Below are positions 1 to 64,000 of a stretch of 64,000 bases of DNA, one piece after another. Numbering within the stretch: position 1 is the first letter of the stretch; the number at the start of each line of letters is the position of its first letter. A program made the position numbers and the translations under genes. The notes beneath the pieces were generated by a model that was not told the origin of the DNA, did no database searches, and saw only the letters and a list, made by a program, of their open reading frames with translations. Location: positions 620,001-684,000 of the forward strand of contig JAAVVG010000012.1 in assembly GCA_012976225.1 (NCBI GenBank). Reading direction: 5' to 3'. The DNA comes from Golubevia sp. BC0850. Lineage: Eukaryota > Basidiomycota > Exobasidiomycetes > Golubeviales > Golubeviaceae.

Positions 1-2031
1 ACTGGGATCGTAGAAGAAGAGCCGTCACCAAAGATTGGCGTCTTCATATGCTCCCAGAAGCGAGTGTTGAACTGAAGGCCCACTTTACAAGCTGAGTTGT
101 AGTGAAAGCTGGAAGCCTCCATTGCTTGACGATGCTGAAAGGAGCTGAAACCATGACGTAGTCATATTCAGCTGACAGCATGTCTCTAGCAGAAGAGGTA
201 TCATTTGGCTTCCAGAAGATTTGAGCCTTCCCCTCTGCAGTTTGATCCAGCTTGACGATCTTTCTGTTCATGATGGTCTAGTTGGCGGCGTTCGTCCCCC
301 ACCAAGCGTTTGGGAGAAAGTTCAGGCCTTTGTCGACGGTGTACCAAGAAGTTGCAGAATAGTAGCTGTTGGCTTCGTACATTTTGTTCCAGAGATTAGA
401 GAAGGTCGGTCCAACGACAATCTGAAGTTAAAAGAGAAACAGGAGAAACAAGAAGTCAGCCACCTCTGTCGACTCGTTCACCCCTTTGCACCCTTCGCCA
501 CCCTTGTCTCCTCTCCTATCTTTGAACTCACATCAGTCACTTTGAGATCGTATTTGAGCTTCTGATGAAGATATCCGACTTCGCTCCAATCTTCCAGACC
601 AGCAGCGACGCTAGAAGAGGAAACGCAGTCCATAAGAGCGAGATTCCAGGAAAAGAAGACCCAGTCTACTCACGCGTAATGATGAGCCTTAAACACGTTT
701 GCGGCCAACTCCTTGACCCACGTCCTGCTAACTGCCGGAGTATCAAAATCCCATCTGCCTCGATGACTTCTGAATTGGAGTCTGAAGGATTAAGAGATGG
801 GTCGGCTGCAACTTGAGCACGTGTCGGTGAGATCCCATTGGCTTTCATGCCATCGTAGCAGGACAGAGTAGATTAGAATGGGTTACCAAACGAAGAAGAG
901 ATCAGTTCCGAGATGGCAGAGAAGTGGTCCAGGACTGATTCTGGACTGAATCCAAGATCCAAGGGATGAAGTCGATCTTGAGACTGGAGGCATTCGAGCT
1001 ACCAGCGTTGTACTGGTTGAGTTCTTCTGCAAGCTGAAACAGCAGTTGATGATCCTATGAGGTAAAGATGGAAGAGAGAGAGAGAGAGGTGTAAGAAACG
1101 GGAGCGAAGTGGAAGGAGAAAAGAGTGCACCCCTGCGTCGCCAAAAAGCCCACATTGAATTCGACAGTCTCATTAGTGTCAGCATACTTGACAAACCGAG
1201 GGAATCTCATGGGTCCAGCCTCATGATACTGATAGTCTTCAGGTTGAAAGTTGTTTAAACAGGTCGTGTGAACTCTTCCACCAGAACGATTGCCACCCTC
1301 GATGATGGTGTAGTTCGTAACTCCGACAGACTCGAGTAAGAAAGAAGCCATAAGACCACTCACAATAGCTCCGATAATACCAATAGAAGCAGACTTGGAC
1401 TTGGCGACGAAGGAAGAGTTGGGCTCTTTCCTGAGATCATGGCTGAGTCGCGAGAAAGTTTAGAGCAAGTCAGCAAATTAGATCGGACCGCATCAAGTTC
1501 CTCTTGATTTTCCCAATGAAAACAAGCCCACCAGCGCCATCAAACCAAAGTCCATTTGTGCCGAAGTCACTCATACGAGCATCTCTCTCAGAGAGCTGTC
1601 TGTCTATTACGATTCTCATTCCTAGCGCTCGGTACCACGTCTAAGCTTTCAGATCTTCCGGCCAACTCATCTCCAATCCCAGCGGATATGCATCCTCCAG
1701 TAGGTACGCACGCTTTGACTTGCCAAACGAAACGGCTTGGTAACATTTGGTGAGATGATAGGTCGGTAGTTCCGACTACATGATGAGAAGCTGAAGAAGA
1801 AGGATCATCGCAATTTCCATAACTTAAAGAGAGTTCTCGAGACTCTGAAGTTGACCTTGCGAATTGAGGCCATACTAGATGAATGTCAGAAAGTCCATGA
1901 GAGACTTCTGAAGAGGCAGTTCGAATTGAAAGAAGGTGGGAAGAAGAGAGGCGAGAGACCGAAGAGGGAGTGGCCAGAATGAATGGGAGAAGAGAGAGGA
2001 TAGAAAGAAAGGATGTTGTAGACTTGAACAT
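1..2031 (-). pseudogene. L-amino-acid oxidase-like flavoenzyme, apparently decayed, cut by window edge
   Basis: Family role: FAD-dependent oxidative deamination of L-amino acids, giving the keto acid, ammonia and peroxide. The first exon (from 2031) opens with a signal-peptide-like MFKSTTSFLSILSLLPFILA, then the N-terminal fungal oxidase region (HLVWPQFA, PSRFVWQV, GRSESLDV). Around 1430-1120 come KEPNSSFVAKSKSASIGIIG, SGLMASFLLES, YTIIEGGNRSGGRVHT and GPMRFPRF (FAD-binding region). Later pieces are WDFDTPAVSRTWVKEL with a GTGAGT donor near 675, then EYDYVMVSAPFSIVKQWRLP and SACKVGLQFNTRFWEHMKTP at 170-20. Two defects suggest decay. The dinucleotide motif reads GIIGAIVSG where the family has GxGxxG. 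Between WRLP and SACK about a dozen usual residues are missing and the reading frame changes, with no room for an intron. The remaining C-terminus lies outside the window. Family is clear; pseudogene status is an inference. Exon borders between 420 and 660 are unresolved. Confidence 0.7.
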
Positions 2032-2690
2032 TTGACGAAAATTGATCTGGAGGGAAGAGGAGGTAAAAGAAGCAAAGAGGTAATAGGCAGCCGAGTTGAC
2101 ATCTTTATACGAATGATTCGTCGGATGCAGAAGAACACCACCAGTTCTGGTTCCTCTTCCCTTTGTGAACTTTGGTAAGTATTAAGGGTTAGGATTGATC
2201 CTATACAAGCCTCGAGGCTAGGAAGAGAACCTTTTGATGCACACAGGGTTTAGCTGCTTATCTTGCCTCACGCTCCTATCCAAGAAGATCCATCTGCCTA
2301 CTTTTGCAGGGAGATCAAGCTCTGATGCCCTCCTCAATTAGAAAGTCGAAGTACAAGAAACCTGAGCCACCGAAGGGAGCGAGATTTCTCTCGGCGTGGG
2401 AACCTCTCAAGTCCTTGAAAAGGAAAATAAGGGGGTCAGTGATCTGTTTGAAAAGTCGATGTTTCCATGTTCTTCTACTTTCTACTTTTTAGCTCAACGT
2501 AAAAGCTCCATGGTCACTCGCTCTTTCTCTTCTTCTATCTGCACTGAAATTGACGTTTCAGATTCCAAAAGAGAAAAGCAAATACACCGAAGTTTTTCTT
2601 TTTCTCTTTCGACGAAATGAAAATCGCTACCTTCCTGAACCCTTGCCTGTTTATTTCCTCTTTCGATCCTTTCCTATCAAATTAATCAGT
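2032..2690. other. Intergenic, no supported gene
   Basis: This is the upstream region of the oxidase and the 3' side of the proteasome gene, which converge only in spacing, not in orientation (both are on minus). Short open frames occur on plus (2304-2620) but have no recognisable domain, no splice context and biased composition. I see nothing else supportable here. Confidence 0.4.
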
Positions 2691-4271
2691 CTAATCTTCC
2701 ATGTCGTCATCCAATAACTGCTTGGCTTTGCGAGCTGCTTCCTGTTGATTCGCAACAGATGATTCGAGAAGAGTAAAGGAGAGTCAGTAGGGTTGACCGA
2801 TGCATACGAGAATATTCTTCACCTTCCAAACGACAATCTGATCCATTTTACGGCTAGATGCGACCTTCGAAAAGGAACTTCGACAGAAAGCTCCTGAACG
2901 TGGAACATGCTCCTTCCCTTCCTCTTGCATGATCAGACATAGGTATTTGATCCATTGAAAAATGACGTACCTCTTTGAGTGCCAGCGGAACCATCTGGAA
3001 CTTATTCCCACTCTGTGGACCAATCCAAGCCAATTCCATCTCGAAATCCTTATCCTTTGAATCGTCATGGACCTTGTAGATGCTTTTGAAGGAATCAAAG
3101 TTGATTGTTGGGAGAATTGAGAACAAGGTTTGTGTTGAGATTTCGAAGTCAAGGTTGAAGTTGCAATTTGAATTTATTTGAGGAAGGGGTAGGGTAGAGG
3201 AGATAGTGATTTCAGAAGGTGAAGAAGTGAGAAGGCGGAGTGAGATAGAGGGCAGAAAGAAGAAAGAAGAAAGAAGAAGAAGAAATCAAGGGCGAAGGAA
3301 AGTGAGAAGGGTAGAAGAGGGCGAGGAAAGGTGATCAGAATGATGGAGGAGAGGGAAGAGGTAGATCGATGGTCAGTCATAAGAACTCTCCAATAGCTGC
3401 TCCGAGCACACGAAGATTCTCTAAGACCATCTTAACACTCTGAAATCGCTCCCATGACCATTCCCAAGAGCATCGCCTTCGACTTCCCACCTCCACGTAA
3501 CCCATCTACATCTCACTCATACTCTACTCACATTTCCGCCGCCTTCTCCACTCCTTCTTCCACAGTCATTTCGCTCAAGTTCAATTTCTCAATCTCAGTC
3601 CTAGCCAACTGCCTACCCTTCCCAATAGCAGTTCCATGGTAACCCCAATAGACTCCAGAGGGCTCGATCATGTAAAGAGCTGGACCATCCTGATCGATTC
3701 CAGCTAGGATAGTTGAGGCTCCAAAAGGGCGAACTGATGAATATAGAGTGTATGCTGAGATGTATAGGGATAGACGATCGGATAGAGCCTGTTATAGAAG
3801 ATAGGAAGGAGGTTGGGAGAGTCAGAAGAAGATGGGATGAGGTGTTGCGAACCTATCGATTCTGACTCCTTCTCCAAGTTGAGCTGTCATTCTATGAATC
3901 TTGACGACATCCTATTGGATTGCACTAACCTTTACGGGAGCATCGAACCTATAAGTGTCCTTGAAACTGCTTGCTTCCTCTCTAGCTCTGTTAGCCAAAT
4001 GTCTTCCATCTGCGACTAAGCCAGCAGTAGCCAATCCGATGTGAGAATCGACTGTGAAGATCTTTCTATTGGTTGATGAATCATCTCCGTTCACTAGCAG
4101 CTTTGAAGAGATTAGTTTCTCTACAGCTAGAACGATACCATCTTTACATTTGATAGCTAGAACTGTTGAAGAGGCTTCTACCGCTTTTTGAGCATACTCA
4201 ATCTGGAAAATTCGACCATCTGGTGAATATGTTGAGGCTGAAAGATCGTATCCAGTTCCTTGAGATGCCAT
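2691..4271 (-). CDS. PRE10: Proteasome subunit alpha type-7 in yeast numbering (PSMA3 family)
   Basis: Structural alpha-ring subunit of the 20S proteasome, acting in nucleus and cytosol. Four exons fit: 4271-3930, 3788-3532, 3082-2971, 2741-2691, giving 253 residues (human PSMA3 is 255). The start [20 protein letters not shown] is the family's N-terminal alpha signature, followed by [26 protein letters not shown] and LADGRHLAN-type sequence. Exon 2 supplies [18 protein letters not shown] and [20 protein letters not shown]. Exon 3 gives [20 protein letters not shown] and exon 4 an acidic tail LLDDDMED. Splice phases were checked: AAG|GTTAGT to CAG|GCTCTA, AT|GTGAGT to AAAG|CATC, GAG|GTACGT to CAG|GAAGCA. 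Intron 2 (3083-3531, 449 nt) is long and contains a purine-rich tract. The gene looks intact. Confidence 0.93.
3180..3345. repeat. Purine-rich low-complexity tract in PRE10 intron 2
   Basis: The plus strand is almost only A and G here, including an AAAGAAGAAAGAAG-type run near 3255-3285. On the gene's own strand it is a polypyrimidine tract lying inside the 449-nt second intron. No coding or mobile-element signal is present. Confidence 0.6.
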
Positions 4272-5093
4272 GATTAGAGAAGCTAAGGAGGAAAGGGGAG
4301 GTGGTGGGAGAAGTATAAGCCTCGAAGTGATCGATTCGTGGCTCCAGTAAGTGTGGTGTAAGCACTCTGGCAAAAAAGCGAAAAGGCGAAGAAACAGGGC
4401 TGTTTTGATTGATGAATCTTGAATAGAAAAACAAAAGCAAAAAATAAGGAAAACAAACAAGAAGAAAAGGAAGGGAGTTGGGGTTATGGGAGGCGAAAAA
4501 TAGTAAGGCGTGGAAAAGATTAAAGAAGAACAGAGAAGAGGTAGACGAATCAAAGAAAGAAAAGGAGAACATACAAGTAGGGGGTTGATGAAAAGGAAAA
4601 ATAAAGGGTAAGGAGTAAGCTTAGGGGATTGGAAGAAGTACCGACTTGAAGATGCTTTTCTGATTCTTGAAGAGTTCATTTATTTCGTGGATCCATTCTT
4701 CAATTCGAGATTTCGGTGGAGAAGAGGTGGTGAGTTTGACCCAATGAATTTTGTTGAGGTTGTTCAAGGGACTGAGGAGACTAGAGGCGAGAAAGAAGCA
4801 GCAAGGAAAGGAAGAAGACACTAGAGACTTGAGAAAGCTTGAAGAGACTATAAAACTGAAGGGACTTGAGACTGATAAAGAGAGAGGCAGAGACTGAGAC
4901 TACTTGAAAAGGCAAACTGAGACTGAGACTGAAAGGGGGAAAAGTTGAAACTTGAGCGACTGAGTAGGATGATGAGGGGAGGAAAGAATTGGTCTCTGCA
5001 AGAAGGGAGCGTTTGATTTCGAAGCTTGAATTTGATTGGAAGCTTGCTTTGATTTGAAGGGTTGAAGCAGAGGGAAGAGAGATGCACCTTCTC
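4272..5093. other. Spacer between PRE10 start and the eIF4E-binding gene end
   Basis: About 820 nt, both neighbours on minus. It holds the promoter and leader of PRE10 and the terminator region of the upstream gene. Open frames on minus (4621-5128) are leucine/serine-rich translations of pyrimidine-rich DNA without domain features. The stretch 4430-4620 is A/G-rich on plus. Confidence 0.4.
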
Positions 5094-8000
5094 CTACTGA
5101 CCACCATGTTGGTTTTGATGGTTTCCACTCAAGAGAGCCATTAAATTCATTCCTTGCTGAGGAGCATTCAAGTGCATTCCAGGAGGAGGGGGTCTACCAC
5201 CGTATCCAGCTTGTCCTTGACCTTGGCCTTGAAGATGAGGAGGTGGCAAAGGAGGTTGCATTCCACCGTAAGGGTTCATTTGATGGTGAGGAGGCGGGAT
5301 TCCATTGTAATGCTGCTGTTGGTGTTGGAGCTGTTGTTGTTGGAGCTGTTGTTGTTGGTGTTGCTGTTGTTGCATGAGGAGATGAGGTGGCAAAGGAGGA
5401 GGACCAGGGGGGCCTGGTTGACCATGACCTTGTCCAGGTGGAGGAGGAAAGTTTCTTTGAAGGAACTGCATCTGAATGTGAGGCGGCATGTTCATCAGTT
5501 GTTGTTGAACGTGTAGAGGCAGACCGCTCAAGTTTGGTCCATTTCCGCTTCCTCCTCCTGGCTGTTGTTGCTGTTGTTGTCTAAGACTTTGAGGTGGGAT
5601 GGGAGGAGGTCCAGGAGCTTGAGGACCACCTTCGTTGATTGGAGAGTTCATCGCAGAACCCCTATTGCTGGAAGCAGAGAGACCCAATCCGAACATATTC
5701 TGACCGTTCCCTTGTCCAACTCCAGAATTTCCTTGACCAACGACAGGAGATCCTATTCCTGGAGGTCCACCGCTTCTACCGATCGAACCAGCATTTCCAC
5801 TTCTTCCGAATCCGTTTCCATTTGGACCTGGAGACAGACTTGGAGAAGGTCTGTTACCACTTCCAGCGTTCCCCCATCCAGGTGGAGGGGTCGAAGTCAT
5901 TCCACCTCTCAGAGCGGTGGCTCTGGCTTGAGCTTCCAGAGCTTGCTGTCTCATGAGATGAAGCTGAGCTTGTTGTTGAGCATGTTGATGCTGGTGCTGA
6001 GCATGAAGGCTTTGAGAAGACTGTTGCTGCTGCTGCTGCTGTTGTTGGAGGGCCAGGTAGTGAGGCGAAGGTCCAACGTTGACTCCTGAAGGAGCAGGTC
6101 CACGAGAAGAGGGTCTCTCGCGACCGTTCTGCTGTTGTTGTTGATGCTGATGCATTTCCCGAAGTTGCTGCTGTTGGACTTGACGAGCGTGCTCCAGTAG
6201 GTGTAGCTGTTGCTCATTACGGAATTGAGCTTCAGCGGGACCAGGACCGGAACCGGGCTGCCCTGGTGGAAGAGTGAACTTAGGAGAGGCAGCACTCTGA
6301 TTCTGAGCTGGAGGTTGGATCTGAGGAGGAGTAGATCTACCCTCCAAAGCGGCTGCAAGAGCACTGGGACCGACAGGTCCGCTGCCTCCAGCTCCTCCGA
6401 CTCCTCCACCTTGAAGAAGAGCCATGATCCTTTGCATGTTAGCGGCATCGGATTGAGGAGGATTCGAGTTTTGCTTGCTACCTAGATTAACAGCTGGATA
6501 AGCTGATCTTGCTTCAGAATCTTGAGGAGCAGAACTTGGAGGTTCCTTCTTTCCAATAGAAGCGTTGGCGAAGAGTTCAGCTAGAGCACCGCCACTGGCT
6601 CCGTTCCCAGAAGCCTCTACGGGACTGTCAGAAGCAGGACCAGGACCATTCTCGTTCAAAGGAGGAGATCTAGCGCCCAATAACTTCTGTTGAGCGGCTA
6701 GAGCAGCAGCTTGAGGATCTCTTGGTTTTCCATCCACGTTTCCGAACCTTGATGCGAATCGAGATCTACCAGTCCCAGGAGCTGAAGTAGGTTGAGCTTC
6801 CAATGAAACTGATTTCGAGGTACTGGTGTTGATGGCACTTGGCTTTGTAGCGGAGGAAATGTTGGTCTTGTGAGAATTGGAGAAAGTGTCGAAGATCGAA
6901 CCTGATTGAGAGTTTGGAGCATCTGAGTTTGAAGTTTGGGCTGGAGGAATTGAGCTCAAGACGTTGTTATCATTTGAGGGCTTGACGTCTAGACCAGGAG
7001 GAGGACCGATCGGAGCACTTTCGCTCTTCTTCTCCACCTCATTTGAGTTTTCACGCTTTCTGACGATTCCATTTCTTCTATCTCTTTCTCTTTTCCTTTC
7101 TTCTTCGACTTCTAGCTCTCTTCTGATCCTCTCCTTTTCTCTTCTCTCCTTCTCTTTCATCTGAGCTTTAAAGGCTTGAATCGAGTCCATTCCTCCAGCA
7201 GCACCTCCTTTAGATTGAGTTGAAGGAGAAGCGAAAGTATCGTCATCATCGATGATGTCGTCCTCTTCAGCTTTTCTACCGAAGCTGAACCTGCCCTTGG
7301 TAGGGGTGTTTGCACTTCCATTCCTAGTTGGGAATCTATCGGACCTTGGAGAAGAAGTAGATTCGTCTTCGCCTGCTCTTCTATTTGAGCTTGAAGTATC
7401 GTCAATTCCATCATCGTTCATCCAAGCAGGAGTTTCGTCTGAGTCGTTCATCCAGCTTGGGAAAGCGTTGCCTCCTGTGCTAGAATAGGAAGAAGCTCCA
7501 CCTCCATTTCCTAGAGCTCCACCTGGACCGATCCCTCCAGTTCTTCTTCTTTCTTCGATGTTCATTTCTCTTGAGTTTCCACTTCTATCACCGATTCCAC
7601 CCATCCTAGTTCCACCGACACCTCGATTTCCAGAGGTACCAGAGTTGGAAGCAATTCTAGCTCCCAATCCAGAAGACAAAGAGCTGTTACCTCTTCTCCA
7701 ATCCGAAGCCGAATCAGCAGCAGCTCTTGCTAATCTCCTTTCAGTTTCCGGAGATCTAGGAACAGATTCCCAGCCATCTTCTTCTTCGCCATCTCTCGAA
7801 TCTTGATTTTCTTCATCTTCATCGATATCCTTTGTGTTTCTCTTCTTCTCTCTCAAAACGCTAAAGTCTTTGTTTGGAGTTCTAGAGTTGTTGTTCCTAT
7901 CATTTGAAGATCCACTTTTAGGAGTTCCAGCAGGTTTGAAAGTTCCACTAGCAGAGATTTGGCCGAATGGATTTTTACCACCAGAGGAGTTCAATCCGAT

Positions 8001-8978
8001 TCCACCATCTTTGTCTTTGTTGTATCTATCATTCCTTTCCCTTTCGACTCCATTATTAGATCTATCGTTCCTTTCTCTATGATTTGAACCTAAAGATCCT
8101 CCATCTCTATCCTCATATCTTCTAGCATTTCTCTCACCGCCTAGATTGTCTTTCCTCAAACCACTAGTTCCATCATTGTTTCCTCTTCTAGAAGTTTGAG
8201 TGTTTGGAAGATAGCCTCTTTCTCTTTCTGTGTCATCTCTTTCTCCACCACCTCTTCTTTCTCTACCATAAGAGGATCCTCCGTAAAGATTTGAAGGCTC
8301 CAATTCTTCTGATCTATCGTTTGGGCGACGTGAACGATGAGGTGCTTCATCCCTGTGTGAGTTTGAGTAAGAATTGGTGTTGGAAGAATTGGTCCTTCCT
8401 CCTTCGCTAGATTGAGGATGATTGTGACCTCTGGTATTCTGATGAGAAGGTTCCACCCATTCCCTGAGAGGTGTTATAATAGATCGGAAAAGTAAAAGAG
8501 AATCAGTATCAAAGATGTTAGGAGAGAAGAAGATGGTAGGAGCAGAGAGAGGGGAAGGGATCTGAAGAGGAAGGAAGGAAAGCTGCGATACTAACCCATA
8601 CCAACTCTTCAAAGTAGGCATTCCAACAGGAACGTTCACCATCCCACTCTTACTCAAATGAAGTAGTCCCTTTCTAGAATAGACCAAATGTTTCCTATTT
8701 GGATCTAGAATGGTCCTTGAAAAGGGAATAGCAGGTTGAGAAGTAGAGCTTGAAGTGGAAGGATCAGATGACATGATAGGTGAATTGGAAGTTGAGGTTG
8801 AAGCTAATAGAGATGAAGAGATTGGTGGAGTCGAGGTTTCTGGCTTTGGAGGTAAACCATGAGCTTGACGAGAGGGAGAATTGGAGTTGGAAGTGGGTGA
8901 AGAGGGAGAAGGAGCAGATAGCCCTGGAGGGGCACCTAGAGCTGTAGGAAGTGATGTGAATAGGTCAGAAAATGTCAT
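5094..8978 (-). CDS. eIF4E-binding translational regulator, Eap1/4E-T-like, glutamine-rich
   Basis: Predicted cytoplasmic repressor that binds the cap-binding factor eIF4E. Start chosen at MTFSDLFTSLPTALG (8978); an in-frame Met at 9035 is possible. A single intron (8595-8464, TATGG|GTTAGT to CTCAG|GGAATG) is 132 nt, divisible by three and free of stops, so an unspliced reading adds 44 residues (PLQIPSPLSAPT region). Spliced length is 1250 aa. Near residue 105 is YSRKGLL, the canonical YxxxxL-hydrophobic eIF4E-binding motif, followed by VPVGMPTLKSWYG. The middle is R/E/D-rich with PAWMND repeats and a charged helix (QAFKAQMKEKERREKERIRR). Toward the end come NMQRIMALLQGG and many Gln runs and Pro-rich patches, typical of P-body proteins. 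Assignment rests on motif order and composition; the protein is mostly disordered. Confidence 0.68.
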   Translation of the reverse strand: MTFSDLFTSLPTALGAPPGLSAPSPSSPTSNSNSPSRQAHGLPPKPETSTPPISSSLLASTSTSNSPIMSSDPSTSSSTSQPAIPFSRTILDPNRKHLVYSRKGLLHLSKSGMVNVPVGMPTLKSWYGLVSQLSFLPLQIPSPLSAPTIFFSPNIFDTDSLLLFRSIITPLREWVEPSHQNTRGHNHPQSSEGGRTNSSNTNSYSNSHRDEAPHRSRRPNDRSEELEPSNLYGGSSYGRERRGGGERDDTERERGYLPNTQTSRRGNNDGTSGLRKDNLGGERNARRYEDRDGGSLGSNHRERNDRSNNGVERERNDRYNKDKDGGIGLNSSGGKNPFGQISASGTFKPAGTPKSGSSNDRNNNSRTPNKDFSVLREKKRNTKDIDEDEENQDSRDGEEEDGWESVPRSPETERRLARAAADSASDWRRGNSSLSSGLGARIASNSGTSGNRGVGGTRMGGIGDRSGNSREMNIEERRRTGGIGPGGALGNGGGASSYSSTGGNAFPSWMNDSDETPAWMNDDGIDDTSSSNRRAGEDESTSSPRSDRFPTRNGSANTPTKGRFSFGRKAEEDDIIDDDDTFASPSTQSKGGAAGGMDSIQAFKAQMKEKERREKERIRRELEVEEERKRERDRRNGIVRKRENSNEVEKKSESAPIGPPPGLDVKPSNDNNVLSSIPPAQTSNSDAPNSQSGSIFDTFSNSHKTNISSATKPSAINTSTSKSVSLEAQPTSAPGTGRSRFASRFGNVDGKPRDPQAAALAAQQKLLGARSPPLNENGPGPASDSPVEASGNGASGGALAELFANASIGKKEPPSSAPQDSEARSAYPAVNLGSKQNSNPPQSDAANMQRIMALLQGGGVGGAGGSGPVGPSALAAALEGRSTPPQIQPPAQNQSAASPKFTLPPGQPGSGPGPAEAQFRNEQQLHLLEHARQVQQQQLREMHQHQQQQQNGRERPSSRGPAPSGVNVGPSPHYLALQQQQQQQQQSSQSLHAQHQHQHAQQQAQLHLMRQQALEAQARATALRGGMTSTPPPGWGNAGSGNRPSPSLSPGPNGNGFGRSGNAGSIGRSGGPPGIGSPVVGQGNSGVGQGNGQNMFGLGLSASSNRGSAMNSPINEGGPQAPGPPPIPPQSLRQQQQQQPGGGSGNGPNLSGLPLHVQQQLMNMPPHIQMQFLQRNFPPPPGQGHGQPGPPGPPPLPPHLLMQQQQHQQQQLQQQQLQHQQQHYNGIPPPHHQMNPYGGMQPPLPPPHLQGQGQGQAGYGGRPPPPGMHLNAPQQGMNLMALLSGNHQNQHGGQ
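5311..5378 (-). repeat. CAA/CAG (polyglutamine) repeat in the eIF4E-binding gene
   Basis: Imperfect CAA/CAG triplets, read on minus as interrupted Gln/His/Leu runs near the C-terminus. A second, purer tract with CAG units lies at about 6016-6050, and a third near 6128-6150. Confidence 0.8.
8464..8595 (-). other. Stop-free, in-frame 132-nt intron of the eIF4E-binding gene
   Basis: Donor GTTAGT and acceptor CTCAG give W-Y-G-E-W across the junction, in place of a hydrophobic insert of 44 residues. Retention would not break the frame. Confidence 0.65.
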
Positions 8979-9985
8979 TGTGGAGATAGATAGTGAGTGT
9001 ATGCCATCGTCAAAGAGATTAGGTGCGAGGAACACTGCCTTCTGCCTGTTGCTTCTTTCCTCTTCGCTGCTCTACTCAGAGACCTGATCTCTGTCCCTCT
9101 GGAGCACCTTGTGCGGTATCTGAGCACATAGATAGTGAATGTTTGCAGCTGAGATCACATGAGAAGAGGTGAAGAACTGCTGAATTGGCTCTTCCATCTG
9201 TCTTCCCTCAGTCACTCTGCTGCTGCTGCTCCACGCAGCATCCTCCCAACCTCTACCTCTTCCGCACGATCTCCTTATCTTTTGAGGTTCGTAATGGAGA
9301 TAATCTTGATCACTTGTACCACTGCCGACACTCACCTGCTGCCATGAGTGATTCGACTGCGGACGACTAGAACTCAAAGAGGAAGAGAGCGAATTGAGAA
9401 GTGGAATTGGACTTGGGTCGATTGGCTTTGAAGTTGTTCCACTCTCCAGTTTAATGATGATGATGAGTTGATCAGTGGAAATTGTTGAGGTTCTGACTGA
9501 GATAATACCTTTTTAAGCAATGTTAGAGGGACCACCAAAGTCAGGATGGGTTGTGGGTGCGCTGTGAAGGAAAGATAGAGTCGTTCCACCCTAACACCTT
9601 AACCTTCTGACCTTTTCTACCCATCAGTCTTCTTTCTCTTTCTTCCTATCATGACAGACTGAAAGCTTTGAATCCAATTACTTCATCCTTCAAAGCTTCG
9701 ACTCATCAAAGACACCTCACGACGAGCGACGTCTCACTTCCGCAGCCATCTTCAAAGCAAAGATCAGCTTAGCAAGTCCTTCTCACTGATTATTTCTACG
9801 TGGACGACAGAACATCCTTGGTATTCATCCAGTAAGCATTGAAGCAGTTCGCTCCTGCTCCCACATCACTCGTTGCTGAGGATGCTGACCCGTTTTGCTT
9901 CCTCGTTCTTGCAGATCATTGCTGTACGAGCTCATCTTTCCCCCTTCTTCCATTCTCTTCTACCAAATCAAGAATCTTCGATTCT
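8979..9985. other. Intergenic; possible 5' leader exon of the eIF4E-binding gene
   Basis: Divergent region between the eIF4E-binding gene (-) and the family A relic (+). On minus at about 9343 the sequence ATGGCAGCAG is followed by GTGAGTG, which could be a leader exon and donor, but I cannot connect it to the next exon. A minus frame at 9377-9072 has no recognisable domain. Nothing else is supportable. Confidence 0.3.
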
Positions 9986-11536
9986 ATTCGTAGTCTAGTC
10001 CGATACTACCATCGCCATCGAACCGGAGGACTCCTCAAGACTTCAATCCATCCTTCCAAACCTCGAAACCTCGTGCCTCCTTGGTCGATCCCGTTCCAAT
10101 CCCTGCTGCTGCAGCGCGCCGTCTCCTCTCCACGGAAGAGACAAACGACGTTCTCCAAGACCTCATCAACGAAGTGATCTTCCTACGAGGCGAGAAAGGC
10201 CAGCATCTCGAGAAGATATCCAACCTAGAACGCCAGGTGGAAACTCTCGAGTCATCAGCTTCCAAGTCGTCCAGCAACTCTGGAACTCAAATCGATCCTT
10301 CAAACCTGGATGTCGAAGGATCTGCTCCTGAATGCAAATACTAACCGGATCAACCCAATGGTCGACGTTCTTCAGCGCTCCTGCGAGCAGCTCCCTTCAG
10401 CCCACCGCCTCAAGACAAATCCATCAACGACTTCCTTCCTGCCGAAGCTCTATCAGCCTCTTTCCAACATCTAGATTCAGTCCAAAAGGTTCTAGTCAGA
10501 AGAGTTTGCAAGCAGTGGCTGGAGGTCGTGGACGGAAGGAAATCTCTCTGGAGGGTGCTAGCTCTTCCGATGCTGAGCTTAGAGTCGGTTTCATCTATCA
10601 TTACTGAATTCGATGAGAAAAGTGGCTCAACTCTAGAGGAGGTCTTAGTCGAGCTCGAAGATCCTGTTGGCCAGCTAGATTTCCATCCGCTCCTTCAAGC
10701 CCTCCAGAATTCAAAAGCTCCGCTTCAAGCTCTCTCGATCACCAAGTCAAGAGGCAAGGGATCTGCCAGAGATCGTTTTGGACATCCTTCCGGAACTTTC
10801 ATGCTTACATGCGTTCACGCTACAGAGATTGAGCTCTATTGGAATGGAAAGAGCCATTCTAAGAATGCTTCCAGCAACAGTCGGTCAACAGGGCTGTCCT
10901 CTTCGAGTTCTCTGTGTTCCTTCAGTCTGCGAGCTTTTCGACGCTCACCCAACTCGCTCCGCAAACCTGTCTTCTCTGCAAGTGAAGCACTTCCAGGCCC
11001 ATTCGTGGTGGAGACAAATACTCGAAGGTCCGTCCAAGACGCTCAAGCATCTTGGAATCAGCGTCTTGGAATCAAGATCTATCCAGCGTCAGAGGAGGTT
11101 CCTGCTCTCCTATTCCCTCTTCGGAGGTCTTGGTACTAGGGGAGGTCAACAGCATCTTTCCGACCTGGATGCTAGTACCCGAGAGCTTGAAGTTGGCTAC
11201 CTTGGAAGGTCACTCTGGGCTGCCATCACTCTCTGGGCTGCGGGTCTTTGATCTGAGTAGCTGGAGAAGGATGGAGTCTAGCTGCCCGACACTACAGGTG
11301 TTACGCTACGACGGAAACCTTTGTCTGTCTCTGGTCATCTCTTTGCTTTCCTAAATGCAAGAAGAGACAACGTCGAAGTTGGACTAGAGGTGGAAGGAAT
11401 CAAAATGCAGCCTCTTAAGACACTCTTCATGTCAACTCATATCTTGACTGTGAAAACCTCAGCTGAGGTGAGAAGGATCGTCGGAGATTTGGTAGACAAG
11501 ATCACAGTCCCACAAGGTTGGGTATTCGAGGTCTAA
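9985..11536 (+). pseudogene. F-box/LRR-like protein, family A copy 1 (frame-broken)
   Basis: N-terminus MVDPVPIPAAAARRLLSTEE (from 10081) leads into a heptad-like segment (LINEVIFLRGEKGQHLEKIS). Downstream in the same frame is a good F-box core near 10430-10555: LPAEALSASFQHLD, then VRRVCKQWLEVVDGRKSLW. LRR-like text follows in another frame (LPELSCLHAFTLQRLSSIGM, LRVLCVPSVCELF, LKHLGISVLE), then another (LRVFDLSSWRRMESSCPTLQ), and the end (11321-11536) returns with VEVGLEVEGIKMQPLKTLFM. A TAA at 10342-10344 lies inside TACTAAC, a perfect branch-point, followed by CAG at 10373-10375, so one interruption may be an intron. The frame change near 10745-10775 has no obvious splice explanation. F-box proteins normally recruit substrates to SCF ubiquitin ligases; here I infer a relic. 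Confidence 0.62.
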
Positions 11537-12285
11537 AAGCTTCTAAACCGTGAGTTTCCCGTCAATCACGCTGCACCTTTCTTCAAAGTAAGCATCTCCT
11601 ATGTCTACACGGCTCGTGTACTGACTGTTAACTTCAAACCAAATTCCTGTCCAACAGTAGCCGAAACCAGATTGCAAGCCCTCTCCCGTCTTCTTTCCGT
11701 GAACTTTCGGTTCACTCGCTGCTTCTGATCAAACGCTCAAGGTTCTACTTCAAAGGGAATCCTCCGTTGTCTTCTATCTTCTGTTTCTTGCTTCAATGAG
11801 TGGATTTGATGCTTCTTGCTGAAGGGCTCAATGTCATCGATTTCGCACATCAACGTCACGCTACCAGCCTAAGCTGCTTGTGCCTCCCCTACAGAAAGCC
11901 AGTTCATCCTTGAAAAGCAAATGTATGCCATCTCACCTCCAAATATTAATTACGAGCTTGCATCTCTTCTTGAGAGAAACGGAAGTTTGACTTGATCGCG
12001 AAACAAAAATTGTGTTCCAGAGTCGACTTTTGTCTTGATGGCGATGAGCGAGAACTATCAGAGTACAATTACAGAAGGCTGTCGACTGTCGTTGAATGAC
12101 AAGACACGAGGTTGAATTACTACACCTTGATCTGCAAATACTTTCAGAGAAGGTGCCAGGGCCCTCTTGTGACAGACCTTGGTGAACGAACAGCGGACGA
12201 AGATTTGCGAGCGAGTATAAAGTCATGTTTCCACCTTCATTCCTTCTTCCTTTCGACACATTCATCTCAAATCCAGATTTTAATT
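11537..12285. other. Intergenic, nothing recognised
   Basis: Between two F-box-like relics. Short open frames only; no domain, RNA or repeat recognised. Confidence 0.35.
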
Positions 12286-12946
12286 ATGTATTCTTCAAAA
12301 GCCTCTCAAATTGCTCCAACTCTCAAACTCAGACAACCTGTTCACCTTGGAGTCTTTGCTGAGATGTGGGTTCGTCACGTCTTACCTCTCTTCTCCTACT
12401 CTCAACTCAAGAACTTCCAACAAGTCAACAAGGTTGCAAGAGATCTAACGATCAATGAATCACTAGCACCAGCTTTATTCCGTTCAGACGTTAATCCTTC
12501 TTTACTTTCAAAGATTAAAACTGTAACTCTTTTAAAGGTTGAATAACATTCTGCTGCTGGTGATTACGTATCATCTCCAATGCATAATGGACCAATTCAT
12601 CCAATTTTCAGTCGCATGCTTTACTCGATGCCAAAAGACTACAAGGATATCTATTTAATGACTCCTACTACTTTTGAGACACTCGATCCTTATTCTACCC
12701 ATGGAATTGAGTCTTTCCCAGCAATCTCTGAGAAGCCACCTACCCAGCCGTCTCAATTTGGAAGATGGAAGTCTATAGTAAAATGTTTGAGATGTTCGGT
12801 GAAAGTGTCGGGGGAAAGCCATCTACTGTAGTAGGAATTGGAGAACCTCTCTTCGGAGGACTTCATAACTCCGTCACTTGCAAGGATGTCATGAAAGCCC
12901 TGGCTGAGAGTTGTAAAATGACTTATAGTGAGTCTACAGGATCCTG
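12286..12946 (+). pseudogene. F-box-like protein, family C (interrupted)
   Basis: Starts MYSSKASQIAPTLKLRQP, then an F-box-like helix set (HVLPLFSYSQLKNFQQVNKV, ARDLTINESLAPALFR). After an in-frame TAA (12544-12546) the same frame continues with NGPIHPIFSRMLYSMPKDYK and DIYLMTPTTFETL, a block I associate with basidiomycete F-box proteins (a histidine-proline start, then a strand and an acidic loop). Near 12765 the frame changes to FEMFGESVGGKPSTVVGIG and VTCKDVMKALAES. It is different from families A and B nearby. No intron border resolves the internal stop. Family assignment is from memory of the sequence pattern and is moderate; the broken state is seen directly. Confidence 0.5.
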
Positions 12947-13687
12947 AATTGAGTCTTCGATTGACCGAATGACCTTTGACGAACTTTCCTCTGTGAGATT
13001 CAGCATCTGACTTCCACCCTCTCATTACTTTCCTGTAGTTGAGACTCATCATCATGCTTTCGAGGGATTGGTTCTTTCAAAAAGGTTCAAGATGTTTCGA
13101 GCTCAAAGATCTTGCTTGGGGATCTTAGATCTTCTCAGAATGAAGAGCCAACAGTGAGTTCAAATCCCAGATTTTGTAGACAGCTATACTTTTGTGGCAT
13201 TTCCTTTGATCTGACACTGACCTACCGAGTTTAAACTTCTTCAAACAATTCTTTCTGTCTCTCAAAGAGCTCTGCTCAAACAGTCGAACTTGAAGATCTC
13301 TTTGCCCAAGCTCCGGTTTGATGTCCCGGTCGCCAAACCCCACACTCCTTTCTCGTTAAATAAAAGCCTTTGAAGAAAACAAAAACATCCATGCTCCGCC
13401 TTTCACAAGCATTAAATCTCGAAATTTTTTGTTCCTTTCCTTCGTTATGAGCTGAAATCATGAAGTAGTTGCATCGAAAGTTGTACGATACGTTGATCGA
13501 GCTTGTCGTGTTCTAGATTGTGTGCGAACTCAAGATGCATCATCCAGAATAGAGCCACCCTCGAAATTCAATGTATGCAAAGTCTTTCTCAATGGGTCCA
13601 GAAAAAGCAAATCCCAAAAAATCAACCCACCCATCGAGACTCGCCTTCCCCTTCCAGCTCCCTATCGTTCTACCCCAGACAATTCCA
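12947..13687. other. Intergenic, nothing recognised
   Basis: Spacer between the family C relic (+) and the 3' end of SEC17 (-). No supported gene, RNA or repeat. Confidence 0.35.
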
Positions 13688-15631
13688 TCAGCTCAAATCC
13701 GGTTCCTCCTGCACTCCCTTCCTAACATTCCTCAACACACCAGCTTGCCAACCCAAAATCTTCTTGGTCCTATCGAATTCTTGAACCAAACCATCTAAAC
13801 CTTCTACATCCCCAGCTTCAGCTGCTTGAAGTAAATTATGAAGGAATCTACCTTCCATAGTAGAAGGGAAAGAAAGATCTTGTTGAGCGTAGAAGGACAT
13901 TGCATTTGTGCATGCTTGGTAGTCCTGAGAAAGAAGGTCAAGTCGGTTGCAGAAAGATAAGAAAGGTGCAGGTAGGGGAGGTGAAGTGAAAGTTAGAGAT
14001 ACTTTTGGAAGTGAAAGATCTGGGAACAAAGAGACAAGCCTCAGAAGCTCAAGGATCTGACTTGAGTCGCTTGGAAAGACTTTTTTGAAGTAAAGAGGGG
14101 AGGGCATATCGACACTCACCGGTAAAGCCAAATAACATAACCCAGCATTCAAATAATAATCCTTCACACTATACTTGGTCAAGTTGGATTCCAAAGACAT
14201 GCTTGCCACTTGTTCCCATCTTTCAATGGCGATTCTATATTGTGAGAGTTCGGTTGCTAATTCTGCTGATGATCTGAAACATCCTGAGGCCGTGCTTTGA
14301 AGTGGAGAAGAAGGGTAAGAGGAGGAGGAGTTAGAAGGGGATCGAATGAGAAGAGGAGAGAGAGGAGGGGGGGGGGGGAAATGGAGGGAACGCAGGTCAA
14401 ATTTAGAGAGGAAAGTCAGAGACTGCTCGAAGGAAGTAAATCAAAGGTCGGGAGATGGAAATCTAGACCTCAAAGGGCTGTTCTATGAAAGGCAGACCTT
14501 TTAAAGACCCAAACCTTCTGCCAATTGTTGAAATTTCCAAATCCACTTCTCTATCCTCTTGGCGATCTCATACGATTCCCAGGTTCTATTCCCAAACTTT
14601 CACTCTGTTGACTTTACCCAATCTGCGACTCTCCATCCCATCTGTCTCTTCCCATCTCCCACCCCTTAATCTCTCCCCCTTCCCTCTGCCACACCCCCAA
14701 CTCTTGATTCTATCAACTCACGCCACCGCCCCTTCCTGCAAATACCAATTTCCAGCCTGAAGATAACATTCCAAAGCCTTTGCTTGATCGTGACAATCGT
14801 TCTTATAAAGTTCAGCTATGGACTTCTCTCGATCTGCAGCTTGTCTGAATCTACCTTTTTCGATTAGGATGGATTTACAGGATTGAAGGGATTGGACTGC
14901 TACTGTGGGTAGGAGAAGAAGATGGATAAGATTCAAGAGGAGATAGAGGAATGGAGGAGAAGGGTAGAGAGAAGAGAGGAGGGGTGGGGAGAGGGGAGAG
15001 ATTAGAGAGGGAGGGGAGGGTCAGTGAAATGGCCGAGAGTGAATCGGGCCACTATAGCATAGCAGGATTTTAGATGCTGATCTGATTGTTGAATCGGCAT
15101 CTACTTTTTTGATGGAATGAGCGCCTTGAGAGACTTGGAGAGCTATGAAGGAGTAGCATGAGGAGCTGATAGTAGACATGATAGCCTCTGGCTTTGCCTC
15201 GCCGTCTTGAACATATTCAGACGACAACTTGAGACTCTCCATCTAGATCCACTGATTGCATTCCCAGGTCATCGCCTTGCCAACTCCTTTCCAGCTGCTT
15301 CCTCAATGCAGCACCGCCCCTCTATCTACCCCTACTCTATCTCTCCTATTCTCTACTCACGTTCTGGTCTGACCATCTTGAAGCATTTACTAGCTTCAAC
15401 ATAAGTGTTAGCAGCGTAATCCAATTCACCTGCCTTGATCTCAGTTTCAGCAGCTCTGATGAAAGCTTTGCCAGCTGGCTCAAATTGATTTGAGATTCTG
15501 AACTTGTTTCCAGCTGCTTTGAAAAGTTCAATGGCTTCTTCTAATTTTGTTGAATTGGATGAGAACCAGCCAGAAGTTGAATTGGCTCTCTTTTCTGCAG
15601 TTTGAAGAAGTTGTTCAGGTGAGGATGACAT
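13688..15631 (-). CDS. SEC17: Alpha-SNAP, SNARE disassembly adaptor
   Basis: Cytosolic adaptor that links SNARE complexes to the NSF/Sec18 ATPase for recycling after membrane fusion. Four exons fit: 15631-15361, 14902-14722, 14294-14120, 13924-13688, 287 residues (family about 290). Exon 1 has AEKRANSTSGWFSSNSTKLE, IELFKAAGNKFR and TYVEASKCFKMVRPE. Across intron 1 the text reads RPELAVQSLQSCKSILIEKG, then GRFRQAADREKSIAELY. Exon 3 has LTKYSVKDYYLNAGLCYLAL and exon 4 EGRFLHNLLQAAEAGDVEGL, ending QEEPDLS. This matches the TPR-like helix order of alpha-SNAP. Splice phases close (GAAC|GTGAGT to CACAG|TAGCAG). Introns 1 (458 nt) and 2 (427 nt) are long for this window. The start is 85 nt from the divergent PHA2 start. 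Confidence 0.92.
14367..14378 (+). repeat. Run of twelve G in SEC17 intron 2
   Basis: A pure G homopolymer inside a purine-rich stretch of intron 2. It is a likely site of length variation or sequencing error but has no coding effect. Confidence 0.85.
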
Positions 15632-15716
15632 GGTCGACGTGAGATTATAGTGGGCAGTGGTGGAGAGGGAGAAGTCATTTCAAGACCGATGATAGATAAC
15701 GCTTCTTGCTCACAAG

Positions 15717-17468
15717 ATGGAGAATCAAAGTGAATACGAAAATGATTCAGATTCTGATCAAGATAAACCAAACAATATTAGAATCGGATTTTTAGGACCT
15801 GAAGGAACTTACTCTCATCAAGTTTCAACCAGTTTCAAACAAGATTTACCAGTTTCAGCTTTCAAATCAGATTTAACCATTTCTCATAAATCTCACTCAA
15901 CAATCACTGGAGCTTTCAATTCAACTGATAGAGAATCTCAGGCTTGTCTGATACCCTTTGAGAATTCAACTTATGGTTTAGTAGGTGAAACGATAGACAA
16001 TCTTGTCAAACTACAAGATGTCACTCGTCAGGATGCAGGTAAGAGCATAAGAGGAGAAGCAAGATTACCTGTAGGTCATTCTTTACTTGTAAATCAGAAG
16101 GACTATCAAAAGTTGAAGGAGTTGGCTAGAGATAGGAGAAGGAGGGAAGGCGAACCTGACGGGCAGATTGAAGATGATCAGAGGGAATTGAATGATGAGG
16201 AATTGAGTGGGATCGGTAGAGTTTATAGTCATGAACAGGCGAGTGTCGTCACATAGTTACTGATTGAACGCTAAGAGACGAGGGGACAAGGATAGAGGGA
16301 AACCCTCTTTCGTTGCCACCACCCTCTCCTTCCATAAAAGGTTCTCCTAACAACATTATTTTCTCCTCAACTTCCATTTCAATCCTTTCTTCTACAGGCT
16401 CTAGGTCAATGCTCAAACTTTCTAACCACCATTTGTCCTCAGACTATCCCTCCAGAAAGAAGAATCAAAACCAATAGTACTGCTTTAGCTTCTCAACTTA
16501 TCTCTGGAAAAACTTTTGAGAACGGAAGTTCGGAGAAAAAAACCAGAGATGGAGATGAAGAACCAAAAGGGAAAAGAAGGGAGGAAGAAGACATCATCTC
16601 TGCTTCAATAGCATCTGAAATTTGTCAAGAGGTTTATGGATTAAAGATTGCTAGGAGGAATATTCAGGATCGAAATGGTGAGGACTTCTTAATGAACTTC
16701 TTGATAAGATGAGGGTTCCTGACGCTTTTTCTTTTTGGAGACTTAGGAAGAAAGGAAAGGTTGAAAGGTCTTTTCCTCCTTTCGAAGCTTGTTCACAAAC
16801 TGACCCCTCTTCTCTTTCCCTTCTCTCTATCCCTCTTCAACTTCAACTATCACTTCTTTAAAGACAATACAACTAGATTCTTCCTAATCTCAAAAAACAA
16901 ACAATGTGACAAATTGACATCCAAAACTCTTCCAGATCCAACTTCAAAACTCAGTGTTCGAGAAGATCGGAAATTTGGATTCAACCTTCGATCGAATCCA
17001 AAAGTCAAAGTTAGAACTTTATTCCTTTTGACTAAAACTAGAGCTTCTATTCAAATGACGCCTGATTCTAAACCTTTGATTCTAAACCTTTTGAATCGGT
17101 TTTTAAAGGTTGTTGCTTTAGATGTAGATTCACCCGAATTGGAGGTTTTGAAAATTGACAGATTGTCTAAGAGGTACTGTCAGTCAGCATTAGAAAATGA
17201 AGGTCAAGGGGAAGGAGAAAAGAAAGAAGCACAGGGAAATGGAAATGGAAAAGAAGAAGAAGAGGACGTTTTCTCAACTCCTTATTTAATCGAAGTTGGA
17301 AGTAGTTTATATCCACCTGAGAATATCAATTGGGAATCTTTGGAAGAAATTAAAAGTAGGATGGAAAGTTTGTTTGATGATTTTATGGAACATGTGGATG
17401 AGAGGAATCAGACAAAGGCTAGATTGGAAAGTGGGGTTTTGAGGAATTTGGGAAGTTGGATTTATTAG
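15717..17468 (+). CDS. PHA2: Prephenate dehydratase (phenylalanine biosynthesis)
   Basis: Converts prephenate to phenylpyruvate, the committed step to phenylalanine. Exons 15717-16238, 16398-16677 and 16864-17468 give 468 residues. The catalytic domain opens with IRIGFLGPEGTYSHQ; substrate region IPFENSTYGLVGETIDNL, then GRVYSHEQ|ALGQCSNFL, then TALASQLIS and the RNIQDRN|DNTTRFFLI block. An ACT-like regulatory domain follows (KVKVRTLFLLTKTRASIQMT, then a strand-helix stretch ending NINWESLEEIKSRMESLFDD), where family members sense phenylalanine. It is longer than the bacterial enzymes because of acidic, lysine-rich inserts (EGEKKEAQGNGNGKEEEE). Intron 1 uses a GC donor. It is divergent from SEC17 with only 85 nt between starts, so the two share a promoter region. 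Confidence 0.92.
16239..16397 (+). other. GC-AG intron in PHA2
   Basis: The protein alignment forces a junction CAG|GCGAGT ... CTACAG|GCTCTA, giving HEQALGQC, a conserved block. No GT donor nearby keeps both sides, so this is a non-canonical GC donor. Confidence 0.75.
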
Positions 17469-17584
17469 ATTCAGACGTGTTTCTTTTTTTTGTTCCTTTC
17501 ATTTGTTCCGGATGGAAATGCTGGAAGTTCTGTTCACTTTTCTGACAGAATGTGATTTGAAGTGCTGAAATTTACAGGGCTGGC

Positions 17585-18520
17585 AAACACAGAGAATTCG
17601 AAGAGGACAGCCCTGTTGACCGACTGTTGCTGGGGGCATTCTTAGAATGGCTCTTTCCATTCCAATAGAGCTCAATCTCTGTAGCGTGAACGCATGTAAG
17701 CATGGAAGTTCCGGAAGGATGTCCAAAACGATCTCTGGCAGATCCCTTGCCTCTTGACTTGGTGATCGAGAGAGCTTGAAGCGGAGCTTTTGAATTCTGG
17801 AGGGCTTGAAGGAGCGGATGGAAATCTAGCTGGCCAACAGGATCTTCGAGCTCGACTAAGACCTCCTCTAGAGTTGAGCCACTTTTCTCATCGAATTCAG
17901 TAATGATAGATGAAACCGACTCTAAGCTCAGCATCGGAAGAGCTAGCACCCTCCAGAGAGATTTCCTTCCGTCCACGACCTCCAGCCACTGCTTGCAAAC
18001 TCTTCTGACTAGAACCTTTTGGACTGAATCTAGATGTTGGAAAGAGGCTGATAGAGCTTCGGCAGGAAGGAAGTCGTTGATGGATTTGTCTTGAGGCGGT
18101 GGGCTGAAGGGAGCTGCTCGCAGGAGCGCTGAAGAACGTCGACCATTGGGTTGATCCGGTTAGTATTTGCATTCAGGAGCAGATCCTTCGACATCCAGGT
18201 TTGAAGGATCGATTTGAGTTCCAGAGTTGCTGGACGACTTGGAAGCTGATGACTCGAGAGTTTCCACCTGGCGTTCTAGGTTGGATATCTTCTCGAGATG
18301 CTGGCCTTTCTCGCCTCGTAGGAAGATCACTTCGTTGATGAGGTCTTGGAGAACGTCGTTTGTCTCTTCCGTGGAGAGGAGACGGCGCGCTGCAGCGGTT
18401 TAGAATTGGAACGGGATCGACCATGGAGGCACGAGGTTTCGAGGTTTGGAAGGATGGATTGAAGTCTTGAGGAGTCCTCCGGTTCGATGGCGACGGTACA
18501 GGTATCGGATCAGACGAAAA
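17585..18520 (-). pseudogene. F-box-like family A copy 2, inverted duplicate of the 10 kb copy
   Basis: Read on minus, this stretch repeats about 9985-10910 nearly base for base. A 91-residue frame (18172-17897) is identical to that at 10332-10607. The DGRKSLWRVLALPMLSLESV frame differs at only a few residues (HPSGTS for HPSGTF; ILRMPPATV for ILRMLPATV). The same TAA within TACTAAC and the same later frame change are present, so the breaks predate the copy. The copy ends near 17585, after GGGCTGTCCTCTTCGA, where sequence diverges and the LRR part is missing. A small local change before the CTGCAGCGCGCC site also distinguishes it. It lies just beyond the PHA2 stop, tail-to-tail with it. Confidence 0.8.
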
Positions 18521-19504
18521 TAATATGTTTTGAATATCCTTGATCTCTAGAGTACAGGGAAAAAAGAAAAAGTGATGAGCACATGGCAAACGTTGGCAAG
18601 AAAGAGAGAGAAGAAGGAACAATCACACGTGAGTCGATTGCCATTTACTGCATGTCGTCTCACCTTTCTTGTCAGAAATGCGACCTTTCCTGAACTTTCA
18701 CAGTAAAGGCTAGAAGCTAGTTCTGATCTAGAGCCTAGGAAGGGGAGGAAGCAGGGTGGATCAGTAAGAGCCGAAGCAGTGAGCAAGAGACAGAGCAGAT
18801 ATGAATCGAGATGAGGATGACGAAAAAACTGGCAACCAGCAATTGATTGTCGATTCGAAAACCTTCAGGGAAGCAAGAGAAGCATATCCCTTCTGCGAGA
18901 CGTCTTTTCCAGAGAAGTTGGGACGCGATTCGAAAGATGTGAGACTCACCTTGATAGCTCGAGAATAAGGCTCGTAATGGGAGACTCTGGTAGCTGTTGA
19001 AATAGTCGAATTTGACGCTGGTAGAGAGAGACAGATCTAGATTTGGCTTGACTGTCTGATTGCAATTGTGATCCTCGAAGACACGTCACTTGATTGCTGT
19101 TGCTTCAAACTTCGGGCAAAATGAAGTTAGGGGTTCAATTCGGTCTAGACTGATTTGTCATCAAAGGTAGAGAGAAGAGGAGAAAAGAGAAGGTGGAAGA
19201 AGAGGTGGGCTGAGGTTAGTCGAAGAAATTCCGAAGTGGAGGGAACGAGGGGAAGACTGAATGACATTGAAGACTGTCTGTTTTACTTGATCTTTCTAGA
19301 CTTACTCTATGGACCTTCAGATGATCTGAAGAAAAGCGATGATGTGAAAGAGAGAGAAGATAAAAAAGGTTGGGATAGAGAATTGAGGCCAGAACAAAAA
19401 ACGCGAAACGCTGAAAAGACGCTTTTTGCTATGAGGTAAATGTTGGAGTCCTTCTTCCTTCTTTCTCTCCTCATTCATCCCTTTCCATTGGATTTCCATA
19501 TAAA
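18521..19504. other. Intergenic, nothing recognised
   Basis: Between the inverted family A copy and the next F-box-like fragment. Frames on minus (18547-18949) and plus (19155-19439) lack domains. Composition is purine-rich around 19160-19240. Confidence 0.35.
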
Positions 19505-19974
19505 GTATGGACTGGAGAACTTACTCGGATAGCTCTGACGAGTACAGCTCCGACAACGAAGCAGCACCAAATACTTCTGCCTCAAGCAGTGCCGATGCGA
19601 CCTCTCAGCTCGGATTACCCTCAAGATGTACTTGTGTCTATTTGGCTTGAATTGGATCTTCTAGATGCTATCTCCAGAATCTCAACTTACCTTCATAGTA
19701 AGTTCTCTCATCTTTTTTTTTTCTCTTGGTGAACAAGGACTCATTTTTGACCTCTCTCTCGCTCTCTCTCTCTTTCCTGGGTCCCCTTCTCTCCTTATGG
19801 GTCCCTTTTTCTTTGAAAGGTTGCAATGTCAAAGTCTTTAAACAGGTCGACGTGCGATTTTCGGATTTGCCACTCGGCGAACTGTTTGCCCACGGGTCGA
19901 ATTTGTTATCTCTTCAACATCTGACCAAGAGCCATCTGACTCGGATTGCCTTCAAAAAGAAGCTGAACTCATGA
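19505..19974 (+). pseudogene. F-box-like fragment upstream of GLY1
   Basis: A start MDWRTYSDSSDEYSSDNEAA leads in one frame to a short Ser-rich stretch. In the next frame the DNA reads YPQDVLVSIWLELDLLDAIS and RISTYLHS, which fits the first two helices of an F-box (P-x-D-V-L-x-x-I-W...LL-x-A-I-S-R). After a possible intron, LRR-like words appear (FSDLPLGELF, LLSLQHLTKSHLTRIAF). The change of frame within the first exon and the lack of a full-length continuation argue for a remnant. Family placement is uncertain. Confidence 0.4.
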
Positions 19975-19987
19975 CTTGGATCTACAC

Positions 19988-22649
19988 ATGTTCAAAACTT
20001 CTTCTTCAATAATTTTCACTTCTTTTCTCTCCAGAAGAACGTTTGTAATTCCTTCCTTCTCTTCTCTTCCTCTATCCAAAACTTCAACTTCAACTTCTCA
20101 CTCCACCTTCAACCTCTCACCAGGACCGACATTCATTCGAAGTATGACGATTCAAGTTCCGCTTTACTCTGCCATTTCCAATCCATCTTCTCAATCTTCT
20201 CTTCCTCTGAGTACGACCAGTGATTCTAACTCTTTGGATGATTTCTTAACTTCAACTTCGAAGCCTTCAAATCCTTTAACTTTACAAGTTCCCGACAATG
20301 TCAAGCCTTTCAATGCAAAGCCTGATAACAAGGCGATGCTGGAAAAAGTCGCAAGAGATTTCAGAACTGATACTATCACTGTACCAACCGAAGAAATGAT
20401 TGCAGCTATGGCGGATGCTAGTAGAGGTGATGACGTTTATGAGGTGAGTCACTAAATTGAAGATATAGCATGGCTGGTTGGTGGTGTTCGACCGTATAGA
20501 TCAAGGAGGAAGTAGCGAAGAAGAAGAAGGGGTGGAAGGCTTGGTGGTGAAGGAAGAACAACACTTTTGGATAGGCCCTCTCTACCATACTCTCGTTCTA
20601 AGAAAGTCATTTCAGTAACAGTGTTATGAATCTCGTCCTCTTTGTAGAATCAATCAGAACCTGGAAGACATCCTCCCGTCAAGTGACGCCTTCGGAGGTC
20701 CTATTACATTACTTCCTGATCTCTCTCAAGCTACCGTGACATCACAGTGGATGACAAGATCGAAGCCAAGGGATCAGAGTTGACGAAGATTCAGAGAACA
20801 GGCTGCCGAACGATGCCAGGAAAGGATCGAAAGTGGGAGGTGGAAGGTTCAGTGGGTAACACTTGCCATTTCGAAATCGAGATGGAAGATCACACCAAGC
20901 TCTATAGTGCCAGTCTCGTCACGTCAAGTACTGAAAGGTTATCAAAACTATCAGAGAACTTATTTCCTGTCAGTTGGGCTAGAAAAGCTTGGGATTTTTG
21001 CTCCTAACCCTAACTTTTGGATACCTGATTCCAAAATTGATCTGCTCTAGCTAGAGACCTCCGAGACCGTGCTACGCGCATCAAAATTCCGAGGTAGAAA
21101 AGCCAGACTTCAGATTGAAACTTTCTTAGTTAGAGGGCTGTTTCTGGTTAGAAGTAAACGCAACAGCAGAGAGGGATTGGATAGAAAGTCACCTCTCAGT
21201 TTACCGTTGCTGATCATCCTCATTTCTTACTCCAATTTTCGAACAGGAAGACGAAGCGACCAATGCATTCCAAGCTGAGATTGGTGAGCATACATTCATC
21301 TGGAGAACTTCATATCCTCTTGATCATCTTCTAACCTCCCATCTTTCCCTCTCCATTTTCTCTCAGCAAATCTAACCGGAAAAGAAGCCGCACTTTTCGT
21401 GGTTTCAGGAACTCTTTCAAACCAGTTGGCAATTCGAGCATGGTTACAACAACCACCTTATTCAATTCTCTGTGATGAACGTTGTCACATTCATCGTTAC
21501 GAAGCAGGTGGAGTTGCTTTCCATTCCTCAGCAACTTCCCAACTAATCTCTCCCAAGAACTCCCATCATTTAACTTGGGACCATGACATCTCTCCAAATC
21601 TAATCAGAGGAAATAACATTCACACAGCTCCAACTTCTTTAATCTGTTTAGAAAACACCTTGAATGGTTTAGTATTCCCTCAAGAAGAAATTGTCAAGAT
21701 CAAGGATCAATTAGATGTTGAGAATAAGGAGTTAAATGAAGATGGAGAAAAAAAGTCTGAAAGTGAGAAGGTTAAATTACATTTGGATGGAGCTAGGATT
21801 TGGAATGTAGCAGCTGAAAAAGGAATGAGTTTGAAACAGCTTTGTGACCCTTTTGATAGTGTTAGTTTGTGTTTGTCTAAAGGTTTGGGAGCTCCTATTG
21901 GAAGGTGAGTTAAGCTTGCTCTTTTTTGATCGTCTCTCAGATCTCTTCGCCTCGCTTATCCCTCCTGCTCCCTTGCCTTCACCTTTTAAACTCTCTTTCG
22001 TCCCTTCAGTATCTTGGTAGGACCAAAGAAATTCATTCGAAAAGTCAAACATTTCCGTAAACTGTTTGGAGCTGGTACAAGACAGACTGGACCTTTGGTG
22101 GCAGCAGCTAGAACTGCGGTTTTGGACCACTTCCCTAAATTAGCTATGACTCATCAATTGGCCAAGTATTTGGAAAGAGAGATGAGGAAGGTCGGAGTCG
22201 ATATCTTGAGTCCTGCTGAGACTAGCATGGTGAGTACAGGAAGGGAGAGAGAGACTCATTCTCAGAACGCTGGAAAGAGTCCCTTTAACAGAATGCTTGA
22301 GAACGTTTGAGTGACTCTCCTTCTACCCTCTCTCGACTCGCAGTTTTTCATCGATCCAACTTCAGCAGGTTTCACCTCTGAAGCTCTACAAGAAAGAGCT
22401 TCGAAATTACCGAATCCTATCACTCTTGGGATCTCAAGGTTCGTGATTCATCATCAAATTCGAAAAGAAGCGATTCTGGACTTGGTGGAATTGGTCAAAG
22501 CGATGGCTGAAGAAGCCAGGGAAAGCGAAGAAGGAAGGAAGATGATTGAGGAGAAGAAAAGACAGAAATTGGCAATGGGATTTGGAGGTGGAGTCAAATC
22601 AGAAAGCGAGGGAATGAAGAACATGTACGATGGTGGGAAGAGGATTTAA
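19988..22649 (+). CDS. GLY1: Low-specificity L-threonine aldolase
   Basis: PLP enzyme that cleaves threonine to glycine and acetaldehyde. Exons 19988-20443, 21247-21283, 21367-21904, 22010-22229 and 22344-22649 give 518 residues. The core begins ARDFRTDTITVPTEEM and ASRGDDVYE, then EDEATNAFQAEI, TGKEAALFVVSGTLSNQLAI, HIHRYEAGG, HLDGARIWN and SLCLSKGLGAPIGS, where the lysine is the expected PLP Schiff-base residue. RKLFGAGTRQTGP follows. A Ser/Arg-rich N-terminus (MFKTSSSIIFTSFLSRRTF) resembles a mitochondrial presequence; a second Met (MTIQVPLY, 20143) could give a cytosolic form. The exon before the first intron ends GAG|GTGAGT. Intron 1 is 803 nt, far longer than the others, while exon 2 is only 37 nt. 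Confidence 0.9.
20444..21246 (+). other. Oversized 803-nt first intron of GLY1
   Basis: Other introns of this gene are 80-115 nt. The insert contains an open frame (20747-21007, hydrophilic, KDRKWEVEGSVGN and FEIEMEDHTKLYSASLVTSS) with no family I recognise, and a second at 21069-21278. No terminal inverted repeats were evident by eye. It may be an old insertion or an unrecognised nested gene. Confidence 0.45.
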
Positions 22650-23199
22650 GGGCTGATGGAGAAGAAATGTTTTTCCTTTTCGGTGTGCTGATGAACATAG
22701 AAATGGATCTCCAGTTTCACAGGTTGACGAAAAGTGCGATACTGAATCAAAAGTTTTGTACTACAAACTGCGCTTTGGTCACTTTGCTGAGACGGATTTT
22801 GACAACAGAGACCGATTCAAGAACTGCAATCTGGAGGCCTTCTGAGCTCAATTCATCCTGGACTAAAGAAATGCTTAAATTCCCTTCCAATTCAAGTTGA
22901 CTTGCTCAGACGACTAGGTGAGACGATCGAGATTGCTGAGAGGCAACGACATCTCTTGGCTCCTCTTCCTCGAATGCTCCTACTTCAGAGACCTTCGACT
23001 CGCAGGAAGCAACACCAAAAGGAATCAAAAGAGGAACCGTACCACTAGTCATGAAGCTTCGAGACTCTGTAGTGAGGAAGGAGAGAGTTTTCAATGAAAA
23101 GTGAGCACTCCTGCGCTCCTGATTGCCAGCTGGGATCCATCTCCAGCTTCCTGCTGATGCTGCTGATACCTCGACGCCTCCTTCTGGAGAGAAACAAAT
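22650..23199. other. GLY1 3' region, no supported gene
   Basis: Terminator region of GLY1 and approach to the duplicated unit. Frames on both strands (22667-22900 plus, 23268-22906 minus) lack recognisable features. Confidence 0.35.
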
Positions 23200-23369
23200 C
23201 AGACTTGAGTTACAAAGTACCACCTCCCACCAAATACACTCTTCTGTCTGGACTGGATAACGGCTCAAACGAGGATGGAACTTCGAGATCCCCTGAGGAA
23301 GCAGCTCTTCAAATCTTGAAAGAAGACACCGTTTCAGTTTTATGGAATCATTTTCTCACTCCGGAATAA
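23200..23369 (+). other. Side ORF of the duplicated unit, copy 1 (function unknown)
   Basis: A C-terminal coding fragment reads GLDNGSNEDGTSRSPEEAAL, then QILKEDTV and a TAA at 23367-23369. A clear relative lies on minus at 53055-53240 (LDLGSNKDGTSRSTESEALQ, then ILKEDTV). Both sit about 200-300 nt past the 3' end of a family B gene and point towards it. The frame upstream (from 23094) does not obviously match the other copy, so only about 50 residues are conserved. No known domain. Confidence 0.55.
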
Positions 23370-23579
23370 ATATTGTCACTCGATTCAGACGTTACTTGGA
23401 TTCTCAACTTCTTTTCCTTTTCTTCTATTCTCATCCAGACTTCATTTCCTTCTCTTCTATTCCCATCGCAATGGTATTGCTATCTCCTAATGATCTCCCT
23501 CGTTAGGAGGCGCTGTTGAGATAGGTTGAAAGACGCAGCAGAAGCGTAGAAGCCTAAATCCATTTCCAATCTATTCCAA

Positions 23580-25306
23580 TTAGCTCTCTCTTGAAGTAAC
23601 CCAGATCTCAAAATGAGAGACAATCACATTGAGGGTGAGGCAGCTTTCTCCCTTGCATTTGTCACCAGCTGATCGAGGAAGAACAAAGATGTGAGAAATG
23701 ACAATGTCATTCAGGGATCTAGAACGACGTGAAGCTCGTTGATTGCCAGTTCAGTTGCTCTTTTGTCAGTGTGTACTCACGAATTGCTCTATGCTTTAAA
23801 AGTTGCAACAACACTCTTCCACTGGTAAACATCTCCAACTCTTGCAATGCTTTTTTTTCCTCGGCCCGTAGTCTCAAGTTCCTTGGAGAGACAGCTTCTC
23901 TATACGATTGATCCCAGCAACTCGTCGGAACTGCCACTATTTTGAGATTTGGAACATTTCTCGATCCTAGGAGTTGTCCAAACAACACTTCTTCTTGGAC
24001 TTCTCCAACCTGAGGTCTGGAATCCTCGAACAGGAAGTAAGTGAGGTAAATGACATTGAGACTTGAAGGAAGCTGCTGTTGAGGTTTTGCTGCAAGATGA
24101 GCTAAAGAGGAGTAACCAAGACACAGCAGTTTAAGAGTCTTAAAGACACCGTCGTCTGCAGATTGAGCATCTAGAGAAGCATCAAACCCTAAAACTCTAA
24201 GATGCTTCAAGCTCCCCTGCAAACTCTCTAGTGTCGACAAAGCTGCTGAAAACGGCTGAGATATGTCGTTCTCCCTTCGTTCCCCTTTGCTGATGATCTC
24301 TAAAAAACGGAGTCCGTTCGTCACCCCAAGAAAGTTGCTGATAACGTTTCCCTTCCTACTTCCTGACCTCCAACTGCTTCCGCTTTCCCATCCCATGCAC
24401 CACCAAGTACTCCTATCTGATTGGTCCCACTTGAAGGAGACTCCGATAGCCAGATCTCTAACATTTGATGTCCCAGCAAAAGCCTCGTGATGCTCTTCTA
24501 GGAACCTGCATTCCATTGTCGAAACATCGAAATCAAGGATGGCTTGATGTAGATGAGGACAGAAGCAGAGTAACCAGACGCCCTTGGTGGCAGAACTAGA
24601 TTGATATCCCTTTCTTCCTCTTCCTAAATGAGCTTGCTTGAGAGAATTGACCGGAAAGAGAGTGGGGTCTCTCTTCCTTCAACTCGGTCTACCAGTGGCA
24701 GCTCCTCTATTCCTGGACCACCAAAAAGCACTAGCACTTGAAGTCCTCTCACTCTGCTGAACAAAGTGTTTACTGTATTTTCCTTGGCTCTTTCTCGGTA
24801 GTACTGACGGTCTGAGCGAGGGACTGCTTTGTAAGAGCTATACTGCTTGGAAGTTGAAGAGACAAGCGAGTCGAGTTGAGATAGTGGAATTTGAACTTGA
24901 TTCTCGGCTTCGATCTTCGAACGGAACAAAGTAAGATGTTCGATATGTTCACCAGCTTGAACTTCTCTTTAGAGAAAGCAGTGATGTGACACATTTTGAG
25001 AGTGACGCTCCTTAGAAGGCATGAGTAGAAAGCTCGATAACCAAGCCTGGACGTCATAGACAGAGCTAGGAGCGCTGAATCTCGTGATCTGTTGAAGAGG
25101 AGATAGAGAAGAGGAAGTACCATTGTCAGCCAGAAGAGAGGGTTTCATTCCAGCAAAAGAGAGAAAGGTAGAACTCACTTCCTTGCTTGAAACTTTTCTT
25201 CTACATTCGTCCAGCTTCTGATTACTTCCACTACATGTTCCGCTACCTCTTGTGGAAGATTGTTCAAGTTCGGAGGAATTGAATGGGGAGCTGCGATTTG
25301 ATCCAT
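23580..25306 (-). pseudogene. F-box/LRR-like protein, family B copy 1 (frame-broken)
   Basis: Start MDQIAAPHSIPPNLNN (25306), then LPQEVAEHVVEVIRSWTNVE. Exon 1 ends AA|GTGAGT near 25178. Exon 2 opens SRDSALLALSMTSRLGYRAF, YSCLLRSVTLK, the second half of an F-box-like fold. Later LRR-like text includes VRGLQVLVLFGGPGIEELPL, STLESLQGSLKHLRVLGFD and NVPNLKIVAVPTSCWDQSY. The last exon (near 23662-23580) codes GDKCKGESCL. Compared with the 51 kb copy, a stretch of about 17 nt is missing after CHITAFS and a base is missing after ETPLSF (CGG where the relative has CTGG). The usual TAG stop after SHFEI reads TGG and runs on to a TAA. The long 24516-23719 frame (265 codons) remains intact, so expression of part is possible. 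Confidence 0.65.
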
Positions 25307-25394
25307 GTTGAAAGAACGATGTGATGTTACGGAAGCAAGATTTAGAAAAGCATCTTCTTCCGTAACTTCAGTTACTTCACATCGTTTCTTCAAC
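25307..25394. promoter_or_regulatory. Shared palindromic leader between two divergent family B genes
   Basis: The 88 nt between the two start codons form an imperfect inverted repeat. Each arm, read towards its ATG, has TTCCGTAA, then CACATCGTT, then TTTCAAC or CTTCAAC directly before ATG. The plus-side arm carries an extra partial repeat (AACTTCAGTTACTTCACATC). The 51 kb copy has the same elements in the same order (51016-51053). Conservation suggests a core promoter or leader signal; function is inferred. Confidence 0.6.
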
Positions 25395-27094
25395 ATGGGC
25401 CAAACCACAGGAGACGATTCAGTTTCCCCAAACCTAGGTACTCTACCACAAGAGGTAGCAGAACAAGTGGTTGAAGTAATCAGAAGTTGGACGAATGTGG
25501 AAGAAGATACTTCTCTCTATGCTGCACGGAAGTGAGTTCTACCTACCTTCCTTCTGATTCTATGATGCTCTCTTCCTACTAACTTTCTCTCACCTTGCTG
25601 TATTCTCTTCAAAAGATCACGAGACTCCGTGCTTCTAGCTCTGTCTATGACGTCCAGGCTTGGTTATCGAGCTTTCTACTCATGCCTTCTGAGAAGCATC
25701 ACTCTCAAACCATGCCACATCACTGCTTTCTCTCAAGTTCTGGAAAGAGACCTCGAGGCTGGAGAACAGATCCAACATCTCATCTTCTCTCTCTCAGGGA
25801 TCGCCTCTGAGAATCAAGTTTCAATTCCTCTCTCTCTCAACTCGACTCATTGGTCTCTTCGACTTCTAAGCAGTATAGCTCTTACAAGGAAGTGTCTCGT
25901 TTAGAGAAGCAGTATTACCGAGATAGAGTGAGGGGAATTATATAGAATCGTCTGTTCGGAAGAGTCAGAGGACTGCAGATATTGGTTTTTGGTCCTGTAG
26001 AGATATTGGAACTGCCTTTGGTTGAGCGAGTGGAAGAGATAGTGATCCCCTTCTCCTTCTTCATCAATTCTCTCAAGCAGCTTCAAATCGACAGAGGAGT
26101 GAATCCCGGTGGCACTCTTTCTGCGAACAAAGCCGTTTGGTTACTCTGCTTCTGTCCTCTTCTACGTCAAGCTACGCTCCAATTTTCAATCTCGACGAAG
26201 TCAGAGCGGTTTCTGAAAGGGCACCACGAATCTTTCAAGGGCTTATCGATCATCTTCGACCTCGCTATCGGAATTGAATTCATTTACGGTTCGTCAAATC
26301 CAAGTATATGGTGGGGATTAGATTGGGAAAATAGAATGAGTTGGACGACAGGGAGCAGAGGTCGAACGCTCTTCTCAACTTTCTCTCGGTAAAGAACAAG
26401 CTTTATTCTCTGGAGATCTTAGTTGGTGGCGATAGAAGAAGAGAAGGTGACTTATCTCAGCAGGATTCAGGAGCTCTATCGAACCTAGAAAGTTCGCAGG
26501 AGAGCTTGAAGCATCTTAGACTTTTGGGCTTGACGCTTCTCTAGAGGTATCCTCAGCAGATTATAATCTTTTTCAAACATCAAAGCTCCTTTGTCTTGAT
26601 TATAACTCTCTTGGCCATCTCGCAACAAATTCTCAACAGCAGCTCCCCTCAAGTCTCAATGTCATCTACTTGCCTAAATATTCCTTTGACGAGTCCAAGC
26701 CTCAAACTGGAGATTTGCAAGAAGAAACCTTTTTAAAGCATATGTTGTCGTCGAGTGACATTAGAAATCTCAAAATAGTGGCGGTTCCGATGGGTTCCTG
26801 GAATTCGGAATGCGTGGAAGCTGTCTCACCCAGAATCAGGGGACTTTGGGCGGGGAAAAGAAAGCTGCCACAAGAGCTTGAGATGTTTACCAGCCGAAGA
26901 GTGATGTTGCAACTTCTGAACCCGAGAGAGATTGGTGAGTACCTCCGCAGAAGTGGCTGGCTTGATGAGCCGTCTCTTTTCGCCTCTTGCTGACATGTGT
27001 CTCTGTCATTGTTCTTTCAACCTCAGCTGGAGACAATTCCAAAGGAGAGAGCTGTCTCTCTGTCCAAGTAAGAATTTCTCCTTTCGAGCTCTAG
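25395..27094 (+). pseudogene. F-box/LRR-like protein, family B copy 2 (frame-broken)
   Basis: Start MGQTTGDDSVSPNLGTLPQE, then VAEQVVEVIRSWTNVEED. The intron sits at the same codon phase as in copy 1 (AA|GTGAGT 25532, AAAG|ATC 25616). Exon 2 codes SRDSVLLALSMTSRLGYRAF and CHITAFSQVLERDLEAGEQI. The frame shifts near 25850, and after an in-frame TAG near 25945 the homologous frame resumes with GRVRGLQILVFG, ELPLVERVEEIVIPFSFFIN and LCFCPLLRQATLQFSIST. Another shift near 26390 and one near 26540 follow, then LPSSLNVIYLPKYSFDESKP, NLKIVAVPMGSWNSECVEAV and a terminal exon GDNSKGESCLS ending FEL at 27094. It is divergent from copy 1. At least four interruptions relative to the family pattern make a functional full-length product unlikely. 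Confidence 0.65.
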
Positions 27095-27817
27095 CTCAAC
27101 AGAAAGTGCCTCAAGACTGGCGCAGGACGATCACGAGAGCAAAAAGAGAAGGAAAGAGAAGAAGGGCAAGGAGAGGAAATCCTTAAGGTTAAGACGTAGC
27201 TCCCAAAATGTGCTTGACAATTGAAGATTTGGATGATTAGGTGTGTGACTGAGTCGATTTCGAATTTTATGACTTGAGCCGTATTCCCACCTAGAAATTG
27301 GAACGAGCTCCAAGCACAGCCAGAGAACGATTCTGGATTGAAGCAATTTCACATTTCTACTCTCTTCTCCCGATATTGTTGTTCTCTTCTGCTTCCGAAT
27401 TGCAAACCCCAATAATTGCAGTGGTGGCCGGCATCGAAGCGAGTTCTCAAGTCGGTGTGTACGAGAACCTACCTGGCTTATTTCTCTATCTCAACTCTTG
27501 AACGCTTGAACCCTAAAGAGAGTCCCAGAATTTTCGCTCTTCACCCTATCAATCGTGTCCTATCGGCTTCTCCAGTTGAATGCCCGACACCGACTGTTTC
27601 CTTTTTTACCGACAGCTTTCTTGTTTGCCGACTGTTCTTGTTTCATGCTTCTCTCCTTCTTTTCCGCATCGAGAAAATCCATGTAGATTCGATCCATCAC
27701 TTTCTGAGTACCAGAGATACTAGCTCTCCAACGAGATCAAGCATGTTGTTATCAGAAATTGAAATACACTCTAAAGAATCATGCCTTCTTAAGATCGCAG
27801 AGCAACAAGGCAGCAGC
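27095..27817. other. Intergenic, nothing recognised
   Basis: Spacer between the family B relic (+) and the 3' end of ROK1 (-). Plus frames through 27298-28040 overlap the ROK1 3' exon on the other strand and are leucine-rich without domains. Confidence 0.35.
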
Positions 27818-30576
27818 CTACGCTTTACCCTTACCCTTTCCTGTTTCCACCTCACCTATCTTTCCCTCCTTGAGCTTCCTCTTCTTGCTAGCCTCGATCA
27901 TCTCTCTTCTGTTGTTGGCCAGCTTCCTACCGACTCCGCTGGTTCCAGCAGCACTCTTGATGTCTCGTCTCTCGATTGGACTTTGCTTCAATTTCTTCTT
28001 CTGGTTCTTTGAAGCTTTTGGTAGATCTAGTAGATATTGAGGTAGTTTGTCTAGCGAACTTGAAGTCGAAGAGGTGGCTGATTGCTTGATTACATTAATA
28101 ACACTGTTTGGATGAGAAGAGAGAGAAGATGAGGGTGACATCAAATGTATGCTGCGAACCGCACCAGGTTTCCCTTCCAATCTGGTCTAAAGTTTTCAAT
28201 TCAGCTCTTCGATACTCACGTCTTTAAATATGGAGCATCGTCCTTGGTGAAAAATGTGATGGCCAATCCTTTCCTTCCAGCTCTACCAGTTCTACCAATT
28301 CTATGAACATAACTTTGTAAAGTCTGAGGGAAATCATAATTGATAACCAAATTAACACCCTTGAAATCGATTCCTCTAGCCAACAACTCCGTACAAATCA
28401 GAATCCAAATTTCACCCTTCTTGAACTTCTCTATAATCTGTTCTCTCTGAAGTTTTGGTCTTTCGGAATGAATGACATCGACATGTAAACCATCGTAAAT
28501 AATCTCATTGAAGAGTTGTTTTGCTCTTTCAATAGATTGACAGAAGATTAAAACTGGAGGTTTGATTTCACCAGCTTGAATTAATGATTTGAGAGCATGG
28601 ATCTTTCCATCTTCACTTCCACAGAATTCAACTCTCTGTTCAATATTTTCCGTTACTCCATCTTTCTTTCCGACGATTATTCTACATTCATCCAACATGA
28701 ATGTTTTTGCCATTTCTTCAACTCCTGCTGGAAGAGTTGCAGAGAATAAAGCTTTCCTCAAATTAGGATTTGAACAAGCTGACAAAATTCCATCGGTTTG
28801 TTCTAAGAACCCTTGCTCCAGTAATCTGTCTCCTTCGTCAAGAACTAATCTCTCAACATTCTTCAGATCTAGTTCTTCAGTTTCTAAAGCATGAACTAGT
28901 CTCATTGGGGTTGTGATTAGAATGTCGAACTTTTCCCTTATTTTTGGATCTTGTTTCAAAATACTTTCTCTTGCTTTAGTCAATACGCAGATTTTCCATT
29001 TACGACCTGCTGATAGTTTCTTGGCTTGCTCATAAATCTGCTGAGCTAGTTCTCGAGTGGGTGAAACGATCAAGGCTCGGAAACCAGAGGAAGATGGAGC
29101 TTTGAGATGATGAAAGATTGGAAGGAGGAAGGCTAGAGTCTTTCCTGAACCTGTTGGAGCGGCGGCTAGAAGATCTCGATTCTATGAGATGGGAAGAAAG
29201 AGTAATAGAACGGCGAGGGAGAGGGAGAAGTGAGAATGAGAGCTGGCGAGTTCTCTTTGCTTCAAGTGAAGAGAACCTTTTCTGTCCTCTGATTCCTTTC
29301 TAGATTTCCCATCGAATGGCTTCTTTTGACGATGAACAACAGTCTGGGGTTCTTGGGCGACTCACATTCATCATGACTCCCATAGCTCCCCTCTGAATTG
29401 GAGTCGGCTGATCCCAACCACATTTCTGAAGATTGGCATACAAGCTTTTGCTCACTCCAAACCTGTTCTCCAGTTCATCCCATGAAGCTAGTGGCATAGG
29501 AACGTCAGTTCCAGTGAGTTTGAGCTGATGAGTCTTGAGAAATGAAGGTAGATTTGCTGGAGTTAGAGGTTGGATTGGTTCTGTTGTATGGAAAGAGGTA
29601 AGGAGAAGGATAATGATGAGCTGAAGTGAATTTTAGAAAACTGAACTAGGTACCAGATCCCTCATACCAAACCTGGGAGATGTCAAAAATCGAAGAGGAG
29701 AGAAGGGAGACAAGGTCTGACTCGGAGCTTGCACATCGAGTGTTTTCATTCCAGGAAGAAGTTGACTTCTGTAAGAATGTTCAGGAAAGCAGAACTTAAA
29801 CTGGGAACGTATTTCGATCCAATGAGAAGAAAATGGTTCTCCACTCCCAAAGATTCTTCTGCAAAAGCCAGACTCCCTTGAAATCACCTCCAGAGCTTAA
29901 ATTTCAAAATGAGAGAGTCAACTTATCCAATAGAGAAGCAAGAAATGGAAGGGGATGATACTTCGAAGACTACCAGAAGTACGGCTCCTCCTTCATTTCC
30001 AAGGCACCTCAAGAGTCCATCCTTCCCTTTGCTAGGTCCAGACAGGGCCTCGAATGCAATCTGATGATGTATCAACATCTCAGTCCATGTAATGGACTCA
30101 AGAGAAGGAACATCAGGATTCCTAGAGTCAATCCAGGCCAAGACGTATCCCAACCAATCTTGTTCCCAATCTCCATATCCTCGACTCTCGAAGTTGTGTC
30201 AAATAGAGCAACCTAGAGCGGCTTCATATTACCTGGCCAACGTCACAATCTGTACATGGATTGTGTACTCACCATTGGCTCTCTTCCTCTTTCTATCCTT
30301 CTCCTCCTTTGCTTTTCCCTTTCCCTTGGGATCCGCTCCATCCAGTTTCTGTTCTCCTGCTCCCACGGAAAAAAAGTCTAAGCTACTTGGGATGATCATC
30401 TTTTGTTTATTAGTTGAGGAAGAGGTTGAAGCAACTTGCTGTTCTGAATCTGAAGCAGAATCATCTTCTGACTGTGACTGCTTGGATTGCTTTGAGTTGA
30501 AAAGATTGAAATCATCCTTGAATCTTTTCTTGTCGAATTTCGCACCTCCAGTTGAAAGTGTTTTGAAAATGTCCAT
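27818..30576 (-). CDS. ROK1: DEAD-box RNA helicase, ribosome biogenesis (Rok1/DDX52)
   Basis: ATP-dependent RNA helicase for 40S pre-rRNA processing in the nucleolus. Exons 30576-30273, 29580-29366, 29181-28220 and 28103-27818 give 588 residues. N-terminus MDIFKTLSTGGAKFDKKRFK and SLDFFSVGAGEQ match the Rok1/DDX52 start. Motifs in order: GWDQPTPIQRGA (Q motif), APTGSGKT (I), SPTREL (Ia), LVLDEGDRL (a DEGD variant of DEAD, as this subfamily tolerates), FSATLP (III), HSERPK-type region, LLARGIDFKGVNLVINYDFP (V) and YVHRIGRTGRAG (VI). The basic C-terminus is RRDIKSAAGTSGVGRKLANN then KKRKLKEGKIG. Splice phases close (AATG|GTGAGT to ACAG|AACCAA). Intron 1 (692 nt) is unusually long. Confidence 0.93.
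29581..30272 (-). other. Oversized 692-nt first intron of ROK1
   Basis: The other introns in this gene are about 116-184 nt. It holds open frames on minus (30153-29923, with GYVLAWIDSRNPDVPSLESI; 29887-29633) that match nothing I know. No end repeats were visible. Confidence 0.4.
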
Positions 30577-30689
30577 GATTGAATCAAAATGAGACGGAGA
30601 GAGGCAAGATGAGGCGGTGAGGCGGATGAGGATGGAAAGGAAAAAAATTGCTGACTAAGCAGCTGACTACTGTGGTACAGTGCAACTCG

Positions 30690-30964
30690 GTATACCTCTT
30701 CTTCCTCTCCCACTTTCCAACACTCCTTTCAGCAACTCTTCCAAGATTGAAAGTCCCGAACATGCCATTGGATCTCTTCCAAATCCAGCCGAGCTTTCCA
30801 CTCTGCTCCCTGTCCTTGCAAGAAAACAGAACGTCGAACCCGGGTCAGAAGTCGACGGAACCAGAATGGAATCCCTCAAGTCATTGATGGTCCCTGTGAA
30901 AGACTCAAGACCGGAAATGTTAGGCCAACACAAGAGCCTAGTAGCGGAAGTACTGAATGACATT
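30690..30964 (+). pseudogene. C-terminal fragment of an F-box-like family A gene
   Basis: The frame ending at 30964 reads ARKQNVEPGSEVDGTRMESL, then KSLMVPVKD and SLVAEVLNDI. It aligns with the family A C-terminus at 11345-11535 (ARRDNVEVGLEVEGIKMQPL, then KTLFMSTHI and RIVGDLVDKI) and less closely with the 37 kb copy (KVKAGLEVKGVRMTQIETVT). No F-box or LRR part precedes it, so it appears to be an orphan tail. It begins about 115 nt upstream of the ROK1 start, in the opposite orientation. Confidence 0.5.
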
Positions 30965-30967
30965 TAA

Positions 30968-32040
30968 ACAGCCAGAGCAGGAGATTGAGATTTGAAAGAA
31001 GGAATTGAAGTTTAAGAAACCTCGACAAAGGATTACAAAAAGTGAGTTCTGGAATTCTCGTTTGGTTTCGATCCTTGGATCAGTCATGTTTCTGGGTGTG
31101 AGACGTTTTACATCTTCAAGTTTCTGATCTCCTTTTTCTTTGCTTGTTTCTTGACCCTCCTTTCTCTTTTCGCGGCCCCATCAACCTTCCTTCTTGGTCT
31201 CTCAAACCGATTTCCGAGATCGCTAAATCTTAAGATTTTGTACGTTTGGGTTAAGGAAAGAGACTCGATGCTCCAAGAGGGAAGGAAGACGGAAGACAGA
31301 TTCATCCCTCACAAGACTGACGAGTGTCGTTCTTCGTCAGATAGAGACCGAAGAATACAATTCCAGATTTCCCAAAACAAATGCTGAACTTTGTGTCTTT
31401 TCGTATCTTGACTTCTCCAGCTCATCAAAGGAAGAGGACTTCTATCTTTCGAGTAAACAGAATCTCGCTTTTGCCACCCACCCTCAACAAAACGTGATTC
31501 ATTCCTTCTCAATTTTTCTCTTACAATTCGCTCTCGAACTTCTCGGCTTCTTCAGACGGTTTATCACCAATAGAATGCCAACCAGATGTTCATCTCATTC
31601 TCATCGGCCCGCTTGCTCCCAAGTCCCAACTGCGGTCTTACTTCCACCTCCTCCCCTGCCTTCAAGCCTCAACTTAAGGTGGAACCTCGTAATCATTCTT
31701 CTCGGATCTTATAGAATCGCTTGCAACGTCAATATGAAAAGCACCCCAAATTCACATAGTGCAGATCGCGCTTCTCTCCTACACTTAGTGCTTATCTTTT
31801 GGCGCCCTGACCTTATCTTCTCCCACTTTACAAACTCCTCGAATCTCCGTCGCCCGCGTCTAGTTTCTAGAATTCTTGATCAAGTCAACATGTTTGAAGG
31901 GAAAAGGAATTCAGCAGAGGGAAACTTGGATTGCTCAGACGACCTTCCCTTCCCACTTTCCAGTCATCTTGTCCTATCCTTTCCTTTCCTCTCCATTCAC
32001 CTGTTGGCTACTAAGCAGAGTGGCTACGATTCAAGCCTAG
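30968..32040. other. Upstream region of the coiled-coil gene, no supported gene
   Basis: About 1.07 kb without a recognisable gene. Plus-strand text is pyrimidine-rich near 31490-31660, and 31960-32010. It probably holds the promoter and leader of the 32 kb gene. Small frames (31151-31387, 31494-32135) look spurious. Confidence 0.4.
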
Positions 32041-34861
32041 ATGACTGGAACTCTAGTATCATCAGCTCAGCCTCAGCCTCAGATTGGAATGAGTCAAGCT
32101 TCAACTTCAAGTTCAACTTCAACTCATCCTTCTGAGCCAAAGTATAGGAGTCCAAGTGATTTATCAACTGTCACCAATTCCAGTTCTTCTTCCCATTCTT
32201 CCTACAATCCAGTTATTTCACAAGTTGGTTCTTATTCATTCATAACTCCATTGCACGCTCAACCTTTTGGTCAGGAAGATGATCAAATTCAACCTTTCAC
32301 AACTCCAGGTTCACCTCACTTATTATCAGCCGTAAGTGGAGTTAGAGATAGAGATAATGGGACGAGTAGAGGCAATCAATCTGTTGTTGAAAATCAGAGA
32401 GAAAGGGAGAGGGAGAGTGAGATTGAGAGTGAGAGTGAGAGCAGATGGGGGGAAAGATCAATCCTCCAAGATAAGAGAACTACTACCAACCAACCTCAAT
32501 CTTTCTCTCAAGAAAATCGTCATGCCTCTCCAGATCCTTCAAATAGAAGTTCAGTAATTGAACCTTCATGGGATGATTCTTCAGTCATTGATTCTCATTC
32601 CAGGAGAGGTTCTGAAGCTTCTAACCAATTCTCTAGATCTCCAGAAGAAGACGATTATGAAGATTTAAACGAGACCAATCAGAAGAATCAAGATTTGGTT
32701 AATCGTTTGAAAGGAATCGATAGGTTCAGTGGGAGAGAGAAAGAAATTGGGTCAAGTTCAGATTCGTTTAGGACTTCTAATCATCCCGTTTTTCCTACGA
32801 GGACTTTTTCTCTTGGTCTTGAGAATTCTAAGAATAGGAAGATCGGCAATGGTAATCAGCATCTTGAAGATCAACAAAGGTTTGCAAGGGAAGAAAGGGA
32901 GAGTGGAAGTAGAACCTCTTTTGATCAATCTAGTGATGAGAAGGTTGGAGCTATACTTTTTAATCCGAACAATGGCATTCCCAAAAACAACTTTTCAGAA
33001 TCTAGAACTCAAGATCAATTAACAGAAGGGACCAGTAGATCTCCAACCACTCCTAAAGTCTTTGTTAAAAACCTTGAAACATCGAGTTCAGATGAAGTTG
33101 AAGCTTTAAGGAAGCAAGTTGGGGAACTTCAGAAAGCTTTACTTTTAAAAAGTTTGCAGAAGGAGGATGTCAAACTGACTGAGAGAGAAGGGTTTCATGA
33201 TAACTCCTCGACTCAAGGAAGGAATGAAAGGTTTTTGAATGGAGAGATGGTTGAGATAGAACTTCAAAGGAGAGAAAGAGATAGAATCGAAAAAGAAGAA
33301 AGCGAAAAGGAGAGAGAGAAAGAAAGGGTCAAATTACAAGAACAATTAGAACAATTTCAAATGTTTCAAAGATTACAATCACTTCAATCTCATCATCAAT
33401 CTTTCGATTCTCCAGCTGGTAGTTTCGCTCAACTTCTAACTCAAGATTCTCATCAACCTGAACCATCTCATTATGTTCACCCACTAAGTCAATCTCATCA
33501 ACACCAACACTCACATCCCATCCAACTCTCACATCACCAACATCAGAACTATCAACCATCAAGTCAATCATCCAGTTTCTTCTCTCAATCTCCTTCTACC
33601 TCGACCTCAACTTCGACTTTTAGGAACGGTAACGGAATGGGAATGTCAATTTCTACGGCTAATTCTTCAGTGGCTCCAAGTCTTTGGCAAGAAGGAGATG
33701 AGGGTGGAGTTTATTCTCTTCCTAGTGCTAGTATGGTCGGTGCGAGTAGTGATAGACAGTTGGAGGAGATGGGGAGGAAGATTGGTGAGTTGAAGAATCG
33801 GACGGGACGGTGAACTTCAATCTCCTTCGTGAAAGAGCATGAGAGTATGGAAGCTGAGGTCTTTCCCTCCCTTTTAATATTGCCTTCTTCTCCTATTCTT
33901 TTCCGGACTTATTTTAGAGGCTTTAGAGCGTTTGGTCAAAATGCAAGCTGGTTTATCTATCGAAAAGGCATCATCATCTCGTTCACAATCTTTTCAAAGT
34001 CTACCTCAAACTTCTCAAAGTCGTTCTCCTGTCAGTTTGCATTCTCCAATCAGAAATCATCATTCAAATCTCTATTCCCATGTAGAAACTCATTCCAATT
34101 CTTTAAGAGATCAATCACCAGGTCCACCACCTTTAAGTCCACTTCCTATGATACCCTCTCCAAATTCAATGAACTTCCCAAACCCTGATGAGAATGGAAG
34201 CGACTTTAGATCTCAAGGTTGGTTTAATGGAAGACCTTTGAATCAAACAAACAATCAGGGACTTAATGGTTCTCATAGATCTACTTCTTCAAGTGGTGGA
34301 AGTTCCCTTGGTCAAGTTACTCAACAACAACCTAGAGATCTGTTAATGAAAAGAGCAATGGGGGTTCAAAATTCTTTAATAGATCCTTATGGAGATGATA
34401 TGAAAAGACCTTCAAGTAGTACTATCAGTTCTTTAGGCACTGTCTTTAGATTCAATGAAACTTCTCCAAATACTGAAGGGCTTCAATCTAATCACCCAAA
34501 ATATCTTCCAGTGAATCAAGAATCCAATCTACCATCTCAATTATCCTCAAAACCTAAGTCTAAATCTTCTAAATTTTTACCTACTCTAGGACTCACCAGA
34601 AGAAGTTCTATTCACATCGAAGATAATTCTGGTGACACGAGAAGTACTTCTTCTAGATCTGTTTCTGATACTTCTGTTAAACAGATCACTTCTAATGGTA
34701 ATGGTGGGATGGAGAAAGAAACTAGAAACGGTTTCTCTAGAAAACATAATAGAGTTGTGGTTAAAGATGATGATATTCCTATCGCTAAATTTAAACAAGG
34801 TCCTGGAAGAGGCAGAGTTTATATTGCACCTCCTGAGAAGAGAAAGAAGAACAAGGATTGA
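32041..34861 (+). CDS. Large Ser/Gln-rich protein with central coiled coil, function unknown
   Basis: Two exons (32041-33784, 33918-34861; ATTG|GTGAGT to TTAG|AGGCTT) give 895 residues in a clean frame. I do not recognise a family. The first third is Ser/Thr/Gln-rich and likely disordered, with an unusual ESEIESESESRWGE run. Residues about 345-450 are strongly helical (DEVEALRKQVGELQKALLLK, KEEKEREKERVKLQEQ-type heptads, FQMFQRLQSL). A His/Gln-rich patch follows (HQHQHSHPIQLSHHQHQNY). Across the junction the helix continues as GRKIEALERLVKMQAGLS. The C-terminus is basic with FKQGPGRGRVYIAPPEKRKK. The codon pattern is uniform and there are no internal stops, supporting a real gene. It could be a scaffold or cytoskeletal regulator; this is a guess. 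Confidence 0.75.
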
Positions 34862-35466
34862 AAAGAGGGTGAAGAAAGTTGGGGCATGGAGGGTTTACTT
34901 TAAGTCCACTGTCATCTTCTTGCTGGGTTTTAGTTTTCTTTTAGTTCCCATTGATTTTTACCAGTTTCGGTTTCCATTCTCTACTTCTCTCAGTTATTCC
35001 GTTCCCAAGGTAGGTTGTGTTCGAGCCCTTTCCTTCTCAGAGTTACCGCGCTACCTCTTTCCTTTTCCTTTCTCTTTTCCACTTTCTCTGTCTTTGACTC
35101 TCAGTTTTTTTCTAGCTTCTGTTTTTCTGTTTTCAATCCCAGCATGCAGCATCTTCACACAGCACTCGCACAAGTCTCTCTTTCCCTTCTTTCGTTCCTT
35201 ACCCCTTAACGACGTCCGACTTTGTCCGTACGCGGCAAACCACACCAGACAAATTCACAACAGCTCTATTTGAAAATGAAACTTCGTTTTTGATTCGAAC
35301 ATGAGATGAATACACAAAATAAAATACTGATCGAGATCTTGGTGCAATAGATAGAGAACAGATTCGTGGGCTCTAGAACGTTACCCAAGAGAGAACAGGA
35401 GCTTTATCTATTTACTTCTTGGCTTGAACCAGACACAACGAGAGTTTGGACAAGATTAGCCTTTGC
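34862..35466. other. Convergent intergenic spacer
   Basis: 3' ends of the coiled-coil gene (+) and NatD (-) face each other here. The centre is pyrimidine-rich on plus (35015-35130). No gene recognised. Confidence 0.4.
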
Positions 35467-36867
35467 TCAAGATGGCACAATGGCCTTTGAGTAGATCTCG
35501 TAGTCCTCATCTTCTTCATCGTCGTCTTCTTCCCAATCGGCTTCTTCGATTTTCTTATTCTCCTTCTTCTTAGTTTCTTCATCTTCTGAACCCTCTGAAC
35601 CAGAATCTGAATCTTCGTCTTGTTTGGAGGGAGAGATTAAATCCATTGAGTATCTCGATGATGGGAGATCGAAGGAATGTCGAGGAGGGATCGGTGGCAA
35701 GTTAAGCGAGAGAAGAGCGGATAATGAGTGAAGGAGTTTAAGAGAGAGGGATAAAAGCAAGGCTTGATCAGATGGCGTAGAGGCGAGGACTTTGAGGGTC
35801 CTCTTGAACACTTGACTTACCCTAATTTCTGATAGAACTCGATTCCTCTCAAGTTGCTGTTGAAGACTGTTAGCATACACTTTCTCATTCCAGTCTTTGA
35901 GGCGAGTAGCTCTAACATCTTCATGAGAGTTGAACCTATCGATGAAGATCGATGTCCTTCCTTGACTTGTAATTCGTAGCTGAAAGTGGAACGAGAGAAA
36001 CGAGAGAGAGAACACGATCAGAGCGAAACATGGAAACAAAAATCCCAAGCCTCGATTGCAAGAGGCGTGCAGAGCAAAATCGAGCACTCCGAACGAAAGA
36101 ATGGGAAAGAAGAGGATTCAAGAGACTCAGTACTCACCAATATGCGATCTCAACTTCTTCTTCGCCCTTTTTCAAGATCGGATCTTTTGGATCACATTCT
36201 TCAGTATCGAATCTGAACATGATGAACCCGACTAGCTCAGGATCTGACTCTGGAGTGGTAGCATCCGAGGTGGAAGAATTGTAGATCGAAAGGAACCTTG
36301 ATTCCTGATCGAAGAGCTCTCTCCTTTTCTCTTTTGAGTTCCATCCCTGAGAAGAGGTCTCGTACCTGAAAGAGACATAAAGAAGAGAGAGAAGAGGATC
36401 AGCAACGCTTTTGCTCTCGGATGGAAGAAAATTTCCGACCTCGACGTTTTCTTACATTTTTCTCATGTTCTTTTCGAACAGGTTGAAATGAACTTCCTTC
36501 TGTTTGACAGTCAACTTTGAAGCATGAGCAATCTTGAGCTGGTAGCTAATGAAACATCGAGCAAAAATGATGGGAAGGAGAAATCGTCAGGACTTTCTGA
36601 AGGAGCAAGTCGATCAAACCTAAGGTTCGTTGAATTCACCTCTTATCCTTGATGTTCAAGTTTCCTTCCTTGGTGATTTGAAAAGGTTCTGCCAAGAATT
36701 GAACCAGAGGCGAGGGGTTCAACTGAAGAGAAGTAACGTTTGCGAAAAGGTTGGGTCAGAAAACCTGAAGATGATTCTTCGAGTCATCAGTCAGCCGACT
36801 CTCACTGTCTTACCTTCTGAGCATTAGCTGCTTTCTGTCTCGAGACTTTCTTTGTTGCTTTCGTCAT
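35467..36867 (-). CDS. NAA40: N-alpha-acetyltransferase 40 (NatD), histone H4/H2A N-terminal acetylase
   Basis: GNAT enzyme that acetylates the N-terminal serine of H4 and H2A. Six exons fit: 36867-36814, 36722-36640, 36545-36456, 36365-36138, 35979-35821, 35653-35467, 266 residues. Text includes MTKATKKVSRQKAANAQK, NLFEKNMRKMYETSSQGWNS, LVGFIMFRFDTEECD, AYCYELQVKEGHRSSSIGST, TGMRKCMLTVFNSNLRGIEF, YQKLGYSMDLISPSK and a long acidic tail (EADWEEDDDEEDEDYE). All junction phases close; the last intron (35820-35654) carries a misleading stop-free frame. The acetyl-CoA loop reads HRSSSIG, where NatD relatives have RxxGxG; the first glycine is serine here. A family A F-box relic starts 58 nt away on the other strand. 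Confidence 0.87.
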
Positions 36868-36925
36868 TGTGAGTTTGGCGGTGTGGGTGGTGTCCGATTA
36901 AGAAGATTTTTTCCTATTTCTTCTT

Positions 36926-38177
36926 TTGAACCAAACTCCAAACCGCCTCAAGAGTCAAGAACTGAAAATTTTGCATCAATCGACCAGTAGAGCGGCTGGA
37001 CAGGTTATGAGCATCAGTCAGCTACCACATGAAGTCTTACTAAAGATCTTTCAGCGATTAACTCTAAGAGGCAGAATGAAAATCAGGAGAGTTTATAAGG
37101 AATGGTTAACCATGATTAACAACAATCAAGTTCTATGAAGAAGAATGGTCATAGATCGTTGGTATATGGAGTGGAAGCAATCAACTCTAAAATTATACGA
37201 TGGAAGAAGTGCGAGCACCTTAACAGAATTTACGGTGGATGTAGGTATAATGGCCTCGAGAAGCGAAGGTGTTGAAATGAGGAACATCTTGGAAAAGTCA
37301 AAGGCAACTCTTCGTATCCTCTTTCTGAAAACTTCTGGCGGTTCATTGGAAGGACGTCAATCATCGGATGACGTAATTAATGATATCTCAGAAGAGTTCT
37401 GGAGATTCCCAAGCTTGATAGATTTCCGAGCCTATGATCTGGAAAGTTCTGATGAACCGGCAATTAGGTTGATTCCCAAGCAAGAAAGGAACTCAGATGA
37501 TTCAAAAGGATTAAAATTACTCTGGGTTATTTCTTTGAAGATACTTTAATCATTCATAAAGATCTTTTACGCAATTTATAGTCATTCTCCTGTCCGTATG
37601 CTGCAAGTGCTGATGGGTTGAGGGAAATAATGGAAGCAGCTGCTCAAACGTTAAAGCATCTTTATCTTGGATTGGCCCCAGAGTTTGGAGGAAGTGGACC
37701 CTCATGTCAAGAACTTAACCTTCCTGTATTTGAGGTCTTTGAGGTATACATGGTTGAAGGAGATGATGGTGATTGCTTTTCAGGGGTCACTATGCAATCT
37801 ACTGCTTTCTAATAATGAAGCCTTCAAAATCTCTATCTGATTTCCTCTCCTCAATCCCAACAACAACAGAGCTCTGGACGAATGGGAGACTTTATTGGGA
37901 GGCATTGGGCCAAAGTCCATCTTTGAAGACTCTGAGATACAAGCCGGAGGGAGCAGATAAGGAAGAAGAGAGAGATTTAATTAAATATCTTGGGGATAGA
38001 GAAAGAAAGGTTAAGGCAGGTCTGGAGGTCAAAGGGGTTAGAATGACCCAGATTGAGACGGTCACGATTGATTTCTCTTTCCATGAAGGAGGACCATTTC
38101 GATGGGCTCTGGAGCAGCGAATAGCGAAGGTCGTTGATAGTCGTAGCTATGCTAGCGTCCTAGAGGTAGAAGCTTGA
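36926..38177 (+). pseudogene. F-box-like protein, family A copy 3 (interrupted)
   Basis: The F-box is well preserved: SISQLPHEVLLKIFQRLTLR, then GRMKIRRVYKEWLTMINNN. Immediately after, QVL is followed by TGA (37136-37138) and the same frame goes on with RRMVIDRWYMEW; the 10 kb copy has SLWRV at this place, so a Trp codon (TGG to TGA) may be lost. Downstream DGRSASTLTEFTVDVGIMAS and ILEKSKATLRILFLKTSG match the 10 kb copy's EKSGSTLEEVLVELEDP and LQNSKAPLQALSI. Later pieces are QTLKHLYLGLAPEFGGSGP and, in a new frame, WEALGQSPSLKTLRYKPEG and RERKVKAGLEVKGVRMTQIE. Some breaks at 37545-37620 and 37740-37860 could be introns. It is clearly older than the 10/17.6 kb pair. Confidence 0.6.
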
Positions 38178-38821
38178 AGATTCCTGACTATCAAGTGAGT
38201 TGTATTATCTGTTCAGTCTTTGATACCTCGATATCTGAGTAATCTGACCCTCACATCCTCACTTCTTCCTTTCTTTCTTCTATCCCCCTCTACCTATCTT
38301 TTCTTGAACATACTTTCTGTTACACTAACTGCTCTCTCCAAGAATCTTCAAATCATCCTAATCCACTGTCCTTACTCGTCACAAAGAAATGGATCCTCCA
38401 TTCATCAAGTGCCCAATACTTTCAACACTTCTCAACTCAAGCCGCAACTCCTTTTTCGACCTCATAGGATCTCGATAGATCTCTTAACTCAAGATTCAAG
38501 ACTTTTCATGCACAGAAAGTGGTCTAAGATGAAGCTCCAGAAGTGAAAGAGAATGAGAGACCGACAGAATGTTTGATGTATTTTTTCTTGGGATCTTGAA
38601 TCAGTGTGAACGTCAAAGGAAGAGAGAAAATGATACTTCATTCTCATCAATTACACGCGTGCAAGATAAAAGAGAGGGCGAAAATTGAGAGAGATCGCTC
38701 TTCAAAGCTCGATCTCGTGCTCTTATGAGAAGCAGATCTCTTTCGCGTCGCGTTTGTTCGTCTCTGATGAATCACTTCTCAAGATTCCTTCTCCCACCTA
38801 CTTATCCACTTCCTCATCGAT
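38178..38821. other. Intergenic, nothing recognised
   Basis: Between the family A relic and the dihydroorotate dehydrogenase gene. Short frames only (38220-38546) without features; probable promoter of the downstream gene. Confidence 0.4.
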
Positions 38822-40212
38822 ATGAGCTCAATCAAGATTAGAAATCTCCATTTCGGAACTGATGCGTTTGGACTTGCTTTGATCAACACGGGTGAGTTTC
38901 CCTGTTTCCGCATCTCTGTGATTAATCCTCGGTTCTCCTCGATCTCCCTCTTCCTTTCCCTCCATTTCACTCAACCAAGTCTCTCCCTTTCTATATCGTT
39001 TTCAGCTTGTCCCTGGGCCAGCGACGAAGAGGATTTGACGAGACTGTACAGTTGTTCCAAGTAAGTCTCAGATAAGATCATTTCTCTCTGGCCAGCTTTG
39101 AGTCTACCACATATCCAATCTCTTCCTGATCAACTTTCCTTCGGTGTGACCTGTTGACAGCACAAGTGGAATGACGACTAGGACGTCAGTCCTCTCTTCG
39201 GACGGTGATCTCTCAGCTCACTTCGACGAAGATCTTTCCCTTCACTCAGTCAAGTTCATCAACGAGTCTAATCCCGAGAGAGAATCGATATCCAAAGGAA
39301 CAATCAATTCATATGGTTACAGTCCTCATCCACTCTCTTCTTATCTCTCTTGGATCGAGCAGCTCTTCTCCACTCAAGACAAGAAGAAGCCTGTTATCAT
39401 CAGTATCACCGGACCACCTGAAGCCATAGAAATCGGAATTGAAAGAATCAGATCCTGGTATTTATCTCTCAATCTCATCTCAGAGAAAGATGAGGTCTTT
39501 GTGGGAGTGGAAGTGAATTTGTCTTGCCCAAACATCAAAGGCGTCTCGATTCCTTCAGGCTATGACCCAGAAATGATATCTCAGTACATGATTTGCGCAT
39601 ACAGAGGTAGTTCCAAGATCATAGAGACCGAACTTGGAAGTGCAAAAGCGCTCCCTATTGGGTAAGTTATACCATCACATCGGAGACGTCGAATCCAAAA
39701 GCTGACTCTCCTAATCTCCTAGCCTCAAACTGCCTCCTTACACCTATAAAGCCCAATTCACCTCTCTAGTGGCTGTTCTTTCTGAGCACAGGTTCGAAGA
39801 TGAAGATCACCCTCACCCAATCTCTTTTCTAACCAGCACAAACACTTTGGGATCTGCAACTTGGTTTGCTCCCTCTTCGAACTTCAATTCTTCACCTTCA
39901 ACCCTCGAATCACTTCTCCCAACTTCGTCGAGTACAGGTTTTGACGGCCTTGGAGGACTCGCAGGCGAGTCTCTTCATCCAATATCGCTGGGGAACGTTT
40001 TCCAGCTTCGGAACCTTCTAGACTCAGACCAGAGCTCTCTCTTGAAGGGGATCGTAATCATCGGTGTGGGAGGAGTCGTAGATGCAGCTTCATGTTTGAG
40101 AATGAAAAGAGCTGGGGCTGGAGTAATCGGATTAGCTACTGGGTTGGGAAGGGATGGGGTGGAGATTTTTGGGACAATCAGAGAAGAGCTGGAGCAACTG
40201 GTATATACTTAG
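38822..40212 (+). CDS. Dihydroorotate dehydrogenase, class 1A-like (cytosolic)
   Basis: FMN TIM-barrel enzyme oxidising dihydroorotate to orotate in pyrimidine synthesis; class 1A enzymes use fumarate. Exons 38822-38891, 39006-39060, 39161-39661 and 39723-40212 give 371 residues. Text: IRNLHFGTDAFGLALINTG, ACPWASDEEDL, TTRTSVLSSDGD, YLSWIEQLF, VIISITGP, VEVNLSCPNIKG (the conserved N-x-S-C-P-N site), PIGLKLPPYT with the FMN-contacting lysine, and GIVIIGVGGVVDAASCLRMK, RAGAGVIGLATGL for the phosphate-binding end. No N-terminal mitochondrial presequence or membrane helix is present, unlike class 2 enzymes. A paralogous dihydropyrimidine dehydrogenase-type function cannot be excluded. All splice phases close. 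Confidence 0.8.
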
Positions 40213-40393
40213 AACCTGACAATGATTGAACAGTTGAAGCAAAAACAAAAAAAGAATCGACGTTTTGCAAGAGGACTTCGTGAGATCAGAGGTGCCATGA
40301 TGCACCTGATGGATGTCGTGTGACACACTTCTCTCGTCTCTTCTCCTTCTTCTTCCTTCCTCTCAACCCTCTTTCTCATCTAACTATATCAAA

Positions 40394-41265
40394 ATGGCAA
40401 GCGGAAGATGCAACTGCAGCAAATTTGAGTTTGAAGCTCCAGAGCCTCAAAGTCCAAAGATCATTTGCTTCTGCAACGTAAGTTCTTCGCTCTCGCTCTC
40501 TCGACCACCTCCACTCTTTCTTCCCACGGCGCGCGAGGCAATCAAATGTCTAATGCACACCAGAATTTGAAGCTCTGACTTTCGGCCTATTCCGCCCCCT
40601 CCGGCTCTTTCCAACAGTCGTGTGTCAGATCAGGAGGCTCCATCGGATCGAACAACGCTGTCATCGATTTCAACAAACTGAAGTTCACTAAAGGATCCCT
40701 TGCTGAGCTCACAAAGTATGGTAAGTTGTGAGCTATCTGCAGGATTCAGATCCATGGACTTGCTCTTTCTCCGCCATTGAGGTATTCTGAAGCTTTTCTC
40801 TCTCCCCTCGTTTCACGGTTCTCACGGCTTGTCTTCTTGTCCTCCCCTCCTCTCTGCTAACAGGAGACGGAGACACTGATGCTGGAACCGTCATCAACAG
40901 GCATTTTTGTCCATCTTGTGGGTCTTCCATCATCTCAATTCCAGAGGGATCTACCGGTCTGAGCTACTTCAAAGGTGAGTCTCTTCCTTCTGCTTCCCTC
41001 CCACCGAATGAGCTCTGACTTTCCTCGCTCTTTTTCGTTTCTTGTACTGAATAGTCTCATCACTAGAAGATCCAGAGGCTTACATATCAGGTGAGTCCGC
41101 GGCAGCAACGTCTGTGGCTCTGTGGAAGATGCTGACTCGTTTTTGTTCCATCTCACAGGTAACCCAGCTATGTTCGTTTTCCACGAAAGAGCCCCAAATT
41201 GGTTCAAGGAAGTCAAACCTGAAGGAACTACCATCGTTGCCAGAAGTCCAAACGCTGAGAAGTAA
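40394..41265 (+). CDS. GFA/CENP-V-type zinc protein (glutathione-dependent formaldehyde-activating family)
   Basis: Small zinc-binding protein of the Mss4-like fold; relatives are annotated as formaldehyde-glutathione synthases, though true activity is doubtful. Five exons (40394-40477, 40618-40720, 40864-40974, 41055-41090, 41159-41265) give 146 residues. Zinc ligands in order: GRCNCSKFEFE (CxC), ICFCNSCVRSGG (CxCxxC) and HFCPSCGSS (CxxC), the complete set for the family. The C-terminus has NPAMFVFHERAPNWFKEVKP. One exon is only 36 nt. The stop TAA at 41263-41265 overlaps a potential donor (AA|GTAAGC), so an extra 3' exon is possible but not needed for the domain. Confidence 0.85.
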
Positions 41266-41632
41266 GCGTCAGGGAGATTCATCTCTGCTGCCAAACTCGA
41301 TGCTATATTTGGTAATGATCATGAAGCAAGACGCCTCTTTCTCTCATTTCAAGAGACCTGTTCTCCAGACTGTGCCCAGTTCCAGATTACCAGCGGTATA
41401 GATCAGCTGAGAACGAGCTCAACTGACCTCTTGAACAGCGACCGAAAGCTTGGACTTTGGAAGTCGGACAACCACACACCTGCCGAACCTCAGCTGGTGA
41501 AAGAAAACAGATCTTGGCTATTGAATTCGTTGGGCATTCAGTAAACAGCATCGACAAGAGAAGAAGTTTCAGGTGAACTGCGGACATCTCTCTTTGTACC
41601 TCGACTGTCCAACCGCAAAGCAGAAACACCTA
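41266..41632. other. Convergent spacer, nothing recognised
   Basis: 3' ends of the GFA-type gene (+) and the ABM-type gene (-). Short frames only. Confidence 0.4.
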
Positions 41633-42176
41633 TCACAGCAACTCCTCCAAGAACTTGACATCGAAAGAAGTGAAAACTGATCTGTCAGCGAAGAGCGTCT
41701 TGTAAGCCTCAGTGTTGCGATGTTGGTCGAGAGCTGAGATGGGGAGTGAAGAAATGTCGGAAGGGACAACATTAGATGTCACTTTTCCCAAAGAGACTTA
41801 TATCAAAGCTCTCAGATCTGAGGTTAGATCTGCATTTCGATAGCGGAACTCACCAGCAGCGTTCTCATATTGTTCAATGACAGTAGCTTTCAAAGGATCT
41901 TTCGGATCTTGCAATAAGATGTAATGAAGACAGCCTGGTTCGTCTTTGTCAGTTGATTTCTTGACTTCAGCAACCAATGGCTTAACCTTGCCCATGGATT
42001 CTTGGTCCTTAAGAGTGATCTGAGAGAGGAGAGTCGGTGCAAGGTGCGGGTAGTAAGTGATCCAAAAATCGGGAGGGTGAGAAGTCAGAGATGGAAACAA
42101 GGCGATCGTTGAAAGAACTACTTACCTCTACTACCATCCAAAACTTCTTGTTAGCTAGTGATTCTGGAACGTTCAT
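41633..42176 (-). CDS. Small ABM-like (dimeric alpha/beta barrel) monooxygenase-family protein
   Basis: Three exons (42176-42126, 42019-41854, 41733-41633) give 105 residues with consistent phases (GAG|GTAAGT to CTCAG|ATCACT; GCTG|GTGAGT to CTCAG|CTCTCG). Sequence: MNVPESLANKKFWMVVE, ITLKDQESMGKVKPLVAEVK, DEPGCLHYILLQDPKDPLKA, TVIEQYENAAALDQHRNTEA, YKTLFADRSVF and FLEELL. The pattern of a first strand, E-P-G-C-L-x-Y, then E-x-Y and a D-Q-H-R-x-T histidine is the antibiotic-biosynthesis monooxygenase domain. Substrate unknown; these cofactor-free enzymes or quinol-detoxifying relatives act on small aromatics. Confidence 0.75.
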
Positions 42177-43156
42177 GGTGATTTACTCTGATTTGTGCGA
42201 TTTGGTTTGGGAAGAAGAGGAAGGACGAACGAACGAACGAATCGCTTTGCCGGGTAAGCCGGAGGATAGACCGGATACTGGATAGCTTCTCTCCTCCCAT
42301 CGGGGGAAGGAACTTCTTGTTCATCAGTTCTTTATGCATGTACAAGATCAAAGTCAAGAGAGTCAAGAGAATCAGGAGAATGGAAGCAGAACGAATGGCG
42401 CATCTCTCGCATGACTTCCCTCTCTCGATAGACTTCTTCTCCTGCAACCAACGCTCCAAACCTTAAGTTGACTGTCACAAACGAGGCTCCTGCAAAATCA
42501 GAAGTAGATCAAGTCGATCATAGCTTCCAAGAGCATGGCGATCAATTCGAGTGAGTCTTCAAACGGACAAGAAGTTATAGATTTACAAGTGGAAAGAAGT
42601 CTATCCTATTTACAAATCTACAAATTCATCTCTTACGACTTTATTCCTTCAATGGAATACTCAATACTTATAGGCGTTGTCACGCCTCTTCCCCAAGCAG
42701 GCTGGACAATCAAAAAAAGAGAACTGTCCTTTCCCTTCCCTTCTCGCTTGTCTTTTCTCTCCCTCTTCTTATCCTTGCTAGCATCTTTTATTTCCCTTTT
42801 CCTTGAATTATTTCCTTATCTTCTCTATTTCCTAGCTCCCTTCCTTAGAGCTTTGCGTCCTTCCCGAGGGCTTTCTGGTCTGATTTGGAAAGGCTGTGAG
42901 ACTCCGGATTGAAAATTGGTCGAACTGAAGAAGATGAACTTGCAGAAAAGATGCAGTCGGTAGATGGATTCCAGAAATTTGGGGATTTGAAAGATTGGAG
43001 GAAAGAGTTATTCGCCTTTTGCTGAGATCTCGAACGTTAGATGGATTGAATCCAAGTGGGACTGAGATGTCTGGAGAAATGGAGATCAATTCTTCGGATC
43101 CTTCCCTGATCTGATGACTTTACCAAAAAAGGAGCAAAGCAGGAGAAACGTCAGAT
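42177..43156. other. Gene-poor stretch, uncertain small frames
   Basis: On plus a frame from 42535 reads MAINSSESSNGQEVIDLQVE and then a membrane-like Leu/Phe-rich tail from pyrimidine-rich DNA; on minus 42459-42151 reads a short hydrophobic segment (ASILLILLTLLTLILYM). Neither has a domain or confirmed splice structure. I would not call a gene here. Confidence 0.3.
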
Positions 43157-43447
43157 TTGAGGAGCGCTGAAAGGTCAAAGACCTGCAAAGAGGCTGCAAG
43201 TGGCGATGTCGAGTTGTCGACTCACAACAAGTCCAAGCCTCGAGGTAAGAAGAAATTTTCGACCCGCACTTCGATAGTGCTGATGATCGCTGGTTCTTTA
43301 TCAGTCTTCATATTTCTCTCGATAGCTCTGGAGGCAAAGAAAGCTCCTACTGGGGCATCGATGGTGCCTAGAGGCGCAGTCGAGACTCCAGCACTTCTGA
43401 CACAGAGAGTCGACCAGAGACTTCATGTCTTCCAAGAATCTCAGTAG
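43157..43447 (+). CDS. Small single-pass membrane protein, hypothetical
   Basis: A 96-residue frame with a basic N-terminal part (NKSKPRGKKKFSTRTS) before one clear hydrophobic helix (IVLMIAGSLSVFIFLSIALE), then AKKAPTGASMVPRGAVETPA. The positive-inside pattern is consistent with a type II membrane protein. The ATG has no close relative I recognise and upstream exons may exist. Low to moderate support. Confidence 0.35.
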   Translation: MRSAERSKTCKEAASGDVELSTHNKSKPRGKKKFSTRTSIVLMIAGSLSVFIFLSIALEAKKAPTGASMVPRGAVETPALLTQRVDQRLHVFQESQ

Positions 43448-43534
43448 AGTTCTGAGGAATCAAAAGGAGATAATTTTTCAGCATCAGATCATTGAGAATA
43501 CTTAAGAACGCTGACTCGCATGTCAGTCAGCGGA

Positions 43535-43990
43535 CTAAACATCGTGATCGCACATGACAGCGCCCGGATAGATCCCTTTGAACCCATCTCCAACTTTCGA
43601 TCCTTTGCCTTGGATGAACCCACTATCGGATTCCAGTAGAAGCACTTGAGTTTGGTCCTGCTCTCGTGAAAGAAGGGGCTGGAGGATCGAAAGGGCTTCA
43701 CTGGCACCAGGTTCATAGGTTAGGGCTGGGTAGAATCCCCGCATCTTTGAAATCAGAAGTTTGATAGCGATTCAAATGGAGGTGATTTGGAAAGGGTTAA
43801 GTTAAAATAGGGTTATAGAGTTTAGAAGGGTTGAGATCTTCAGGCATGTAGAGTAGGAGGTGAGCATGAAGGACCGAACGAAACTGGGCAATGACGTCGT
43901 CGCACGGGTTTTCCGTTTTCCATCTAGGGCCCTCGCTAATGAGTCCAAAAATATGCATGAATCCTAAATACCGGTAAAACCTGATCACGA
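43535..43990 (-). CDS. Hypothetical, fragmentary coding region
   Basis: The minus frame 43744-43535 reads MRGFYPALTYEPGASEALSI, LQPLLSREQDQTQVLLLESD and SGFIQGKGSKVGDGFKGIYP, which looks like protein rather than random translation. A frame upstream (43988-43797, IRFYRYLGFMHIFGLISEGP) could be a preceding exon. I do not recognise the family and no terminal exons could be placed. It may be a remnant. Confidence 0.3.
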
Positions 43991-44349
43991 GGAAGATTCC
44001 TTTATTTCCTTGGGCGATTTGGCGCCTGGTTTCAAATCGTTCACGCGATTTAAGTTAATTTGTTTGGAACCGATCTCTATCTTCGCCTCACGCCACGGCG
44101 GGCACGTACGCCACCCACACCGCACAATCTCCCCATGGAGCAGAAACATCCTACCGATGTTCGACTTTTGGAACCGAGATTAGGAAGAAACAAGACGAAG
44201 CGAGTTCGGGGAGAACAACGAATGGAAGGCCAACTTGATGGCTTGATCGAGCAGAGAGGGTACTTAAGAGTGAGATAAGATCTTCTTTTCCCCCAAACTC
44301 TCTCTTCTTTACCAAAACCTGCCAAAACCTAACACTTCATTCAAGCAAT

Positions 44350-45861
44350 ATGCAACTATCACTCACTTTCGTCACTGCCTTAATGGCTTCAACTGCAGCT
44401 CTTGCTGCCCCTACCGCTCCTTCCAACTCTCCTTCCGGTTCCCTCTCTGTCCCACTCTCTCGTCGTTCAAATACCCTCACCCGCGACCATTCCACTGAGG
44501 TGAGTTGAGAATATTTCTATAGCCGTCCTTCGATAGGCTCTCACGCCTGATTTGGTCAATCTGCTAACTTTCTTCTATTCGCTTACTTCACAGGTCGACT
44601 GGAACAAGATGAACTCTCACCTAAACCGCCTAAAGCACAAGTACGAGAAGAACTTCCAGAACTACGAGAAACAGACTGGAAAGAAGTCCTCTCTCGATAG
44701 AATGTCTAGCGTTTCCAAGCGCGGCACTGGAAGTGTTGGTTTGACTGATCAATCCAACGAGCTACTTTGGACTGGACAGATCTCTTTCGGAGGTCAAGGA
44801 ATCGAGATTGACTTTGATACTGGAAGGTGAGTTTTGATCCGAGAGGTGAACTTTTTGACTCGATGGTGTTTTACTCATCATTGTTTGCCACCCCCTCTCT
44901 TCTCTCCCAGTGCCGACACTCTCGTCAATCCAGGATCGTACACTCCTGGCTCAACAGCTGTAGACACTGGGATGACTTTCAGCACTGCCTACGGAGATGG
45001 AACCACAGCTCAAGGAGACGTTTACACCGATGACCTTGAAATCGGTGGGCTCAAGGCTTCGAAAGGGAGCATCGGACTCTCCAAGTCCAGCTTCGTCGAT
45101 AGTGGATCCAATGGAATTTCAGGAATGGCTTATCCAGCTCTAGCAACCTTCGGACGCAAGTACCCTCCTTTCTTCGACACTCTCATGAACGCTGGAGTGC
45201 TTGACGATCCAGTTTTCACTTTCAAGCTCAGAAAAACTGGTTCTGCTTTGACTCTCGGGCAGGCTGCTGCCTCGGATATCACCTATGTTGATGTGGACCA
45301 GTCTCAAGGTTTCTGGAGTGTTGTTGCTTCAATTAATGGTCAAGCAATTACTTCAATCGTCGACACTGGGTGAGTTCGAGTGAGAGTGAAGAATGAGGGG
45401 GTCGCACTGATTTGTTGACTGACTTTTGCTCCTCCTTCTTCCCTACCTTGAACAGTACCACTGTCATCGTAGGACCTGTCAGCGATGTTCGATCGATCTT
45501 CCAAAAAATCGGTGGAATTCAATCCTTCAGTCAGCAGGGCCAACTCTACGGAGCCTACGACTGTGCCAACCCCCCTGACGTCACTTTCAACTATGGAGGA
45601 GCAGACATCGCTCTCAGTGATGAAACCAAATCCTTTGGTACTACCAACACGGGCGAATGCGTTCTTTCAATCATCGGACAAGATTTAGGTTAGTAGCACG
45701 AGCTGGCGATTTCACTATTCGCTACCCAGAACTGATTCTCACCCTTCCTTGCTACCTCTTCTCCCACAGGTATCGACGCTTTCATCACTGGAGACTCTCT
45801 ACTTCAGAACACCGTTGCCGTTTTTGATCGTGGAAACAACAGAGTTGGATTCGGAAACTAA
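44350..45861 (+). CDS. Secreted pepsin-like aspartic protease (A1, polyporopepsin type)
   Basis: Extracellular acid protease made as a zymogen. Exons 44350-44499, 44594-44826, 44911-45369, 45456-45688 and 45770-45861 give 388 residues. Signal peptide MQLSLTFVTALMASTAALAA, then a propeptide rich in Lys/Asn (KHKYEKNFQNYEKQTGKK) ending near RMSSVSKRG, a possible Lys-Arg processing site. First catalytic motif IDFDTGSADTLV spans the second intron; second is SIVDTGTTVIVGP across the third. Between them are YGDGTTAQGDVYTDDLEIGG and NGISGMAYPALATFG. The end ITGDSLLQNTVAVFDRGNNR, VGFGN is the standard A1 C-terminus. Both active-site aspartates and splice phases are intact. Upstream from 44280 to 44349 is pyrimidine-rich, typical of strongly expressed fungal genes. 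Confidence 0.93.
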
Positions 45862-46272
45862 AGCAATCTCATTCTCGTCTCAAAAATCAACTTCACACTT
45901 CATCTATTATTCGACTTCATGAGCCTTTTTTATTTGGCTCTCTCTTGTTTTTCTCATTTCATGTATCCTTAATGCTACCTACCATCTTTGCTCAATATCA
46001 ATCAACCACAAGTGCTGTTCCAGAAAGGAAGATGCGAGTGACTTGGTGGAGCAGAGACTGTCCAGTGCCTCCGCTCTGTCGTTTCCATTTCAAGCCAGAG
46101 TCAATGCTTGAATATCTTTAAAAAGGAAGTATTGATTCGAAGTCAACATGATCGAAGTCAAACTGTCGAAGAGTGAAGGGGTCGTACATCGCACAGCAGG
46201 CAGCAGGCAGCGAGCACTGATCGAAAAAGTCTGTGTGGAAGTTTCTCTGACACCAACATCGTTCCAATCGAA
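45862..46272. other. Spacer between protease and LCP5
   Basis: 3' region of the protease and promoter of LCP5. A short tandem CAGGCAG motif occurs at about 46194-46210. Nothing else recognised. Confidence 0.4.
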
Positions 46273-48135
46273 ATGGCTTCAACTTCGGCATCAACTATTG
46301 AAAGAGAGAAGGAAATGGATTCCTTGATTGTAAACTTGCAGAAGGACGCCAACTTGGTGACGAAAGCGGTGGAGAAATTGGCAGATGAGTGAGTTGAGTT
46401 TCTAGGATCAGTCAAACAGTAACAGAATCGTAAAAAGCTGGGAGTGAAGGAGGCTATCCAGTCGCATGGAAGAGAAGGACAAAATTTCAGAGAGCAAAGA
46501 CAGGAAACGAAGAGAACGAAGGAAACCGAGGCAGTAGGAGAGCATTGAACCCACATGTGAATGGTTCAAGGGAAGGAAGGACGTCAGTAATGGGCAGAGA
46601 AGAGCGGGAAGGTGAGCTTTGCAGTAGCGAAGAAGCTGCAAAAGAACTTTGAACTCCGCTGAATTGGTCAAAGGGCATCAAGCGTTTGGAAGTGAGGGTG
46701 GCGTGGAGGCTCTGGGATGGCAATAAAAGATGAAGAGGACTAGCCACAACAGTCTGGTGTCTCACATGCCAATGGACACCTCAAACTGAAGATGAACATT
46801 TGTCTTGGACTTTTTCGTCGAAGCTGAGTCATTGCTAATATGCATACATCACGTCTCTCTCCCAGCCACGACTCCAACTCTTCCCTCTCATACCCCAACG
46901 GAATCTCTTTACTTTCACTCAAGACCGACGTTCTACTATCATACATTCATCATCTAGTTCTACTAGTCGCTCATCGAGTCAGAGGTTTCTCACTAGCAAC
47001 CTCTCCAGGAAAGGATCTTCTGAGCAACCTAGTCAGGAATCGTTTGGTTTTGGAAAAGGTCAAACCTCTTCAAGGTAGATTGAGATATCAGATTGAGAAG
47101 CTCAACAAGGCTTTACAGGAAGAAGAGAAGGAGAAGAGAAGAGGCGCTGAGGTTGGAGCTGGAGAGGAGGATGAAGGAGAAGAGAGAGAGGAGGAACAGA
47201 AGGAATTGGGTGAGTAGAATCAGGCTGACAACCTTTGGCCACGGTTCTCAATTCTTTGAATTACTGCTGATTTGTTTTCGGAAGAGAATAGCGCTTATTG
47301 ACTGAATGTATGCCACGGAGCCCGACAATCTGGTTTGCTCACTCCTCAACTCTTGTCCCACCTTACAGATCCCCTCTCTTTCCGACCGAATCTGTCCGCC
47401 TTCAATGCCTCAACTGCCAGATCTCGTGAAGCTCAAGCAGCTCGTGCCTCCAGTTCGAAACGCGATGACTCAGATTCAGAAGATGATGGAATTTACAAAC
47501 CTCCAAAACTAATGTCAGTTTCTTACGATCCAGATTCCAAGCGACGTAAAGATCGATCAGGATCACCAAATCAAAAGATCAGGGGTAGAAATGCGGCTTT
47601 ACTTTCAGATTTATCTTCCGGTTTATCATCGAATCCATTCGAGGTTTCATCCGGAGGAGTTGGTCTAGTAGGAAATTCATCCAATGGAAAAGGTTTATCA
47701 AAGAGAGCTAGGGAATTGAAAGACATTGAAGATTATGAAGAAGATAATTACACAAGATTGACTATGTCAAAGAAAGATTCAAAGAAACGTAGAAGAGATG
47801 AAGAGGATATAGCTCTTGGTGGTGCAGGTCAAACTTCTTCTAATGGTAGAAATAGAGTCCAAGGTAGAATTGGAGCTGGAATGGAAGAAGAATTTGGTGA
47901 TCTTTTGAGAGGTAGTGAAAGATCTGGAAATGGGAAGGGAAAGAAGAAGAGAAACGATGACGCTTACGACATCATTAGGAAAAATCATAATGTTGGTTTG
48001 GGTGGAACTCTCAAGAGAGCTAGAGTTGGAGCGGAGAAATCAACTGGTGGGATTGAGAGTATGGGAACTCAGGATAAGAAAGGGAAGACTAAGTTTGAGA
48101 GACAAAAGAAGGATCTTGCTCGGGGCAGGAAGTAA
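46273..48135 (+). CDS. LCP5: Lcp5/neuroguidin, U3 snoRNP-associated ribosome biogenesis factor
   Basis: Nucleolar Sas10/Utp3-domain protein of the small-subunit processome. Exons 46273-46388, 46866-47209 and 47369-48135 give 408 residues. Exon 1 codes MASTSASTIEREKEMDSLIV; across the 477-nt intron (GA|GTGAGT to CCCAG|CCACG) the Sas10 region continues: YPNGISLLSLKTDVLLSYIH, RNRLVLEKVKPLQGRLRYQI and EKLNKAL. An acidic stretch precedes DDGIYKPPKLMSVSYD, the hallmark motif of Lcp5/NGDN. The tail is basic, with KDIEDYEEDNYTRL, KKDSKKRRR and TKFERQKKDLARGRK. Intact in the sequence. Confidence 0.88.
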
Positions 48136-48428
48136 AGGGGTCAAGTCATCATTGCTCCTCTTTCTTCAAGCCGCTCTCATTCACCTTTATGCTTCATCGA
48201 TTTTCGCCTTTTCAATGTTCACTGGCTTCATCAGAATCTCAGAAAAATACGTAAATTGCGATTACCAAGACATGAGAGTGATGAAACGTGGGATTTGTAC
48301 AGTCATGAGAGCGTCCTTTGCTTGAAAACATACGGAGAATTCATACACGTGATTATAGCAGTTAGAGTTTGGAAGATCAGAGAGAAGCGAGAATAGATTT
48401 GCAGAGGAAATGGAAAGAAGCAATCTCC
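48136..48428. other. Convergent spacer
   Basis: 3' ends of LCP5 (+) and the DHHC gene (-), 293 nt apart. Nothing recognised. Confidence 0.4.
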
Positions 48429-50275
48429 TCACTGAAGAACTTTCGGCCAATCTTTCCTCTGTCTCCAAAGTCCATTCGAACTAAACCTTGGATTAATTGG
48501 ATAAGAGGTTCCATCACTTGGAGTTCTACCAATTGGTAGAAACCAACCCAAAACATTATCCCCCATAACCTGCTTGAAATTGATCAGTGAAGCTCCTTTT
48601 CCTTTAATTTTCAAAATTTTTCCTTCACCAACAATCATTTTCTCTTCTCCATCTTCTTCTCTCTTTCTACTCATTTCCAATTCATCTTTTCCACCTAACC
48701 AAAAGAGATTTCCTTCCTTTCTTAACCTTCCAAATTCTTCATCCCACTTGATCTTGATCATCTTCTTCTCTTTTAAGTTCATTCCACAAGTGACATCTAA
48801 TTTCTCTGCAGTCGTAGGAGAATTTAACTTCTCCTTTACACCATCTCCTCCGCCTTGAGAAGTTGATTTGAAGTAGGAATCTAGGATTGTTGCTTCTCTA
48901 CTAGCCATTCTATCGAACGACATGTGCTCAATCGTAGTGAGGTTTCTCATGAAGAGATAGGTGTGGGTGATCAGAAGAGCTCCGGTGAAGAGAGTGAACA
49001 TTCCGAAGCTGAAGGGGAAGGAATGGAAGTTTTGCGGATGAGCGATGAGCCCCAAATCGAAAGATCAAGTCGAGAGTACTCACAGTGGAAACAAACTGAT
49101 GAGATACCCGTCCAGCTTCCAATCTCGATATCCAACTCGGTGTTGAGATCCTCTGGCGAAGAGTATCGCAGTAGAAAAGAGTAACAACAGCTCCATCATA
49201 GTCACCCAAAAGACGAAGTTGAAGAAGAAGTTATGATTCCTAGCTCCAACACATCCACCTACCCAAGGCTGTTTCGTAAATCAGAGAACCAAAAATTCAG
49301 CAAGGTCAAATCTTATTGTCAACTCCTTACAGACTCTTCCTTGGGTCTACTCACACAGTGATGATCCATTTTCAAAACACAGGTCCCACATCTCCTACAA
49401 TGATGACTTCTAGGAGGTTTAACTCTGTTGCACTTCAAGCAATATCTATGGACTGGATCCAAAACTGGATGAGTCGGAGGTGCTCTCTTAGGCTCTGGCA
49501 TTTTTTTGAATTCCCATGGAGCTGAATTTTGAGTTGGGGGTGGAATATCTCTTCTGGTATCTGTAGTAGGAGAAACTATCCGAGGTGGAAGGGTTTGAGG
49601 TTGGGTTTGGGAGTTTTGAATCGAAGAAGGAGGGGCTGAGATAGAGATTTGAGGTTCACCAAAAGAAGATGCACTGAAATTCTGTGTTGGTTCTGTAGAA
49701 GAAGAAGGAGCTTCTTGAGATTCGAAATCTTTTTCGACATCTTGGATTCCTTTTGAAGAAGCTAACATTCCAGCTCCGATTGGACCCGAAAAAGCTGCAA
49801 CTTCTGAATCTTGAACGTTTTCATTTTCTTGAGAATCTTGCTGGACCGAGATTGTTGGTTGTTCGACTTGAGATTCAGCTTGATGTTCGCCGGTTGGATT
49901 CTGGTTGTTGAGGTTGTTCTCCTGCTGATTGAAGGTGTAGGATCCTTGAGGATTATTGAAGGCTTGGTTCGTAGAATAAGGATTAGTAGGATAAGGATAT
50001 CCGTAAGGATCTTCTTGTCTCTCCGGAGGTTCGCTTTCTGGAACTACGTCTTTTGAGAATCCAGGCTGAGAGATGACTACTTTGATGTATGACCAGACTG
50101 TGAGCAGCCATAGGATGACGAAGAGGATCAGGAGAATGACTAGAAGAGAGAGAGGGAGGGGAGGAAGAAAGTAGAGAAAGCGAGATTAGCACGAGGCAGA
50201 GGGTATAGTAGGTTCGCTGGAGAACTCACTTCCAGTAGCCCGGCTCCCTAGCGCCTGAGAGGTTTGCTTGATCAT
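48429..50275 (-). CDS. DHHC palmitoyltransferase (Pfa3-like)
   Basis: Membrane S-acyltransferase that palmitoylates cysteines of cytosolic proteins. Exons 50275-50230, 50139-49355, 49268-49084 and 49008-48429 give 531 residues. Membrane helix [16 protein letters not shown], then [14 protein letters not shown] and a long Gln/Asn/Pro-rich loop. The cysteine-rich domain is [48 protein letters not shown], with an intron exactly after DHHC. Helices [20 protein letters not shown] and [16 protein letters not shown] follow, then [12 protein letters not shown] (TTxE motif). The end [29 protein letters not shown] resembles Pfa3/Pfa-type C-termini. Open frame continues upstream of the chosen Met ([14 protein letters not shown]), so an extra N-terminal exon and helix are possible. 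Confidence 0.85.
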
Positions 50276-50508
50276 CGGAGTACATAGTCTCCAGACATAG
50301 ACTTTGAGAAGGAGGGAAGAGAAGGACGGTGGAGGTTGTCAGGGAAGGACAGATGGGCTGATGGGAAAGGGAGGCAACGTTGCAAGAGACAGAGACCGCT
50401 CTAGTTTTTCTGAGTTAGCAGAGATCGTCTAGTACATCATCATCTACAATTCTGCTGATTCCATCTCTTCTCTGATGAGCTCCTCAGCAGGCTGAACCCA
50501 ACGCAGCT
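50276..50508. other. Spacer upstream of the DHHC gene
   Basis: Presumed promoter region of the palmitoyltransferase and 3' side of the next small gene. If that small gene is spliced, its last exon may lie here (EELIREEMESAEL near 50485-50445 on minus), but the phases did not close cleanly. Confidence 0.3.
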
Positions 50509-50925
50509 TCACACAGCCTCCCTCGACCTCCTACCTTCTCCTCCTGACTCTCTCTCTCTCTTTGTGCCAAACTCACCTATGAAGATCCAGCAAAGAATAA
50601 CAGCCACTACAGGAACCATTCCATATTTGACCCAGTTTGGATCTCCAACTTCCACCTGATTGCCATCCTCTTCGACTTTGAATCTACCATTGAGCCGTTT
50701 ATCAGCTTGCCTCTCATTGAATCTGACCATTCCATCCGTACAACTTTCCATTGAAGACACACATTTTTCAACGCATGGCGGAATAGGTTGATCTGTTCTT
50801 CGAATTGGTTTGCGTCTGGAAGAGGTAGGTGGTTCATCTGAAGGAGAGGTACCATCGATTGGTCTGGACGAATTGGGATCAAGTGGGATTGAAGTTGAGT
50901 TGCTTATCGGCTGAGGAGAACTCAT
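50509..50925 (-). CDS. Small membrane-anchored protein, hypothetical
   Basis: 138 residues unspliced: disordered Ser/Pro-rich start, a Cys-bearing helix (CVEKCVSSMESCTDGMVRFN), then GRFKVEEDGNQVEVGDPNWV and a C-terminal hydrophobic helix (YGMVPVVAVILCWIFIG). A strong donor (ATAG|GTGAGT, about 50571) directly follows the helix, so the charged tail EFGTKRERESGGEGRR may be intronic. Topology suggests a tail-anchored protein. I do not recognise the family. It lies divergent from family B copy 3, with 128 nt between starts. Confidence 0.55.
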   Translation of the reverse strand: MSSPQPISNSTSIPLDPNSSRPIDGTSPSDEPPTSSRRKPIRRTDQPIPPCVEKCVSSMESCTDGMVRFNERQADKRLNGRFKVEEDGNQVEVGDPNWVKYGMVPVVAVILCWIFIGEFGTKRERESGGEGRRSREAV

Positions 50926-51015
50926 TGAAATTCAGATTTCGTTTCCAGCCCTTGAGATCTTGAGAGAATTTCGAGGGCGGAAGAGTAATTGGTCAAACTG
51001 AAATCCGGATCTTGT

Positions 51016-51053
51016 TCCGTAATAACATCACATCGTTATTTTAGCGTTTCAAC
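51016..51053 (+). promoter_or_regulatory. Family B leader motif, third instance
   Basis: Contains TTCCGTAATAACATCACATC, then GTTATTTTAGCGTTTCAAC directly before ATG. Same element order as both arms of the 25.3 kb palindrome (TTCCGTAA, CACATCGTT, TTCAACATG). Here it is a single, non-palindromic copy. Confidence 0.55.
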
Positions 51054-52762
51054 ATGAATCAAATCGCAGCTCCCGTTTCAATTCGTGCAAACTTGGACAA
51101 TTTTCCTCCAGAGGTAGCGGAACAGGTAGTGGAAGTAATCAGAAGTTGGACGAATGTAGAAGTAAAGTTTCAAGCAAGGAAGTGAGTTCTAAGGTCTACT
51201 TTTCTCTCTTTTGCTGACATGAGACGTTCTCTTCTCGCTGACAATGGTACGTACTTCTTTTTCCCATCATCTCTCCAACAGATCACTAGATTTCGCCCTG
51301 CTAGCTCTGTCCTCGACGTCCAAGCTCGGTTATCAAAGTTTCTACTCATGCCTTCTATGGAGCGTCACTCTCAAACCGTGTCACATCACTGCTTTCTCTC
51401 AAGTTCTGGAAAGAGACCTTCAGGCTGAAGAACAGATCAAACATCTCACTCTGCTTTCATCGACGAGCGAAGCCGAAAATCAAGTTCAAATCCCACTCTC
51501 AAAACTCGACTCGCTCGTCTCTTCAACTTCCAAGCAGTATGGATCCTACGAGGCAGTTCCTCGTTCAGAACGTCAGTACTACCGAGATGGGGCGGCGGAC
51601 AAAACACTTAGCTCTTAATTCGCCAAAGTGAAAGGACTACAGATACTAGTGCTTTTCGGTGGTCCAGGGATGTTGGAGCTGCCACTGGTGGAGGGAGTTG
51701 AAGGAATAGAAATCCCGCTCTCTTTCCTGGTCAATTCCCTCAAGCAGCTTAACATCGGTGGAGGAAGGAAGAATTATCAGGCCATTACTGCCAACAAAGC
51801 TCTCTGGTTACTCTGCTTCTGTCCTCATCTACATCAAGTCGTCCTCAATTTCTCTATAGCAACCTCCGAAGCCAAATCCCTAGAAGAGCATCACGAGGCT
51901 TTCGCTAGGATATCAAATGTGAGCGATCTCGCTATCGCATTCTCATTTGTCGAAGACAAACTTGATAGGAGTACTCGGTGGGGGCTGGAATGGGAAAGCG
52001 GGAGAAGTTGGAATGGAGGAAGTAGAAATTCCGAAGTTATTAGCCCTTTCTTGGGGTGACGAAAGGACTCAGCTCTTTAGAGATCATCAACACAGGGGAC
52101 CAAAGAGAGGGCGACAAGTCTCAGCCGTTTTCAGCAGCTTTGTCGACACTAGAGAGTTCGCAGGGGAGCTTGAAGCATCTTAGAATTTTAGGGTTTGATG
52201 GTTCTCCAGATGCTCGATTTGTAAATTACGGTGTCTTCCAAACACTCAAACTTCTATCTCTTGATTACTCCTCTTTAGGTCATCTTGCAACAAAACCTCA
52301 CCAGCAGCTTCCGTCAAGTCTCAATGTCATTTACTTCCTTCTCTATTCGTTCGATGATACCGAGCCTCAGCCTCGTGATCTTAAAGAGGAAAGATTTCTT
52401 CTTGAACTGATTACATCAAGGAACATTCCAAATTTCAAAATAGTGGCAGTTCCGATGAGTTGCTAGGATCATGGGTATACAGAAGCTGTCTCTACAAGAA
52501 GCAAGAGACTATGGGCCGAGGAAAGAAAAGCATTGCAAGAGTTGGAGCTATTTACCAGTGGAAGAGTGTTGTGCAACTTTTGAGACCTAGAGAGATTCGT
52601 GAGTACCCATACTGGCAATCGACGAGCTTCATATCGTTCTGTGTCCCTATCGCTGTTGTTGTCTGTTCTCACATCTTTTTTCTTCCGAAATCAGCTGGTG
52701 ACAAATCCAAAGGAGAAGACTGTCTCTCTGTCAATGTCACGATCTCTCCTTTTGAGATCTAG
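51054..52762 (+). pseudogene. F-box/LRR-like protein, family B copy 3 (interrupted)
   Basis: Start MNQIAAPVSIRANLDNFPPE, then VAEQVVEVIRSWTNVEVKFQ. Exon 1 ends AA|GTGAGT (51182); exon 2 (from 51291) codes SLDFALLALSSTSKLGYQSF, LLWSVTLKPCHITAFSQVLE, and NQVQIPLSKLDSLVSSTSKQ. A TAA stands at about 51616-51618 where copy 1 reads through (NTLFSRVRGLQ), then KGLQILVLFGGPGMLELPLV continues. A frame change near 52055 leads to LSSLEIINTGDQREGDKSQP, SLKHLRILGFD and NIPNFKIVAVPMSC, then TAG where relatives have Trp (PTSCWD). The frame after it still reads GRGKKSIARV-type shifted text; the terminal exon GDKSKGEDCLSVNVTISPFE is intact to the stop at 52760-52762. About three to four interruptions; otherwise the closest copy to 23.6-25.3 kb. 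Confidence 0.68.
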
Positions 52763-52895
52763 ATTGCTTCAAGAGAGATCAATAGAGATAGCAATGCCAT
52801 TGCGATGGGAATAGAAGGGAAGGAATTGAAGTCTTGGTGAGAATAAAAGAAAAGGAAAAGAAGTTGAGAATCCAACTAAGGTCTGAATTGAGTGT
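52763..52895 (+). repeat. 3' flank shared with family B copy 1 (inverted)
   Basis: The stretch with GAGATAGCAATGCCATTGCG and the following AAAAGAAAAGGAAAAGAAGTTGAGAATCCAA is the reverse complement, with small differences, of about 23385-23495. It shows that the duplication includes untranslated sequence beyond the gene. Confidence 0.65.
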
Positions 52896-53054
52896 CAGAA
52901 CCAGTAGTTTTCAATTGTTCCAGTTCCCCCATTGTAGAGATACAGTTCCTTAAGTTATAGCTTCGATATATCTTGGAGCCGTTCAGCCTTCCATTACCAG
53001 CGAGCTACCCTGAACTGAAACCATTCAAATAGATACTGAATTCAGTGTCAATAT
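52896..53054. other. Non-coding spacer inside the duplicated unit
   Basis: Lies between the shared flank and the side ORF; no conserved counterpart recognised by eye at the 23 kb copy. Confidence 0.3.
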
Positions 53055-53240
53055 TCACTCCGGAGAGGGGAAAAGATTCCCAAACATTGAAACAGTGTCC
53101 TCTTTCAAGATCTGAAGAGCTTCTGACTCAGTGGATCTGGAAGTCCCATCCTTGTTCGAACCAAGATCGAGTCGAGACAGAACAGTGTAGTAGGTGGGAG
53201 TTGGGAGGTGGCGCTTTGTGACTCGGGCTTGAGCAAGACT
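53055..53240 (-). other. Side ORF of the duplicated unit, copy 2
   Basis: Minus-strand frame LPTPTYYTVLSRLDLGSNKD, GTSRSTESEALQILKEDTVS, ending SPE and TGA at 53055. It matches the plus-strand fragment at 23200-23369. It faces the family B gene tail-to-tail, as in the other copy. The upstream frame continues to 53273 (REKQAVLFSLAQARVTKR) but is not obviously shared. Function unknown. Confidence 0.55.
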
Positions 53241-53467
53241 GAAGAGGACGGCCTGCTTCTCTCTACCTTTCAATAGACGACAACAAAGAAATGTTTTCAG
53301 ATTCCTAAAGATCTATAGATTCCTAAAGATCTGTGACACTCGTTTTGTTCAATTCACTTAGCACTCGAGCTTCTTAGCATACAGATCATAAGATAAGAAA
53401 CAGAAAAGAAAGATAATCAATTGAGAAAGCGTAAGAAATGACAGGGATACAAAACTGCTTCAGAATA

Positions 53468-54719
53468 TCAGGTCCCCTCAACCCGAAGTAACTCCCCTTC
53501 TTCGAAACACTTGTGACTCAGTTCCGAAACCCATGAATTGGGAGTGGTTGAGTTCATTGGTCTTGGAGCCGTTGCAACCACTGATCCGTTTCGAAGTGTG
53601 GCACCTTTTAGAAGTTGGGTTACGAAGACTTGAACTGTTTGAGCTCTAGTTTCAATAGGTTTGTTTTGAAAAAGCATGTCTGCAATCCTGTTGCCGTGTT
53701 GAAGTTCTACGTGTTTTATCTTTTCTGGCTCTACAGTGTTGTTTGCCTTTTGGCTCATACATGAAACCTGTCGTTATTCGAGAAAAAAAGGAAGTTCTTT
53801 GGAAAGCACTTACGGGAAAGAAAGAGCTGTCGATATCTAGCGGATCGTCTGACTTACTGCGTAGCTCATCGACCCAGCGACGTTCCAATCCCTGTCTCCT
53901 CGTTTCAAAGTGTTAATTTTGATTGTAGCGGGAGCTACGGTGCTACGAATTGTTCTCCTTCCGTGACACCATGGGAGAAAATCTTTTGTTGTAGGGCCAC
54001 AAGAGGGATCTTTTTCATCGTATCCATGGGTCATCGCTTCGGTTCCAGTCAGAAGGCTCTCGTAAGTCAGTCCAAGATATTCAGGAGAAGGGACATTCCC
54101 TTGGACGAGAACGTCACAAGTCCATCTGGTCATTAAGCCTGAGAATGCATCTTGGACCTCCGTTTGTCTGGGTCCAGTGACAATAGACATCAATGGCGAA
54201 CAATGTTCTCCAGGGCAACAGACTTGATCCACCTTGGTTGAAGCAACTAAATCGTGGAAATTCAGGTTCCCGGAATCTCTTTTGGGAGGTGAAAAAAAGA
54301 GAAAAATCAGAAAGACTATAGGGGCTCAACTTTAAAATCAAAAGGAATGGAGGCTGGATTATATTTACTCACTGTAGATCGTAACCTGAGAAGAACTGGG
54401 TGGCTATATCTCCTACTTGAGGATAAGAAGAAAGCTCATCACTTGCTAGATAGTGAAGAGTTTGTTTTGTAGTCCTTTTAGAAACTCTATCTTGATCCCC
54501 AGTCGCGTTGGAATAACCGCCGACGCTGTATAGCTTCTGAGAAATTGGTTTGCCGTCTTCCAGCATGCAGTTCGCGATTTGAGGGCAAAGCTTGATTTCC
54601 AATGCTGAAGGAGGCGCGAAGGTAGCATTTGGGGCAACTCTCAACTGATCCCAACTAGATTGGGCAAATGGATGACGAGAGGAGGGCAGAGCAACGACGA
54701 GGTTTACTGATGCCAGCAT
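53468..54719 (-). CDS. Secreted cysteine-containing protein, function unknown
   Basis: Three exons (54719-54373, 54278-53858, 53767-53468) give 355 residues with phases that close (CA|GTGAGT to AAAG|AGATTC; GCA|GTAAGT to GACAG|GTTTCA). A short hydrophobic start (MLASVNLVVALPSS) suggests secretion. Landmarks: ALEIKLCPQIANCMLEDGKP, YSVGGYSNATGD, QVCCPGEHCSPLMSIVTGPR, FSGLMTRWTCDVLVQGN, PSCGTT-like PSCGPTTKDFLPWCHG and MSYAVSCMSQK, ending HKCFEEGELLRVEGT. Several paired cysteines and N-glycosylation sites fit an extracellular protein. No known domain recognised; could be a wall or effector-like protein. Upstream 54720-54900 is purine-rich. Confidence 0.75.
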
Positions 54720-55479
54720 TAGAGTGAATTGAATGGTAGAAGACTTAGACGTGCTTGCTATTGAAGAGCTTGAAATTTGAAAAAATATGAGTCCGTTAGG
54801 AAAAGTTTGGATTGAGAGGCTTTTCCAGAAAGCTTTTCTAAGAAGAAGGCAAAGAAGAAGAAGAAGATGAAGAGGTTTTGAAGAATAGAGTGAGGAAAAA
54901 GGAAGCTCGATGGTCTCCTTTTATCTTTTTTCCTCTCTAGCGCGAGACTTCTTTTGAGTCCAGAATCTACGACAACCCACTCAGTAGAGCGCCAACTCGA
55001 TACTCAATAGAACAGCGCCCAAATGGGCCCAAATCGAGAGACTCCGACGCTACCCCACTCAGTAGAGCGACGCCTACTGCTGTACTGTGGGTGGGTGGAG
55101 AGTCTGCTCTCAAACCTCAATCTTAGACCTCAGACTCATAAAATCTTTGGATGGAAGTTATGTAAATCTAGAATGACAGCATGGATAGAGACGAGAAGAC
55201 TCGAATCTCTAAAGCTTCTTCTTCCGATCAAGTTCGACACAAATCACAAGGTCTCAACAAAGGAATATGAATGATCAGAAATGGTACAACTGCTCTGAGA
55301 TAGACCTTTTCTTACATAGCCTTTGTGCCATTGTTCTTTTTCTCTCTCAAAGCGTAGATACGTCCACGTAAGGCATCCCACAGCCTCGACGACTCACTTC
55401 TCTCTGTACATCACGACTTCCCTTCGTTTGTTGATGCTGTTCTTGAACTTGCCCCTCAAGAAGTTGAATCATCTGGAAA
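54720..55479. other. Intergenic, with a short repeated motif
   Basis: Upstream of the secreted-protein gene. The phrase CACTCAGTAGAGCG occurs twice (54979-54992 and 55055-55068) about 76 nt apart, with related CAATAGAACAGCGCCCAAATGGGCCCAAAT text between. No gene recognised before the family B fragment. Confidence 0.4.
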
Positions 55480-55899
55480 AGAAAGGGATCGATGTTGGAG
55501 AAGGAAAAGGGGATGAAGTGTTCCTACGCCAACTTTTAAAATCAAGAAACGATCCAAATCTCAAAACAGTAGCCGTCCCGACGAGCTGCTGGGACTTTCG
55601 AAACAAAGAAACTGTCTCTTCAAGGAACAAGGAACTTTGGCGGGAGGCAAGAAAAACTTCAGTAGAGCTGGAGAGGTTTACCAGTGGAAGAGTGTTGTCG
55701 CAACTTTTGAAAGCTAGAGAAATTCATGAGTATACACTGTCAAGAAAGTGACTGAAAATCGATGAGCTGTCTAAATCGACTGTACCCCTCGCTGATAGGA
55801 TCGGTTCCGCCCTTTGTTATTCCGGAATCAGCTGGTGACAAATTCATAGGAGAAAGCTGCCTCACCAATAATGTGCTTTTCTCTCCTTTTGAACTCTAG
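55480..55899 (+). pseudogene. C-terminal fragment of family B gene, copy 4
   Basis: Reads GEGKGDEVFLRQLLKSRNDP, NLKTVAVPTSCWDFRNKETV, SSRNKELW and LERFTSGRVLSQLLKAREIH, then, after a possible intron, the terminal exon GDKFIGESCLTNNVLFSPFE with stop at 55897-55899. This matches the last third of copies 1-3. No F-box start, leader motif or upstream LRR part precedes it. The Trp of SCWD, lost in copy 3, is kept here. Confidence 0.6.
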
Positions 55900-56141
55900 G
55901 GTAGCTCGGAAGATGGGCACGAAAAGAAGAGAAGGACAAGAAGTTGGCGATCGCACTGAACAGTAACCGAATCGAAGTTTGGATTCAGAACACTGGAACA
56001 GAGATTAGACAGCAGTCGACTAGTCAAGCGTGAGAACCTTTGTTCTCGTCAATATGAGAACTCGTGTCTTGTCAGAGGGGAACCAAACTATGTGGCCTGC
56101 GATTGAGATTAAGATTTGAGAAGGAAATTCTTTGTAGAACA
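55900..56141. other. Spacer
   Basis: Between the family B fragment (+) and the RNase P-like gene (-); nothing recognised. Confidence 0.35.
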
Positions 56142-56810
56142 TCAACTTGAACCCCTGTCACATCGACACAAGTCCTCCAACCATTTCCCACTTTGATTCC
56201 TCAATCCAGACAAAGCAGAGCCAGTGTTCATGGTCTTGACTTTGAGTCTCTTCTCTCCTATTTCCAAACTTGAGCAGACAGAGATAGCTGAAATGAGAGT
56301 TTCCAGATGTCTCTCATCTACTTTCAGAGTGACTTCCCACTCTCTGGAGGGTTCGGTCGCTTGAACGAAGAGAACGTCGACTCCGAAAGCTCCCCCTACT
56401 AGGCCATGCAGCTCGATCAAGGAATCGGAGAGAAAAGTCGAGATTGAAAGCTCTGGAGGGGAAAAGCCTTTTGGAAGAGAGGTGGGAGATGATCTGAAAG
56501 GAGATGGGAAACTTGGCAGATAAGCTTCGGAGAAGGCCTTTCTCTTCAGGACTGCGGAGATGAATCGAAGGAATGACACTCACAAGTTCAACAAAACGTA
56601 CTTGAAACCAAAGTTTGAGATGTTTCGACGTTGAATTTCAGATTTGCCTGGACTTGGTTGAGAGAAGGTAGTTGGAATCGTAGGATACTTGGAGGTTGGC
56701 GAATCGATCCCGTTCTGGCTTCGATCTTCAGTCGAAAGAAATCGAGGAAAGAGAATGGAACAAAACAAGTTAGGAGGTGCAATTACTAGATCGAAGCCTT
56801 GACTAAGCTA
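56142..56810 (-). CDS. Probable RNase P/MRP protein subunit, Rpp14/Pop5-like
   Basis: The main exon (about 56560-56142) reads FLSDSLIELHGLVGGAFGVD, VLFVQATEPSREWEVTLKVD, ERHLETLISAISVCSSLEIG and KRLKVKTMNTGSALSGLRNQ. This order (helix, G-x-x-G-G-a-x-x-x-D-V-L, strand, L-x-x-L-x-x-A, strand) fits the Rpp14/Pop5 fold of RNase P and RNase MRP. An upstream exon (to about 56590) includes RRNISNFGFKYVLLNL, similar to the family's first strand, with a GTGAGT donor. I could not close the phase between the two exons nor find an ATG in frame, so the start is unresolved; an acceptor-like CTTGTAG at about 56806 suggests a further exon. If real, it sits directly downstream of tRNase Z, another tRNA 5'/3' processing enzyme. 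Confidence 0.5.
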
Positions 56811-56859
56811 CAAGCGATAGACCGAAGAGGTAGGAATCAAATGTAGACGGACATCTAGC

Positions 56860-59800
56860 TCAAAGAGACTCACTAGCCATCGCTTCAACTACCTTCATCT
56901 CAGTATCCTTCGACCCATTCTTTCCTCCTTTCTTCTCGCGTACGGTTTCGGTCTTTCCTTTTCTACTCCCATCCCCGCTCTCCCCACCAGCCACCGCAGC
57001 TTCTTCATCAGCATCGAAGAGTTTCTCCATAGCTTTTCTATACTTTTCCATCTTCCAGAATGAAGTCAGAGGTAGTGACATTAAATCAAAAGCCAAAGCA
57101 ATGATCGGTGGATCTCTTGCATCTCCATTAGCTTCTTTCATCTCAACGTCCTTTCCTCCCATTTCACTCAACCTAGCCAGCTTAGGATATCTCTGACTGA
57201 AATGAGTTAGCAAGCAATATTTGGCCTTACTCTCTTTAGCAACTTGAATAGCGCCACCGAAAGTTGAGTGTCCTTTCTTATCCGCCATTTCAGGTTGATC
57301 ATCTTCCAGAGTTGCTTCATGAATGAGAAGAGTTACGTTTTGAGATGCTTCGATTAGGCTCTGGCACGGTCGAGTGTCTCCAGAATAAGCAATCGACCAA
57401 TCGGATTTGGAGGTTGAAATTGAAGTTGAAGCTGCTGAATGATGGAAGACTAGTCCATAACAATGAGCAGCTCTATGATCTACTAAACAAGTTGAGATGG
57501 AATCTAGATTCATAGATTGTAATAGGTTTTGATAATTCTCTTTGGTGTAGTCTCTTGCTAGAGTTCTCACTCTGTTATATGGCTTGCAGTGGCTGTCTTG
57601 AGAGTTAGAAGTTGAGCTTGAATCTGAAGATTTTGAGCCTGCTACTCCTGACTTGAAATCCAACCATTCATTCTCAATCAGGATAACCCCATTTTCATTC
57701 ACTTTGATTCGTTTCTCAACTTCACCGAAATCGGAATCGATGTCTTTCACTTTCTCCTCCAATCCCAAATCTTGAATTCTATTCAACTCCCTCAAGTAAT
57801 TCCTAGTGAAAGAGTTACTCAGAAGATAAAGCGATCGATCGACTTGATTTCCTGGAGTTTCCACTACTCGCTTTCTCTCCTTCAGAATCCTAGCTACTCC
57901 TAAATGATGATCTGCATGGATATGAGAAACGAAGACGATCTTCAAGTCCTTTAGGATTTGATCCGTTTTCTCAAAGCCGAACTTTCTGCATAGCTGTCCA
58001 TAAGTTGACTCTCCTACGTCTAATAGCAAATAACCATCTTGAGGAGTTTCAATCAAAGTAGCAGATACGTTTCTGTACTTTGAAGGATGAGAAGATCCGG
58101 TTCCAAGAGGATGAACAACCACTCCTGAACCTTCTTGATCTTCTACACGGGAAGCTTCTTCCACTTCTATCTCTTCTTTGACCTTCTTCATCATTTCTAA
58201 AAATTCTTTCCATCCTTTTTCTCTAGCTGCCTGTAATCGAAGTTTCGTAGTTGGGTCTTCAAAGTCTTCCTTTGAATCCACCTTCGTCTTCCCTTTATCC
58301 TTTCTTTTCCCTTTATCCTTCTTGCCGTTCTTTTCCAACTTTTCATCAGTTTTTAATCCCCAATCTTGCTTCAATAATGAGGCTCTACCTTTAAATCTGG
58401 CTAAATCTTCAATCTCTTTACTTCCAATCTCGTTCATGAAATCCGGAGATTCAGATTCGAATCTCTCAATCTTGACTCCCACTTCATCTTCGTCTTCTGG
58501 AGTTCCCAATCGTATCATCAGATCCACTCCAGCTGCTTTGAAGTTCTCAACCCCTAACCGATTTCTAAAGTTCTTGAGTCCAAGGTCTTCGTCCATCGAG
58601 GTTTGAGAAGTTAAAGTATACGGCGGCACTTGAAAGATCTGAGGATCTAATTTGGATAACCGAAGTAGAGATAGAGAGGAAGATGGGAAGGACAGAGTGT
58701 TTGGACTGAAAGAGATGTCGGTTAGAATGTGTTGAGTTTGAGGTCTGAGAGTTGAGTTAGAGGTGGGATCGATTCCAGAAAGATTGACAATGAAGTCTTG
58801 ATATTTGAGATCCCGTAGAACTTCAGGAGGAGCTTTATGGATGATGACTTGGGGAGTTCCGAGAGATTTGAGTTTGGAAAGATTGGTTGGTGCGAGAAGT
58901 GAAAGTAGATGAGAGAGGGTTGGAACGTTGAGGTGGATCGTGATCTGTTAGGTTGAGAGGAAGGAGATGGAAAGGAGATCAAAAGCAATACGAGAGAAGA
59001 GATGTCCAAACAAAGGGAAGGAGTGTCAGTTCATGTTCACTTCTTGAGACGACGTCGAACATCCACCTCATATCAGAACTCACAAATCCAGGTCTAGGTT
59101 TCCCAACAACCTGTTCCGACAGAATCTCCACCTCTACCAATTCTTCCTCTTCCATTTCGTTAGTCATTTCCTTTGCTTGAACCTCTCCTTTCTTAGCCTG
59201 CCCATCCTTCTTCTCTTTCCCACCTCCTCCTTTCGTCACCCATTTCTTTCTTTCCTCAAAGCTCATCCCCTCCCAATTCGAATCCACCGGTCTCTTAATC
59301 CTAACATTTTCACCCTTAGTCAGTTTCGTGAAATTAGGTCCCGGACTGACACCCATCGAAACTGCAGTTTCAAAGTCGAACTTCCCTCGCTGAGTATGGG
59401 ATTGAAGGATAAAGCATAGAGAAGATTGAGGGGAAGTGTTATCAGGAAGAGGTAAAGAATGATTAACCCAAGCTGGAGTAATGGTTCTATGAGTTCTAGG
59501 CAGTGAAGATGGATCGTCTAATCTGAAAGCTGGAGTTGAAGTTTTCTCTGATTTGCCTTTCCCTTTGGATTTGATAGAGTTTGAGTCTTGGGAAGTATTC
59601 GTCTGTCGACTCTTGTCATTGAACATATCTTCAACTACAGCTTTGATCCAAGTTTTAGAAGATATAGTTCCAGTTAGAGAAGAAGGTCTGAAATTTGGGG
59701 AATTGTATGGAATTGTTGAAAGAGGTGGTGATTTTTCCAATATAACCTGAGCTTTAGGCGAGCTATTGACAGAGCAGGAAGAGGAAGAAGGAGATAACTT

Positions 59801-60430
59801 TCTACGTTTTGAAGACGTAGAAGAAGAGGAAGATTTGGTGATGGGAGAATCGAGGTCCATTCCAGCAACCTCTTCCTTTCTCCTGTCATCCGAATGCAGT
59901 TCAATGAAGCTAATATTCAAATTACTATCCTTGTAGAACGGGAGCAGTTTCTCATCCTCCCCTCCTTCTTCCAACTCCTGCATTGCCACCTTCATAGAAT
60001 CTCTTTTGGTAAAACCTCTCATACTTGCCATGAGGTAAGTTATCCCCTTTGGACCATACATTTCAACCTCCTTTCTATCTGAATCAGCCAAGGTCATTAA
60101 TAGACCAGGTAAACCCATGGAACCATTCAAATCTAAGCTATCTAAGAAGACACCCGAAATTTTTGAAGCTGAAGCTTTCCTTTGAGAAGTAGCTCTAGTT
60201 GAACCTTCTGGGACTGAGAAAAGATACCGATTTGAATCTAAAGTGTAGAGAATTGAAGGTGAAGTTGAATCGGTTGAAGGTGAAAGTAGAAATCTAAGAG
60301 TTGACGACATTCTTGATGATGCTGATGGAAGGCAAGAAGTTGAAGAGAATCGAAAGGAGGAAGAGAAAGAGAATGAGATCCTCGGGTGGTTGATTTCCCT
60401 TGAAAGAATCCTGGCTGCTACTGAATTCAA
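56860..60430 (-). CDS. TRZ1: Long-form tRNase Z (tRNA 3'-end endonuclease)
   Basis: Removes 3' trailers from nuclear and mitochondrial tRNA precursors. Two exons (60430-59084, 58944-56860; GGATTT|GTGAGT to ACAG|ATCACG) give 1143 residues, longer than typical ELAC2 (about 830) through acidic, Lys- and Ser-rich inserts. N-terminal half-domain: LRFLLSPSTD, YLFSVPEGSTRATSQRK, SGVFLDSLDLNGSMGLPGLL and MYGPKG. C-terminal catalytic half: HPLGTGSSHPSKYRNVSATL, LLDVGESTYGQLCRKFG, VFVSHIHADHHLGVARIL (zinc motif HxHxDH), VDHRAAHCYGLVF, YSGDTRPCQSLIEASQNVTL, HEATLEDDQ, KGHSTFGGAIQVA and LTHFSQRYPKL. The first Met opens a basic, Ser-rich presequence (SREINHPRISFSFSSSFRFS); Met41 (MSSTLRFLL) could start a nuclear form, implying dual targeting. 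Confidence 0.93.
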
Positions 60431-60504
60431 CAGCTTCGTCGTTGGAGTAGAATCCGAGTAAGAAGAATAGGGAACTGTGGTCTGGGTGTGTGTGCTGAAG
60501 AAGA

Positions 60505-60807
60505 TGCTTCTCGTATCGTATCCTCTTCGCAGCTTCTTCTCTTCCGATCCATCGCATCAAGATTCCTCCTTTGAATCTTCGTCTTTGAGAGATCCACCCT
60601 ATAATCAAGATTATTCCAATCAAACTATTCAACCGAGGAACATCAATCCACTCGAGTTGCAGGTGAGTGAAGAAGACGAATGCTTCATTGCTTCATGATT
60701 CGTCCAATCCATGACTCTCCTGCTCACCAGCTTCTCATCAACTCTTTCTCACTTGATGTATCTTTGAATAGTTCAAAACATACACAGTTTCTCATTAGCC
60801 ACTTCTC
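60505..60807 (+). CDS. Possible small protein divergent from TRZ1
   Basis: ATG at 60505 codes MLLVSYPLRSFFSSDPSHQD, then DPPYNQDYSNQTIQPRNINP, LELQ, followed by GTGAGT (60663). After a TGAATAG acceptor near 60771 the phase-compatible text FKTYTVSH ends in TAG. Product about 60 residues. I know no family; N-terminal part could be a weak organelle signal. Divergent with TRZ1 (74 nt between starts). Tentative. Confidence 0.25.
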
Positions 60808-61017
60808 TTTGAAGGTCGATTTTGACTGACAGATTGGAAGAAGTCGGCTTCAAGTCCCTCTTATTCGAGGATCATTGATTCCTTATCCGTCTCCTCGGGG
60901 CCTCGTCTCAGAATTTCAGCAGGTGAGTGATGCTGACTGATCGAAAGCGACTCTAGCAAAGAACCAGAACTGACAGTGACTTCCTTCCTCCGGCAGTCGC
61001 TATCTCTCGCGCTCATC

Positions 61018-62682
61018 ATGGAAGACTTGAAGAAGGAGCCAGCAAGCTTCAGTACTCTACCAGAAGACGGCATTCCTTCGGTGGTCGAAGTCACAAGGAG
61101 TTGGGCTGAGAGGGAAGAAGTACGGTTGGGATGGGAAGAGCGACGGAACGAAGGAAGATGGTGAGTATCGAGTGGCATGCATCTCCCCTTCTCAAACAAC
61201 AGTTCCAGAGACTTTGGACTCTTCTCAATTGCCTCGACCTCAAGATTGACCTATTCAAAATGGTATCCTTCCCTCTTGAAGAAGGTCACTATAAGCGCCT
61301 GGACTCCGCCTTCGATCTAATATCTACTTCAAAGACAGCCTGAGTTTAATCGATACGTCAAATATGTAAACGTCAAAGGGACTCGGAAAGATGATTTTGA
61401 AGAGAAGTCTGCTTCTCTCCTGAGGTTGATAAAGGACCTCCAAGCCGCAGCTGAAAAAAAGCTCGCAGCCAGTGAAGCTATACGGGCAGCCCACACACAG
61501 GTTCTCAACAAGTGTCACAACATAGAAATGATAATATGAAGAAGTGGATACTACTTATTCTCTCTAGTGGATGAGCCACTACTGGGAAAGAGGGTCGTTC
61601 CACTTCCCTTTCTCACTCAATCTCTGACAAGGATTTTTTAGGAGGCTCCGCCGACATTCAACACAACATAACCGCTAACACAACATAACCGCTCAAAATG
61701 CAATCTGGATCCTAATTTTCTGCCGTCATTTAGTCAAAGCATCTCTCAGTTTAAACATCACCCTTCACTCTTTCAATTTCATTCTGGAGTATTCAGAGGC
61801 CTTCAAGCGCCTCTCTAAAATCAAGCAGCTTGCTATCAGGCCATATTTTATCTGGGATGTCCCTTTTTCCAGCAATGGAAGATGGGTTTGGAAAGAGTAA
61901 GAAAGAGTCAGACTTGGTGGGAAGCAATACGGAGACGACAGCGGTTTATCACTTCCTTCGGGTTACCCAATCTCTCGACTCCTTGGAAGTATTAGGCACA
62001 ATGGGATACACAACTTCTGGAGAGTCTTCGCATGCAACTATATCACCAGACTTTCTTTCAAGTCTATCCAGCTCTTCTAATTCATTCAAGCATCTTCGTC
62101 TCCTCCATATGGTTCCCTCGAAGACGAGCACCGTGGATCTCTCAATTCTTAGGTCGCTTAAGATCCTGAGTCTGGATCGGTTCCTAATTCAAAGTTTCAT
62201 GGAAGAGAGACTAGGTCACTTGCCTTGTGTCGAGCTTTTCCAACTACCATTCTACTCTTTCATTGAATCAGCACCCTCGGATGGAGATCTAAGGAGGAGA
62301 AGATACTTTCGATGATTCTTTCAACCAGTCTCTTGACGAGCTCTTTCTCTTGCCGAATCTGAAAGAGCTCGTCATCCCATCTAGGCCAATCGACAAGGAT
62401 AGCGTAGAAACGAACTTTTCTCGTCACCTCAAGCTTTGGAAAGAATCGAGAGAAGTGTTGAGAGACAATGAGAGGATCAAAAGCGGGAATGTAAAGCTTC
62501 GGCTTTTAGAAGTAGGAGACTTTGGTGAGTCACGCAGGAAACAACTTGTTAGCTGACTCGCAAGTGTTTTCATCCATCTAGAATCTGATCTCGAACCTTT
62601 CCCCTTCTCCTTAGTTGGCGATGAATCGAGAGGAGAGAACTGCCTTTCGGCCTTTGATTGGCTCTCTCCCGAACCTCAGTAA
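61018..62682 (+). pseudogene. Divergent F-box-like family B member, copy 5
   Basis: Start MEDLKKEPASFSTLPEDGIP, then SVVEVTRSWAEREEVRLGWE, matching LPQEVAEQVVEVIRSWTNVE in the other copies. Exon 1 ends ATG|GTGAGT (about 61160). Exon 2 has RDFGLFSIASTSRLTYSKWY, PSLLKKVTIS, corresponding to RDSALLALSMTSRLGYRAFY, CLLRSVTL. A stop lies near 61320, and the same frame continues as VKYVNVKGTRKDDFEEKSAS and LLRLIKDLQAAAEKKLAASE. LRR-like text follows (LRVTQSLDSLEVLGTMGY, NSFKHLRLLHM, LRSLKILSLDRFL), a frame change near 62310, LPNLKELVIPSRPIDKDSVE and the terminal exon (62615-62682) GDESRGENCLSAFDWLSPEP. It lacks the shared leader motif. It is the most diverged copy and has the fewest breaks after 2-3 interruptions. 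Confidence 0.55.
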
Positions 62683-63449
62683 CGGCAATTCAATTCCCCT
62701 TTCAAAATCAAGTTGGTACGGAACCGGATCATTTCACTTCTGATTGTACAGGAAAGGGAATGAAGATGGCGGAGTGATTGGGGAAGTTGGGGAGAAGGAG
62801 ATGGGCTGAACTCTCAAATTTGGTCTCCTCGGGAAATCAAGTGCCTCCATTTCTTTTCATTCTTTTTTTTAATTCCGGTTTTCAAAGCCCAGACTAAGAA
62901 TGGTAGAGAGATCAAGGTAATTCGAACCTTTGCATTCTAGCCTGGCTTTGCCTCAGGCGTCTCCCACATCTTCCTCTTTCAAATCTCAATTAGTCCTTTT
63001 CGAAACATGACCTGCCTTAGAGCTGGTGCGCTGCTTCTTAGAGCCCTACCTCAGGATCATGTAGGCAAGCGAAGCAACAACTGTTAATGCCCCGATGCTC
63101 GAAATGACAAGAACAGTTTACATGATACGAATATCGGTGCTTCGGTCAACAAAGTAAAGAAATGTGATTGAAGGTGAAAATCATGATAGATCCAGTCTAT
63201 CAGAAAGATGGAGAAAGAGGGGGATAAAGGAGACAGGTTGACCAGGTAAGATTAAGACAGAGAGGGAGAGGAGAGAAGCTGAGAGCAGCGTGAAATGACC
63301 AGTCTTCCGAGCCCTTATCGAAGTGCCTGAGGAGAGCAAAAGTAAGCGAACCATATGCAAAGAAAAATCTTCGGTAAGTCAAAAGAAAACAGCTTTGGTC
63401 CAACGCCTTGTTGACCCACCGTTTACTTACAGGGTCGCTCCCAAGCCTC
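62683..63449. other. Intergenic, nothing recognised
   Basis: Spacer to the last gene. No RNA gene, repeat or domain seen; minus frames extending to 63200 belong to a shadow frame of the last gene. Confidence 0.35.
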
Positions 63450-64000
63450 CTAATAGTTCCAACTATTTCTTCTGACAGTGCAGAATCCTCTGACATAAGA
63501 TCTTCTAGTGCAACGACCATTACGGTATCTGCAAGCTCCAGCTCTGAAAGCTCTGAAGCTACACGAATCATCGTTCCAGTCCTCGTCATCATCCCAGTCG
63601 TCTCCATTCCCCCAATCATTGTCGTCGCCGTATCCATACCCATTTTCGTTCCCGTATTCATTGTTAGATCGGCCAGAACCAGAACCCCATCCATAGCCAT
63701 ACTTTCTAACGTTTGAAGCTTTGGTGTCTTTTGAATTGACTTTCTTATGGTCCTTTTGGGCTGCTTCATCTCTGGAGGAGAGGAATGGAATACCTGTGAA
63801 TGAAAGTGAAAAGAGTTTTTAGTCTTTTTCAAGGCATCTCGCATGAGGTAGGGAAGCTGCTCTCACTCACCGCCAGCGTTGCTCTTGCCTTCTCCGCCAC
63901 TCAAAGATCCTAGCAATGGTAATTTGTGGTTACCGCTCATCAAGGGTCTTCTCTTGAGTGGGAGAGAGCTTTTTAAATCACCAGCTAGAGGGAGGTCGTT
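63450..64000 (-). CDS. Gly/Asp/Trp-rich protein, 3' part, cut by window edge
   Basis: Frame open to the right edge: LPLAGDLKSSLPLKRRPLMS, GNHKLPLLGSLSGGEGKSNA, donor GGCG|GTGAGT (exon end 63871), acceptor CACAG|GTATTC (63793), then IPFLSSRDEAAQKDHKKVNS, NVRKYGYGWGSGSGRSNNEY and GDDNDWGNGDDWDDDEDWND. The current frame stops at 63450-63452, but a further intron after WNDD is possible because the tail RAGACRYRNGRCTRRSYVR changes character. Acidic W-D-D repeats resemble trafficking adaptors that bind clathrin or COPI partners, but I cannot name a family. Confidence 0.5.

Follow-up and report, generated by a model that had tools for sequence, protein, structure and literature searches.

Apparently decayed copies of two gene families, one of them with F-boxes, between housekeeping genes

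The 64,000-nucleotide stretch of DNA analysed here (the window) carries, between housekeeping genes, repeated coding sequences which look broken, and it raises the question of whether these are dead genes, and if so how they were copied and lost, or working genes with a misleading appearance. The original prediction described F-box-like loci in three families and a further fragment, and left the choice between a recent burst of duplication, now decaying, and unusual splicing. Nine of the 11 claimed loci fall into two repeated families, A and B. Very probably, these are DNA-level duplicates of the two families, copied at different ages, which died independently, and the whole amounts to ordinary turnover with one clear trace of conversion.

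The housekeeping character of the neighbours is confirmed by Pfam searches on pieces of them, which give SNAP, PDT, beta-eliminating lyase, DEAD helicase, GNAT and tRNase Z; the names ROK1, GLY1 and NAA40 are those of the original prediction, and Pfam gives the domain only. SEC17 (13688-15631, minus strand) is present as two pieces matching SNAP (profile positions 211-282 and 2-91 of 282), and its spliced model was obtained in two pieces only. PHA2, a prephenate dehydratase (15630-17468, plus strand), has a spliced model and a PDT match of 2e-14 on its typed N-terminal part, the C-terminal piece alone giving no confident Pfam match. The others are a GLY1-like beta-eliminating lyase (20144-22733, plus strand; Beta_elim_lyase 1.1e-40 on one exon), whose 3' end is unsettled, the model having overrun into intergenic DNA; a ROK1-like DEAD-box helicase (27606-30576, minus strand; spliced model, DEAD 2.9e-34 on one exon); a NAA40-like GNAT acetyltransferase (35817-36867, minus strand; spliced model, Acetyltransf_1 9.1e-12), of which a single exon alone has no confident Pfam match; and TRZ1, a long-form tRNase Z (56803-60310, minus strand; Pfam tRNase Z, spliced model).

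Family A was recovered at all four predicted places, at 10, 17.6, 30.7 and 37 kb (A10, A17, A30 and A37), through an inverted repeat, tblastn, Pfam and the ranking of ORFs, and an F-box at or above a Pfam cut-off is found in three of the four (A10, A17 and A37). A10 (9967-11533, plus strand) is classed as an F-box pseudogene from its Pfam F-box match and from stops counted by frame. Its F-box lies at 10435-10560; PF12937 (F-box-like) passes its cut-off (1.2e-5, 25.4 bits, cut-off 24.3), PF00646 stays below (18.1 bits, cut-off 20.5), and the coding text shifts frame across the ORFs 10345-11136, 10679-11248 and 11282-11533. By alignment, A17 (17586-18544, minus strand) is an inverted, 3'-truncated copy of A10, in which PF12937 again passes (7.9e-6, 26.0 bits, cut-off 24.3) and PF00646 again stays below (19.7 bits, cut-off 20.5). 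A37 (36902-38174, plus strand) exceeds both cut-offs, with 29.7 bits against 20.5 for PF00646 (5.3e-7) and 27.9 bits against 24.3 for PF12937; it matches the F-box ORF of A10 by tblastn (1.35e-8) and contains an in-frame TGA at 37136 and further frame changes downstream.

The fourth locus, A30 (30659-30964, plus strand), is a C-terminal remnant from the opposite end of the gene from the F-box, and so is without the F-box part. Among 1044 stop-to-stop ORFs of at least 35 amino acids in the window, it ranks first against the C-terminal ORF of A10 (score 69), followed by the 37-kb ORF (64) and then by a score of 41; none of 2000 shuffles reached the score of either of the first two. Compared directly, A30 and the 37-kb ORF match weakly (score 45, reached by 3 of 2000 shuffles), no higher than unrelated ORFs, and a Pfam search on three plus-strand frames of 30600-32040 gave no match. 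Family A appears broken as judged by its frame changes, rather than by comparison with a close intact relative. Living members of the family would serve SCF ubiquitin ligases as substrate adaptors.

Family B also stood up at every predicted place (23.6, 25.4, 51, 55.5 and 61 kb; B1 to B5), the five copies forming one homologous family, with introns inferred from conserved boundaries. B1 (23601-25306, minus strand) consists of exon 1 (25306-25179), an inferred intron (25178-25089), exon 2 (25088-23781) and an inferred second intron from 23780. B2 (25395-27094, plus strand) has the corresponding elements at 25395-25531, 25532-25615, 25616-26934 and from 26935, ending in TAG at 27092-27094, and B3 (51054-52762, plus strand) at 51054-51181, 51182-51281, 51282-52598 and from 52599, ending in TAG at 52760-52762. 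B1 and B2 stand head to head around a palindrome found by repeat search (25196-25505, arms 25196-25335 and 25366-25505, 78%), and five further inverted-repeat pairs have nearly the same centre; the repeat listing covered repeats of at least 40 nt. B4 is a 3' piece only (55320-55899, start approximate, plus strand; TAG 55897-55899). B5 (61018-62670, upper end approximate, plus strand), the most diverged copy, consists of open pieces in differing frames with a TAA at 61318; its intron-2 donor lies in the same column as in the other copies, and its intron 1 was positioned by eye. B1, B2 and B3 have GTGAGT at both intron donors, and the diverged B5 has it at the intron-2 donor; in B4, alone of the five, the latter reads ATGAGT (55726). 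The intron loss of a retrocopy is not seen, since B1, B2 and B3 keep their intron boundaries.

The predicted breaks are present in B1, B2 and B3, each with its own stops and/or frame shifts, and they differ copy by copy: a 10-nt and a 1-nt deletion in B1, along with TGG at the place of the stop in B2 to B4; a 2-nt insertion, an in-frame TAG at 25943 and two 1-nt deletions in B2; an in-frame TAA at 51616, an in-frame TAG at 52464 and two 1-nt deletions in B3.

The F-box label, which had been given to all three predicted families, holds for family A at A10, A17 and A37 only. Pfam found no F-box in four spliced N-termini of family B at E values up to 1, hhalign gave no relation between the family B N-terminus and family A (probability 0.5 of 100), and no F-box protein was listed in a PDB profile search with family B at E values up to 10. 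The seven sequences listed there (E 0.55 to 9.6) are LGR5 (4), LRRC8D (2) and APL1 (1), the last of which we take to be an LRR protein, and Pfam yielded no LRR family for five B pieces at E values up to 0.1. Family B, as described here, has three exons, some 500 codons and a weak resemblance to LRR proteins. A Foldseek list for the AlphaFold model of the B1 ORF was headed by triosephosphate isomerases (TIM barrels); this likeness was taken as noise, with a pLDDT of 45.5 and no match at E<=0.001. The predicted family C at 12.3 kb (ORF pieces at 12286-12828, plus strand) and the 19.5-kb fragment (longest ORF 19415-19729, plus strand) were not confirmed as F-box-like loci. Neither has a Pfam match (six frames of 11250-13650 for the former, one ORF for the latter), nor a partner in the window in the all-against-all comparison or that with the A10 C-terminal ORF.

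Family B retains the record of a protein-coding past. In the family frame, B1, B2 and B3 have 0, 1 and 2 stops, and dN/dS is 0.34 (B1-B2), 0.35 (B2-B3) and 0.57 (B1-B3), whereas the two other frames show 14 to 21 stops and dN/dS values of 0.97 to 1.05. On this sequence evidence, B1, B2 and B3 are pseudogenes of formerly working genes, with a disrupted frame and purifying selection in their past, and the prediction of decaying gene families is supported by stops and indels that are particular to each copy and lie in a frame once under such selection.

A single recent burst of duplication, now decaying, would agree with the 80% identity of B1 and B3 in exon 2 and with a perfect 691-nt core shared by A10 and A17, and is nevertheless unlikely. 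Corrected dS is 0.35 for B1-B3 and 0.86 for both B1-B2 and B2-B3, and it is saturated with B5, which is 44 to 46% identical to B1-B3 in the exon 2 part of the DNA alignment and has a stop count of 9, inexact at such divergence. Synonymous divergence running from 0.35 to saturation points to a drawn-out birth and death, and a burst in a single event is not supported. The core of A10 and A17 is also a poor measure of age. The two loci form an inverted repeat in opposite orientation, 6.7 kb apart, and differ in 31 of 963 aligned columns, with 27 differences in the first 141 nt, none in the 691 nt (10108-10798 on the plus strand, 17706-18396 on the minus strand) and four in the last 120. An event-free stretch of this length arose in 850 of 200000 random placements with 5 events and in none of 200000 with 10. 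The edges have diverged far more than the core, which therefore testifies to conversion and not to age; the best reading of the pattern is gene conversion between dead copies. Such ectopic conversion between inverted duplicates is a textbook phenomenon, which the pair resembles in its perfect core, diverged edges, opposite orientation and 6.7-kb spacing; it differs in that both copies look dead and one is truncated. B1 and B2 share a similar but weaker patch (P = 150/20000), a weaker trace of ectopic conversion.

That the genes are alive, and look broken through unusual splicing, recoding or editing, is very unlikely. The intron positions of family B look real, and an in-frame TAA at 10342 of A10 falls within a TACTAAC motif, so that this stop may lie inside an intron, a genuine intron in family A is possible there, and the family may be partly spliced. 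B1, B2, B3, B5 and the 12.3-kb locus score above their own shuffled maxima in a spliced-model search, which indicates some remaining coding signal; one A10 shuffle reached 22.8. Nevertheless, the search found no full-length spliced model for the broken loci, and best scores were 20.4-125.4 in 10 neighbours against 0-17.8 in seven A and B loci (B4 and A30 left out), the scorer being the stricter version of a self-trained gene finder, whose training drew in part on the very neighbours that score well. The closest values are 17.8 for B1 against 20.4 for DHOD and 21.1 for SEC17, the last on a 513-nt span only. For family B, the splicing claim is disfavoured by the exon 2 breaks themselves, which are copy-specific in aligned copies that continue through them. 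No gap longer than 10 nt separates B1, B2 and B3 there, the longer gaps being common to all three and due to B4 or B5. Conserved codons run across the breaks, so an intron excising a break would also excise conserved coding sequence.

Sequencing or assembly errors are a highly improbable source of the breaks as a whole. Five of those in B1-B3 are 1-nt deletions and could be sequence errors; this is less likely for the 10-nt deletion, the 2-nt insertion, the three stop codons and the altered B4 donor. Stops, a 10-nt deletion and an altered splice donor are untypical of indel errors. Moreover, large neighbouring frames of 1294, 590, 578 and 443 codons are without breaks, and dN/dS is raised to 0.57 in the youngest pair, B1-B3. 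A transposon-encoded protein would account for dispersed copies in both orientations, but is extremely unlikely given the F-box in family A, intron positions and codon conservation like those of host genes, and the lack of a transposase, reverse transcriptase or other transposon domain in the A and B pieces scanned with Pfam.

RIP was considered and rejected, there being no clear TpA excess and no CpG loss (CpG o/e 0.55-0.82 in eight A and B loci, 0.62 in the window). TpA/ApT is 0.44-0.74 in the eight loci, 0.60 in the window and 0.50-0.69 in nine neighbour stretches, with the B copies slightly high at 0.67-0.74. Patterns from B1 and A10 matched four stretches each in viral contigs, none of which was confirmed as a relative.

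Independent turnover of DNA-level duplicates would have run as follows. The ancestors of family B were working genes, as codon conservation shows, and duplication would have been repeated, at varied ages and in both orientations, carrying introns along in B1, B2 and B3 and the downstream flank shared by B1 and B3. The copies then died separately, whether through stops and indels of their own, truncation or loss of a splice site, as the sequence shows, after which inverted dead copies may have swapped sequence by ectopic gene conversion, in A10/A17 and, less clearly, in the B1/B2 patch.

A similar history is described for plant FBX genes and FBX pseudogenes by Hua et al. 2011 (PMC3030570), where lineage-specific loci undergo birth and death, with many pseudogenes and relaxed purifying selection. 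The window shares these features and differs in being fungus-like, in its compact two-family cluster, in one clear conversion tract and in having the F-box in one family only. Among basidiomycetes, Table 3 of PMC4469406 gives PF00646 counts of 7 for M. lychnidis-dioicae, 18 for S. roseus, 12 for R. glutinis, 12 for M. osmundae, 9 for M. larici-populina, 11 for P. graminis, 3 for M. globosa and 43 for Agaricomycetes; the general kind of gene is the same and counts vary by lineage, but the table tallies annotated domains whereas the window holds pseudogenes. The F-box passages of the poplar-rust paper PMC3335510 deal with genes of plants and with the targeting of these by pathogens. The literature matches listed cover F-box families of plants and animals, bacteria and ribosomal DNA, and a small number of fungal genomes; a fungal pseudogene cluster comparable to this one was not among them (titles and abstract starts, with most subscription journals outside the scope).

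A more far-reaching idea is that the inverted dead copies form a silent archive, kept alike by continuing conversion and donating sequence to expressed relatives elsewhere, and that the 10/17.6-kb pair also lets the SEC17-PHA2 segment flip in the population. This combination is very doubtful; if the archive were real, dead copies would bear on how the specificity of ubiquitin ligases evolves. Loci of this kind are likely to be turned into false short genes by annotation pipelines. In the window, gene conversion can be measured on dead-looking genes, and F-box-type birth and death is captured in progress, in a genome that is compact and probably fungal, where copies of several different ages lie together.

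All-against-all comparison of the 1044 stop-to-stop ORFs of at least 35 aa in the window, together with a repeat search, brought out two families; the original prediction recognised these repeats well. In family A, loci at 10 kb (A10, 9967-11533, plus strand) and 17.6 kb (A17, 17586-18544, minus strand) are joined by near identity, and the 37-kb locus (A37, 36902-38174, plus) was placed with them by tblastn (1.35e-8). A C-terminal motif in the A10 ORF at 11282-11533 found its best match at 30659-30964 (69) and its second at 37773-38174 (64), the next scoring 41; compared directly, the 30.7-kb and 37-kb pieces scored only 45. Family B comprises loci at 23.6 kb (B1, 23601-25306, minus), 25.4 kb (B2, 25395-27094, plus), 51 kb (B3, 51054-52762, plus), 55.5 kb (B4, 55320-55899, plus) and 61 kb (B5, 61018-62670, plus). 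Pieces at 12.3 kb, previously proposed as a third family, and at 19.5 kb had no partner among the 1044 ORFs and no Pfam match in the parts scanned.

The window is eukaryotic and gene-dense, with an overall GC content of 44.5%. Its genes, taken together with the intron donor GTGAGT described below, would suit a fungus of basidiomycete-like type. Neighbouring genes, identified from spliced models or open frames and Pfam searches on pieces, encode a proteasome alpha subunit, SEC17 (a model of two pieces only), PHA2, a GLY1-like lyase (whose model extends beyond the probable gene end), a ROK1-like helicase, an NAA40-like acetyltransferase, a dihydroorotate dehydrogenase, a GFA enzyme, an aspartyl protease, a Sas10/Utp3 protein, a DHHC palmitoyltransferase and TRZ1, the long tRNase Z. 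The dihydroorotate dehydrogenase gene (39150-40209, start approximate; Pfam DHO_dh, 8.6e-12 on 39715-40209) lies downstream of A37 and had not been listed before. An open frame of 1294 codons at 5094-8978, rich in Gln, Gly and Pro, had no Pfam match at E 0.001, nor did two minus-strand ORFs of 117 and 116 aa between B3 and B4 (53837-54719) at E 0.01.

The F-box label, originally applied to all families, holds for family A and was over-extended to family B. A10 and A17 score above the PF12937 cut-off and below that of PF00646, while A37 exceeds both, which marks family A as predicted F-box genes. In family B, no F-box was found by Pfam at E up to 1 in the spliced N-termini of four copies, its profile did not match that of family A, and no F-box protein was matched in the PDB. 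The PDB matches listed for the exon-2 profile, with E values between 0.55 and 9.6, are seven sequences of the LRR proteins LGR5 (four), LRRC8D (two) and APL1 (one); family B may therefore be LRR-like. An AlphaFold model was of too low quality to inform the assignment.

Family B genes consist of exon 1, intron 1, a long exon 2, intron 2 and a short exon 3, the introns being inferred from conserved boundaries. The donor GTGAGT, present in 16 of the 41 introns of the training set retained by the gene finder, occurs at intron 1 in B1, B2 and B3 and at intron 2 in these and B5; B4 has ATGAGT at the latter position. Exon 3 ends in TAG in B2, B3 and B4, and B1 carries TGG at the stop-codon position. 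Similarity between B1 and B3 continues past the stop codon, reaching at least 23199 and 53242, respectively. A retrocopy origin was rejected given these retained introns and shared flank, and the copies are products of DNA duplication. The B3 flank holds about 153 nt (52891-53043) without counterpart downstream of B1, an insertion or a deletion. B1 and B2 form a head-to-head palindrome whose innermost arms are 30 nt apart; their divergent start codons lie about 90 nt from each other (25306-25395), an interval that could formerly have been a shared two-way promoter. The homology of B3 to both starts near the palindrome centre (51009).

Pairwise dN/dS over 429 or 430 codons was 0.34 (B1-B2), 0.35 (B2-B3) and 0.57 (B1-B3) in the family frame, against 0.97 to 1.05 in the two other frames. 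Pairs with B5, where computable, gave 0.34 and 0.29 at saturated dS, against 0.71 to 1.69. Stops in the family frame number zero in B1, one in B2 and two in B3, whereas the other two frames hold between 14 and 21. Low dN/dS and few stops show protein-level selection on the lineage through much of its history. Among the breaks, B1 has deletions of 10 nt and 1 nt. B2 and B3 each have two 1-nt deletions, to which B2 adds a 2-nt insertion and a TAG, and B3 both a TAA and a TAG. As no column has a break common to these copies, their deaths look independent. B5 has nine stops in the aligned frame, a count made uncertain by its 44 to 46% DNA identity.

Unusual splicing, originally offered as an explanation of these breaks, is disfavoured. 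The best spliced models scored 20.4 to 125.4 at ten neighbours, part of the scorer's training set, against 0 to 17.8 at seven A/B loci (A10, A17, A37, B1, B2, B3, B5), and 10.7 at 12.3 kb. B1, B2, B3, B5 and the 12.3-kb piece did exceed the maxima of their own 20 shuffles, and hence retain a residual coding signal that speaks for rescue in the B copies; A10, A17 and A37 did not exceed theirs (one A10 shuffle reached 22.8, and A10 scored 10.3 under wider bounds). The stronger argument against rescue is that conserved codons continue through the B breaks, with exon-2 gaps between B1, B2 and B3 of at most 10 nt. In A10, TACTAAC, a branch-point-like motif (10339-10345), overlaps the sole in-frame stop between the ORF at 9994-10341 and the F-box ORF, and so an intron may lie there. 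Sequencing error is unlikely as the source of the breaks, considering the long intact frames nearby and the kinds of break observed. Repeat-induced point mutation was set aside, no CpG depletion being found in eight A/B copies (TpA/ApT is 0.67 to 0.74 in B copies, slightly over the window's 0.60), as was, on a domain test, a transposon reading, since Pfam found no transposon domain in the A/B pieces scanned.

Of the 963 columns of the A10/A17 alignment 31 differ; 27 of these fall in 9967-10107 and four in 10799-10918, and the intervening 691 nt (10108-10798) are identical. Through rounding, the final 811 nt appear as 100% in the repeat search. An event-free stretch this long arose in 850 of 200000 random placements with five events (counted from 10012 onwards, as the left end aligns badly, and with clustered changes merged) and in 0 of 200000 with ten. 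The core would have been copied between two older inverted copies, a conversion preferred because simple ageing of a duplicate leaves no such identical core with diverged edges. At the edge of the core lie a difference in the probable start codon (ATG at 18422-18424 in A17, TTG at 10081-10083 in A10) and small indels in A17 about 20 nt downstream (10101-10107, A10 numbering). Nine sites in alignment columns 448-489 unite B1 and B2 against the general pattern (150 of 20000 shuffles), a patch only suggestive of conversion; the best B2-B3 segment did not stand out (5973 of 20000).

Plant F-box genes are described as evolving by birth and death with numerous pseudogenes (PMC3030570), and tabulated basidiomycete F-box counts are lowest for M. 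globosa, with 3, and highest for Agaricomycetes, with 43 (PMC4469406, Table 3). No similar fungal pseudogene cluster was among the matches listed in the literature searched. The recent burst originally proposed over-extends the evidence: corrected dS is 0.35 for B1-B3 and 0.86 when B2 is compared with either of them, and it reaches saturation with B5, a range that marks drawn-out turnover rather than a single burst. The raised dN/dS of B1-B3, the youngest pair, would fit a recent loss of constraint. The A and B loci form a genuine and clearly marked cluster of pseudogenes, of an ordinary kind.
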